From Aurelia coerulea (Eukaryota; Cnidaria; Scyphozoa; Semaeostomeae; Ulmaridae), in assembly GCA_039566865.1 (NCBI GenBank), contig CM076951.1, forward strand, positions 17,989,484-18,053,483: a stretch of DNA of 64,000 nt, written 5' to 3'. A program made the position numbers and the translations under genes. The notes under the pieces were generated by a model that was given only the letters and a program-made list of their open reading frames with translations, searched no databases and was not told the origin of the DNA. Numbering within the stretch: the stretch's first letter is position 1; every line of letters starts with the position of its first letter. Below, piece by piece: positions 1 through 64,000 of this stretch.

Positions 1-56
1 GAGGAGGAACTCTCTCAGTAGCTAGGCTAATCGAGGAGAGAGCACCCCCTGTTTTT

Positions 57-1015
57 AAAGCGGCTTCTGTAAAATGCGGGTCCTCTGGTCCGATAAAATG
101 CGGGTCTGCGGGTCTCTTTGAATGTATGTCCCATGGCCACATACAAACGGCTGTTGTATGTGGCAAGGAGCCCTTTGTACAGAACGAAGCGATAGTCACC
201 AGTTTCTATGAGCCTTCCTGCTGTGACAGCAATTCATCACTGTTGCAATCCATCAAGCGAAACCCTTGCAATATAGATGGGATTGAATCATTTCTATGGA
301 TTGAATGGTGACGCAGATCGTCACAAAGGTCACAAAAAGAAAAATACATTGTGAAATCGTACCTGATAAATGAAAAGATCCTGAGTCACAGCTTGCAAAG
401 AATTTCAATCCCAAAGCAAATATGGGAGAACTTTGTACTTTGGAGGGGAGCCCTTCACATGGGGAAGTCCCTATGCATCGTTCGATACTTTCTACCATAG
501 AAATAGGAGGCACTTGCGTCTTTTTGTGATTTCAACATGAAAGTTTTCCAATTGTAAGTTTAGTTTCTTACGCTGTTTCTTATTTCCTATTGACTTTGTT
601 ATTTCTTGGTAATCATATTACAGTTTATAACACTGCTGCCAATATGTTCCTTGACATATGCAAAACGTCAGGTGGGAAGAAATCCCAGCCCAGGGGAACA
701 TGTACATGTTCTTTTCTCCGGAGCTTGTGCTTGACTAGATCGGTACATCGCTGTTATATCATATGAGTTCCTTGCTGAAGTTTGGCACCAACGGTACATC
801 CTTGCTAAAGGTAAAAAAAACCAGAACAAGCCCTATCTTCTGCGCAGTGCTGAATTGAACGGAAGCATTCGAGGATGAAAACAGGAAGTGGGCATATGCC
901 TCGCAAGACCCGTCAACCGCTGTAGCACGCCTCACACACCGAGACCCGCCACCAATCTTGGAGTGGGACCCGCATTTTATCGGACCTGTGGACCCGCATT
1001 TTACAGAAGCCGTTT
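57..1015. repeat. Foldback MITE with ~50-bp inverted arms
   Basis: The left arm (about 57-106) and right arm (about 967-1015) are inverted copies containing two spaced copies of a GCGGGTC-type motif and its complement. No coding capacity is convincing between them. No clear target-site duplication was found, so the outer ends are approximate. Confidence 0.6.
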
Positions 1016-1111
1016 CTAAAGATGACTAATGAACTTGGAAAGACTTCATTTCGACATTAAGTTAATTTCATAATCACTGGTGAATTTTAAATGGCTATAA
1101 AATTAGTACTT

Positions 1112-1501
1112 CTATGACTGGTAATTGTTCAGGTCAGGAGCTGGACCATCACAAGCACCACACTTACATGATGGCAAACAAATATCACAGCATGAATGTT
1201 TTGGAATGTTATCAGGTACTTTTGACTTTGGAAATAATTTCAATACAGCTTGCCTTCTACAAATCTCAGAATTTTTCGTGTAAAGTTTCATTTCTTTACT
1301 CACTTTCCCTGATGTGCATCTTGGGTACAAAGCTAACACTGCATGACTTTGTGCATTATCTCTAACAGCCCTTCCACTTTCCTGCAAATAATCATCAATA
1401 TCACCTGGGGGTCAAAAATGAATGATATGGTGCAGACCTTTACAGTCTACTCCCATGACAAATGCTGTTGTCGCAAATACAACTCTAACATTACCATGGA
1501 G
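1112..1501 (-). pseudogene. RecQ-like helicase C-terminal fragment
   Basis: Read on the minus strand from 1501 downward, the translation has RecQ motif V/VI features: VRVVFATTAF, MGVDCKGLHHI, then YLQESGRAVRDN (usually QESGRAGRD), followed by a zinc-type tail with CRR and CCDIC..C.C..C spacing. An in-frame stop occurs near 1420, where family members read a GPP-type loop, so this is a pseudogene or a decayed mobile helicase. Element A begins exactly upstream of the fragment (TSD 1493-1501). The rest of the gene should therefore lie to the right of 22732, where a short reading (ETKILKEIKDHIID) is compatible with a helicase but is out of frame by one base with this part. Confidence 0.55.
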
Positions 1502-2275
1502 AAGATAGGCACTAAATCCTTACTGGCTAAGGGCCTTGTCACGTGACACGCTCTAAAACCAATCAATGGAACGGAAAACTGACCGGGAAATTTGAAAAGT
1601 CAAATTTAGGCCGTTTTTGGACGATTTTACCACCCTTCACCAAAAAAAGATTGTACGGAAGGAAAATTAAGATAATCAAAAAATTTCTTCACAGACCTGT
1701 TCCCAATACTTGAATACATACCTGTTCACGGGGGCTAAGAATTATCTCAAAATTTGGAGAAATGCCAAAGTTTTGAATTTGACCTCACTGACCCCACTGT
1801 AGCATCTCGTAGCAGAAACCTCAGTAAACACAAAAACGTATTCATATGCGTCTGGATACTAACTTATTTGCTTCGAAAGACTTGTGTTATGTGTTTCAGC
1901 ATCTTCAAAAGTTAAAATGATTCCCAGAATTTAGGCAAACGGGCCTATATCCACAAACGAGCCCCCTATATGATCTCGAAACACCTTCAAAACTACTTCA
2001 AAACAGGCCTAAAACGGCCAGTATCCTACGGTCACTCACCTTCCTTCTTTCATGACGTCGAAACCAGTATGGATACTCGATGAACCACCATTTCGTCACA
2101 GCACAGTAATCTAATATCTCCTTTCTTGGTCAAATCTTTCTTTTTTGAGAACGAAGTGTTATTTGCGAAACTCTCTCTTTTTTGTACGCGTCAGACCGCC
2201 TCCAAGAGTCTAGGGTAAAGACGCAAAAATGGTCAGTGTTGGTTTTGCTTATCACGTCAGCATTTTTGCTTCGAG
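1502..2275 (+). repeat. Left terminal inverted repeat of element A
   Basis: Nearly identical, in reverse complement, to 21960-22731. Similarity is continuous from the terminal AAGATAGGC to a block around 2245-2262 (matching about 21975-21995), after which the two sides diverge. Confidence 0.9.
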
Positions 2276-2295
2276 ATTTGCCAAGATTGAGAATT

Positions 2296-2589
2296 GTTCG
2301 AAGTTTTTCGCTGTTTAAAATGTTTAATATAAATAAAACAGGACACGGGAGAGCAAAGATATGTTCCAATGCTAAACACGAAGAATGGTTTAGCTCTTCC
2401 GACTATTTGATTGATCTAGGTGCCAGGCTTGGCAGAGCCAATGTTTTTTCAAGAGCTTTCTCGATAAGAAACCCGAAGAGGCAAAGGAGTCACGAGTTCT
2501 GCATTCATTGCTTGATAAAGTGTCTCACGAAAAGGAGTTATACCTCAAAGCTGCCAGCAAACTATAAGAGTCTACCTTCTTATACAAAG
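2296..2589 (+). pseudogene. Possible 5' exon of the element A transposase gene, decayed
   Basis: One frame reads EEWFSSSDYLIDLGARLGRA. A second frame then takes over with a charged reading (KPEEAKESRVLHSLLDKV, then KELYLKAASKL) that runs into a stop just before a good donor (AAAG|GTAGGT at about 2589). The amino-acid composition and the switch of frame suggest the N-terminal exon of the downstream gene with one frameshift and one stop. This rests on composition and position only. Confidence 0.35.
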
Positions 2590-3027
2590 GTAGGTCGTTT
2601 GTGGTTTCCTCTATTTAAGATCGAATACTATCATATACACTTATTTTTTATAAGAAACTGCTTACAATAAACTCAGGTGAGATCGCCAAAAATTTAGAAA
2701 CTCAAGGATGGTTTCCTTTATTATCACTTGTTTCCTGTATCATATTACTCAATTGGAAAGGCTTCAAAACACCTTGTTTTAAAATTAAAAATCAGCACGC
2801 AGTACGTCACAGACAGGGACCTGAGCAAGCAACGTATGCCCTCTTGACCAAGACAAAAATGCAGGTAATAGGCTTTTGCACAAATTTGATTGTTATGGTA
2901 TTTTATTCAATCTATGTTACAAATTTTCAAATTCAAAGTATTGTATGAAGGTCGTTTCGTTGACTAGGCAGGAGTAGGACTTTGCAAAAAAATTTCATTT
3001 TCATTTAGGCCCTTCTTTATCTCACAG

Positions 3028-6000
3028 TTGCAAGCAATACTGGCAGGGTACATCGAAATATCTTCCAGTGACAGTGAAACATCACAGGCTGGCAGCATAT
3101 CAGTGGAAAGCTCCCAATACGACACTGCTGAGGTAAAGACAGAGGAGACTCCTGCCATAGAAGCTGAAGGCACAACTGAAGTAGAAACTGAGGAACAGAG
3201 GACAGAAGCCCGTTTTGAAGAGGTTACGATTGGGGGCATTGAGTATTGCCTAGTCCCGAAACCAATGGCAGGTTATGTGCCAACTGTGCAACCAACTATA
3301 CAATACATGGAGGGCATTGGTGCAGTCGAGGTTGGAAACAACTTTCTCTATGTACCTACGAACTTCCTTCCTCGTGTGGTAAAAAATTGTGGATGGCAAC
3401 ATTCATTTGCAAGAAGAAGTAGAATTGTGTCGGTCATATATGTGGTCAAAGTATGGACGTGACGAGATTCCACCTTTTGACCCCGATTCATTCCAAGATA
3501 TATGTGAAGCAGCAGGATCAAAAAAGCTGTTTACTGCTATCAAGTCTGCAATGTCCACAACTCGTCACTCATCAGAGAAACAGGAATCAAATGAAAAGAG
3601 ATGCGTTGCTGTGATTTACATGCTGATGTTTGGACAGTCACAAAGGGCAAATTGGTTCCAGAAAGTTATGTCGAGTCAAGTTGTAGCAAAAGGAATTAGT
3701 GATACTGGATTATCCCTTCTTAATAACAGTGGAATTGCAACTTCTAAGGCTACTCAAAGACGAGAGCGACAAAAATCAGCTGAAAGCCATGCCCAAATTG
3801 TTGAAGAATTTATCGCTGAAGCAGTTAGTCAGCAAGATTTACTTGTTCTCATGATAGATGACTTCACAAATATCCATACAAAGCGCAGGCCCAAAGATGA
3901 AGTCACATCAACTGCTCGTAGCATGGCTACAATTATTCTGAAGAGGTTTAAGAATGTCCCAGCCATTCCGGTACAGAATGGAAAGATCACCAGACATCCA
4001 CACGGCGTGGACAAGGATTTTTTAAAGGAAATCACAGTGAGTAGCTTAGATAAGCTTTCGAATCCATATGCTTCAACCATGCCAAACTGGATACGTGCTG
4101 CCTTCTTTGACCCAGAAATGGAAAGGAACAGAGTTGATGACCATGATTACCAGGTGCAGCAATCAGAGATACGATCAATGAGGAGTATGAAGGACTGTAG
4201 ACTGATCGATGAAATAGAGCTACCACTGAAAAGTTTTCAAAATTTCCTACAAGCAGCTAACCATGCAGTTAGCCAAGGTCTTGGTCAGTACCTTAATAGT
4301 TTCATTTGCCCTCAACCTGGTGACTGGCCAGCACAATTTTATATGAGGCAATTGACATACAATATCCCAGCTGATGCACCTTCCTGCATTGAAAACATTG
4401 TGCCATTCATTGGACCACTGCACATGCAGTTGAATGCAAGGGAGTGTGTGTGCCTTCTCAATATTGAGTTCTTTAAAAGAGCATACAAGTGGATCTTTGG
4501 GAAACATAAAGTACTTGCAACAAAGCCAAAGGCCTGGCGAATATCTTTGGTTGAAGAGGTGATTTATGGTGGCTGGACTTTGATTCGTGATCAGGTTTTG
4601 TTTGTATTTGCACAATGCAAAGACATTCAGTACCTGACACTCTTGAATCTTCTAGACAATTATCTCCCCTTAGTCCTGTCAATTTATTCTGTCATATTCA
4701 AATGGGGGAACACTGAGCAGTACAATGATGCAATGTTCAGATGCTGGGTAATGTTCCTGTGCTTCAAACGACACCACTACAACAAGGCCCCTCTTGTGTG
4801 GCTGAGTAACTTTTTGTTCTGGAAGAAGCAAGATCACCCTTTGTATCACACAATGATGCAATACCTCAATGCTTTTGATGAGTATCCTGTTGAGAACTTT
4901 CATTCCATACTCAGGGCTCAGAGTTGTGAAGATGACACTCCTGAACTGCTGTCCCAAAAGGCAAAAGCAGTGGATGGAAATAAAGTTAATGCAGCTAACT
5001 TCTCTTCAGTGTTTTTGACAGCCAAGAAGCATACATTCAGCAGGGCAAAGCTATCAGAACTAAAGCTTTGTGCAGCTAAATTCATTTGCAATACATTGGA
5101 TGAAATAAAGAACAATCCACAAAGTGCAATACAAGTACCCAGGCCTAGGGGAAAACAGAAAAACATGACCTATTGGAAATTGCCACAGCTGTATGGACAA
5201 GAGACTGTTATTGCTTCAAAAATCCTTCCTCTTGGGTTCCAGTTCATTGGTAATGAACCTGACCCAAAAAAGTTAGTACACATTATTTTTTATTTAGAAA
5301 CTGTGAGTCCAATTCTTAAAACTGTATGTAGAATCACAAGCACACTGCTACAGAAAAATTGAAATGACCAAGCAAATGGTTTAGCACAACATATAACAAT
5401 TAAAGGCAGTTCTCCCCTTTTTCATACTCAAATTCTTAAGAATTAAGCTTTGTAGAAAATGCAATGGACAGTGATTAGAGTTTTCCTCTGCGATGGATGA
5501 TATAATCTACTTTGCATCATTTCTGCAAAGAGAACCATTTTGGCTTATCATGAGGGGCTGTCTTTAATGACTAATGTTGGATTTAAGTCATTTCAGTAAC
5601 CTCATGTTTCTCATCTTACTGATGTAGGCAATGAATATTGGGATTCCATTTGGTGCCAAACATGTTCATGCTTGTTCATTAGAGTGTGGCCAGCCTGAAT
5701 CAGGGGTGGCGCTAGAAATCTTGTGACAGAGAGGCAGGGATGCTAAAATGACTATGAAATGCAATTTTTTAGATAACCCAGTATTTCTTTTGAAAGGGGG
5801 CTAAGTTCTGCTGACAGATGTAGCTCCTGGTCCTACCCTGGTGCCCATTCTGGCTTCAATTCCAATGAGATTTTATAAATGTAAGCTTTGAGCCTTGCAC
5901 AAACCCTTTAAATTGAATGACCAGAGATAAATGGCATGGTATATACAAAGAAAAACCTAGCTTTGACTTGCAAAAACATGACCAATAAAGTAGCATAGCT

Positions 6001-6575
6001 TTTAGCTTGCAGGTAAAATCAACTTGAAAGTGGCAGTGTACAGAATTGCAAATTTTTCAAGACCACATTTTCAAAGTATCAGTTTTAAAGTTTGAAGTTA
6101 ATGATTCCTTTCCATAATAAAATCTTGTGTACCTCTGCAGGGCCAGAATGGTAGGCTGAGGTATATAGATTTTATTACTCAAGAGACGTGTCCAATGGTT
6201 ACATGATTTTGCATCATTCCTAGGGCTTGTGACCTCACAGATTGCAAGAAACAGCTTCACAATGCAGAAATTCTTCATGGATGTGGACATTCATTCCATG
6301 CAACATGCATGCCTTCTGCACAGCGTATATGTATTATTTGCAAAGAAGGATTGATAGCGGCGGTAGAGTCACTTTCAGAAATAGCATCAGAGACCATCTG
6401 CAACTCTGGCTATGAAGAAAGGTCAGATGCTCCCCAAAATGAAGAAGGAGACGATGAAGTTGCTGATGATGATGACATTCCAACTGAAATGGAGCAAACT
6501 GAAGCAACCATTGCAGGTGCCCAGTTACAATTACAGAATGAAATTTCCAGTTGGGGAATCATCCCAGGCCCTTGA
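3028..6575 (+). pseudogene. RING-tailed transposase-like gene of element A (frame-shifted)
   Basis: Exon 1 runs from an acceptor (CTCACAG|T, exon from 3028) to a donor at 5272 and exon 2 from 6224 to the stop at 6573-6575. The joined codon across the intron is in phase. A run of six A at 3381-3386 needs one more base to join the acidic N-terminal part to the long downstream frame (3389-5271), so the copy is frame-shifted. The long part has conserved-looking blocks MIDDFTNIHT, PGDWPAQFYMRQ, FIGPLHMQLN, NAFDEYPVENFHSILRAQ. The spaced Asp, GPLH and Glu blocks recall a DDE-like nuclease (DUF6589-like), but I cannot confirm the fold. The C-terminus is a RING-type finger: CDLTDC, GCGHSFHATC, CIIC, followed by an acidic tail. 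Many similar multi-copy ORFs occur in cnidarian genomes. Likely the element's transposase with an E3-like tail; the biochemical role is inference. Confidence 0.65.
5272..6223 (+). other. Intron of the RING-tailed gene
   Basis: GT at 5272-5273 and AG at 6222-6223. The split codon AA|G gives Lys-Ala-Cys, so the reading frame passes cleanly from the transposase-like part into the first zinc ligand of the RING finger. No other gene seen inside. Confidence 0.7.
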
Positions 6576-9500
6576 ATGCCAGCAGAAACTTCATACAGCT
6601 TCATTCAATGAATTCAAACGAGTGCAGCTAATGGTAAAAGCGGTTTACCTTCAGACAGAAATTTCAAAGTTTAGCATTAAAAAAATTTTGAGTCAAATAT
6701 TTCAAAAGTCAATGATTTTGAACATATATTATCTAACCATTTGGGTCATCAATTGAAAATGTGCTAGTAGCCTAATGCTCAGTGCTCCAGTACATTTATT
6801 TACTGAAGTGATGAGTGTTGCAGGCTATATTCTGAAATTTTTGAGAGATAGGGAGTTTTTTATGTGTTGGCATATGAAGGGAATTCAAAGATCAAAATGT
6901 GAACATTTAAATTGATGACTCTCCTGAATACTACTAACGAACAGAAAGGCTCACCCAACAAGAATCCCTTGGTCACTCTTATTATGAAACCTTGTGGAAA
7001 CAAGAGACATTCACAATGAGAATCTTCTGTGAACTGTGAGCAATGAGAATGTTCCACTTGGTCATTCCAACTCAGTGCTCCAGAGAAACATTTTTTTCCT
7101 GGGTCACTCACTTTTGAAACCTAGAGAGTACATTTGAAACAGAACAAGGCTGTGGTCTCTCATTTTGTTTATAATCATGAAAAATATGCAGTAAGGCAGT
7201 GTGCATTTCTTTTCAATGCTGTAAATTTAAAACCATATGATGGAAACATTTTGTCAAATTATTACTTATTTTGAATTTTCTCATAAAATTGATCTTTTCA
7301 TTGATACAGTGATATACATACAGTATAGTTACAGGTAATTTTTCGGTCATGACATACAATTTAAAAGACACATACTGCAACCTCCCACCAAGCTAAACTT
7401 TGAAAATCGTCTCAAATATGAAGGTAAACTCCCTATTGCCACATGATGTGAGTGCTATCTTTAAATGGATTCACAGAAGACTATTGCGTGGCTATGGATT
7501 CACAGAAGACTATTGCGTAAGTTGCCACTTTTATCCTCTACTTCGATTCTTTTGCTAAATAAAGCAGTTTGTAAGCAATGGACGGACTTGAAATGTAGTT
7601 AATGTACTTGTTTTTGAATTTTGAATTGAATACAGATATTTCTTTTTGTAAGCAACTTTTCAGTCATGGAAGATTTTTTACTATCTTTAGATGATCTCTC
7701 AAACACTGAAAAAGAAACCAAATAAGCTTCTAAACTATAATGTTTGTAAACTTGTTTGTCTGTGACATCATTTGGTATTAGTGTGCCAAGAAATGCAAAC
7801 AAAATTAAATGGAAACAAGGGATGGTTATTGGGGTAGCCTCATGGGGGGTATATAGCATGTTGAAGGTACATATATAAGTCCCGGCCTTATGGGTGGGTT
7901 TTTGGGTGCAAATTCTCTAAACAAGGGATGACTCTCTACAAATGGGTTGTTTTGGCCAAAATTAGCAAAACATCATTGGCAATAGGTAGTTTTCTGCCAA
8001 AATTCCTCATAAAAGTGGGTACAAATGTAAACTTTGGTGATTAGAAGTGGGTAGCTTTCCAAAAACTGGGGGCCAAACCCTAATCCATACACAAGTCATG
8101 TATGCCCTTCCCCAGCAGGGCCAAATCCGGGGGGCTTGGGGTGGAGCCCCCCCCCAGAAGGCCACTTTTCAAAAATTTAACTCCACCTGTTGGATTTTTT
8201 TGTTACAGGCCCAAATTTAGAAGATTTTACTGGGAGAATGATGCAGATAACATGAATTTATTGACTTTTGAGGATAAATTTTGACATGAATTTTGAATCT
8301 GCAGCATTTTCCCTTCATTTCGTCAAATTTTGAAGGCTCCCACGTTAAAACTACAAAATAATTCCAAAATCTAGTCATTAAAGGAGCACATCAGTCCTTT
8401 GGTGTATATTTTAACATATGCTCCTAAAATTGGGGTTGTTGCTGTTGTTGTTGTTGAGTTTAGAGTGTCAGAAAGTTTTGGTTCTTTGCCCCCCAAAGAA
8501 TTAAGGCTGGTATCGGGCCAGTCTCCCAGGATAGTGTCTCTCTCTTTGTGTTTTCTGGCCAACATTTCAACTTTAAGAAGGAACCCGGGGGAGGGGCAAC
8601 TCGTCAAATCGTATCTAGGCTTTGTTGAAAGATCTTTGTTTAGAGCCAGTTGTTCCAAAAAGGTATACAGGATTGCAGGAAAACTACAGAAGAGCTTCAC
8701 CGTTAATATTTCAAAGCAATTATTTTCATTCATGGCTTGGAATTCATTAGCATGTTACCTGTTGTTACGGATTTTTGTATCACTCATTTGGAGACACATC
8801 ACCCAAACTGCGCCATGTTATGCAGCAAAAGAATATTTCCCACTTGAAGAAATCTAAATTTGTATAGTTTCTTTCAAAAAATATAGAACATGTTGTGGGC
8901 ATGTTGTAAACAACTAATGTGTAATTCAATTAATGTATTGACTCAATGACCTATATTAATTTAACTTTCATGGACATTTCTGTGGATTTCGAGGAACATT
9001 ACGCTGTGGAGAGCAGAAGAAGCACAGAAGACACAGAAGAGATACATGAATAACAAGAGAACAAGGCACTGCTTCATCTTCAGTCTACTTTTGTACCAAG
9101 GCATAATGAAATATTACTGGATTGTCACTGACACTGTTCAAGGAGAAAGCTGATAGTATTTTGGAACAGAAAGAAAGCGTCCTACTTTGAGGAGAAATGC
9201 GTCATTTTGATGGAGATCTTGGTATGCGTCGTTATTCTGACATCTTCTCTCCATTCTGAGTTATTTATTGTCTGAGATATCATATCAAAATGCATTCAAA
9301 AAGTTAGAACTCAAAGGAAGTACAGTGGAAATGATTTGAACTTGAATCTCAAAAAAGATAAAACTGAAAGGAGATAACTGTATAAAGCTAATGATGCAAA
9401 TTAAACTTTATAACGAGAGACGAGCGATGGTGGTGAAACATTGGGGATAATCGTGATGGAAAGTACAAGTACAGCTGTTGAAGGACTCTTTTATACCAAG

Positions 9501-11157
9501 TTTTAACCCACAGATGAGTAAACTTCGTTGGAACGTGTTGTAACTATCTATTTTGATAAAAGGAGGCAACAAAATTTTTTAAGCCATAGAACATGCTAAA
9601 TAATCTCTTGAGCATTTGTTCAATGGCATAAGACATTTTGTTGGGGTGTGGGTGTAGGGGTGTGATGGAGCCCACAATTTGCGTAGTTACTGCATGTTCC
9701 AAGATATTTCAACAGGAAGTAGCATTCTGTCATTATTTTCGTCTTCATGCACAACAAAACAAGTTCAGAAAAAGTTTTCCTTGTCTCAGAAAACAATGGT
9801 TCCTCCTTATTCAATACAATATAAGTTATAACGTATCAACTCGATGGGAACTCGATTGGAACTTAGTTCGAAACATGAACGCATAAGAACAACAGGAAAG
9901 AAAATTTCCATCAAAGGAAACATTGCATTTTCTAATTTTGTTCTGATCAAAAACGATTTAACGGTTTTTTCCTCTTTCTCCTAACTATAGTCTTAACACA
10001 AATTTGTAATGGTCGAATTATGAAAATATGAAATCAGAAAATATTATCTGCAGTATTGCTAGTCGATCAATCTGGAATTTCTTATTGGCATCTGTTAGAA
10101 AGAAAGGATGCCTTTTCCTCTGCAAACAATTTTTCTGCTTCCTTACAATACCCACAAGATATTCTAATGTTAAAACTATCAACCTTCACTACGAAGAAAC
10201 TCTTATGAGAAACCTGCAAAAAGAAGAAACTGCTTGCATACAACTTGCTCTGCTTTTTTTTAAATAGTGTACTCGATGTACATGAGAGAGTTTTGGTGGC
10301 TGTGTTGAGTATGCATGCCAGTGTTTCTTTTGTATTGATGACAGCTCATATTAAACCAAATTTAATGACCGTATTCCATCTAATGCAAACCCAGCTTCTT
10401 ATAAACAGTCCCTACCTTAAAAAGGAACAAAAGAGGCGCCTACCAATTAAAGACCCTCACTACGAGAATGTTTGGTAAATGGAAAATGAGCAAGGAAATA
10501 GAAGCAGGAAAATGTATTGTCTGATACTTTTTTGCCTAGGAATCGGAAGAAGATCCAGACAGTAGTGGTTTACCATCTTTATATGCACCCTTCAACATAA
10601 TCTATTTTGATAATCCTAACTGGGCATCTAATAGACGAAATACGGTGTTTTTACATCTAAAAATTTCCTCAAAGAAACTGATTTACCAACAATTTTAAAT
10701 GAAGAAAAATATGTGCAATTTGATCATACGACTGTTGTTTTTATTTAGATAAATAAAATCTCCACAACCATGGTATGTTACAATACAAATTGCACCGCTC
10801 ATTTTTCTTCCATTTTAATTGAAAATAGATATTCAACAATTCAAACTACCTTATTCGTAACTACCTACACAATTCGTAATTAAAGATTATCTCGACTGTT
10901 TCTTTTTTACTATTGTATTTTAATTTTGAAAATCTCATTGAGTAGAAATGCGATGTTTAGAGAACATTAATTGTAAAAACGAAGCATATGATGAGAGTTT
11001 CAATTTTAATTGTGTTTGATTCTATATTGGGCAAGGCAAGAATTCATTCAAGAAGTAGCAGCCCAGAAGAAATATTCCTTGGAAAAGGAAAATTGTAGTT
11101 AGGTCCAACAAAAAAAACCTGAATTTAGTTGGATATTTTTCCAAACTCAAATATTAA
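6576..11157. other. Interior of element A without recognisable genes
   Basis: No convincing coding exon was found. A 23-bp direct repeat (GGATTCACAGAAGACTATTG followed by CGT) occurs at about 7468-7490 and 7496-7518. At 7860-8170 there is a compositionally distinct block of short G-rich phrases (GTGGGT, GGGGGCTTGGGGTGG) that looks like a degenerate repeat. The rest is AT-rich, without clear inverted or tandem structure. Confidence 0.5.
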
Positions 11158-11340
11158 AGTGCTCCTGACATAAAATATGTTTTTAGCTATACTGGTCATT
11201 TAAGGTGTTGTGAAAACGAATAAGGCAAAATAAAAGTTTGAAAATGCACAGAAAAGTAGTAATTCGCCAAAGAAATATCTGCACTTCATGATGTTTTGCG
11301 GCTCCAGAGCAAACGCGGCCAATTGCCTCGTTTCCATGTT

Positions 11341-11358
11341 GTGACGTAAAGCGCAGGA
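11341..11358 (+). promoter_or_regulatory. Shared 18-bp promoter motif of element B, left copy
   Basis: GTGACGTAAAGCGCAGGA lies about 40-50 bp upstream of the transposase ATG at 11394. The same 18 bp lies on the minus strand at 20453-20436, upstream of the second gene. It contains a TGACGT core like a CRE/ATF site. Mirror placement upstream of both starts suggests a common promoter element; it could also bind the transposase. Confidence 0.6.
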
Positions 11359-11393
11359 GAAGGAAAGGTTAGTTGGGAAGTAATACTACCGAG

Positions 11394-14300
11394 ATGATGG
11401 AGGGAAGTGGTACAAAAAAGCGAAAAGGCGGTAATGTTCATTGCGTTGCTGGCACACCGAACAAAAAGTCATGCACTAATACCAGCAAGAATGAAAGTAT
11501 AAAATTTCATCTCTTCCCATCTGATCCTGAAACTCGGCGTCGATGGAAGAACTTCGTACAAAGGCATAGGCCAGGCTTTGACCCTGACAAATTCTCACGG
11601 CCACACTTATGCTCCGCACATTTTGAGCCAAGCTGCTACTCTAAGAGGTTTTCTGGCACACTGGAGGGATTCGACTCGTCAAATACGAAATGTTTTCTAA
11701 ACCGGGGATCCATCCCAACCATCGATGCAATGCCGATGGATTTGTCGCTGGAGCCAAGTTCGACGACGAGTAGGAGAGAGGCGAGATTGGTGAGTACTAT
11801 AAAATGACACTTCACTGACGGCTGTTCGTATTATCCCACTTTTTGCCTCTGTAATTTTGATTTTAATATCTTACCCAGACTAAGGTGTGGATGTGAAGTA
11901 AAAGAGAGAATCATTTTCAGACTTTTGTTGTCCAAAAAGAAGATTTAATTTCTATGGAATTATGGTAGTGGTTGACAGTTGTTGCAAAATTTATTGCAAA
12001 ACTATAACAGGGCTAAACAAGCCAAAAAATGTGAGATGGCTATCTCTGATACAGTGTGAATAGAATTTTCTGCTTTGTATCGCACAGCCCCCCCCCCCCC
12101 CCCCCCGTCCCCCGTATTATGTATGAAAAATTCCTCACAAACAAGTTTTTAATTGGTTCTTCCTTATTTGACAGCTTGTCAGGAGTGCTTTGAAAGACTC
12201 TGAAGGATCAAATGTGTGTGAAGAAGAAGGAAGAAATGTGTCAAATCAATCTACGTGTGTTGATATGGAACAGCCTGAAGAGTGCAGCAGTGAGGATGTC
12301 ATAGAGGAAAATGTAACAGAGACAGCTGACGTATTCGAAACTCCACAACATCGCTTTTCCAAGGAAGTTCAAGTTAATATTGCAAAATGTCTAAAATGTG
12401 ACAAGTATATAAAACAGAAAAAAAATTTGACAAAAAGAATACAGCGCCTAACTGCTAAAGTTACAAGACTAGAGATGGTGAGTATGGTGTAGTAATTTTG
12501 GAAAAAGTAGTAACTTTGTATTTTGTATAGACTCTTCACTGTTTTTCATCAATTCTTATAAGAACATTTTGCAACTAAACCAAAAAGATGCCTTGGAGAG
12601 TACAAAATGCCATTGATCAGCCATCTGTATGGAAAATCCTCATTGGTCATCTCACATGGAATTGAAGAGCCTTTCAAGATGCAATGTAAACCCCAACATA
12701 CACAGTATGAATACCAAATAATAACATCAATTTTGTTTGTTTTTTGTTCTTCAGCATAGTAAAGATCCTACTGTGAGTGACATGGCCCAGAGCAATGAAA
12801 ATGATTATTCTGATTATGATGATGACACCGATGATAGTTGTAGTAGTGATGGTTATGATGATGATACAGAGAGTGATGGTGATGATGAAATTGATAGTGA
12901 TGACAGTTATGATGAAGAGATTGAGTTAGAATGTGATGAAGTGATGTTTGACTCGGACGAAGATGTTTATGTAGCAAGTGACGAAGAACGAGAAGATGAA
13001 AGTGATGATGATGATGAATTGGAAAGCCCCACAAATAGAAATAATGTCAGGTACATTACATAATTTCAGATATAATACATGTGGACATGGAGGAGGGGGG
13101 GGGGGGGTGAGTTAACTCCTATATAATTTTGTATACATGTGCCTGCCAGGGTTATGGTTAGTTTAGGACATTTTTCCCAGGTTATGGGCCTCATTTTGTG
13201 AATGTTTGCCCTGTCCATGGGTTTGCTTCATGAGGACTTGCTGTTATGATGAGCCTTGGGTGCTTTAAAAGCTCCTGTGCAGTGGCAGACACTAAGGGGT
13301 TTCATTTTCCAAATTTTGCCCTGGTTCTGGGTCCCCCCTACTGGGTTCTCACAGGCACAACTGATGAATGGAGGATGGAAGACCACAAACAATTCTTTGA
13401 ATAATTTTTTGAATAGTTTGTGATTTTCCAGTACAAGGCTCAGAGTGAAAGTTGGAAGTTCAAAAGTGGTGTAAGCTGCTGCTATAATCTTAATTAAATG
13501 TTTCTTGATTTGTTTATCTTATTGTTTTGTATTCCACTTTCTTTCAGAATAAATCATACCAACTTAAGAAGTTATATTTGAGATTTATATTTGTTGTACT
13601 GTATAAGTGTATTCAAGTCAACAGGCACATTTCTTTGATACACCATTGTTTATTTTTCAGGATTGATGCCAATACCTCCTTGGAGACAGAGCCAAAATTT
13701 ATTGTCTTCTACAGTATGCTGCTCAATTTGTTTTCCTTGTTTTGCTTCAAGTGCAGATTAGAAAAGCCTGAAGTGCATGCCAAAAAAAACGGAACAATGG
13801 TTACAATAACCCAAGATTGCCCAAAATGCGGTGAGGCGGCATACAAGTGGAGGTCACAGCCCTTGATCCTTGGGAGCTATCCGGCAGGAAATGTTTTGCT
13901 GAGTTTTGGCATCCTTATGGCTGGTGCCTCAATAAGCAAGGTTCTTTTGGTATTGAGGCACATGGGTTTGTCAGTCATGAATGCCCGCACTTTCTTCAGA
14001 CACCAAAGACACTTTCTGTTCCCAGCAATACTCAAACGTTGGGAGTCATTCCAAGAGACAATACTGGGGAAAATCAAGCAGATGAAGCAAGTTGAATGGT
14101 GTGGAGATGGCCGCTTCGACTCAATGGGCCATTCTGCAAAGTATGGTGCCTACTCTATGTTTTGCACAGCAGTCAACAAGATCGTTCACATTGAATTACT
14201 ACAGGTAATTTTTATGGAATAAAACATGAAAATCCCCCAGAAAATCAGAACCTGGGGCCAACTGGACAACAGAAATCCATCTGTTCCTTATGCTCTATCC

Positions 14301-17300
14301 CAGAAATCATATGAATCTCTATAGAAAGCTTAATAATTTAATTTCAATAAAAAATTATATCAAAAAGTTTTCAAGATACCTAGTTCGCATGGCATCCTAC
14401 CCCTTAATTGGTCCTAGGTCCTGTGCCTGTTTGTCTCTGTACCATAGATATTTTGCTAAATTTGCCTTTTGAATCTGTATTTAGAAGCATGTTTATCCTG
14501 TGTTCAACAGCAGATTGTTTCTGTCATATTTTATGTGGATATCCCATCATTGAGCCTGGTTTCCACTTGGTCATTTTGGTATATTAGAAAATGTTTTTCT
14601 TTATTAAGTCACACAAACTGGTTTCGACATATTGTTTGAATTTTTATCATTTTTCATTATGATTAAGTGAAAATCAGGCTTATCTGCAGATCCTTCATGA
14701 GGCCTTGTTACTCAAATGTATCTGCTATTTTTTGCAGGCAAATGAAACCGGTGGCAGTAGTCAGATGGAGCTAGAAGGAGCAAAACGAAATTTCAGCTTT
14801 CTGCAGTCCAAGGGATTGGTAATTGGAACGTTTATCTCTGACCGACATTTGGGGATTGCCAAATGGATACGGGAGAATCAACCAGCCACAAATCATTTCT
14901 ACGATATATGGCATGTTGCTAGATCTGTCACAAAGAAGCTGCTCAAAGCTAGTAAAGAAAAAGGTTGTGAGATCATTGGAGACTGGGCCAAAGCGATCAG
15001 GAATCATATTTATTGGTGTGCCACATCAACAAAAGAGGGTTTCCAACAAATGATCCTTGCCAAGTGGAACTCCTTTATAAGGCATGTTGCAGACAAGCAT
15101 GAAAATCACAGGGACCATCTTTTCAAGGAATGTGCTCATGCTCACCTAGATACCCCAAGACGTTGGATAAAAATTGGTGAGTTATCTTTCAGTTAACTTA
15201 CACTAAGGGCATGCCACTTCAGGCTTTCGTTTAGCATCACAAGTCCATTGATGATTATCTATTTAAACAACCCATAAGAACCCACACAGCCAATCACTGG
15301 CTAGAATTTTGTACTGTTCTATTTTCCTTGAAGTAGGATTTGCTGTTTTACTTACCCAGAATACAAAGTGTACAAATGAAGTGAATCTAAGCTTCAGGAT
15401 ATGTTGCATATACACTGTTCACTTATTTAAAATCTTTCAGGTGAGCTTGAATAAGATCAGTAGGCCCCTTACAGACAAATTTTTAATTGACACCCTCTGC
15501 TGCAATGAAATATTTATATATATATATATACCTTTTTTGGGTTCAAACGTATCAAGCCTCCTGTTTATACTGGTTTCTATTTGTTAATCCAAGGGACACC
15601 TGAATTTGACAAACTAACAGCCATTGTGGCAAACACAAGGCTTCAAAATGATATCAAACAGTTGTCACCAAATGCCCAAACAAGCTGCTTAGAAGGATTT
15701 CACGCCACTCTCAATCATTGGCACCCAAAGATGTTATGCTTCTCTTGGCTCGGTTCTTACTGCAGGCAAGTATTAAGTCACACAAATTCAAGCATTTAAC
15801 TTCAGGAAATATGATAAAGTTATAAATTGCATCTCTGTTATTGTGTATGGTTTATTTTCAGAAAGATACTGTATCTTTACACCAAAGACCTCCATAAAAA
15901 AGCTGCAGACTAAAGACCTTCAGTTGACTGATTATATGTTTGTAGTTATCGCTATTGATAGACTGATGGATGCTACAACTACGACTCATACCCCTACGCT
16001 TCCAGAAATTGACATTTTGCCTAAATCACCTGCTATTTTTCCTCAAAACCACCAACCCTAAAATGCCACAAAAAGCTGTTTTCCTGAAATGCTAAACTGC
16101 AAAACAAGCTATCAGTAGTTAGATGAATGTAGTTAGTCTAGACCTACAGGCTCATTTTTCGCCAATTGAGAACCTGATGTAAGAACCACCTAAAATATAT
16201 ATGAGCCATTTCAGCCTTTTGCAGAAAGTCACCCACAGGTTCTTTTATGCCAGTTTTTACTGTAACAGTATTCAGTTGAACAGACATAGTCAAATTACTG
16301 TTGTCACCAGTAATTCTAAACACTCTTTAAAACATTTGCCAATTTGACATCCACCAGAAATAAAGTAACCAAATAAGCTTCAAATTAAATTACTTGCTTT
16401 GCCATTTGTTTGATAGCAAAGTATGTTTGGCTCTCAAATTGGTAAAAAAAAAGTTCAGGAAACCCATGACATCAAATACTGTTTGTGTATTATTGTTTGT
16501 ACGGGTTCTATTAGTTATGGTCAAGTTGAGTCTAACCTGATTTCTTTTCTAAATAGACATATTCTTGCAGCCCTCCATTTTAATGAAAATGTGAGAAGGG
16601 AAAAGCAACAAAGTGAAGCAGGCGAAACCATCTACAAAGTCTTCTACCCCAAGTACAAACTTGGTGAAGAAGTCGTACGGGAAGTGGTGAAACCACCAAG
16701 CTATGGTATGTACAGTATGTGCTCAGAAATTTAGCTGAAGCAAAGAATTTTATAGCCTGTGTTGCAGATGGTCTAGGCAACTAATTCCGGCTTCAGGCAG
16801 AATGTGAAAAATGAGACAGCAGTAATTTTTTGCTAACACCTGTCAAAAAGATTTACTGATGACTTTGAGACAATCAGACAAAGTCTACTTACAGTACAGG
16901 CCTTGTGCTCATTTAACATACTGTCTTACTGCCTAATAATTCTTGTTTAGACAGAATGTACAGTCTTTCATATAGCTCAAGCATTCCTTAGCTGATGTGA
17001 AGAATTCATATCATGTTAATGTCAAAAGACCTGCACATGAATTGTTGTCTAGATTTGATCTTATTATTGATTTAGAGCTCTTTGGCTTATTGTTCTCAAA
17101 CTTTATGGATGCTATTTCACATATTGCAGGCTATGTTTCAGAGATTGCAAAATTGTTGGCCAACCATGAAAGCAGGGAATTTAAAGAAATTTCTGACAGA
17201 TACCAGGCAAAAGTACCTCCTCCGCTGTCTTCACAATTTGAGGTAAAACTGACCAGAGAAGAAGCAATTGAAAAATTCAAAGTTCGACAACAGATGGAGG

Positions 17301-18287
17301 CAATTCCCATGTTCCCCAGTGGTAAGTAAATATATGTGTTTTTTCATTGGCTGTATACACAATGTTTGTTATGGTGGCAGTTTGATGTGGAAATAACAAA
17401 ATAAGAAACCATAATGTTAAAACCTAACTCTATATGGAATTTTGCCCAGTTGCTGACTTTTTCTTTGGCAATATTAAATCAGTCCTGGTGTTCCAGAGGC
17501 TGTGGGAAGAGCATGCTGAGTTTTGGTGACTGTACTGGTTTTTGGTTGCACAGATATTTCCTTAGATAGCATGCCCTTTGCATGACATTTTCATTCAAAA
17601 TGAAAAACAGGTGCATACTGTGTATATGTTATCAAATTATATCAAATATTGGATGTATTCTGTCTATTATTGAACTGTAACAAAATAAACTTCAATGAAC
17701 AAAATTAAGTGAATATGTGTATTAAGTTTATTTTCCATAAACAAAGAAGAAACACATAGTACTTTACTCATCTAATGTGCGTTTTGTGTGCAATGTGTTG
17801 TTTTGATTGCCCCTTGAACACATTTGCACAGTGCTTTGCAGTGCACTCTTTTATCACAGGGGAACAAGGAGAAAGTGAAGTCCCTTGTTCCTTGTGATAA
17901 AACAGTGCACTGCAAAGCAGTATGCAGAGTCACGTAAAGGGGCAGTTAAAAACAACACATTGCACAAAAAATACACATCAAATAATAAGTAAATTACTGT
18001 ATACAGTACTGTATGTTTCTTTTGTGCATGTAATACCTGTTAATCAGTGCCCCAGGCAGGTCAACTATATACCTGAGCAGTGTGCTAGCATATTCTTCAC
18101 TTATAATTTCTAATTTCATTCCAAAGTACAAGAGCAAGAGACACTGCATGCAACAATTTCAGTGGCAACACAAGCAGTTGGGGCACAAACTAAGACAAGA
18201 GCACTACCAAGATGCGAGAAATGTGGAGAGCGGACAAAAGGTCACTCAGATGAGAAGTGCAATGAAATCACTCAGCAAAGAACCTAA
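11394..18287 (+). CDS. Kolobok THAP-domain transposase (nine exons, intact frame)
   Basis: Exons read as 11394-11789, 12175-12477, 12755-13050, 13661-14204, 14738-15176, 15594-15765, 16557-16705, 17130-17321, 18127-18287. The sum is 2652 bases, 883 residues, with every junction in phase. The N-terminus is a THAP zinc finger (VHCVAGTPNKKSC, RRRWKNFV, HLCSAHFEPSCY, then a PTID box). A short coiled coil and a very acidic Asp-rich segment follow. The catalytic part has a zinc motif CPKCGE, the Kolobok-type block GDGRFDSMGHSAKYGAYSMF, a second acid in FISDRHLGIAKWIRE and a possible third in SCLEGFHATLNHW. The C-terminus is a knuckle CEKCGERTKGHSDEKC. The protein should bind the 14-bp ends and insert at TTAA. 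The intron after 15765 uses a GC donor. Confidence 0.85.
12086..12106 (+). repeat. Poly-C tract in transposase intron 1
   Basis: A near-uninterrupted run of C ends at CGTCCCC just upstream of the exon 2 acceptor region. A simple sequence tract; its length is probably unstable. Confidence 0.7.
17786..17966. repeat. Hairpin MITE in the last intron of the Kolobok transposase
   Basis: Two nested inverted blocks: GTGCAATGTGTTGTTTT pairs with AAAACAACACATTGCAC. Inside it, TGCTTTGCAGTGCACT pairs with AGTGCACTGCAAAGCA, followed by a further paired block around the GGAACAAGG loop. Weaker pairing continues outward to about 17745 and 18030. It lies between exons 8 and 9, where a pre-mRNA would fold into a ~180-nt stem. 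Confidence 0.75.
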
Positions 18288-19512
18288 ATTAATCAGTTGA
18301 CATTTGATCACATTTGCTTTACAATCGCATAGACAGATTAAATCGGCTGCGGTTTTGTTTATATTCATTTCAAGTCATGTGATCAATCTCTTGATAAAAC
18401 ATATTTTTATTTCTCTAACATATTTTGTGCCATGCAAAGTTGTGCCATGAGTGCAAAATATAGCATAGTACTAAAACTGCCCAAGAGTATGGTCACATGA
18501 TTTGAAATGAGTAAAGCAAACCTAGGCCGATAACGTCTATTTGTATTCTTTTTTCCTAATCTAAAAAGTTGGTTAGATCAAAGTATTATTCCTGCAAAAA
18601 AATGTCTTGAAACATATGCCATTTATGAAAGGAATGTAGCATTCTGGCATGTCATTGCTGTTCATATTATGTCTGTTTGAGGCACTTGTGCTAAATATTT
18701 TTTGGGGAAAAGCTATCATTTCAGTTGATCTCGGTTGTTTTGAAACAAAAAATAACTATCCCCCCATTTGTGGGAGCCACTACACCCCTTTACCCCTTGT
18801 GCCTTTTCATAAAAACGTGATATAATAATGTGTATATTAATTTGGGAGATAGTTTAGTCTCTTTCCTCTGGTGCTGCATAGCCAGTAGAACGGCCTGTGG
18901 GGTATTTTCTCCTAACGTAGTCATATATGCATGCTGGCATAGGTCTTGTATGATCCCAGCCCATGTAACCAAAGAGGTATCTCGCTACCCATCTGTAAGC
19001 AACAGCTCTAAGGTACCTACAATTAAAAGAGATTACAGTGTGAAGCGGTTTTAAAGTTGAAAGTTGTCCAGGAAAAATTGCAACTTTTTAAACGCTAAAT
19101 TACAATTCGCACAGCAAAATGGTTGCTGAGCCGGTATTCTTGAACAATATTCACTATAATCTTATGTTTTGAGACAAATAAACCATTTTTCTTGCTAAAG
19201 TATTGTGCTACAGTTCTGTATATGTAAAGAAAAACAAATAAATAGCAGTGGAGCCACTGTATCTTAATTCATGCACCCAAAAATACTGTAAAAACATATC
19301 AAGAAACTTTTTGAAGTGAAAAGTGGAAACTTTAATATGAATGTTCAATACTGTGGGCTGATCCAAGTTTCTTATACAAAAATGTGTTAGTTGTATATAT
19401 ATGTGTGTGTGTTAGTTAAATCAGCTATTATTTGACCTATAGCAAGATCCTTCAAACATATTTAAATACTTGCTCTGCCCTTGCTGTTTGTTTTTTATAT
19501 GCTATACTTTAC
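18288..19512. other. Intergenic space between the two convergent Kolobok genes
   Basis: AT-rich, no coding exon recognised. Contains the 3' ends of both genes and a short TATATATGTGTGTG stretch at about 19395. Confidence 0.5.
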
Positions 19513-20395
19513 TTACTCATTTTGTGATACTCCTGGGCGCTTTCTGTAATGTTTCCCACCCTTGGTCTTCAGCAGTGGTCCAACTTGGAGGAGAACAGCA
19601 GTATTTGTCATGGCAAGGAAATCCTCATGTTCTGTAGTGCATGAAATTCTTTCAATACTGCCGTCAAACTGCAGTTTTCCCAATGCCTCATTTACTTCCC
19701 AACACACTTAAATTCTCTTGCTCCAACCAACTGCTCATCACTGCACTTTCTACATGAACACCTGTCAAGTCAATGATGAGGCAAATTTAGCAACTGAATG
19801 GCAAATAAGTCAAAGGGGGAATTTCGATGAAATGAGAGAGCAGCCCAAAGACTGTTGAATTTGTTGCTCCCGTTATACCAGCAAACCTCTACCTTATTTT
19901 AGTGAAGTATTTGAGTTCAGTGTCAGCCAGTGAATTTGGTTGTTTATTTACTCCAACCATCAATAAAATTTGATTATTGATGGCCTGGCCTAGATAAGTG
20001 CTGCAACATCAAAAAGATTGTCTGAATAAAAAGAGAGAGAGAGAGAGAGAGAGAGAGCAGTCAACGAAATAAAATATAGAAAGCATAGAGCAGTAATATT
20101 CTCACATTTCCTATCAACAGTTACAGAAACTATCAAACACTTACCAGGAATCAACAGGCCTTTCTCTCTCGTACCGTGCTTCGATGGTTCTGAGCGTTAG
20201 GCCGTCTTCGTCTCTCTCTCCTTCGCCTGCTTGGTGTGGTTCTTCTGCGACCTCTGCAGGATCTGCCAGTGGTTCATCTTCGTATGGCCTAAACCTTGTC
20301 TCAAAGACCATTTCATCATTATTTAAACTTTCTTCGGATTGTGCGGAAACAGTGCTTCGAAAGCTATCGTTACTGATTTCACTTGCTGACTCCAT
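19513..20395 (-). pseudogene. Second Kolobok gene: P2X7-C-like zinc module protein, one frameshift
   Basis: Exon 1 is 20395-20145 (start MESASEISND, acidic, Glu/Ser-rich) and exon 2 starts at 19761; the split codon rebuilds Trp in phase. The read continues DSWCSCRKCSDEQLV and reaches EFKC. A shift of frame at about 19705 is then needed to continue as CWEVNEALGKL and ERISCTTEHEDF. This W-C-x-C-x2-C, then CC-E, then C-x-TEH pattern is the cysteine arrangement of the cytoplasmic C-terminal zinc domain of vertebrate P2X7 receptors and of many cnidarian proteins. No receptor part is present. The gene ends tail-to-tail with the transposase. The frameshift may be decay or an assembly error. Function in the element is unknown. 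Confidence 0.65.
20025..20056 (+). repeat. (GA)n microsatellite
   Basis: Uninterrupted AG dinucleotide run inside the intron of the second Kolobok gene. Confidence 0.8.
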
Positions 20396-20435
20396 AGTTG
20401 CTTCACGCTTCTGACCTTTACAACAAATATTTCCT

Positions 20436-20453
20436 TCCTGCGCTTTACGTCAC
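20436..20453 (-). promoter_or_regulatory. Shared 18-bp promoter motif of element B, right copy
   Basis: Reverse complement of 11341-11358, exact over 18 bp, lying about 40 bp upstream of the ATG at 20395. See the left copy. Confidence 0.6.
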
Positions 20454-20641
20454 GCGCTGACAACAAAGCCACATTCATTCCCAGACCTCGGCGCCACTTT
20501 CACTACCCTTTCGATGAATTTAAAACCCCCCAAAAGGAGGGAAAGGGCCAGAAATATTTAAATTTAAATGCGTTTTTCGAGAGGATCAGCCTCAAATTAT
20601 CCTACAAGCGCTTAGTTGATTTCATGTCAGGAGCACTTTAA

Positions 20642-20864
20642 GCTCCATCAATAAGTTGATGCGGGAAAGAGGTCAGGGACGTAGGAAGCACCTCAAACTT
20701 GGGGGGCACGACATTTCAAGAGTTCTTTTCATTGAGTTGAACGGGCAATTCCTGAAAATAAAAAGGGCACTTCTTTGTTTATTGCAAAATCATGGGGGCA
20801 CGTGCCCCCAGTCCCCCCTGTTCCTTAATTGGCGACACCACTCTACACATGGTAGGGCACGTTC
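20642..20864. repeat. hAT-type MITE remnant
   Basis: The stretch starts with CAGGGACGTAGGAAGC (about 20673) and ends with GGCGACACCACT. These are the two ends seen in common cnidarian hAT-like MITEs (CAGTGGCGTAGG type), but they are degenerate here. G-rich in the middle (GGGGGCACGTGCCCCC palindrome). Confidence 0.4.
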
Positions 20865-21607
20865 TTACTGTCCACCATTTGCCAACATGGACAGAAGAAC
20901 TTGCCCTACCATAACTACTCTCGGATCAAAACTATCTACATTGAGATGAGGAGTCAATGCCCTCCCTCTGCCAAAGCTAAGACCCCTCCCTCTACCCCTT
21001 CCTCTTGCAATTCCTCTTCCTCCTGTCTCCCTTGCCCGCCTCCTCGTCACAATGAATAACCTTTCCTCCTTCCTAGAAAGAAAATGTTATGTTGTTATGT
21101 CATATCAAAAATTAAAAACTCAAAGATGAAAGAGAATGAAAGTGCAAATGTAACTTTATTAACAATTGTAAGCATCATGTATGGATTTTATCATTTGAAA
21201 AATCTGATGAGTGAGTGCATCAATCCAAGATCGACCAGCAGGTTAAAACATTTCTGGAAAAGTTACTAGTAAGACTTACAGCGCATTTCTTGCCCATCTG
21301 CCATTTTCCTCAGTGCTAAAAAAAATGTCTTTTGGTTCCACATTGAAAACTGATTTTACTTTTTGTTTGAGATCCCTTATTGATTTCGTCTCGATTTCCT
21401 GAAAACAGAAGTCGAAAAATGTTATGATAATGTTACGAATGATAAGAGGGGTTTCATTTTCGTAGCATGCTGAATGAAACTGAATTGAAAACCACAGGTG
21501 CAGGATATTAAAATAATAACAAATTCACATACTTTTTCGTCTTCTCCATAAACCACTTTTATTATTTTGTTCGTCGATGTACCGGTGGTGTTATCATACG
21601 AGGCCAT
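20865..21607 (-). CDS. Ubiquitin-like, RG-rich protein gene of element A
   Basis: Three exons on the minus strand: 21607-21533, 21398-21280 and 21072-20865. Both junctions are in phase with GT-AG ends. The read starts MASYDNTTGT, then KIIKVVYGEDEK | EIETKSIRDLKQKVKSVFNV, PKDIFFSTEENGRW, RLFIVTRRR, and ends in an RG-rich tail (GIARGRGRGRG). A beta hairpin followed by a helix of the form SIRDLKQKV and a PxDI loop looks like the first half of a ubiquitin fold. No C-terminal GG is seen, so conjugation is not implied. It lies just inside the right TIR and faces the RING-tailed gene. The last exon runs into a MITE remnant beside the Kolobok insertion, so the true 3' end may be lost. Confidence 0.55.
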
Positions 21608-21710
21608 CTGTAGGAAAGAAAGGGTCAGTTAGCTCCATGGAGGTTCATTGCTGATAAGTTTCAGAAGGGGCAGGAAACTGAATGCGGATAATTATAACAA
21701 ATTCACATAC

Positions 21711-21785
21711 TTTTTCGTCTTCTCCATAAACCACTTTTATTATTTTGTTCGTCGATGTATCGGTGGTGTTATCATCCGAGGCCAT
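21711..21785 (-). CDS. Duplicated first exon of the ubiquitin-like gene
   Basis: A tandem copy about 178 bp upstream of the exon at 21607-21533, with the same start, the same donor (AAA|GTATGT) and two or three amino-acid differences (MASDDNTTDT against MASYDNTTGT). The surrounding intron is duplicated too (about 21450-21640 and 21640-21840). Either copy could be spliced to the exon at 21398. Confidence 0.6.
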
Positions 21786-21959
21786 CTGTAGAAAAGAAAA
21801 GGTCAGTTTGTTTCATGGAGGTTCATAGTCATTGCTGATAAGTTTCGGAAGGCGCAACTGAATGCTGAATAATTCTAATAACAAAGACTTTTTAGACAAA
21901 ACCAAATCATCAATTACTTACTTTTTTACTGTGTGAACTTCAAATATTTCTCTGCCTTT

Positions 21960-22731
21960 CTCTTTGTCTCAAGCAAAAGTGATAAGCAAAACCAACACTG
22001 ACAATTTTCACGCCTTTACCCCAGACTCTTGGACGCGGTCGACACGTACAAAAAAGAGAGAGTTTCGCAAATTACACTTCGTTCTCAAAAAAGAAAGATT
22101 TGACCAAGAAAGGAGATATTAGATTACTGTGCTGTGAAGAAATGGTGGTTCATCGAGTATCCATACTGGTTTCGACGTCATGAAAGAAGGAAGGTGAGTG
22201 ACCGTAGGATACTGGCCGTTTTAGGCCTGTTTTGAAGTAGTTTTGAAGGTGTTTCGAGATCATATAGGGGGCTCGTTTGTGGATATAGGCCCGTTTGCCT
22301 AAATTCTGGGAATCATTTTAACTTTTGAAGATGCTGAAACACATAACACAAGTCTTTCGAAGCAAATAAGTTAGTATCCAGACGCATATGAATACGTTTT
22401 TGTGTTTACTGAGGTTTCTGCTACGAGATGCTACAGTGGGGTCAGTGAGGTCAAATTCAAAACTTTGGCATTTCTCCAAATTTTGAGATAATTCTTAGCC
22501 CCCGTGAACAGGTATGTATTCAAGTATTGGGAACAGGTCTGTGAAGAAATTTTTTGATTATCTTAATTTTCCTTCCGTACAATCTTTTTTTGGTGAAGGG
22601 TGGTAAAATCGTCCAAAAACGGCCTAAATTTGACTTTTCAAATTTCCCGGTCAGTTTTCCGTTCTATTGATTGGTTTTAGAGCGTGTCACGTGACAAGGC
22701 CCTTAGCCAGTAAGGATTTAGTGCCTATCTT
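21960..22731 (-). repeat. Right terminal inverted repeat of element A
   Basis: Reverse complement of 1502-2275. The outermost part contains a palindromic GTCACGTGAC at about 22686, mirrored on the left end. Confidence 0.9.
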
Positions 22732-22740
22732 ACCATGGAG

Positions 22741-23665
22741 TCAATGATGTGGTCCTTTATTTCTTTCAATATTTTTGTCTCTCAGCCCAAAAGAATGAGA
22801 AGAAAATTGAAATCCTTTTGTTTTGAAACGATTATTTGGGTCTACCACTCATCACAGTCGAGTGTGGATGTAGTTTCATTTCTTCTTTCGAAAAATCAAA
22901 AAAATATTTAATAGTCATTGCAGAAATTTTGCCTATTCTGCAAGAGCACCCGAATCTAGCGAAATTTTGGTACATTGATATTTTACATAGATAGTTTTAT
23001 CATCTCTGACAGTGTTATTAGAGCTTCTCTATCTCTGTTACACATATTCTAAAATTACTCAGATTCCTGCAAATTGTCCAAAAATATCGTTGGATTTAGA
23101 CTTTTTTGTAGAAAACAAAAGATATCTGATTAATACCGTTGAAGGTTGTTATGAAACTTCTTCAGATCTCTTAGCTGCTCCTCTGTCGTTGCCGTCTTGC
23201 ATTCCTTATTTAGGTCCTTGATCATTACGCATATGCCACACTTTGTGAATCTTCTCCACAATCTGATCTTTGGCCATTAACCCAAATGTCACCATTTCAC
23301 TCAATAGTTGGAAAACACATCTCCTTTCTTGTAACATGATGGAAGGTGGATCTTGTCTTCATCAGGGGCTCTGTCTCCACAATTCTCAACAAACTACTTT
23401 TTCTGTAACAATCTTCTGCCCAAATCGAGCCCTTCGGCCATCCAAACGACCATTCAGCACGTAGTCTTCCCGCAAAGAGTAAAATCTACGAGAAAATGTG
23501 TGGCCAGTGAGAAAGAGTTTGCATCCCTTATGGACTATGGACTATGGTTAACGCTACCAATGACTTGTTCACAAGATAAGTGCTGATTATCGTAATTTCA
23601 AGTCCGAAAACAAATATCTCTTGGAGCGATCAGGAAATAGCAAGAGGAAACCATCTCCAAATGTA
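22741..23665. other. Flank between element A and the next repeat
   Basis: Should hold the upstream half of the RecQ-like fragment on the minus strand, but no clear helicase motif was found apart from a short possible stretch at 22741-22790. On the minus strand around 23410-23500 a reading REDYVLNGRLDGRRARFG looks protein-like but is bounded by stops. Nothing else supported. Confidence 0.4.
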
Positions 23666-23858
23666 CCGGGTGTCCCAAAAAGTATATCGATTTGGTTGGC
23701 TCTAGCGATGTGAATTTAGCTTTAATCAATGGCTAATCATTATCAAAACTCTCCTTGATAGTCAACTTGAACATAGATACCTTGTTTGTTGGTATTCATG
23801 CCTTGAGAGCAGAAATATCAACCTTGAAAGCTCAAATTTGCGTCCACCTGCAAACTAG
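23666..23858 (+). repeat. Mariner-type repeat, copy A left half
   Basis: Starts CCGGGTGTCCCAAAA after a TA dinucleotide and matches 57969 onward (copy B). It is cut at AACTAG (23853-23858) by element C and resumes at 32425 with AACTAGAGCTAGGCC. A third partial relative lies at 35640-35810, similar to 58440-58590. Confidence 0.75.
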
Positions 23859-23889
23859 TATGGAGGCCCAATCTGGTCAAAATAGTTCA

Positions 23890-24110
23890 AGGTGGTTCAA
23901 TTAATTTCATCCTTTGCAGAATTAATTTTCTGTATGTTTGAATTAATATTGTAGTGTCAATGAATTAATTTCTGTTCATTCTCTATATTTCCCCTTGTTG
24001 CCAGATTGCTTTTAGTTGTGAATTATTTTTGTGTTTACATGGTGGAATTATGTTGGTGTACAAACGGAATTAATTTTGTGTCGTTTCGGGAATTATTTTA
24101 AGCTAATCCC
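23890..24110. repeat. Left subterminal AATTAATT-rich region of element C
   Basis: Repeated GAATTAATTT-like motifs spaced by 20-40 bp, with a mirror-image set at 32190-32400. These are candidate transposase binding sites. Confidence 0.6.
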
Positions 24111-24199
24111 AGGAGCCTTTTGGCGGGACATATCCCAAGATTCAGTGCAACATGATTTGTATAACCTCATGCGTGTACAACCGCCTCGAATATTTGAAC

Positions 24200-26140
24200 A
24201 TGGAGCCTGAAGGCCCTGAACAGCCAGAAGATGCAGTAGAAAGGGTACGTACAATTGCAAAAAGTGCAATTGAAAGTATCAATGAGCTGACGAGGCTTGT
24301 AAATCAGAATAACACGTCTAGAAGATTATCAATAGCCAGTGCAGCAGCCCCTGGGCCTAGCCATAATAATAGGCCCTCGTCGTCGTTGTCGTCGTCTGCT
24401 GGTAGTGTACCATCATGTTCAACAAGTGGCCGCAATTCAGCAATATCAGAGCTGCACAGAAGGTTTCCAACAGCTGGTGCGAATAGAAATAACCACCATG
24501 GTACCAGACCAGTGAATCCTTTCAGATATCAGCCTTATACAGCATCAAGGCCAGGATCTCGTCGTGCAGGGCCAGGTAGGCCAATCGGTTTAGATTTCGT
24601 GTCAAAGGATGTCATAATCTTGGAAAAAGATACTCAAAAAGTCCCTTCCAAGACTGAGAAACAATATCTAGAGAGGAACAAGCGAATTATTTCTGGCTTT
24701 GATATCAACCGCCAATGGCATGACCTGAAACTGTTTCAAGAGCTGCAAAGTTTGGTGCCAAAAGATCATATTGGAGTTGCAATGGATTTTGAGATTGTTA
24801 AGAATAGTGGTGGAGCAATTGTGAAACCAAATTTGCCTCCAAATAAGAGAGTTGATTCCAAGCTTCTCCTTAGGTCTATTGCCCCAACAGGGGCAGTTTA
24901 TTTGAGATTGCTTGATGATATTACATCAGATAATGATGATGATGATTTTCTGTTAGAACTACCTGTCTTTGGAGTGAAGAAAAAAGAAAAAACCCCAGTG
25001 GTAATTGAAGTCAATGAAAAAGAAAGTCCCCCATTGGTCACAGTTAAATCTCCTGAAAATGAACATTATGAAAAGCCAGTGATTCAGTTGAGTGATGGTG
25101 AAGAGCCAAAGCAAGATGAAAATAATCTGTCAATGAAGGAGGCTGTGTTTGAACCTACCTGCCCATTTGATATCAAATCAATTATAGATAAAGCAAAGAC
25201 CAAGAACTTGACAGATCCAGTTGAGATTCTAAGATTCCTTCAGGAAACTGTTGTGCAGGGAAGAGCTTTGGAACTCAACTCTGTTGATGAAGTCATAGCT
25301 GATGGACCAACAAACTTTATTACTGTTGACAGGGAAAGAATATTGGAATCAACATTTAGTGAACTTGAATTTGTTATAGACCAAAGACTAACATACCAAG
25401 TTGACTTTATGGGGGAAGAATCTGTTGATAATGGGGGACCACGCAAAGAGTGGATAATACTTGCTAACCGTGCAATAAAAACAAAATATTTTGAGCATGG
25501 CTTGAGGCCTTTGCTGTCTCCAGATTACTACTACGTTGGAATAATGTTTGCTGTAGCAATTCTGCAAAATGGGCAAATGCCAGCTTATTGTGATGAGGCA
25601 GTACTTCAGCAAATTTTGAAGAGCAGTGCAGATCCTTGCATTCAGAACATGCAGAAAGGGATGGAAAAGCTTGGTATTTTATCATCAGTTCGAAGCTTCC
25701 CTGTATTGCTTCATTTGCTTCGCCCTAGTCCAGCACATCAGCTAAGTGTACAGAGCTTGCTCCATTTGCTGAAGCCAAATTTTTCAGATGCTGGGTCCAA
25801 TGCTTTGGTGAAAGAGAAAGAAGTTTACCAACTTTTTGTCCGCTATGTGAGAGAAGTTGCTGGTGGAAGAAGGATTTGTGGCAACTTAACCTTAAGTCTT
25901 GGAAACATTCTGCAGTTTTCTACTGGCACGACAGAAGAGCCAATACTTGGCTTTCAAATACATCCTTCTATCGAGTTTACAATTCCCCAAGAAGCCAACA
26001 GCTTTACACCCTGTGCACATACATGTATCAATGCACTGAGCCTTCCAAGAGCAACTCTTGGGAGTCCGTTACCAGATATGGAGCGCCTTTTTGGTATATA
26101 TGACTTAGCATTTGCCAACTCTTATTTTGGAATACAGTAA
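24200..26140 (+). CDS. HECT-domain E3 ubiquitin ligase-like protein of element C
   Basis: The open frame reaches back to 24152, but the second Met (24200, MEPEGPEQPEDAV) is the better start because the first 16 residues are Cys/Tyr-rich and unlike the rest. 646 residues. The N-terminal half is a Ser/Asn/Gly-rich linker, then acidic. From about residue 400 it reads as a HECT domain: VDFMGEESVDNGGPRKEW, FAVAILQNGQ, GNILQFSTGTTE, FTPCAHTCINALSLP and FGIYDLAF near the end. The Cys of TCIN (residue about 609) is at the thioester position, so catalysis looks preserved. The family transfers ubiquitin from E2 to a lysine. HECT ORFs annotated as G2E3-like are common in cnidarian and fish genomes. Here the gene lies inside transposon ends and faces the integrase gene, so it is element cargo or an accessory factor. 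Confidence 0.85.
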   Translation: MEPEGPEQPEDAVERVRTIAKSAIESINELTRLVNQNNTSRRLSIASAAAPGPSHNNRPSSSLSSSAGSVPSCSTSGRNSAISELHRRFPTAGANRNNHHGTRPVNPFRYQPYTASRPGSRRAGPGRPIGLDFVSKDVIILEKDTQKVPSKTEKQYLERNKRIISGFDINRQWHDLKLFQELQSLVPKDHIGVAMDFEIVKNSGGAIVKPNLPPNKRVDSKLLLRSIAPTGAVYLRLLDDITSDNDDDDFLLELPVFGVKKKEKTPVVIEVNEKESPPLVTVKSPENEHYEKPVIQLSDGEEPKQDENNLSMKEAVFEPTCPFDIKSIIDKAKTKNLTDPVEILRFLQETVVQGRALELNSVDEVIADGPTNFITVDRERILESTFSELEFVIDQRLTYQVDFMGEESVDNGGPRKEWIILANRAIKTKYFEHGLRPLLSPDYYYVGIMFAVAILQNGQMPAYCDEAVLQQILKSSADPCIQNMQKGMEKLGILSSVRSFPVLLHLLRPSPAHQLSVQSLLHLLKPNFSDAGSNALVKEKEVYQLFVRYVREVAGGRRICGNLTLSLGNILQFSTGTTEEPILGFQIHPSIEFTIPQEANSFTPCAHTCINALSLPRATLGSPLPDMERLFGIYDLAFANSYFGIQ

Positions 26141-26282
26141 AAACCCTCATATAAGAACCTACAATTTTTGCAAGTCAGCCTGGATTCTTAAAAAATGACT
26201 ACAATGAAAATGGTACTTCAATTGGACAATTTCAGCCTATAGGCTCTTAATCCAGTAGGTTCTTATACGTGGGTTTTTGCTG
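26135..26282. repeat. Mariner-type MITE at the HECT stop codon
   Basis: Ends CAGTAAAAACCC and GGGTTTTTGCTG, flanked by TA (26133-26134, 26283-26284). Inner arms ATAAGAACCTAC and GTAGGTTCTTAT pair. It begins one base after the HECT Ile codon. Removing it would still leave CAG TAA, so the protein end is unchanged. A partial relative is at about 16150-16265 in a Kolobok transposase intron. Confidence 0.8.
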
Positions 26283-26284
26283 TA

Positions 26285-28045
26285 CAGTAATCTGACAAAA
26301 ACGTTTTCGAATAAATGAGTTTGGTGGAGGCAACAGACTTCCAATTCATTATTATAATAGACCAAAGTAGTTGTTGAATACATTTGTTGTTTCAGTGAGT
26401 CTATGGACTTCACATGAAAGTTAGTCCAACATATATTTTCCCCTCTAAAATATGTAAAATCAGACTTACCATGATTTGATTCTTCTCCAGGGTTAAAATA
26501 GGTTTTGAGCAAAGTCAGTAAATGGTAAAATGTGAAGAAATTTGTGAAACTGTTTATATTTGCACTTCTCAATGATGTGAATGTGGATCTAGCAGCCCCG
26601 TCAAGAGCAGACTGGCTACATGCCAATCTGGAAAAAAATTATTTGTTTGTAAACAAGTGCAAGTGTACAACATGACTTTTTGAGGGAAACAGACACTGTT
26701 TTATCTTTGGCCAACTTTTTTTTAAAGTCATTCACATTTCATAAGATACAGATAGGAAAGGAAATTATTTGGGTTAAACTGTGTATTATGCAGTTAAATT
26801 CTGTCTGTGACTCAAAATCATGATGGACATATTGGTATTTTTAAATATTTTTTTCAGAATTTTGTTAATGCTTTGGCTGATTTTTGTTCTGTTGCATTGC
26901 TCTTTACATATGTATTGCATTTGTTTTTAACAATTGCTCCCCAATCAGACAATATATGATTGAAGATTTACAATGAGGGTTACAATCTTGAGTTCAAGCT
27001 TGTGACAGTATGAAAATGTTTTCAGCTAAATAGTCATTTGAATATTGTCTTTTGTGTTATTGAGAATAAGTGTTCAGTAGCCCAACTGACAGCTGTGCAC
27101 AGCAATGTAAAAGAAACAGACTCAACTGGTTTCCCCTTCATGTTTATTTAGTTGCAACGAAAACCACTAAATTTGTTTCCACAACATTTTCTCAGGTGTC
27201 AGCCAGTTGAGTCTGTACTTATAGGTAATGTTGCCCAAACCTTTTTACATAAGAACTAGTTCTAGGATGGCTGAAAATGTAAAAAGCTCTAGTACAATGT
27301 TTGACAAATTTTTGAAAGCTAGATTCAAGATAAAACAGCATAAAGATGTTATATACTCTTCAATAATATTAACTCTCGTGTGTTTACATAATGTAATATA
27401 GTACATAGTTTAGCAGGCTTTCCAATTGATGTTTATATGTCAAGAAACACATCAAAAGCAGTGTGGAAACTACAAATCATACTTCTTGTACTCAAAGATT
27501 AAGAAACACTCTTCCAAGAAGTGGAAATTTTCATGCAAAATTAGGAAATTTTAGTTCTATCTGTGCATTTGATTTAAATTTGTTAATTATTTATACTGTA
27601 TACATTTTACTTTATAACGTTTGATGGTTTGTTAATCCTTGCTTGGATTGTATTGAAAAGTTGTTTTGTTATGTTATGTTAATGCGAAAGTTACATGTGC
27701 ATACATTCTTTCCATTTGTCTAAAATGCTGCTTCTATTGGTCTTGTACAAGTTTAGGTACACATATTTTCTTATTAAGAAACTGCTTATAAGGAGCTCAA
27801 CTCGAAGAAAATCCTAAGCATACTTTTACTTTATTTAAAATTTTCATGTACTTGAGTGATGTCCAAACTTTGGAAAAGGTGAAAAACTTTTGTTTTGAAA
27901 TGTTCATTGAGGGAACAGGTGGTAAACTACAGTAGAAACGTGCATTATGAGTATGGAAACTTACAAGAAACTCTGAAAACTCAAAATCTGATAAAAGGCA
28001 TTCAGTACTGGCTCAGATTCTTAGTTTCTTATAAAAATGCATGTA
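26285..28045. other. Element C interior without gene
   Basis: Holds an inverted pair AGACTCAACTGG / CCAGTTGAGTCT about 100 bp apart (27118-27216). At about 27770-28045 there is a copy of the dispersed repeat also seen near 37.5, 38.1, 39.1 and 61.4 kb (phrases TTAGTTTCTTATAA, CAGTACTGG). Confidence 0.5.
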
Positions 28046-28201
28046 CCATAAAAGCTCTATTAAGGCTGGGGGGCTTATTTAATTTCAGACACTCTAGAGG
28101 GGGGCTTATTAGAGAGGGGGCTTATTAGAGAGGGGCTTGATAGAGAGGGGGTTGGTAGAGAGGGGCTTGATAGAGAGTGGGGCTGAATAGAGCTTTTACG
28201 G
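28046..28201. repeat. MITE with internal minisatellite
   Basis: Ends CCATAAAAGCTCTATT and AATAGAGCTTTTACGG with TA on both sides (28044-28045, 28202-28203). The centre is about six imperfect copies of GAGAGGGGCTTGATA. Tc1/mariner-type by TSD and length. Confidence 0.8.
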
Positions 28202-28428
28202 TATGTATGTAAGTAACTTACAAGTGTGGTGCCAGAAATCTTCCAACAGAGGGGCTGGAGCTTCCGACAGGGGGCTAAATGACTAAAATATGCAGTTTAC
28301 GTAGTATATGTTATTTTATCAAATCTGCTGTGACAATAACCCACAATTTCCACTCATGGGGGGATATACTGTATGCTTCTGATGGGGGGAGGGTGCTGTA
28401 GTCCTCTTGCCTTCCCCTGGCTCCACTC

Positions 28429-30459
28429 CACTGTGATCCAGCAAAAGGAAAAAAATACAAAATATCGCAAAAATCAAATTTAATCGAAACAGTTACTATG
28501 ATATACGGTCTTAAAGAGGATATGTTAAGGATCAAAACAAAGCAAAAAGTAAACTTTTATGACTTCTGAGTCCGGAGATATTTGCTTCCAAAGTTGGATG
28601 AAATTGACATTGTTTACTTTTCATGTAATTTTTGGTAGATTTCTACAGAATGCTCATTACAACAACAAGTTAATTTACTAATATCTTTGCCCAGGGTTAT
28701 CCGATTTTAATTCAGTTTGCTTTAATTGATAGAACAACATGTCCTCTTACAAGAGAGTCGCTCATTGATCCTTTCAGAACCCACTTTTTTGTTTTCTTGT
28801 CATTTTTCCGAAATGCGCTTATTTTCCTGAAAAAGACACCAAAAACGCGTAATTTGAGATTAAAAGTAAAAAATAAAAAAATTAAGGCCGAATATATCTA
28901 CCAAACCTAGATTTTATCACAGCAGCACATTTCAGCAGATAGTCTGCCAATGCAATCACTCAGGATCGTGCAGGGAAAAAAGTTATTTTATTTTGAAAGT
29001 GGCCACTACCACTTTTTTGCTATTTTGAGCCCCCATTATTTTCACGTGCACCTTCAAACAAACGCAAATCCTGTAACTCATGCTTACAATACACCATTCT
29101 GAATGATTTTATCCTTTTTGATTACAAAGTCCACTTTGTAATCTAAGAAGGGGCTTCGATGTCAGTCAGTCAGGAAGAAAGAAAGTAAGTAACCCACTTC
29201 CGTCATGCTCGTTAAAGCAATTGATTAACGCTTTATCTTTAACAAGTGTTCTGGCATTCGGAAAGTAAAAGCAAATTCACTATCTCCTCCGCAGAGGCCT
29301 TTTATACTGTTTTGATGGAACTATCTTAAACATTGGGACTCCTATCTGTATGCAATTACCAAAAACATTGTAATAATAATATATTTAATGTTTTCTCAAC
29401 TCACACAAATAAAAATGATCCATACAAAGTTGAAGATGTCATCAGCGATGGTTCCTGAAGACTGGTAAAGTTGGAACTGTGAAGTGTTATCATTTTGACT
29501 TGATTACATCAATTTCATGGTAATTACTGAAGTGAAATGATCAGGATGCGCACAAAAACATCACACATAACATTGTACATATAATATTGCCTTGTCTTGA
29601 AGCTGGTTGGCTACAAAACGCTCCTGGTGTACTTTTTCAAGGCTAAAATTGCATGTTCACACCATGCTATCCCAGGTCTTAAGACAGTTCATTTAGAGAG
29701 CCACAAAATGCCTCTGCGGAGGAGCCTTTTAATTCAATTTTACTTTCATTTATGTCAGAACACTTGTTGACAAAGAGAAAACCATTCAAAATGATATCTC
29801 TTAAGCATGAGGTACAGGATTTGCGTTTGTTTGAAGGTGCACATGGGGGCTCAAAATAGCAAAAAAGTAGTAGTGGCCACTTTCAAAATAAAATAACTTT
29901 TCCCCCTGCACGATCCTGAGTGATTGCTTTGGCAGACTATCTGCTGAAATGCACTGCTGTAATAAAATCTAGGTTTGGTAGACATATTCGGCCTTAACTT
30001 TTTTATTTTGTACTTTGAATCTCAAATTACGCATTTTTGGTGTCCATTTCAGGAAAATAAGTGCATCTAGGAAAAAGAACACAAAAACAAATATTTGGGA
30101 TCCAGTTGAAGCAACAAGCAACTTCCTTGCAAGGTGATAAGTAGTTCTATCAATTAAAACAAACAGAGCTAAAATCGGATAACCCTGGGCAGAGATATTA
30201 GTAAATGAATTTGTTGTTGTAATGAGCATTCTGTAGAAATCTACCAAAAATTACATGAAAAGTAAACAATGTCAATTTCATCCAACTTTGGAAACGAATA
30301 TCTTCGGACTCAGAAGTCCTAAAAGTGTACTGTTTGCTTTGTTTTGATCCTTAACATATCTTCTTTAAGACCATATATCATTACAACGGTTTTGATTAAA
30401 TTTAATTTTTGTGATATTTTGTATTTTCTTCCTTTATTTTCGCATTCTGGATCACTGTG
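28429..30459. repeat. 2.0-kb foldback element inside element C
   Basis: Arms pair over about 870 bp (28429-29310 and 29710-30459) with a ~400-bp spacer. Tips read CAC(T/A)GTGATCCAG and may be flanked by a 5-bp CACTC (28424-28428, 30460-30464). No coding capacity. Confidence 0.8.
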
Positions 30460-30522
30460 CACTCCTGGTAACTTGTAAAATAACAACTTTATCAGATGCC
30501 TGGCCTGTGAACTTTCTTACAT

Positions 30523-32097
30523 TTATAGCAACTGGCTCTCAAGGAACAATACACACTGCTGAAAAATAGTTTTCCCATCGTTTTCATCATTTTCAAGAGG
30601 ATTAGGAAGATGTGTTGCTAGAGTGTCAGGTAACCCATTGATCACAACTGGAGCAACATTCACTTGATATTCCTCATCACCCACAGGGACAAAACCTTCT
30701 GGGTCAATACCATATTCCTGCACTTCTGTTTCATTTAAAACAATGTCCTCTGAATTTATGTTCTCCAGCATTCCACTTGCCCACATTTGTAAGGGAGACC
30801 TGTTCCCTTCAGAGGAAACAGGACGATTATTCATCTGCTGAGTAAATTCTGTTAATGATCTTTGTATCCTTGGGATGAACACATGATGTAGACAAAACAT
30901 ATGCACATTGTTAAGGACATCAAGGCTTCCTTCGGACTCCATTTCATCAAATATCCTTGAGTAGAAGACAAGGACACCAGAGAAGATGTCACGATGGAGA
31001 CGTTCAACACGGCAGTTATGCACAGAAGAACCAGTTATAATACTGCCCCGGTTCTCCCCACGATGCTGTATCATGTAGGCTGCCACAAAATAATTTTCCA
31101 TTCCCTGATCACTACGCACTCTGGATGGCAACCCCCATGCATGCACTGCACCTTCAAAAAGACAGAGGACTGTCTCAGCCTTATTATTATCATGGCACGA
31201 TGCATAGAGTATTGTCCTCGTTTTGCCATCCAGACAAACATGCACTATAAGTTTGTACCTAATCAACTTGTGGCATGAGTCAATGTGCCATAAGCTGTTA
31301 GGCATAGGAACAAAGTACTTTCTTCGACTGATAACCATTCTCCAACGTAGAGCTGTACCAACAGGGTCCATGCGGCGGATACATTCACTGGCTCGCCAAC
31401 GCTGAATACGTAGTCCTCTACTCCTCAAAGCTCCAATAAATCTTCTCCTCCCAATGTTGGGAGTAACTGGTCCTCCTTCATTTCCAGTTATGTCTCTGTA
31501 AATTTCATCTAGCTGGTCATCAGAAATCTCTGAATAATGTTCAAATCGGTCACTGAGACCAAACTCCCGACGTCTCCGCTGCAAGGTTGAAATGCTGACT
31601 CCGAGAAGGGAGGCTATTTTCTCCCAAGAGAAAAATAAGGAACGGAGGTGTTCAAGCTGCTCTTGTGTGATACAAAGTCGTTTCCTGCCCCGGTTACCTG
31701 CACCATTGTCTAGTACTCTGGTTGAATAAGCAACGTTCACATGATCTTCGTAGTCCATGTCATCCCTTCCGTCAATCAAAGATAATAAGAATGAAACCAA
31801 GCCACTTAGTTCTTTTTTCAGATCTTCGAGTGGCCTTTTGAGCATGAATGAAGGAAGGCCTGTTGCATTCTGCATTCCAGATGTTACCTCTTGCAGCAGT
31901 ATTGTGACTGTGCCTAGGCCATCCATTAGTCTGTCTCTTGTCTGGGTGAGCACTGAAGTACTTTCACCTTGCATATCCTCAGGAGATGTAAACAATGCAA
32001 CAATACTCTTAACATTTTGACAAAAAAGTGAGAACCCATGAAGGTTTCTGTCACGTATAGAGAGTGAAACTCTGGCTGCACGTCCGTTCCCTGGCAT
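30523..32097 (-). CDS. IS3EU-like integrase/transposase of element C
   Basis: 524 residues in one open frame from ATG at 32097. Residues about 1-125 form a predicted helical N-terminus. A helix-turn-helix follows (QLEHLRSLFFSWEKIASLLG, then STLQRRRREFGLS). The catalytic core has the first Asp in WHIDSCHKL (about 268) and the second in VRSDQGMEN (about 331). The third acid is the Glu of CRVERLHRD (34 residues after the second Asp). This is a DDE integrase fold as in IS3 and retroviral-type integrases. A C-terminal TEFTQQMNNRPVS segment and an acidic tail follow. No frameshift or stop. It should cut the TATGGAGGCCC ends. No reverse transcriptase or LTRs are nearby, which argues against a retroelement. 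Confidence 0.85.
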   Translation of the reverse strand: MPGNGRAARVSLSIRDRNLHGFSLFCQNVKSIVALFTSPEDMQGESTSVLTQTRDRLMDGLGTVTILLQEVTSGMQNATGLPSFMLKRPLEDLKKELSGLVSFLLSLIDGRDDMDYEDHVNVAYSTRVLDNGAGNRGRKRLCITQEQLEHLRSLFFSWEKIASLLGVSISTLQRRRREFGLSDRFEHYSEISDDQLDEIYRDITGNEGGPVTPNIGRRRFIGALRSRGLRIQRWRASECIRRMDPVGTALRWRMVISRRKYFVPMPNSLWHIDSCHKLIRYKLIVHVCLDGKTRTILYASCHDNNKAETVLCLFEGAVHAWGLPSRVRSDQGMENYFVAAYMIQHRGENRGSIITGSSVHNCRVERLHRDIFSGVLVFYSRIFDEMESEGSLDVLNNVHMFCLHHVFIPRIQRSLTEFTQQMNNRPVSSEGNRSPLQMWASGMLENINSEDIVLNETEVQEYGIDPEGFVPVGDEEYQVNVAPVVINGLPDTLATHLPNPLENDENDGKTIFQQCVLFLESQLL

Positions 32098-32189
32098 ACT
32101 GTTGCTTCCTTCCTTTTGGCAGGGTGCAACATTTTGTTATCTGGCTAAGGATCCTGGGATATACCCAAAAGGCTTCTGGGACTAGCTAT

Positions 32190-32400
32190 AATAATTCGCT
32201 GAAACCAGAAAAATAATTCCGTTCGAAGAACAAAATTAATTCCACCGTTTCAACACAAAAATAATTCATAAATTGGAGAAAATTAATTCGTTTAATGATG
32301 AAATTGCTTTTGCAAATGACAAAATTAATTCTGTTTCATAATATCAACAATACCAAAGTTTACAAAATTAATTCATCAATTCTGTTTGTAATAAAATCAA
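32190..32400. repeat. Right subterminal AATTAATT-rich region of element C
   Basis: Mirror of the left subterminal region, lying just upstream of the integrase start codon, so promoter and binding sites may overlap. Confidence 0.6.
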
Positions 32401-32424
32401 TTTTGACCAGATCGGGCCTCCATA

Positions 32425-32530
32425 AACTAGAGCTAGGCCTTTTGTTTCTTATGGAAAACTTGCATGCTTCGAGCCAAGTAACACATATTCTTGGATTTAT
32501 ATAAATTTGGCTATATTGGAGAAAGCATTT
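32425..32530 (+). repeat. Mariner-type repeat, copy A right half
   Basis: Resumes after the second AACTAG, and its first ~25 bp resemble 58437-58465 (copy B), where the same region is uninterrupted. Similarity then fades. Confidence 0.6.
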
Positions 32531-32985
32531 TAAGTTGGCTTCTAAATTAAAAGAAACAAATTATGAACCTTGTTTGGCTAGAATTGCTAAACGTTCTTTG
32601 AAGAATAAATATTCCAAGGACCAAGGTATAGCGGATATCTGTTGCCAACCTTACCCCCCCCCCCCCCCGACAAAAGCGGTCAACAGCGGTGACCACAAAA
32701 GAGTAATGTTAATGTGTCTTGTACAATGGGAGATTTCTATAAATCATTGTTGAATTTGAATAGCTTCTTAAACAATAACCCAGGTGTTTGAGGAGTCCCA
32801 CGGCACCTCATATTTACAGGCAAACCTCCAATATACTGGCACCTCAAATTTACAGGCTCGCGCTACGGTGATATATGAGTTTTTGCATTGCTTTAGTCAT
32901 CATAGTAAGTAAGTTTTTGCATACTTTCAACATCGCTGTTTCAGCAGAGGATGTTTTCTGTTGGTAATTTACCTTTAATTTCGTT

Positions 32986-33738
32986 TTACAGGTTGGAGAA
33001 AGATTGTGCCATTGATCTTTGCCACTCTTCCATGTGTTGACGGCTATATCCTAGCTTTAAAACTAAGTTAGGAATGCCTATCTTCTCATCGTCATACTTT
33101 GTTAAGACTTTCATTGCTTCTACCATGGTGCCCCAATTCTTTGGGTCGACCAAGTCAAAACTAGTAACGTTTTGACTGCCAATTTCCTTGAATACTTTCA
33201 GCAGTTTGGCAACTGACTTCACCTTATATGAGATGTCATTTCTCTTTGCGGGTCCATCCTTTTCATACATGATGGTTCCATAATGTACGAGTAGTTTATC
33301 AGTTCTGACCAACAGACTGATTCCATCATCTTACATGCGAGCAAGCACATCCTCTGCAAATCTTTGGAGTTAAGTGCATCCATTGTTGATGTAGCAAGTA
33401 GTGCTTTACTCAACTTCAGTATGTCTTTGCCAAACGAATCTTTCTTTTTGCCGATGACAGAATCATTGCTGGGCATGACCTTGAAAACTTCGAAAGGAAT
33501 CTTGCCTTGAAGAAGCCTAGGCAGTGGGGACATGGTTTAATGTTACCAGCATCTTTGCTGGCTCTAACAGGTTGTGCCTGTCCATCATTTTTAAGGCTTG
33601 TGATAGAGGACTGGTAGCGCCGGCCCTTCTAATGCTGCGGAAAGCAGCATATCGTTCCTTTGAGCCCTTTGGGTACGTCAATGCATGTTGGCATGTTCTA
33701 TCTACCGGACCCTCTGGACCATTGGACCATTGGATCAT
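32986..33738 (-). pseudogene. C2HC-finger mobile protein fragment with several frameshifts
   Basis: Minus-strand pieces in different frames make sense only together. RTCQHALTYPKGSKERY comes first, then a frame change near 33600. A C2HC finger follows (CPHCLGF, then FSRSC, at 33537-33475), another change, ACKMMESV, a change near 33312, and finally RTDKLLVHYGTIMYEKDG and a helical tail. The arrangement resembles a multi-copy cnidarian/fish protein with a CxxC..H..C finger and a recombinase-like C-terminus. I cannot name it with certainty. At least three frame breaks mark it as decayed. Its upstream part is cut by the foldback at 33690. Confidence 0.5.
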
Positions 33739-34470
33739 TGGACCATGCCGCAGACCCCAACCCGCTGGCCGCCAAGATATTGTTGCTGTTATTATTGCTG
33801 TATCTTTTGTATCCTCTCTATTACTGACGAGTAAAAATGAAATTATGCTGAATGAAACTTCCTTTGGTCTCAGTCATGCAGATAACCCTATTCTTTGAAA
33901 AGAAACAAGGAAACAAAGAGGGATTTAACAACCATAGAATTTCAATGTTTACAACACAAGCAGAGCAATACGTGGATGTGAAATCGTTCACGTATTCTGC
34001 ACACTGTTGCTGTGCTGCCTGTACTGTGACCACTGAGAGAAGGCGCTTTGAGACAGCCTAAGGATCTCAAAAACGCTTGAGTACGATAATTTGGGGGAAG
34101 ACTAAACAATTCACAATGTGAGGGGCATTTCAATACCAAAACATCTCGTACACTCAATTCTACATGCTGCACACCATCTGATATCTCAAGGATGCAAAGG
34201 CCCCTCTGAAAGCAAAAGATTTCTGACCAGTAGATCATGCGTGACTGAGAATGTTGAATCCAGCAGACAACAATCAGAATGGCGAAATTCATTCATTCTA
34301 TCAGGAAAGGTGCAATTAATAATACAAAGGAGCGTTAAAGGCGTCCCTGGGAAAATAACAGAAAGAATTTACAGCAAGAGAAACAGTGCGATGCAAAATT
34401 GCGGCCAGGGGTCTGCGGCATGGTCCAATGGTCCAATGCAGTCCAGAGGGTCCGGTAGATAGAACATGCC
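33690..34470. repeat. Foldback MITE with ~75-bp inverted arms
   Basis: Arms 33690-33767 and 34398-34470 start GGCATGTTCTATCTACCGG inward and contain repeated TGGACCATTGGACCATT phrases. No TSD recognised. It interrupts the C2HC-finger pseudogene. Confidence 0.75.
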
Positions 34471-34898
34471 ATTGTCAACATTTCAAAGGAATAGGATGCT
34501 ACAATTTCCAGCACAGGTTTGGTCTTTAGTTGTCTTTAGATTTGATGACTGGATGAGCTTGACATCCGATGTGCGCCATGTCTGTATCAAATGTTGTTCT
34601 AATTTTGTAACAAAGACATCCCCCATGAACGTATTACGACAGTCACATGTTACTGAAATAAAAAGGACGAGAATAAGAACAAAGTTAGCTTGAACTGCAA
34701 ACAAGGCAGTACCTCTCTAAAAAGACAAAATGGTGGAGATTGAGCAAACTTCCCCAATCTACTCCTTCATGTTATACATGCATGTACAGGCTAGCAATAA
34801 TACTGATGAAGTCGAAATCTTAGTGCTTTACCTGCTGACATTTAGCCACTCTTCGCCTGGCTACTCTGGACTCCACAATCGTTCTTGTGCAATTCATT

Positions 34899-35130
34899 TA
34901 GGCCTACAATCAGTTGCAAAATTTTGAGCCATTGACAAAAATAAGGTTTTGCCCCCCCCCCTCCCCCGTTGCAATGTTGATCGGAAACAAACGCGACTTT
35001 CCTGTTGGCAACTAACGATTTACAACTTTTCCAACTGATTTCGACATTGCAAAGGGGGGACGGGGGGCACAGTGCCAAAAAACCCTATTTTTTAGAATGG
35101 CTCAACAATTTTGCAACCGACTGTAGGCCT
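34899..35130. repeat. Foldback MITE
   Basis: Ends TAGGCCTACAATCAGTTGC and its imperfect complement at 35108-35130, with pairing through TTTTGAGCC / GGCTCAA. The interior has G- and C-homopolymer runs. Confidence 0.65.
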
Positions 35131-35250
35131 GTGTTTCAGTTTAGTTTTATATTTTTCAAATTCCTTTGTGTGGTGTGAAAGTAATTTTAGGAAGGACTTT
35201 GTATGTTGCCACTCAACCCAAAAAAATGTACGGTTACCTACCGAGTTTTG

Positions 35251-35457
35251 TCACATTTTCTGCAACTGTGTCCTCTGAAGAAATTCCTTGCTGTTGTTGA
35301 CTGCAAGATCGGCATCGGGCCTAATACTTGGTTCTGCCGGCTCTGAGATAATCAGAGGCCTAGGCCTGTTGAAAACCATCAAGCCCAGTTGTTGAAAATC
35401 GCTCACAGCATCGTCAATATCGGCAACTATAAAACGCCGTCTGTTAGCCGCAGCCAT
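35251..35457 (-). CDS. Small possible first exon, unknown protein
   Basis: ATG at 35457 opens MAAANRRRFIVADIDDAVSD, 68 residues. Just before a possible donor (TCG|GTAGGT at about 35239) another frame reads HSCRKCDKT, a CxxC half-finger. It could be the 5' exon of a decayed zinc-finger mobile gene. No partner exon was found. Confidence 0.3.
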   Translation of the reverse strand: MAAANRRRFIVADIDDAVSDFQQLGLMVFNRPRPLIISEPAEPSIRPDADLAVNNSKEFLQRTQLQKM

Positions 35458-35639
35458 GATGCTAAAACATAAACCCTAAGAGTGTTCTTCTAAAAGCTAA
35501 ATAAAAGCAACTCCAGCACTGCTGCAATAAAGGCTCAATCGATACGCTGTATATTTTTGAGGCTGGCAGTTGTTTGTGTTTGAGGTTCGAGCCTTTTTTT
35601 CCCACTATTGTTTCAAGCAAATCATGTTAGCCAATTAAA

Positions 35640-35810
35640 CGCGTGATAGACTGCCTTTAACCTTTAAATCTTTTGGCCTTGGCAAATTCTTAAGGCACAA
35701 CATATAAATGAATGACAGCCTTGATGAAATTTGAGCAATATTAGATCTTGAGCTTTTTTTGTTTTACAGTAGTTACCCTTTAGTTGCCCACTGGGCAGTT
35801 TCTTAATTTT
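35640..35810 (+). repeat. Partial third copy of the mariner-type repeat
   Basis: Similar to 58440-58590: a CTTTTGGCCTTGGCAAATTCT phrase, an AATGACAGCCTTGA phrase and TAGTTGCCCA near its end. Confidence 0.5.
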
Positions 35811-36094
35811 TCATTCATTTCAGTTCTTAAGTTCACTGTTCTTAGGAATTTGCTTAGACTAAAAGGCAAAAGCTCTGGTTTCCACGTGGATGGTGGTGTG
35901 GTGGTGTGGAAAACAACAGCCAAATCACAGCTTGTGTATCTACCGAGGTGTTTTACATCATCTGCAATAGTCAAATTTGGCTTCAGGATTATTAAGACAA
36001 TAATGTGTGAAAAAATCTACTACTCACTTGCTGTTATTTTGCTACTTTGGATATGGATCACTACCAGCCGGTCTCGGTGCCGGTGTAATATGCG

Positions 36095-36968
36095 TTTCGG
36101 TCCACTTATGCGTTTCAGTCCGGACCGAAACGCATAGCAGAAAATCTCCATGCGTTTTGGTCCAGACCAAAATGCATAGCACTCTTTGCTATGCGTTTCG
36201 GTCCGGACCAATACGCATAGCAGTTTTCGGCTATGCAAAAGGGTCCACCTCAAATGGACACATACGCATGGTAATTTTCGGTTATGCAAAAGGGTCCGGA
36301 CCGAAACGCATAGCAGTTTTAGTCTATGCAAAAGGGTCCACTTCAAATGGACACATACGCATGGTAATTTTCGGCTATGCAAAAGGGTCCACCTCAAATG
36401 GACACATACGCATGGTAATTTTAGGCTATGCAAAAGGGTCCACCTCAAATGGACACATACGCATGGTAATTTTAGGCTATGCAAAAGGGTCCACCTCAAA
36501 TGGACACACACGCATGGTAATTTTAGGCTATGCAAAAGGGTCCACCTCAAATGGACACATACGCATGGTAAATTTAGGCTATGCAAAAGGGTCCACCTCA
36601 AATGGACACATACGCATGGTAATTTTAGGCTATGCAAAAGGGTCCACCTCAAATGGACACAAACGCATGGTAATTTTCGGTTATGCAAAAAGGTCCGGAC
36701 AGAAACGCATAGCAGTTTTCGGCTATGCAAAAGGGTCCACCTCAAATGGACACATACGCATGGTAATTTTCGGCTATGCAAAAGGGTCCACCTCAAATGG
36801 ACACACACGCATGGTAATTTTAGGCTATGCAAAAGGGTCCACCTCAAATGGACACAGACGCATGGTAATTTTCGGTTATGCAAAAAGGGTCCAGACAGAA
36901 ACGCATAGCAGTTTTCGGCTATGCAAAAGGGTCCACCTCAAATGGACACATACGCATGGTAATTTTCG
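36095..36968. repeat. 51-bp tandem satellite with internal palindromes
   Basis: About 16-17 units of 51 bp built around GCTATGCAAAAGGGTCCACC and AAATGGACACATACGCATGG. A few units are replaced by a variant with TCCGGACCGAAACGCATAGC. The period is a multiple of three, so long open frames appear on three frames in both strands, but they are artefacts. The proximal part (36095-36225) is a set of perfect palindromes around GGTCCGGACC. One stray unit lies at about 40435-40490, 3.5 kb away. Confidence 0.85.
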
Positions 36969-37429
36969 GGGGAGTCACTAATTCAAGATTCAAGATCCAA
37001 GATTCAAGATCTGGAATTCAAGATTCACACTAATTCTAGATCCGGAATTCAAGATTCACACTAATTCTAGATCCGGAATTCAAGATTCAAGATCCAAGAT
37101 TCAAGATCCGGAATTCAAGATTCACACTAATTCTAGATCCCGAAATCAAGATTCACACTAATTCTAGATCCCGAAATCAAGATTCACACTAATTCTAGAT
37201 CCGGAATTCAAGATTCACGCTAATTCAAGATCCCGAAATCAAGATTCGCACTAATTCTAGATCCCAAAATCAAGATTCATACTGAATTGGGCTTTTTAAG
37301 AATTCCTTGGAGAATCTGCGTGGTTTCATCTTTTTCGCTGTATTTTCTTTGTATCAGGCTTGCGAATAGATGGTTGATCTACCCAATTCCCCCACCAATT
37401 CCTCAATTTACAACACACGCATTCTTACT

Positions 37430-39240
37430 TACAGGTACTTGAGCTTCTGTAAATGTCTAAATGCTGCAAAGACTTCAAAAAACCTTCCTTTGAGGGCACA
37501 AGTAGTGAGCATGAAGACTGTTAATGGAGCTTTAAGAAACTCATAAAAAACTCTGACCATTGAAAATCTGACCAGAATCTTTTAGTGCTGGCCCGAATTC
37601 TTAGTTTCTTTAAAAAAATGTCTGCAAAAAATGAGTGAAAATAAAAGAGAAATCCCATTGATTTCCTTGATAAAAGGAAAAGAGTTTCTTGAATAATTTG
37701 GCCAAGTATTGAAGTTTGTTCATTATTGTTATCGAAGAGCCGAGTTTCTATAGTTTCTTATTAAAAATATGTGCTTGAAACTATTTCACATTGCACAAAG
37801 GGCATTACGGATACAGTATATGTATCATAACTTTTACGTTGCTTTGTTGACAAACAGTCTTTCGTTTGTTAAAGATTTATGTTTTGTGCTAACATGTCAA
37901 TTATTTCCTTCAATATCTGCAGAGCGCGTAAAGACAGAAAGGGTTTTAATTAAGATTCTCATCACAGCAAAGGCTATGACAGAATCATTCATACCACTCA
38001 GTAAAAGTGACATGGGCTACACGTATTTTTTTATAAGAAACTAAGAATTTGGGCCAGTACTGGAAGTTTCTTAAAATTATCAGATTTTGAGTACTCAAGA
38101 GTTTCTTACGAGTTTCTTAGAGGAGGTTCCATAACAATCTTCATATTCACTACATGTGCCCTCATGAACATTTCAAAACAAGGTTTTTTAAGCATTTCCA
38201 ATGTTTAGACATTACTCAAGTACCTTACGAGTAATATGATACAGGAAACAAGTGAAAGTAAAGTAAAACATGTCAAGGATTTCCTTTATCAAAATAAATA
38301 GTTTCTTAGCTTATATTTTCCCAGTACTGGATTTTTTTAATTTTTTGGCGATCTGAGAGTTGAGTTTCTTATAAGCCTCTGCAAAATGTCTCTGCAAAAT
38401 GTCTCTGCAAAATGTGCCAGTTAAACCTAGTCGAAGACGAATTTCACTTTTTGACAATGTGCCCAGCATATGATAACTTAAGAATTGACCTACTGTTAAC
38501 TGCAAATGTCGAGCCCTTAGACCCAAAGATACAGTTTTCCAATATTATGAGTAGCGAAAACACTGCAGTTCTTAGATGCTTGGCTGAGTTTATTATTGAT
38601 GCTAACAAGCTGAGAGACTCGCTTCATATTGTTACCTAGGCCCAGCCTGGGTGTTCCAAGACATCTAAACACATTCTCGCTTTTTTTGTTGCTGCTATTT
38701 TACATTTCACGTAGCTTTTTTTGATACTTTTTAGTTCATTTCTTTTTTTATTTTAGCTCAGTCTCTTGTTCAAGTTTTCTTTTCTTCTTTTATCGGGTTG
38801 TATTTAATATTATGCGTTAGTTTAGTTTGTTTTATAGCTGCCATACCTGTAATAAGGTAGAGCTTTCATGCTATTATGATGATGATGATAAGCAATTTCT
38901 TATAAGAAAAAATACGTGTATTATTTCAAATTCTGTCCGAATGGTCCGAATAACCTGTAAGATAATCTTAATTTAGAATAGAATTGCAGATCTTGACTTA
39001 CACTTGCTTTTTTCATAAGAAACAGCTTATAAGAGATGTAAGGCGATTTTTTGAAGTCGATGAACCATCCTACCTGGATTGAAAATGCAAAAAAACCCTT
39101 TTGCAATTTGCAGCTTTAATTAAATGTTTCCATTGACAGTCTTCGTGTTCACTACTTGTGCCCTCAAAAGGAGGTGTTTTTAAAAGTCTTGGCAACGTTT
39201 AGACATTTAGCTCAAGTACCTTAAGTAATGAGATACAGAA
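37430..39240. repeat. Cluster of dispersed-repeat copies inside the foldback
   Basis: Segments 37430-37620, 37740-37770, 38010-38390 and 38980-39240 are copies in both orientations of one family. Shared phrases are CTTAGTTTCTTATAA, CAAGTACCTTA, TGTGCCCTCA and TTAGACATTACTCAAG. Other copies: 2630-2780, 27770-28045 and 61320-61650. Confidence 0.6.
38412..38890 (+). pseudogene. LINE reverse-transcriptase C-terminal fragment
   Basis: The frame 38412-38636 reads VEDEFHFLTMCPAYDNLR followed by a helical tail, the conserved end of many invertebrate LINE ORF2 proteins (EDExHFLxxCPxY). After the stop come ~250 bp of T-rich 3' UTR and a short (ATG)n tail at about 38876-38890. Truncated at the 5' end; it lies inside the foldback 36969-39538. 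Confidence 0.65.
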
Positions 39241-39536
39241 AACGAAGAATATGTGTGTTTTCAATTGAGGAATTGGGTAGATGAACCATTTATTCACAAG
39301 CCTGATACAAAGAAAATACAGCGAAAAAGATCAAACCACACAGATTCTCCAAGGAATTCTTAAAAAGCCCAATTCAGTATGAATCTTGAATTCCGGATCT
39401 AGAATTAGTGTGAATCTTGAATTCCGAATCTAGAATTAGTGTGAATCTTGAATTTCGGATCTAGAATTAGTGTGAATCTTGAATTCCGGATCTTGAATCT
39501 TGAATCTTGGATCTTGAATCTTGAATTAGTGACTCC

Positions 39537-40177
39537 CCGATTTTTTTTCGTTCCATCTTTAGCTAGGTTGTTGATCTACAACTTTGCCAAGTCTGATTGA
39601 AAAAGCTAGGCAAGATTTCCTGCAATCGAATTTCGTATTTCTGTTTACTTTTCGACAACGAAATGGAGAAACCTTGGTCAACAGATTACCATCCTATGAA
39701 GCACGCTTGCAAAAGCTCAGGCTTGAAATAACTTTCAGAAGTTTTTCCATTGGCAAACAAATGAATGTCATCTTTTGGGAATACCATACGCAGGTCTCAA
39801 AAGACATCCTTAGTGCGCTTGTAAGAGTATCATTTGCATCTATTGATCAAAAATTACTGATTCTTACCAGCAACTTCACGAAACAATGCTTGTCTTTCAA
39901 AACTCTCGTAAGCATTCACAGATTATCAATTTCTTTTAGAGTCCACAATGAGCATAGATCTTAGATCAAGAACTAGTTTTTTTGAAAAAAAACATTCTAC
40001 GAGCGTTCAAATCGTTCTGCATGGGCTAAACTGTTGACCAACGCTTTTCCCCTTCGGTGTCGAAAAGTAAACAGAAATGTAAAATTCGATTGCAGGAAAT
40101 CTAGCCTAGCTTTTTCAATCAGACTTGGCAAAGTTGTAGATCAACTACTTAGCTAAAGATTGAGCGAAAAAAAATCG
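39537..40177. repeat. Foldback MITE with ~120-bp arms
   Basis: Arm 39537-39660 is the inverted copy of 40055-40177 (GATCTACAACTTTGCCAAGTCTG etc.). It starts at or overlaps the end of the neighbouring foldback, suggesting one inserted at the tip of the other. Confidence 0.75.
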
Positions 40178-41153
40178 AAACTTTTTCCAGTAGCTTTGGA
40201 GTTAAATCCACTTTTCTGAAATCAGCAAAAAGATTTGAGCAAGGATTTGCGAAGCCAGGGTTGACGAAAACATTGCGATTTATACATCTTTCGATTGCCC
40301 GGATTATACAGAACAACATCCTTTTTAGCGCTTTTCAATAGACCGAATAATATTGGAGAAATTAACTGTTTTCTGAGGAGAGTGGTTCTGCGAAACGGCA
40401 TCTCGCTGTGCACTAGAGCGGAAAGCAGAGTTACCTTAAGATGGACACATACGCATAGTAGTTTAGACTATGCAAAAGGGTCCACTGGAAGCAGAGAATT
40501 ATGGGTGATTTAGTGATTTTATTGAATCAAGGCCATTGTTTCAGTTTTGTTAAAGTTGCTGGCAGTTTATTTGCATCCGAAGAGAGTGTACAACAAGTGA
40601 AGAGTCTCTATCAAAAACTGCTCTTTATGAAATATTCAACGTGAAGATATCGAAAATTCTGTCATAGTATATTCATAAAGATAGAAAAATATGAATTGCT
40701 TGAATGTACTCTGATAAAAAGTGCTTGATTTTTTCTCTGAAAGATGGACAGTTGAAGATTTCCTGTCCTGTCCTTAACTGTATACTTGCCATCATTTTAC
40801 GAAGGCCACTCATTTATTTAATTATCATTACCATGACTACAAGCGTCTGAGTCATTATGAAGTAAAGGCTGTAAATCTAAACGTTTCAACTAAAGTAACT
40901 GAAGTAAACTACCATAAACAACCATGTAAAAACTAGCTTGAACTTGAATTTTAGGGAAAGATTTGAGACTATGATCCCGTTTGTTGTAACCGATGGAATG
41001 TGAAGCAAAATCTTTGTCAAAAACAAACTTTGAAAAGTCCCTGAGGAATTAAGTTGTTATTTGATGATTTATTGGATACTTTTCTTCAGCGAGTTTTCAC
41101 AACGGCTGCAGGAATTAGCTTACTTTTGAAATCCTTTTTATTTCACTCGGATA

Positions 41154-41720
41154 CCAGGTGCGCCAAAACAAACTATGCACGTTTGTCAGGCCACAATAAA
41201 TCGTACACTGGACCGATTTTGAAGATTTATGATTTAATCTTTAGCAAAAAGCCTGAATTAGATTCCAGGCTTTTTGCAAATTTTTCTGTTTTCAGTTTTT
41301 GGAACAAGACGCGAGTTTCTTAAAGATTACGTTCTCGAAAACACACTGAAAATGATCAAAAACGTACATTGAGTTTTTTTAAAGAATGGACGAAGAGAAA
41401 ATTTTTCCATGGTGATTTGGGATTTAGAAATCGATTAATTGTATCGATTAATTAATCGATTTGTAGATCTCAAATCGCCACTTATCATGTCGATTCTTCA
41501 GAAAATTTGATCGACATTGTTTATCGTTTGCAGAGCTTTCGAGAACGAAACTCGCATTTAGCTCTAAAAACTAATAATTGAAAACAGAAAAATTCGCAAA
41601 AACGCCTCAAATATAATTTAGGCTTTATGCTGAAGATTAAATCATGAATCTTCAAAGGCGGTCCAGTGTACGATTTATTGTGGCCTGTCAAACGTGCATA
41701 GTTTGTTTTGGGGCACCCGG
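41154..41720. repeat. Mariner-type hairpin element, full copy
   Basis: Ends CCAGGTGCGCC and GGGGCACCCGG, flanked by TA (41152-41153, 41721-41722). The whole 567 bp folds on itself, with a centre made of repeated ATCGATTAAT palindromes. A half copy lies at 50573-50930. Confidence 0.85.
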
Positions 41721-41834
41721 TACTAACCATAGAGATACCATGACAATGGATAACCTCTATTCTTTAACATTCTATGACACTGGGAACAGTTTTTGTACCA
41801 CCCTTTACGTAGTCGTACCTTATACTCTTTTTAA

Positions 41835-42006
41835 AGGGAATAGCCATAGCTATATCTCGTAGCCACTATTGAAAGAGCTAGAGAAACGCCCACACACCCA
41901 TTGTTCCTTTGGCTACGCAATGAAATGGCGCGCGTCAAAATTGTCAAGTACAATAAATTATTTATCTAATTTGGCCCGGGCTAGCTTTTAACAATGACCA
42001 TTCCCT
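41835..42006. repeat. TTAA-flanked MITE at the end of the Ginger gene
   Basis: Ends AGGGAATAGCCATAG and ATGACCATTCCCT, flanked by TTAA (41831-41834, 42007-42010). It could be a piggyBac- or Kolobok-mobilised MITE. The right TTAA supplies the stop codon of the Ginger gene (CTT TAA), which would read the same without the insertion. Confidence 0.75.
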
Positions 42007-42828
42007 TTAAAGTACTATCTTAAGTCCTTGCCTCTCAAACTCTGAACAGTCGTCTACCGTTAAAAAGTTTTTTACTTCGGATATGTTGATATCATCTCCT
42101 TTGATGTCTTGTTTTGCCGTTTCTAAACAGGCTTTCTTAACACAGAAATAATAATTTCGAGATCCTTGCAGCCAACCTTGTTCTTTTCGGAAAAATGGTC
42201 TTGGCCCGTAGTTTCCAACGAAAAATCTTTGTTGGATTGCACCATTTTTCTTAAAGGGGGCTTTGCATTCCTCGCATCTTACTGGCCTTGACTTCGTTGT
42301 GGTCATGATCATCTTCATGTCATGCATTTGGCCTGGTTCTCTTCTCTTCCTTTTCTCCGGCTCTGCATTGGTCTTGCCACTCTTTGCAGCTACTGGCGTC
42401 GATGCCATGGATGGCTTCATTGGGGAGAGGGGCTCCATTGGCGCAAAAGTACTCTCGGCTAGAACGAGCAGGCATGAGGCACATTCGAAATCATCTGCAC
42501 TTGCCATTTCATCTTTTCTCCTGCATTTGTTATGAATCCATCTCTGGCATGATACGCAAGATTTCTGAAATTAAAATTTCAGATTCAAGTTTATCAATGG
42601 TGGAAAGGAAACGAACTGAATTTACATGAAGCAGAATTGTTTTTTTGATAAAGGAGAATAGGCGTTATGTGAAATTCCTTTTGAGTAGAGTCAATTAAAC
42701 TATTATTATTGTTGTTCTCATTATAATCATTAGGTGATATTTCTTATCATTCAGTTTCATACAGTTTTCTGATGCCATTTTTCAAGTACTGAACTGAATC
42801 TGTAATTTGTGAATAATGTGGGATAATG

Positions 42829-44559
42829 TATGGCGCGCCAAACAGGCCAAAAACATTAAATTTGTTGACAGCAATGTATGATAAGTTGTTGATCATGTAT
42901 TGATTTTTGTTGACACAACTTACATTTTTACAGACACAATTTACATTTTTGCAGACACAATTTACATTTTTGCTGTCACAAGTCTTCCTTTGGCAGCGAA
43001 GAAACTCAGTTTTTCTGTGACAGCAATAAACTTCAACAACTACAGCTATGATTTGCTGTCAGCAACAAAGTTTTGCTGTCAGCAAAATTAAATGCGTTTA
43101 CATAAGGCCGGGGGTCAACTGATCAATCAACAATTGTCCACGGGGGTTCACTCATTTATTTCTTCGTACTCATCAATGGGGAATCTCCTCTTCTCTTCCT
43201 TGACCACGTTTGACAGTGATTGCAGTTGTTCGGGTGCAATAAGAAGTAGCCTTGCGTGCTGAATTAATCTGCATGTAGGCTAGGCAAGATGGCCCCCGCA
43301 CAGGAAGATGAAGCGGTCAAAGGGTTGAAATGAGCATCGTCTTCCATATCTGTTTTCGACACTGAAGTCCACGTTTGCTCTTCATCCCAGGGGGGGGGGG
43401 GTTTTGATTTCAATTTGTACCGGAGTGTGCCTTGTGGCGGACTGGCCCACCCTCAAAATCTTGCAAAAAGGGCCCCCTTTTTGCTGGAAAAGGGCCCTTT
43501 TGCAAAATTAGAAACTTCTTCAGTAGAACTGCATTCTTGAATGATGGACATCTCACTTCACATTTGAATCCTTCCGTGTTAGTGAATTTGTTTAAAGAAA
43601 TAAATACAGTAGAAAGTGAAGATACGGTAAAGGCCCCTTCCACTTCTGTAAAAAGAAGGTTCTCGAGATTCCATCAAAGAAAATAGTTGAGTAGTAGTGT
43701 ATGGTAAGACTCTGATAAATGCTAGAAAATTACTAGGAAAGTCGTTCTAAGCCAAAGTAAGGCTGCCAGTTTCAAAAATTTTCCGAGGCAAACTTTGGCA
43801 TGGCCTCCACTTTGGGGGCACGCAAGACGTAAAAATTGGATTGTTGCGACAAAATAAAAGCCTTTGTGCGAAACTTTTTACCCTGCTCCAGAATTTTTCA
43901 CTCCAAATGATAACCGATTCCAGAACAAATTGATGAACAGTATACTCCAAACATGGAAATTTGATTGAAAAAGGACCCGAACTAGCAAAATATCCCCATT
44001 CACCATGTTTTGACAACCTGCTCTAGAAAAATTGCCTTATTTTGATGCCCGTTGCTAGAAAAATTTGGTGAAAACGAAAAACAGCACATCCCCGTCCGAC
44101 AAATATACTAAGTACCCCCCCCCCCCCCCCGGAGCCCAAGAATATCTGTTTTAACAGCAATTAATCTCTTATCTCTAATTAATCTCTAAAAAGCGAAGAG
44201 GAGATTCCCCATTGATGAGTACGAAGAAATAAGTGAGTGAACCCCCGTGGACAATTGTTGATTGATCAGTTGACCCCCGGCCTTATGTAAACGCAATTAA
44301 TTTTGCTGACAGCAAAACTTTGTTGCTGACAGCAAATCATAGCTGTAGTTGTTGAAGTTTATTGCTGTCACAGAAAAACTGAGTTTCTTCGCTGCCAAAG
44401 GAAGACTTGTGACAGCAAAAATGTAAATTGTGTCTGCAAAAATGTAAATTGTGTCTGTAAAAATGTAAGTTGTGTCAACAAAAATCAATACATGATCAAC
44501 AACTTATCATACATTGCTGTCAACAAATTTAATGTTTTTGGCCGGTTTGGTGCGCCATA
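42829..44559. repeat. Recent foldback with ~370-bp near-identical arms, IS3EU-like ends
   Basis: Ends TATGGCGC(G/A)CCAAAC, flanked by a 6-bp ATAATG (42823-42828, 44560-44565). Arms 42829-43198 and 44195-44559 are almost identical and even encode the same 63-codon open frame on both sides, so the insertion is young. The terminal TATGG and 6-bp TSD match element C, so this may be a non-autonomous relative. It sits in the Ginger intron between the two halves of the PHD finger. Confidence 0.85.
43840..44150 (-). repeat. Dispersed repeat also present at 57090-57345
   Basis: Shared phrases: CAAATGATAACCGATTC, CAAAATA(C/T)CCCC, AAAATTGGTGA, GACAAATA and a C-run at the end. It lies in the spacer of the foldback 42829-44559. 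Confidence 0.6.
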
Positions 44560-45340
44560 ATAATGAAAGAGGCAAGAACGGTATATTTCAGCTCATCTGC
44601 TCCTTTAGGTAAAACTTGGAATGAATTGCTTTATCGATTGCTACACTGTTGCTTACACACAGAAAACTTACACAGTCACTGTCTCCATTATACAGCCCAC
44701 ACACTCTACACCAGCCAGTTTCTTTTAAATCTAGAAAGAAAGGAAGAAAGAAACGATCATTGGCGAAGAACTAGCGCAGGGGGTGGATGGTTTTGACTGA
44801 AATATGAAAGAAGAAGTTCTTAAATCAATCGAACATTCAATCAATAAGATCTTAATGCATATCCAAGATATTCAAGGAACATTAGCTTTCTAAACTGCGT
44901 GCGTCTTTCTGATAACATTTCTCTTTATGCAGAAACAAACTATGCGGTTACAAATAGACACATTCCATCTCTTTAACTGAGAAAATCTTCTTCTTTATCT
45001 AATGAGATGCTATGTCTCAGTTCTAACTGAGTGAAATTTTGCAATATCCTGAACTGAAGGCTTTATCGAGAGAATAATGATCTACCTGAGCTTTCCACTA
45101 ATTCCTCGGCGATTTCACGACGATAGCCCTTGATATCGTCATCGTTTGCGGGAAATTCAGCATCTCCGTTACTTATGATGCTCTCTGCAAACTTAAAAAG
45201 ACAAAAAGTACATTATAGGCTGCATCAATGGAAACAACACCAGTAGCTGCAAAAGGAAGGAACATCAGAGCAAAGCAGTACATATACCGAGTTCCTTTTT
45301 TCAAAGTAATTTTTTACGGAGTATGTTTCAATTTGCTAAC

Positions 45341-45680
45341 ATCCGGTATTGATGCATACTACGAGTCTTTTTACTTATTGCGGACATAGGTTGCATCATA
45401 ATCACTGAATGTTAAATGCGCTGCATCATAATCACTGAATGTTAAATACGTCTGATGTTTATGTTGTTTTTGTCAACCGCATTAACCATTATTGTCTCCC
45501 TTTTCGAGAAACGAAAATAAAAGAGCATCTTTGCAGGGTTCATTTTTGCTTATTGCGGACATAGGTTGCATGATGAATAGGTCTGATGTAAAGGAGATGA
45601 AGATAATTTTATGATTTGCGAACCGTATGAACCATTATTGTATTATTGTCTTTTCGAGAAATGAAAATAAAAGAGCATCT
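45341..45680. repeat. Short direct duplications in a Ginger intron
   Basis: GCATCATAATCACTGAATGTTAAA occurs twice in tandem (about 45393 and 45423). TTATTGCGGACATAGGTTGCAT recurs at about 45375 and 45548. AAAATAAAAGAGCATCTTTGCA recurs at about 45514 and 45664. The pattern suggests local segment duplication. Confidence 0.6.
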
Positions 45681-46149
45681 TTGCAAGGTTCGATTCTGTC
45701 CTACATAAAAGAAACACTGAGTAATAAGGAAAATCAAGTAATAAGATAAGAGCTGATCGATTACCTTTAGTGTGAAGATCCCACAGTTGTAGCTGTCGCG
45801 CTGCTTTGGATGGGTAATTGGAAGAAAAGTCCATGAAATGTCACGAACACCAAGATCATTTACTCTATTGCGCCAGAATAATCTGAAAAAGCAAAATGGA
45901 CGTTATTTGGGGAAATACAGCATGTAGTTTTGATCAGCTGCTGTGTGCAAGGAAGCTGAGCAGGATACGTTTTTACGAGTATACAGCAAAGTGAAGGAGT
46001 AAAACAACAGCAAAACTTTGGGTCGTAAGTCCGAGAAAGGAAGGATGAACCAAAGGATTAACATTTTTGTGCAACGGTTTCGGATTCCGTAGAGGGTATA
46101 GCATTATAAACCACATTTGTGTAATGGGAAATAGGCATGTTGCAAGCCT

Positions 46150-46730
46150 TTCGGCGTGGGGGTGCTGTGGGGTGACTAAACTGCAAACCCTGCAGAAGCT
46201 GCAAAATCGAGCAGCTAGGATTGTAACTAAAAGTCGATTTGATACACCTGCTATGGCATTAATTCGCAGTTTAAATTGGCCTACTGTAAATGACATTATT
46301 AGAAGCGAAACAGCTACCACAATGTACAAATCGCTAAATGGTCAGGTCCCGGAGTACCTTTCAGATTTGTTCGAAAAAAATTCTACTCGAAATGTCAGAA
46401 AACTGAGAAACACCGATACTGATCTCACGTTACCATTACGAAAAACTAACAATTGGCAGAGGGCTTTATCTTTTCGTGGACCTAAGCTTTGGAATCAACT
46501 GAACTTTATGCTAAACAGGCACCCTCCCTTGCCACTTTTAAGAGAAGAATCAAAAACTAGCCTTAACGAGAATTCTTTTATTTTTTGTTAACTATTATAT
46601 AGTGATCTTTTGAATTAGTAAATGTTTTGCCACGGCCCCCTGAAAAGCAGTTCATATGAATTGACGGGGCTACCGTGCCTAAATAAATAAAAATGAATGA
46701 ATGAATGAATGAAAAGCCTCATTTCATTTG
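46150..46730 (+). pseudogene. 5'-truncated LINE (CR1/L2-like) 3' end
   Basis: The frame to 46591 reads KLQTLQKLQNRAARIVT, then NGQVPEYLSDLF and FRGPKLWNQL, the conserved tail of non-LTR reverse transcriptases. A short 3' UTR and an (AATG)n tail (about 46681-46715) follow. It sits in opposite orientation in a Ginger intron (between 46826 and 45882). No target duplication defined. Confidence 0.75.
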
Positions 46731-47391
46731 CGAGGCTGATTACATTAATCAACTCGCTACTTAAATGCTAGAAAGTTGTGAACCCGTGTTTAGCAGACAA
46801 CGATGAAGCAATGTATGACCCTTACCTTAGATTCTTTATGAATTTGTTGATCTGTGCTGGCAGCTCTCCAAACGAATTTAGGTATGATGCAGTTTGCTCT
46901 TTCGGCTTCAATACCTTAGTGGATTAGGAAAAGATTTTCTTAAATTCCAGAAAGAATAGATTTAATCGAAATTACAAAAGTTAGGCTCTTCTTTGCTGTG
47001 CATTTAAAATCAAGAGACCTTCTAAAAGGGTTCAACATTTCAACCATTGATAAATATTGTTGGATCTTTTCACTTTCATATTTCCATTAAAATGTAATAC
47101 AAATGCTTGTGTTGGGGTTAAAACCTTGCGACATTGGATTGATCATGAAGATGAAGTTATACTCACAATCAGATTCCAATGATTACCATTGGTATGATAT
47201 CCACCGAGTACCAAATCGTAATCTTCAATTGTTATCTGGAACGAGGATGCAATTAAAAATTCGGAGAAAGATTAGATAATACCATCTGTAAAGACAGTTG
47301 CGAGAAACCCTTCCATGAATTATCCACCACATTAAAAGATTTCTGGCACCCTAATTAGGACACAGGAGGCCCAAGCTATTGTGGGTAGATC

Positions 47392-47655
47392 TTATCTTAC
47401 CTTATAATCTCTTGTTGAAATGAAAAGAACTTACGTTTGAGTTTTTCTTGCCTATATTTCATATGACAGCCGTTTCGTTTGTTTCTTGCGTCCTTGCTCT
47501 TGGTCAATCAAATACGACGCCTCGATACTAGCCATAAATGCAAAATGATGATAATGATTGAAACAAATGAAACGGCTGTCATATGAAATATAGGCAAGAA
47601 AAAACTTCAAACGTAAGTTCTTTTCATTTCAACAAGAGATAAGATAAGATAGGAT
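47392..47655. repeat. Hairpin MITE in a Ginger intron
   Basis: About 95-bp arms: ATTTCATATGACAGCCGTTTC pairs with GAAACGGCTGTCATATGAAAT, and outward CTTGTTGAAATGAAAAGAAC pairs with GTTCTTTTCATTTCAACAAG. No gene. Confidence 0.8.
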
Positions 47656-48251
47656 TTTGATACATTATGCGTTAGGACGCAGGAAAGCCCCATCACCACA
47701 ATAGTTCGGGCCTCTGATATTTCATATGTCGCTAATCTCGGTAAAGATTTGCAGATCAGTTTTCTTCATCCTCAAGACTCAGCTGATCTGCAATTCATTT
47801 ATGACATATCAACGTGCAGCAATAGCTGGCTGGATGATTATTTGAATGACCTGACACCAGGATTTTATATGTAATCATTATACCTTTGTTAGCTTGGGCT
47901 TGTAACATAGTCCATTGCATATTTCAGTCATGACGCATGTTCCCATGACCAATATTTTGAACTAAGAATTAAGAACAGTGATTAAAAATTGGTTGTTAAA
48001 AGTCACAGCATATTGCATTGTGCCTCCTTTCGTGCGGGGTAGCGGAGGGGGCAAAGGACTTGCTGTCAGACCGAGATCCGTCCATCGGTTAACTTGTGTA
48101 CAACTATGAAAATGATGTAAAAACATGGTCGTATAAGTACCAATTTCACTAAAATTTGAATTCTCAAATTTATCTTGAAAAACCGAGATCTTACCTTGTT
48201 AGTACTGTATTTCTTAGATAGGATTACCAGATATGCATCGATTATCTACGA

Positions 48252-48534
48252 CAACAGAAGCAACAAGAAAAAGGACATTAGCTGGTGACATTTGGCCACA
48301 AAATGCACTAAGAAGAGTCACTGAAAAGTCTACGAATTATAGAGAACTTGATAATCCTGTGAATCACGGAACAATTGGTGAATAGATTACTTCAACAGAA
48401 GCAACAAGAAAAAGGACATTAGCTGGTGACATTTGGCCACAAAATGCACTAAGAAGAGTCACTGAAAAGTCTACGAATTATAGAGAACTTGATAATCCTG
48501 TGAATCACGGAACAATTGGTGAATAGATTACTTC
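48252..48534 (+). repeat. 141-bp perfect tandem duplication
   Basis: The unit beginning CAACAGAAGCAACAAG at 48252 is repeated from 48393 with no visible difference. It starts 7 bp upstream (minus sense) of the exon 48245-48195, so it extends the intron at its branch-point region. Confidence 0.85.
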
Positions 48535-50572
48535 AAAGTATGGTTGAAGTGTGTCTCACAGCCATTTGTTTTACTCTTTTATTTACTTCACTTGTCTTCC
48601 TCATTTGTCTAGTTGCCTAAAGAGTTTTGTTACCAAGATTAAAATATTCCTTTCCTCCCAATAACCTTACATGGAAGAGTGTGTGTAGATAAATGCGTCA
48701 AGTCCATCCTGCTTTCTCCTGAAATGCTATTCGAGCGACTATTAATGTTGTAAAATGATATAGTGTCAGATCAGAAAGAAACGATCTTGGATGTAGCAGC
48801 CATATCTACTATGAACGCCCGTAAGATTAGATTTCACATTTAATGCAACAAATCCTCACTTACTTCATCTGAAATATAAGCTTTTCCCTTTAATTCAAGT
48901 AGCCTGTTGTCTGATATGTTGATGCTATTGATTTTACTCTCAATAAAGCCAACGGTGCAACCTCTCCAAATGGTATCAATGACTAAGGAAGAAAGATATC
49001 ATCATTTTCCTGTATGGTCTTGAAGATAAAGAGAGACTTTAAAATTTGAAAGTCTTCCAAAAACTAATCTATCTTACCTGAAATGATTGCTCAAAGCCAA
49101 TTTCGAATTTCGACCTGATGTCAATTTGCCATAGCAGAAGCACATGGTAGCTATTAAGTAGGCAGGTGTTTCAATTAGAAAGAAAAATATTCTATTTACC
49201 CTGTTTGGAATTCAACGAGAATTTCTCTGGAACCGTACTTGGCCGAAGATTCACATCAGGGCTATCATCTTCTACGACGATACATTTTAGCTTTGTGACA
49301 AAGGATGTTGTGGCTGTCTCATTTAGTACTTCCTGCTCGCCATATGTTAGAGCAGCACCCTCATCATCATTATCTCCCTTGCCGTCATTGTAAATATTCT
49401 GACTCTTGGTGACTTTGCCTGGATTGAGCCCTTGGTCGTGGTTTCTGGTTTCGTCTGTTTTCCTGTTTGAATGACTGCTTCCCTCTTTCAAATCTTCCAT
49501 CTTTATCTGCTCATCATTTTCCTCTTCATTATCTTCAGATTCACCTGAGTCTTCTTTTGGTTGTTGCACTCTCTCGCGGAAAAGCCCACTTATCACTTCT
49601 TTCCAGTTATGGCCCATTTCTCCCTCCTCCGCCTCTGATTCACCGGACGTCTCCATGGCTTGATATGTAGCATTTGTGCCCGTCTCATCTTCTGTGCCCA
49701 TTTCAGTTGTAAACCCTCCTTTTTTCATGATTTTTTTTTTCGTTGCACTTTCTTCAGCCATGTTATACTCCACCTCTCCCTCAACGTTGTCACCTTTTGA
49801 CTTGGATTCGTCTTTCGATTCCACGTTGATAGTATGCTCTTGCTTGGCACTGTTCCTTTCAAACGTCTTCTCTACCTCTCTTTTTGCATCACCAATTGTT
49901 TCCTCCTTGCTAATCTTTGCCTGTGGACTGTGCATATCATTTGGTTCACTGCAACTTATTTCAATTCTTTCACTTCCAACGTCGATGTTCTGCTCCCTAC
50001 TCTGCTCTCTTTTCATGGTCGTCTTTTTTGTGGATTTAGTTGAAGTTTCCATAAATTCTTCGAGATTTTCAGCATTGCTTCCAATGTCTTCTTGCTTGGT
50101 TTCGCTTGCAGATTCTTCTGTTGTTTTTTCTTCATCGGAATCTGGAAAAATCCATGGCTTCAAATGGTTTATATTGCGTTTTACTTTATTGTTGTCAAGA
50201 CGTACGTGCTTGTTTCCAATTACTTCACGAATAATGTGCGGTCCTGACCAGCTTTTCGATAGAGGATCACCTTGTCGCGTCCTCTTTCTTGCATTGTACA
50301 ACAGAACCTTTTGTCCAACAGTAAACTTCACAATCGTCTTTCCAGGCGCCAATTTTCGTTCCTTGTAGTATTTCTTTTGTTTTTCTTGAGCTATTTTTAT
50401 GTTTGCTTCTGCTTTTTTAGCGCAAATCTTTTTTTCTTCTACAAGCTTTGTCATAAATTGCACGATGCTATTTTCGACGGGCAGCATGATAGACATCTAA
50501 AAAAAGAAGAAGTGACAATTTAAATGTTCAGGCTGTTTTCCAGCGAATTAATAACATGTCCTCACTTTACCG

Positions 50573-50930
50573 GGTGCACCAAACTAGACTATGCACGTTT
50601 GGCAGGCCACAATAAATCGTACACTGGACTGATTTTGAAGATTCATGACTTAATCTTTAGCAGAAGGCCTAAATTATATTACAGGATTTTTGCAAATTTT
50701 TCTTTTTTCAATTTTTAGAGCTAGACGCGAGTTTCCTAAAATTTTCGTTCTCAAAAACACTGAGAACGATAAAAAATGTTGATCAATTTTCTAAAGAATC
50801 GACATGAATGGAGATAGAGAAAACTTTTTCGGAGTGATTTGGGATTTAGAAATCAATGGAATTGTATCGATTAACTGTGTCGATTAATTGATCGATTTCT
50901 AGATCCCAAATCACCATGGGTAAGCAGCAA
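50573..50930 (+). repeat. Half copy of the mariner-type hairpin
   Basis: Starts CCGGGTGCACCAAAC after TA and follows the left half of 41154-41720 up to the central ATCGATT palindrome. The second half is missing. Confidence 0.7.
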
Positions 50931-52109
50931 AAGTGATTTCCGAGATACAAACTATTTGATATTGTGTTAACAATTTAATTGACACAATCGTAATTAAAAG
51001 TTTGTTCCTGCTACGAAGCACTTTCATTAATCTTTCCCAACAACCCTCTGCATCGTATTTTCCGGTGTACATAGAACTGTTGGTCTATACTTCTACCGGT
51101 TGGTTCTAGTCAGAAAAAAGATGGGATCTTTGGCAACCTCGTTTCCTAGGGTATCTGTTGTTGTTAATGTAGGCGTTGCTGTTCACGGAAACCTGCATTG
51201 TCACTGGGTGGAGGTTGGGTCTTTTCTAATCTTAATTGATGTGGTTTACTTTTGAAAATTCGTTCTTTAAAACTAGATCCATAAACTAACCTAGACATCA
51301 AAATTTGTTTGGTTGAAATCGGCCTTTTCCTTCCATAATTATGAGCTAAGATTCCTAAGATATGAGTTTCATTCGTGCACGTGAGATTCTAGATCATGAC
51401 AAATATAGTGTTTCTCATCTGTACCACCAACACAACTAACTCATACATTTTGTTAGAGCACAAGATGAAAAATGGTTGTAATTAATTTTCATCCCTTGGC
51501 GACAATGAATTTTCTTTTCATTGTTGGGAAGGAGAAATTTCCTATACAAGTGAAACTATTCACCAGCAATTTGACTTGTTTTTCATTCAAATATGGGTTG
51601 ATAAATATCCTATTTTTTTTGCTCACCTGGTAGAATTCTTCGCGAAAAAAAACTTAAATTTTGTACCAGGTCACTAAGCGGTTATTTGTCTTAACAATAT
51701 CTACCGGTAGACTACTTCACAAGCAACTTGGCAATATGCCGCAATATGTTAGCAGCTGATGTAGCTGAATGTATTGACGATATAAATGGAAGCAACGTAC
51801 GTTTGAAAGGTCGTCGGTGTTCCCAGATTCATCAATCTCTATCGGTCTCCTTGCTTCCCGACCGTGCATAAGCTGGAATGGTGTCATCTTAGTTGTACAG
51901 CTTTTTGTTGTTCGGATTGAAAAAAGAACAGGATCTATCAACACGTCCCAGTTTCCAACCGTTGCTTCTTCTGATGTTAGTTTCTCTAAACGCCTGAAGC
52001 AGAAAAATGGAAATTTTGTTAGTTGCAGAATGTCTGTATATATTTCTTTCTTATGGAGCAGGTGAATCAAAACAAGTTGTATACCCTTTAGAAAATCATC
52101 GAAACTAAA

Positions 52110-52459
52110 GGCCCCGATCACACTGCTTTGTCTTTTTTACAAAAATGGAGAGAAAAACCTCCGTTTTTGTGAAAGTGTTCACACTGATCGGCACAAAGAC
52201 GCCACAAAAACGGAGGTTTTCGAAAACGCTATTAGAAGTGGATATACACAAAACGGAGGCTTTGGAAAACGCACTTGATCAGTGTGAACGCACAAAAACG
52301 GAGGTTTTTCTCTCCGTATTTGTTAGCAGGCGGATTAATGTGAACGGACAAAAACGGATGTTTCTCCCTCCGTTTTTGTACAAAAACGGAGCAATTTGCA
52401 CGGGTAGCTTGGATGCTACAAAAACGGATACTAACAAAAACGGAGATGTGAACGGGGCC
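52110..52459. repeat. MITE with repeated ACAAAAACGGAG words
   Basis: Ends GGCCCCGATCACAC and GTGAACGGGGCC, candidate 4-bp TSD TAAA on both sides. About ten spaced ACAAAAACGGA words or their complements fill the interior. It lies in the Ginger intron between 52935 and 51993. Confidence 0.75.
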
Positions 52460-53484
52460 TAAAGCAAAGGTGCAACCAGAAAATGTTTATTGGTACTTGA
52501 CTGACTTCTTTCCTCGGATGTTCTACAGAAGGCTCATTTGGATTAGCGTGCCGATGTCTTCCTGGATCTTCTTTCTGCATAATTGTCTTTTGGTTCATTG
52601 TGCGTTTGAGAGAGATCATTTTATTTCTTCTCTTTCTTTGAATGTTTCAAGGGGGACGTTGCTGAGCTCATCAATCTGATATACGACTTTGTGAAACATG
52701 ATGGCATTTTGTCTGAACTTTTCAGATCAAAATCATTTAGCTGACACTAGAGTATTATTTGACGCAACTGAAGTTTTTCACTTAGGACGCAGACACCATC
52801 CAATATATGAACAATCCAATGTATCAACAATTGGTACCGTTCACTGTACAGCTGTGCAGCATTGAGAGATACTAATGATAAGGAAGAATTGCTCTACAAA
52901 TTTAATCAAGAAATCAAACTCAAAGCTTGCTCACCTTTTGATGTTTTGGTTTGTCCTCTCATCGAGGCCATTTGTTTGCGGATGATAAGCTGCTGTCACT
53001 TGATGCTTCACTCCAAGGATTTTGTAAAATTCTTCATTCAGCTGTTGAAACATATGGAAATGATCAAGTAGACTGTTCACAACGTTGCCCATTAAGGTTT
53101 ATGTTCAAGTTTTCTACAGACACACTTTTTTTAAATGATTTTGAAAGTAGTTGAGCTTAATTATTGCTGAGTAAATCTGTTAATTATTTGGGAAAAAGAA
53201 AATTTATCTATTTCTTCTATGGTCATAGCCTACAGCCAAAAATATTATGAAACGGCGTTTACCAAGCATAAGACTCATTTCATTTTCTTAAGATTTCTCA
53301 CATTCCAAGGGTCAGTTTCTGTTGATAACAGCTTCTCATAAAAAGAATATATTCTGCTTGCACCATAAACTAAATCATTTTATTTACTTCTGAAGCTGAA
53401 CCTTTTTCATGGAGTTTATAATAATAGGTTTACGTACTTCATTGGCAAATTCTCTTCCTTGATCCGTCAGGACTTTCTCTGGAG

Positions 53485-56400
53485 GCCAGGTCGAAAACGC
53501 GGAAAACGCGGAAAACCCGGAAAAACATGTGAAGATTTTGAATGGCCAGAAATAGCGTTTATTCAACTAAAAATAAAGGTAAGAGACCTTTCTTGATAAG
53601 CCAAATATTCCACCAAGAAGACAAAAAAGAAATTTCCGCGTTTTCCACGTTTTCGTTTTGGCTATGGGTGATTTTTGAAAACGCGGAAAACACGGAAATC
53701 TTTTATGGTAAGTTTTATCAGTTGCTTCTCATAGATATTGACAATTAATACGTTAAACTTTCTCTCCTCATGAATTCTGTACCAAAATAGACTTCGTAGA
53801 TCTGAATGAAACTTTTGGATCATGAGATTTAAAATTAATGGGCCTAAGTGGCCTTCGAGGGGCAGTTTGTTAGTGATTTCTTAACCATATCCCTTTACGG
53901 TGCCATGGGCGGATACAGCATGTTATGTCGCCAAAATGCGGCAAACACGGATGAATTCTGTACCAAAATAGACTTCGTCGTAGCTCTGAATGAAACTTTC
54001 GGATCGTCAGATTTAAAATTAACGGGCCTAAGTGGCCTTCGAGGGGCAGTTTGTTTGTAATTTCTTAACCGTATCCACTTATGGTGCTATAGGCGGATAA
54101 AGCAAGTTATGTCGCCATAATGAAGCCCGAAATAAACTGAAAGCCTCCTGTTTTGCAAAATGATTTTTTCCGCGCTTTCCGCGTTTTCGTTTTTGCTATA
54201 GGTGATTTTCGAAAACGCGGAAAACGTGGAAATCTTTTTATATCAACTTTTATCAGTAGATTTTCGCGAATAAAGACGATTGATACGTTAAGCTTTCTCT
54301 CCTCGTGAATTCTGTACCAAAATAGACTTCGTAGCTCTGAATGAAACTTTCGGATCATCAGATTTAAAATTAATGGGCCTAAGTGGCCTGTCAGGAATTC
54401 GAGGGGAGGAATTCGAATTCGAACCGTATCCCTTTACGGTGCTATGGGCGGATACAGCATGTTATGCCGCCAAAATGAAGCATGAAATAAACTGACAGCC
54501 TCCTGTTTTGCACAATATTTTTTACCGCGCTTTTGTTTTTGGTATAGGTGATTTTCGAATGCGCGGAAATCGTGAAAATCTCTTTATATCAACTGTGGTC
54601 ACATACCAACGAACGGATCTTGAATTTCTGTAGTTCTACACTGTGAAAAATGAGCTTTGGTAGTATTTTTGGTAGTAATCAGAACATTAAGTAGGCCTTT
54701 TGGATAGTTTGTCGTTCCCTAGACTTGCTCAAAGTATATTCAGTGGACTGTCAGCAAAGCTAGCTATCGCCCCCGCAAGAGTAATTATATTCTTTTGATG
54801 CTGATGGTCCACTAAATAGACTTGGAGCAATTCTAGTTGTTCCTTGGTTATTCGTACGTAAAGTTACTTACATGTAAAGTTATGACCCCAGGTAAGAGAC
54901 TTTTGGAGAAAAATCAATGGGTGATAAATAACGCAACAAAACATTAAAGTTAAAACATCGAAGTTAAAACTTGTATAATAACGACGCAGCTGTCAACTAA
55001 ACTTAAAAGCAATCTGTCCCCTATTGTTCTGACCTTGGTTACAGCTTTATTTACCTTATTTACGCTGCAGCTAAATTCATGCATCACCGAGTCTCTATGA
55101 CCCTGATTTCTTTGGATAAAGCGAATTAACACCAACTTCTGGAATATACAATAGAGATCTTTATCGATTTTATTTTCATTCATCGAAGGGGACAGATTGC
55201 CTTTAAAGTAAACACAAAAGAACCAGTGACTTGAGAACCATTAACTTCCAATGTAGTAATACATTTTCCGAAAAATAATCTTTTTCAGGTAGTTAGTGAA
55301 GGTGAAATGAAAGTCCATGTTAATGTCTAGGTTCGTCTGATGCTTTCTAATCCAATGTTTTGGAGTTATTTGAGACAGTATAAGGACAGATGAAGCCTGG
55401 GATGGAAAGTTTGGTTCTTTTATGCGGGTTTTTACTGAAACAAAATTAATATGACTCATAACAGAACAACTAAATATTGTCCGAAGACACATCCTTTTGC
55501 AGAAAAACGAGGGAAACATAGCTAATTTTAGGACTGTTGTGAATAAGGGTATTAGTTTGGTCAAACAGAATTTCATCTTTATCTTAGCTAATGTGTGTTA
55601 GTTTCGCTAGTTTGAACTCGTTTCTGCCGTATTTGAACAAATGAAAACCACTTAAGAAAATCAGCAAGATATCATTTCCTTCCCTGAGGCATGTTCATTC
55701 TCCTATCAACGAAATAATAAACTGTCTCTCGAATTCCTGATAGGCCACTTAGGCCCATTAATTTTAAATCTGATGATCCGAAAGTTTCATTCAGAGCTAC
55801 GAAGTCTATTTTGGTACAGAATTCATGAGGAGAGAAAGCTTAACGTATCACTTGTCTTTATTTGCGAAAAGCTACTGATAAAGTTGATATAAAAAGATTT
55901 CCACGTTTTCCGCGTTTTCGAAAATCACCTATAGCAAAAACGAAAACGCGGAAAAATTTATTTGCAAAACAGGAGGCTTTCAGTTTATTTCGGGCTTCAT
56001 TATGGCGACATAACTTGCTTTATCCGCCTATAGCACCATAAATGGATACGGTTAAGAAATTACAAACAAACTGCCCCTCGAAGGCCACTTAGGCCCATTT
56101 ATTTTAAACCTCATGATCCAAAAGTTTCATTCAGAGCTACGAAGTCTATTTTGGTACAGAATTCATGAGGAGAGAAAGCTTAACGTATCAATCGTCTTTA
56201 TTTGCGAAAATCTACTGATAAAAGTTGATATAAAAATATTTCCACGTTTTCCGCGTTTTCGAAAATCACCTAAAGCCAAAACGAAAACGCGGAAAAAATT
56301 ATTTTGCAAAACAGGAAGCTTTCAGTTTATTTCGTGCTTCATTTTGGCGACATAACATGCTGTATCCGCCTATAGCACCATAAATGGATACGGTTAAGAA

Positions 56401-56783
56401 ATTACAAACAAACTGCCCCTCGAAGGCCACTTAGGCCCATTAATTTTAAATCTCATGATCCCAAAGTTTCATTCAGAGCTACGAAGTCTATTTTGGTACA
56501 GAATTCATGACGAGAGAAAGTTTAACGTATTAATTGCCAATATCTACGAGAAGCACCTGATAAAACTTACCATAAAAGATTTCCGTGTTTTCCGCGTTTT
56601 CGAAAATCACCCATAGCCAAAACGAAAACGTGGAAAACGCGGAAATTTCTTTTTTGTCTTCTTGGTGGAATATTTGGCTTATCAAGGAAGGTCTCTTACC
56701 TTTATTTTAGTTGAATAAGCGCTATTTCTGGCCATTCAAAATCTTCACATGTTTTTCCGCGCTTTCCGCGTTTTCGACCTGGC
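53485..56783. repeat. 3.3-kb foldback inserted in the Ginger integrase core
   Basis: Ends GCCAGGTCGAAAACGCGG on both sides, flanked by a 12-bp duplication CTTTCTCTGGAG (53473-53484, 56784-56795). Arms of about 0.9-1.0 kb pair and are themselves built of tandem ~320-390-bp units, each with GAAAACGCGGAAAAC words and a CTAAGTGGCC phrase. The spacer is about 54600-55730. It separates APEK from VLTDQG in the integrase, just before the second catalytic Asp. The target frame runs about 28 codons into the insert before a stop. Confidence 0.88.
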
Positions 56784-57089
56784 CTTTCTCTGGAGCACCG
56801 TGTCGACAGAAAAGTTTCACAAGGCATTGGGCTGTCTCTTTTGCGGTTTTGTCCGGAATGGGGAAAGCTTCGACCCATTTGGTGAAGTAATCTGTGCATG
56901 TAAAAATATACTTAAATCCCCTTTCAGTCGTTGGGTAGCTTCCCATCAGATCGATCCCAAGCATCTGCCATGGTTTTGACACCTAAAAGATTAAAAACCA
57001 CTGGATGGAATCACTTGCATTGGATGAAATGTTATCATTATCATTGTCAATCAATTTCTTGAATTAAATTTGCATGGGGGTGTGCCCAC

Positions 57090-57345
57090 AAGAAATTTTT
57101 CAGAATGTTTCACTCCCTCCAAATGATAACCGATTCTAGAAAAAAATGACAAAGGATACTCGCAAAACATAAATATTTGACCGAAAAACGGCCCGATCAA
57201 ACAAAATACCCCCCTTTAACATGTGTTCACAACCAGCGCTAGAAAAAATTGGTGAGAACGATACCCTGAAAACGGTACACCCCCTTCGGACAAATACTCT
57301 AAGTATTCCCCCCACCCCCACCCCCCTTCCACCGGAGGTTCTAAT
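57090..57345 (-). repeat. Dispersed repeat, second copy
   Basis: Homologous to 43840-44150, ending in the same C-rich tract. In the Ginger intron between 57611 and 56982. Confidence 0.6.
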
Positions 57346-57968
57346 TCATTTGTTCAACCAGATGCTCTACAACTAAATACATGTATCAACGACCAATGAA
57401 AAGCATCGACACTTGAGTCTCAACCAGAGATTTTAATATCCAGCCAGCCAATCATAGGCAATCACATCAATTTCTATATGATGAATTATCAAATCACGGT
57501 TCAAAGAAATTTAAACTTTTTCGCAAGCAGTTTTAAAGATAAATGTTCGTCAAGCGGACTTGTAGATTAGATTACAGACCTCTATCGCAGTAAGCATAAT
57601 ATGAACTTACCGTTATGCACTCCAATTCCACGTCAATGTTTTTCAGCGGTGGGCCAGTCCTGTAACACTTTTGACACTGCGAACGCTGCAATAGAGAGCC
57701 TTTCGTGAAATAGGGAGAATCAGCAATTGCTTACCAGCAATAAAGTATGCATGTCATTTTATTGGTTTAAGCGCAACAAAAAACAAGCATATTATTTCAT
57801 CGGAAACTACGTGTATACCGGATGAGTCAAAATTGGCTCATGATGGATGAAAATAATCTTGAAGTTACAGGCATTACAGGCATGAGACTGCCATTAATTG
57901 CAGATGAAATGATTTTAAGGTTGTTGCTTCATTGGTAACTGTCTACTGTTGCAAAAAAAATATATATA

Positions 57969-58600
57969 CCGGGTGCCCCAAAAAAATGGATACGGATTTG
58001 GTTGACTCTAGCGCTGTGAATTTAGCTTCAATCGATGTTTAATCATTCTGAAAATGTTCCTCGATAGTTAACTTGAACACAGGTACATCGTTTGTGGATA
58101 TTGGTGCTTTGTGCCAGGACCGTCGAGAGGGGGGAGTAGCCAGGGTAGTTACCAGGGGGCCCGGGGTATGTATTTTTTATTTGCTGTAGTTTTCTTTCAG
58201 GAACATTTTCAGGCCCGCGGGCCCAATTAGATTCTAAATGAAATCTAAAAGCAGCGTTTTACCAGTGCACAAGAGGGCGTGGCTCAAGGACAAAAGGGCG
58301 TGGGCCAAAATTTTCCCACGCCTTCAGTACCGGGGGCCTCCTCACGTCACTGACCCTGGGGCCCGGCCCCTCTCTCGACGGCCCTGCTTTGTGCGCAGAA
58401 ATATTAATCTTGAAAGCTCAAATTTGCCTCCACTTGCAAACCAGAGCTTTAGCCTTTTGACCTTAGCAATTCTGCAGGCACAGCGTATAAACCAATGATA
58501 GCCTTGAAAAAATTTGAAAAATATTATATCTTGTGTTATTCTTTTTTCCAAAAGTCACCCCTTAGTCACCCATTGAAGGTGGTAAACTCTTTTAAGCAAT
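57969..58600 (+). repeat. Mariner-type repeat, copy B (with nested MITE)
   Basis: Starts CCGGGTGCCCCAAAA after TA and matches 23666-23858 and then 32425 onward. It is continuous across the point where element C inserted in copy A (about 58437-58445), but is itself interrupted by the MITE 58115-58386. Confidence 0.75.
58115..58386. repeat. hAT-type MITE
   Basis: Ends CAGG(A/G)CCGTCGAGAG, flanked by a perfect 8-bp CTTTGTGC (58107-58114, 58387-58394). 272 bp, non-coding. Short CAGGG-type ends with an 8-bp TSD are diagnostic of hAT. Confidence 0.9.
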
Positions 58601-59091
58601 AAATTTGCCTGGAAAATGTAATTTACAATTTTTGCCAATTATTTTAATATGCTTAGGATTCCCACGTTGTTGAGCATCGAGTGATGTATAGTTAAAGTTT
58701 AACTATGTTCCATCGACAGTTTTTAGGGAGAGAGAACCAAATCTCGTACCGTAACCTCCATTCCAAGAGATATGTGATGTACACTTACGAAATACTTTAA
58801 ATGCGTTGTAATCCCTTTCCATTTGTACCGACTGCATATTAAGTCCTCAGTATTATTGAAACCACCATGCCCACCAATGCCACTGTCATGAAATTGCTTG
58901 AAAATCTCTCTGGCCGCCTCTAATGTACAGACAGCTTTAAGCATCACGGCATTGCTTCTTGATCGCTCATTTTGCGATTGTTTGAAATATAACGTATTTC
59001 CTGGAGATGATATTGTTTGTTTAGGTACAGCATTCTATGCATAGCAGCACATAGCCTGCGTGCAGAGTTTACTATTGTGGAGGAGTTAGAG

Positions 59092-59379
59092 CAGTGCCGG
59101 AGCCACGGGGGGGGGGGGGGGAATGGGGGGGACAATTCCCCCCACTATTCTCTGAGGTCACTCTTCCAATTCGTCTAAATCCGTTGAGAAAATGTCTTAG
59201 GAGGGGTTAGGTAGGTATCTTTAGAGCTTGATAGCCAAAGAAGGGTGTTTCCTTAGGGCAAAAAGAGCGTTTCTTGAGCATAAAAAGGGCGTGGTCCTGA
59301 AAATTTTCCTGGGGGCTTCGCCCACAGACACCCATCTTCCTTCGTCCCCTCCACTTTTTTGAGGCTGGTGCCGCCACTG
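59092..59379. repeat. hAT-type MITE
   Basis: Ends CAGTGCCGGAGCCACG and TGGTGCCGCCACTG, flanked by the perfect 8-bp AGTTAGAG (59084-59091, 59380-59387). It is inserted into one arm of an older inverted repeat (about 59045-59091 against 59505-59550). The interior has a long G run at 59108. Confidence 0.88.
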
Positions 59380-60196
59380 AGTTAGAGGCGAACAGGATTT
59401 TCCAGCCTCGTTCCCAGGCCCACCATTGTCTTCCTTATAGGTCATTGATGTTCAGTACTGATGTAAGAAGCTGGCCCTAGGAACCAGGTTGAGGATTTTC
59501 CTTTTTGCCTCTAACTCATCCACAATAGTAAAGTCTGCACGCAAGGTATGCAGCATAGGGCTCAAATCTCTCAAATCTTTATAAAGGTGGGTGTAAAATT
59601 CTATGCAATATTTCTTCGAATTAAATGACTTGAAATAAACTTATGGTACTTTGCTGTTAATCTGCCTTGGAAATTTTCAGATGTTTTGACTTTTTGTGAA
59701 AGATGTTTTGACAATTTAATTATTTTTGAAAAAAATCATGAAAGATTTTGAAAAAGTTTAAATCATCGTAAATCCTAAACCAATGGAGGGAAAATTATTT
59801 ATTCTGCAAGGAAAGCATAGTTTATGAAGGTCTACAATATGGTGGCAAGCAGGAATCTGTAGCATTTCTGGTTTAGGATTTAGACATTTGATGACGTAAT
59901 AGCCTCAAATTTAATAAATGCCACCATTTTGAAACTATGTTCAACAGCAGATGTACAATAACGAGCCCTAAGTTTCTTCCAAGCCATTTATTTCAAAGAA
60001 AACTGTTACTGATTTTTACATCGACCCTTTTAACGATTTGAGCCCTATGTTTATGCATAGCAGAACTTTAACTATTTCAAACACAACATGAACACAGTCT
60101 AAATTTTGCAAAATTTTCTTCCACAAAAAAAGGTTGTGTGACAATGAATTTAAGTATCAAAACAGTACTCCAAAATGTCCCTGTATGCTCGATAAG

Positions 60197-60248
60197 GCTA
60201 GCCTGTGTTTCAGACCAGACCATGGATTGGAGTCTGGAACACGGGCTA
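60197..60248. repeat. Short hairpin
   Basis: CTAGCCTGTGTTTCAGAC pairs imperfectly with GTCTGGAACACGGGCTAG around an 8-12 bp loop. In Ginger intron 1. Confidence 0.6.
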
Positions 60249-60789
60249 GATAAGGCTTGCACGGTGACCCAACCTCGTCCCCAGGCCCTTTAGTCATGTT
60301 GACGTTGAGCCTCACTTTGGCGAGTAAATCAAAGAAAGAAGTGCTTTCCCAGATATAGCTTATCATATAAATGTTTGTGAATGATATTAGTAATTTTGTG
60401 ATTTTGTAACAGGCTCTATAACAATGCCAAGTCCCAGTATATACCTCCAATGTATTACCAAGATACCCCCCCCCCCCAGAAATCTTGTTTAGCTGTGCTA
60501 CATTCGCTTATAAATATCGCTTACCTTCCAATGAATACTTTGAGGCATATCGGCGCAGACTTCTCCTTTTTGTTGCAGTGTTGCAGTCCTCTGGATAGAA
60601 GACTTTTCCCTTGCTATCATCCTTCTTCTTCTTGAGAAAAGTGAAGACATCCCTCATCAGTTTGAAGTCGTCTTCCATACATTTCAATATGTTATCAGAA
60701 TCGTTTTCGTTGACTTTTTCCTTCTCTTTCGATTCTGCAGGGTCTTCCATGTTATTCTCCGAACTCATCCTTTCTCGATCCAAACTCAT

Positions 60790-61319
60790 CGTTTCTCAAT
60801 CAAGCTCGCTTGCGTCCGCCTTGATATGATTAATCATGCCCAAAAAATTCCTAATAACTGTAATGTAGATAGCCGAAGGCTAAGATTCTTTGGAAACTGC
60901 TACCAAAAATATTACTAAGGAGATGAGACACAGAGATGTGTGTGGTGTTGGAAATAGGTTCGCTAATATTGCGTGTCGTATCTATCTTTTATGTTGCAAT
61001 TGTAATTAGTGTCCGTCTCATGTTTCCGTAGCAGACACATTTCACTATAATTAGAGCTGCCGCGCCTGTATGTTCAGTTCAGAATCAAGGAATTCGTCAC
61101 GTTTGTTGATTAACGTACTGCAGAGTTCATTTAGTGAAGACATTTTCGAGTTTACACCGGAAAGGTCTCCAGCAATTAGCATGCGCCGACGTGTATCCTG
61201 TTTTTCGTAAGCTGATTTTTCAGAATTTAACTATTGTGTTTGGTATACTTTTACACGAGTTTCTTGATTGTAAGAGTTAGAGTTAACGCACGATTTGATA
61301 AGACCTAATAAGGGTACAC
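60790..61319. other. Upstream flank of the Ginger gene
   Basis: Should contain its promoter and the element's right end. I searched by eye for a match to the 41.7-41.8-kb flank and saw none, so the end is undefined. Confidence 0.4.
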
Positions 61320-61650
61320 GCATTTTTGATAAGAATCTCAGAATTTTGAACAGTACTGAAAGTCTCTTGAAGTTATCAGATTTTGAGTATTCGGCGTTTC
61401 TTACCAGTTTCTAATGGTTCCATAACAATCTTTATATTCAGTACCTGTTCCCCCGCGTGAACGTTCCAAAATGTCTTTTGAAGCCTGTCCAATTGTTACG
61501 CATTATTCCAGTACAGAAATCATACAGTAAGCTAATAAAGTAAACATGTTTAAAGGATTTCCATTTTCAAAATATACAGTTTCTTTAATTATATTTTCCC
61601 AGTATACTGAAGTTTCTTAATTGTTTGGCGATCTGAATTGATTTTCTTTC
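61320..61650 (+). repeat. Dispersed repeat copy
   Basis: Parallels 38030-38300: TTATCAGATTTTGAGTA, GGTTCCATAACAATCTT and CCAGTACTG-like phrases in the same order. Confidence 0.6.
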
Positions 61651-61747
61651 TTCTGCAAAGATCTTAAAAGATAGTTAAAAAATTGAGTAATTCGTTGGTT
61701 ACTGTCAGGTTGTGTGCTTAAAATTAGTCTAAACTTTCTTTCAACCA

Positions 61748-62029
61748 GCTACTCTCGAGTACCGAATAATCGCCCCAGCCCGATTAATTTTTTTGAAATC
61801 TCTTCCAACCCCCCTTTTAATAATTCTTGAAAAATTTAAATGACAGTAAACATAATTTTTGAATAGATGAAAAATACGTATATAACTAAGAAAAGAACCA
61901 TTTTCAATGTTCCCAACCCCCAATGGTTCCAATCTCCCCCCGATTGTTCCAGCCCCCGATTATTACATTGAATCATTTGTAACCCCTTTCGATCATTCTG
62001 ATCCCCCATTTATTTGGTACTCGAGGGGA
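61748..62029. repeat. MITE with 8-bp TSD
   Basis: TTCAACCA flanks both sides (61740-61747, 62030-62037). Inner ends share CTCGAGTACC. The interior is rich in CCCC(G/C)GATT phrases. hAT-like by TSD length only. Confidence 0.55.
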
Positions 62030-62037
62030 TTCAACCA

Positions 62038-63021
62038 CCTCTTAATAATACTTATAGTACTCCTTGTTTACTACTGCAACGATAATTACCCCGTATCATA
62101 AAGGCATTAGAGAGCTTAAGCAAACACGACCGCAGAGAATAATACGGTCTTCGTGGATTTTTTTTCCATCTGCGCAAGCGCTGTAAAGGTCATTCCCAGG
62201 AATCACGCCGTCTTTCCAACTCCGACAACGCGAAATGAGGTGAAATGAGGTTCTGGCAAAAACGTGCAAGAATCAAACATCTCTGGCCCAAAGGGAAAGC
62301 CAAAAAGAGGGTAAGTGAGGGCAGGTTGCTATAATGGCATAGTTTATGCTTGAATTTTGATCATCTTAAGATTTGCTAGGTACAGAGCCTCGTCCATCGA
62401 GGGCTTGTGGCTGTGCTGGTTAGGCCAAGAAGGCCACCGGCCGGGAGTGCCAAGCCAACAAGGTTCTCTTCTGAAATACCATCAACAACCCATGATACTT
62501 TTTTAAGGGAATGGACAACACTGAAAGACTCACGTCTAAGGCTCCAGAATTGATAAATTGGATAGCACAGTGTTGCAATTACGTATTTCCTCTGTTTTTC
62601 AATTAAATCAAAGGGAGGTAAAACAATCTAACTAATAATATGATCACTATCCTATGCTTGTTCACCTCAAAGAAGAGAATGCTTCCACTCCGATAAAATA
62701 ACACAATGACTTGTCTATTTTTCACATTTAACCTGCTAGATGTATATGCAATGCAAATGCGGTTGGTAGTATTAGATATTAGATAAATTAAAACTACAAC
62801 TTTAATTTGGCATTATGCAACCCTACTACTGCTAATGATTGATGTCATGTTTTAATATAGACCACTTTCAGTGTAGTGGAGAATTCTGTTTCAATATTTT
62901 GTTGTATTGAATTTTCTTTGCAAGCCAGTTTGCTGTTTCTCTAGTTTCTTTCATTTGAACAATTTTTAATAATTTTATGCCAGAATCATAGACCTGACAC
63001 CAGTTACTTTCATTTTTGTAG
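62038..63021 (+). other. Upstream region and possible 5' UTR intron of the Myb/SANT gene
   Basis: A good donor (AGAGG|GTAAGT at 62311) and the acceptor TTTTTGTAG|AAG at 63021 could bound an intron of ~0.7 kb. The frame upstream of the donor does not join the CDS, so the first exon would be non-coding. No other gene seen. Confidence 0.4.
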
Positions 63022-63028
63022 AAGCCCG

Positions 63029-63751
63029 ATGATTTGGACTGATGAAAAAGATACAATTCTTGGTAGAGAACTTCTGCTTGCTGATCCATTCCAGTTTAAG
63101 GAAAAAACCCGGGAAAGAGGCCAAGGGTGGCAGGCTATTGCAGACAAGCTTAACAATATAACTGAAACATCATTTTCGGTGTCAGCTAGAGCTGTCAGGG
63201 AGAGATTTACCCTTTTGCAGAGTAGATGGAAGAAGAAGGAGAGAATGGAATTGAATGGCAGTGGCATTTCGCCAGAGGTTACAGAGCTAGATATTTTGCT
63301 CGAGGAAATTATCTTAAAAATTAAAGAACACGAGAGGACCTTTGATAAAAAGAACGAGAAGCAAGAGCAAGAAAAAGAGGCTGCCCAAGACATGCGTCAA
63401 GCAGCAATGGAAACCTTTCAGGAAACAAAAAAAAGAAAGAATGCAGATGATGGTGAAAGTAAGAAAAAAAGTAGAGCAAGTGGTAGTGAAACAGTGCAGT
63501 TTCTAAGAGAAAAAATGAAGGATGAATATGAAATGAGGCAAAAGGAATTAGAACTTAAACGTTTAGATCAGGAAAAACAGGCTGAACAGCAGAAACAAGC
63601 ACTGGAGCAGAACAATAACATGATGCAACTATTACAACAGTCTATGCAACAAGGTCAGCAGCAAATGCAGCAAATGCAGTTAACATTCATGCAAAACCAA
63701 CAGGCACAATCACAAGCCTTCCTATCAATCATTGAAAAGTTATCAAAATAG
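63029..63751 (+). CDS. Myb/SANT-like DNA-binding protein with Gln-rich coiled coil
   Basis: 240 residues, ATG seven bases after a splice acceptor. Residues about 1-75 have the spaced aromatic/Trp pattern of a Myb/SANT-like domain: MIWTDEKDTILGRELL, RGQGWQAIADKLNNI, SARAVRERFTLLQSRWKKK. Residues 100-240 are a long charged helix that becomes Gln/Met-rich (QQSMQQGQQQMQQM). Proteins of this layout are multi-copy in cnidarian genomes and often accompany DNA transposons (for example Harbinger-type second proteins), though that role is only inferred here. Intact, not disrupted. Confidence 0.65.
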   Translation: MIWTDEKDTILGRELLLADPFQFKEKTRERGQGWQAIADKLNNITETSFSVSARAVRERFTLLQSRWKKKERMELNGSGISPEVTELDILLEEIILKIKEHERTFDKKNEKQEQEKEAAQDMRQAAMETFQETKKRKNADDGESKKKSRASGSETVQFLREKMKDEYEMRQKELELKRLDQEKQAEQQKQALEQNNNMMQLLQQSMQQGQQQMQQMQLTFMQNQQAQSQAFLSIIEKLSK

Positions 63752-64000
63752 CTCCTATGTGTCCTATGTGATGACATTTATTTCACCTTGAAATATATTT
63801 TGTGTTTGATTGAAATTTAGTTTTGGGTTATTCAATTATGATGCCCAGTTAGTTGAGTTACCACTTGCAATGGAGGTTTAAGATTTTGTTCAAAGTAGAT
63901 GCAGAAAGACTCAAAAATGTCCTCTACTGTTATTAAATTTCATAATTATGGACTTAAGGAATGCAATTCCTGAAATTTGGGTTAAAGGGGACCTATGAAA

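Follow-up and report, generated by a model that had tools for sequence, protein, structure and literature searches.

The window analyzed here, i.e., the whole stretch of 64,000 nucleotides (C9:17989484-18053483 of a 574-Mb animal genome), holds DNA transposons of two unrelated lineages that probably bear modules of ubiquitin conjugation inherited as part of the element, a reading to which we assign a probability of roughly 0.7. It is based on the sequences with their open frames and catalytic residues, on predicted folds, and on the linkage and co-divergence of the genes. Element C, of the IS3EU type, would be a two-gene transposon in which an integrase-like transposase faces a HECT E3 ligase, and outer element A is predicted to have two products, a transposase-like protein of DDE type with a RING fused to it and a ubiquitin-like protein. 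The coordinates of the features are shown in Table 1.

Table 1. Features of the window (positions counted from its first nucleotide; strand given for genes and gene pieces)
Feature	Position	Strand	Evidence
Left TIR of outer A	1502..2255		743/753 aligned positions same as right end; TSD ACCATGGAG on both sides
gene1, N-terminal part and DDE-type transposase-like core	3025..5271	+	tblastn with family members; homologs
RING exon of gene1	6224..6575	+	profile, tblastn and family HMM
Nested Kolobok inside outer A, TTAA target duplications	11154..20641		THAP and PF20700 pieces
KolX-like (P2X7-tail-like) gene of nested Kolobok	18857..20395	-	PF20478 E 0.015 on last exon, below cut-off; frame change near 19700
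Ubiquitin-like gene of outer A, RG-rich tail	20868..21783	-	exon reading; recurrence at 8 loci
Right TIR of outer A	21979..22731		pairs with left end
Element C, IS3EU type	23859..32424		TA..TA ends, 6-bp TSD AACTAG
HECT-type E3 ligase, open frame of 677 codons	24107..26140	+	profile, homologue and alignment
Fold-back repeat between the two genes of element C (nested)	28444..30435		593-nt arms, 89%
rva_4 integrase/transposase, open frame of 537 codons	30523..32136	-	PF24764 E 2.8e-71
Cys-rich, possibly PHD-like piece, 3' side of Ginger1-like gene	42007..42570	-	PHD E 0.11 only
Ulp1 (C48)-like exon, Ginger1-like gene	45609..45902	-	PF02902 E 0.021, below cut-off
Integrase core and H2C2 zinc finger pieces, Ginger1-like gene	56722..59034	-	PF17921 3.6e-8; PF00665 1.9e-4 (below cut-off)

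Element C starts with TATGGAGGCCC at 23859 and ends with GGGCCTCCATA at 32424, and AACTAG flanks it on both sides. The HECT and integrase frames are convergent, each beginning just inside one terminal repeat. The integrase matched PF00665 at an E value of 3.5e-7, slightly under the cut-off, and the HECT protein has the HECT fold with both N- and C-lobe. Its catalytic cysteine is found in 30 of 30 rows of protein alignment A1, one of which (P0024) diverges at the catalytic site, so that its C may be misaligned. The first-pass annotation had described a HECT ligase with its catalytic Cys next to an IS3-type integrase, and this stands: the Cys is intact, the neighbor is an IS3EU-type integrase, and the element is bounded by a TSD with both frames open. 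The named relatives of the HECT protein are all cnidarian (Porites, Desmophyllum, Dendronephthya and Paramuricea). Relatives of the HECT protein were confirmed neither in viral contigs nor in prokaryote genomes, and relatives of the integrase were not confirmed in viral contigs, searches in which near records may be missed. In a public protein (P0081), a PF20700 Mutator-type piece is joined to part of a HECT family protein that stops before the catalytic Cys; the join is either a real fusion or a gene-prediction artefact.

The genome of the window yielded 132 HECT matches, from which 20 loci were hand-picked for a long single open frame, blind to the integrase, and 10 kb were read around each. 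Within these 10 kb a relative of the window integrase was found at 17 of the 20 loci. At 16 of them it lies 2-5 kb downstream of the start of the HECT match, on the opposite strand in 16 of 16 cases; at L015 it appears at the far edge of the 10 kb only, and it is absent from the 10 kb read at L014, L017 and L020. The controls were 12 HECT genes, each recognized by several separate matches close together (presumed multi-exon host genes); two of them, on C1 and C3, also contain long frames. None of the 12 has the integrase in the same fixed 3-kb slot, which was counted from one exon match and may fall inside the gene. The comparison of 16/20 with 0/12 gives a Fisher p of 1.6e-5 with near-copy loci all counted, and its direction is that of HECT loci with an integrase, not of the share of rva_4 elements with a HECT gene.

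PF24764 was identified in all seven integrase frames tested from HECT loci. A strict search located TA..TA termini with a 6-bp TSD that repeats exactly at two of the 20 loci (L011 and L012); after extension, L028 yielded a TA..TA pair (one of three candidate pairs) and L009 and L010 yielded no TA..TA ends, which leaves defined ends at 3/20 loci in all. The catalytic column of the HECT alignment is C in 17 of 17 aligned pairs (window included). Across 14 pairs, the distances among HECT proteins are correlated with those among integrases (Mantel r 0.695, p 0.0001), and HECT identity goes as low as 17%; three of 17 pairs were dropped from this test as near-copies (groups L009/L010/L028 and L023/L024), and L015 was kept out because its integrase frame is short. 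Judged from the sequences, the pattern looks like long co-inheritance of a two-gene element, and the HECT ligase would apparently have been inherited together with the transposase over deep divergence.

Outer A spans 1502-22731, has 754-nt ends and a 9-bp TSD, and is interrupted by a nested Kolobok. Further copies of its end occur elsewhere in the genome. Short elements in which approximately 400 nt match the outer A terminus (90% identity) were also observed (C14:16880100-16882864 and similar pairs) and are, by their sequence, likely non-autonomous derivatives. The gene1 protein has 219 homologs (counts rest on the best 120 of the 219), and its named relatives are again cnidarian (Rhopilema, Dendronephthya and Oculina); no gene1 relatives were confirmed in viral contigs, where near records may be missed. 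No Pfam transposase match was obtained for gene1, and a Pfam scan of all plus-strand frames of 2150-10551 gave nothing useful. The predicted model of the gene1 relative P0169 matches the Hermes (hAT), RAG1 and P-element transposases, and through it a hAT/RAG/P transposase fold is predicted for the gene1 core. hAT elements have an 8-bp TSD, whereas outer A combines a 9-bp TSD with 754-nt ends, and family membership is not claimed. A 9-bp TSD and long TIRs are typical of Mutator-like elements and agree with outer A, but the Mutator-type transposase PF20700 has no match in gene1, the PF20700 of the window being located in the nested Kolobok. A RING is also present in RAG1. In the window copy, the N-terminal part of gene1 changes frame near 3373-3388, although the TIRs are 98.5% identical.

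The nested Kolobok has TTAA on both sides, short inverted ends and 5'-RR..YY-3' termini. Its TTAA TSD, its PF20700 transposase pieces and its P2X7-tail-like gene are features in common with the published Kolobok elements, for which KolX proteins have been described (PMC9587614). THAP/PF20700 as the transposase of outer A and the KolX-like gene as a part of outer A were both considered and dropped, since the TTAA-bounded Kolobok ends enclose them. Here the Kolobok is no more than a nested passenger inside element A; among the genes found, outer A therefore owns gene1 and the ubiquitin-like gene.

The RING exon of gene1 fits the C3H2C3 zinc-ligand pattern and is matched by the family HMM at E 6e-17, but misses the curated Pfam RING cut-off (zf-C3HC4, 15.9 bits vs 21). 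The family profile matches PDB RINGs at E 0.011 at best, and nearly all of its 42 PDB matches have RING or E3 names. In nine of 10 gene1 copies, hand-chosen from 68 matches, a RING exon follows the core; L053 has no RING match. Longer gene1 relatives add a herpes-tegument-like deubiquitinase (VTD) domain with a predicted VTD fold, and a 1041-aa frame elsewhere in the genome (L054, the one frame opened among the deubiquitinase matches there) contains the transposase-like core, the RING and the deubiquitinase domain. The deubiquitinase Cys is kept in 18 of 18 longer relatives and the His in 14 of 15, with Asp in 5/15 and Glu in 10/15. Since P0169 was the seed of both the RING and the deubiquitinase HMM, counts within its family depend on it. 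No deubiquitinase domain was found in the window gene1 (best E 1.2 over segments at least 20 aa long) or within 3 kb of any of the 10 gene1 cores. Between the RING and the deubiquitinase domain, the L054 frame and P0169 have a Cys-rich stretch that reads as zinc-ribbon-like.

The ubiquitin-like gene of outer A consists of three exons and encodes a protein of 133 residues. The protein matches no Pfam ubiquitin family; the profile evidence is weak (a ubiquitin fusion match at E 0.031), and no homologs were found in the protein collection at E 1e-3. Its exons gave 23 matches at 8 loci in the genome. At five of the eight loci (window included) the gene1 core is convergent with the ubiquitin-like gene, 8 to 16 kb off, and at four loci the first exons lie 946-949 nt from the outer A end. 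One of these four lies inside a 13.1-kb stretch between two outer A ends (C9:20019702-20032789); neither within this stretch nor near the two loci that make up the eight is there a gene1 match among the matches listed (67 of 514 candidates scored). Several of the loci are on one chromosome, so not all of them need be separate insertions, and these element A copies may be segmental duplicates. The first exon occurs twice in the window (21512-21893, copies 86-94% identical) and is likewise doubled at three other C9 loci, so the two may serve as alternative first exons. Going by the sequences, the status of the gene as a gene of the element is firmer than its ubiquitin-like identity. Regarding the RING and convergent ubiquitin-like gene that had been read in element A, the arrangement is present, but the RING is below Pfam cut-offs and the ubiquitin-like profile is weak.

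The Ginger1-like gene has a Gypsy-like integrase with H2C2 and rve. No convincing flanking pair of terminal repeats with a TSD was found for it, and a Pfam scan of all minus-strand frames of 41700-51301 gave nothing useful. Regarding the fusion of an Ulp1-type protease to this integrase that had been proposed, the integrase, the H2C2 finger and an Ulp1-like exon are all found on the minus strand, but the Ulp1 match (PF02902) is under the cut-off. Inside the span of the gene, a plus-strand frame (46049-46591) resembles the end of a non-LTR reverse transcriptase. Elsewhere in the window, a minus-strand frame at 1112-1411 resembles a RecQ-type helicase C-terminal piece. A 51-bp tandem repeat array of at least 10 copies is located at 36154-36965, and other arrays adjoin it at 36980-37300.

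That one copy of the element picked up a host HECT gene, or a fragment of one, by accident, or that the HECT gene merely adjoins the element, is highly improbable and largely refuted: HECT matches are common (132) and three of the 20 loci have no integrase within 10 kb, but the convergent order at 16/20 loci against 0/12 controls, the TSD-bounded elements that enclose the HECT gene, the co-divergence of HECT and integrase and the intact catalytic Cys all argue against it. The claim of the first-pass annotation that three carriers within 60 kb are by themselves evidence of convergent recruitment is given next to no credence. Three carriers of different kinds are indeed present, but gene1 and HECT matches are numerous genome-wide and the outer A ends are multicopy; with carriers so numerous and a window rich in TEs, adjacency needs no special cause. 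The wider idea that ubiquitin modules are repeatedly tied to unrelated DNA transposons finds support in genome-wide recurrence, not in co-occurrence in a single window. The expectation that profile searches would find the domains held for HECT, whereas RING and C48 remained below their cut-offs and the ubiquitin-like protein fell in no Pfam ubiquitin family. Copies elsewhere mostly show the pairing, with the integrase downstream at 16 of 20 HECT loci and the RING in nine of 10 gene1 copies; the exceptions are L014, L017, L020 and L015 (far edge only) for the integrase, L053 for the RING, and the three ubiquitin-like loci at which no gene1 match is listed.

The RING might instead be a zinc-binding structural, dimerization or DNA-contact module of the transposase and no ubiquitin ligase, as the weak Pfam RING scores and a family profile reaching PDB RINGs at E 0.011 or worse only would permit. 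We regard this as unlikely in view of the deubiquitinase fold on the same protein in longer relatives, which points to ubiquitin, the RING or E3 names of nearly all 42 PDB profile matches, and the C3H2C3 spacing, which is kept. A reading that we hold to be plausible, if a little short of an even chance, is that the modules counter host silencing (ubiquitin- or SUMO-dependent repression) and do not steer the transposition reaction. Unrelated elements have repeatedly been found with Ulp1 or deubiquitinase modules (PMC2836005, PMC9741609), and protection of transposition proteins, or overcoming a limit on transposon inheritance, has been proposed (PMC9741609); against it, the ligases (HECT and RING) add ubiquitin instead of removing it. 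A role in transposition and one in counter-silencing are rated as similarly likely.

If the modules are inherited parts of their elements, as we prefer to think, the E3 and deubiquitinase modules may target the transposase complex, or host factors of repair or silencing at the insertion site, which would set the lifetime of the transposition complex or remove host repressors. An element-borne ligase would be in keeping with a timed turnover of this complex or, again, with removal of a host repressor. Because the longer gene1 relatives add the deubiquitinase to the same polypeptide, writer and eraser would sit on the transposase itself. More tentatively, and with rather less than an even chance, some cnidarian DNA transposons might run a ubiquitin cycle of their own, in which a DDE transposase would have RING and deubiquitinase on one chain and its relatives would encode a ubiquitin-like protein in addition; the unrelated IS3EU lineage, for its part, would have kept HECT as an obligatory second transposition gene. 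An old remark, that some transposons have Ulp1 or OTU modules, would thereby turn into a testable rule, namely that unrelated DNA transposons retain predicted modules for adding and removing ubiquitin across deep divergence, their catalytic residues being largely intact. The two-gene IS3EU elements would allow the need for ubiquitin control to be tested directly, and the pairing may account for single-frame HECT genes in cnidarian annotations.

A connection between ubiquitin modules and transposons was raised earlier by Bao et al., who suggested a link to DNA repair (PMC2836005), and protection from degradation has been suggested as a role (PMC9741609). In a literature search (Repbase and subscription papers being outside its scope), no report of IS3EU joined with HECT was found and no transposase-RING-deubiquitinase in one protein was recognized. 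Two candidates for a prior report were set aside, as in the text available from them the HECT domain occurs once, in another context (PMC8195603), and deubiquitinase is confined to the title of a cited work about a Helitron whose domains are deubiquitinase-like (PMC7599744).

Compared with known systems, the Ginger1-like gene agrees in integrase core and H2C2 finger with the Ginger1 elements published in 2010, which have a C-terminal Ulp1 or OTU protease (PMC2836005) to which its Ulp1-like exon may correspond; Ulp1 in Ginger1 was correctly cited as a known case, and the window gene adds nothing new to the text available from that source. Element C shares TA..TA termini, a 6-bp TSD and an integrase-core transposase with IS3EU, in which the termini are TA..TA and the TSD is usually 6 bp; its HECT partner sets it apart, the term HECT having zero occurrences in the IS3EU paper (PMC10045372). 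Viral tegument-like deubiquitinases (VTDs) have been reported mostly in Helitrons, together with mushroom fusions of VTD and RBR ligase and cnidarian VTDs fused to several transposon-associated domains (PMC9741609), the last being the closest earlier statement in the sources available. The longer gene1 relatives resemble these VTDs in predicted fold, catalytic Cys and acidic-x-His motif; they differ from them in that the domain sits behind a transposase-like core and a RING, and in that Glu replaces, in 10 of 15, the Asp described as invariant in the Asp-x-His motif of the published family (PMC9741609).
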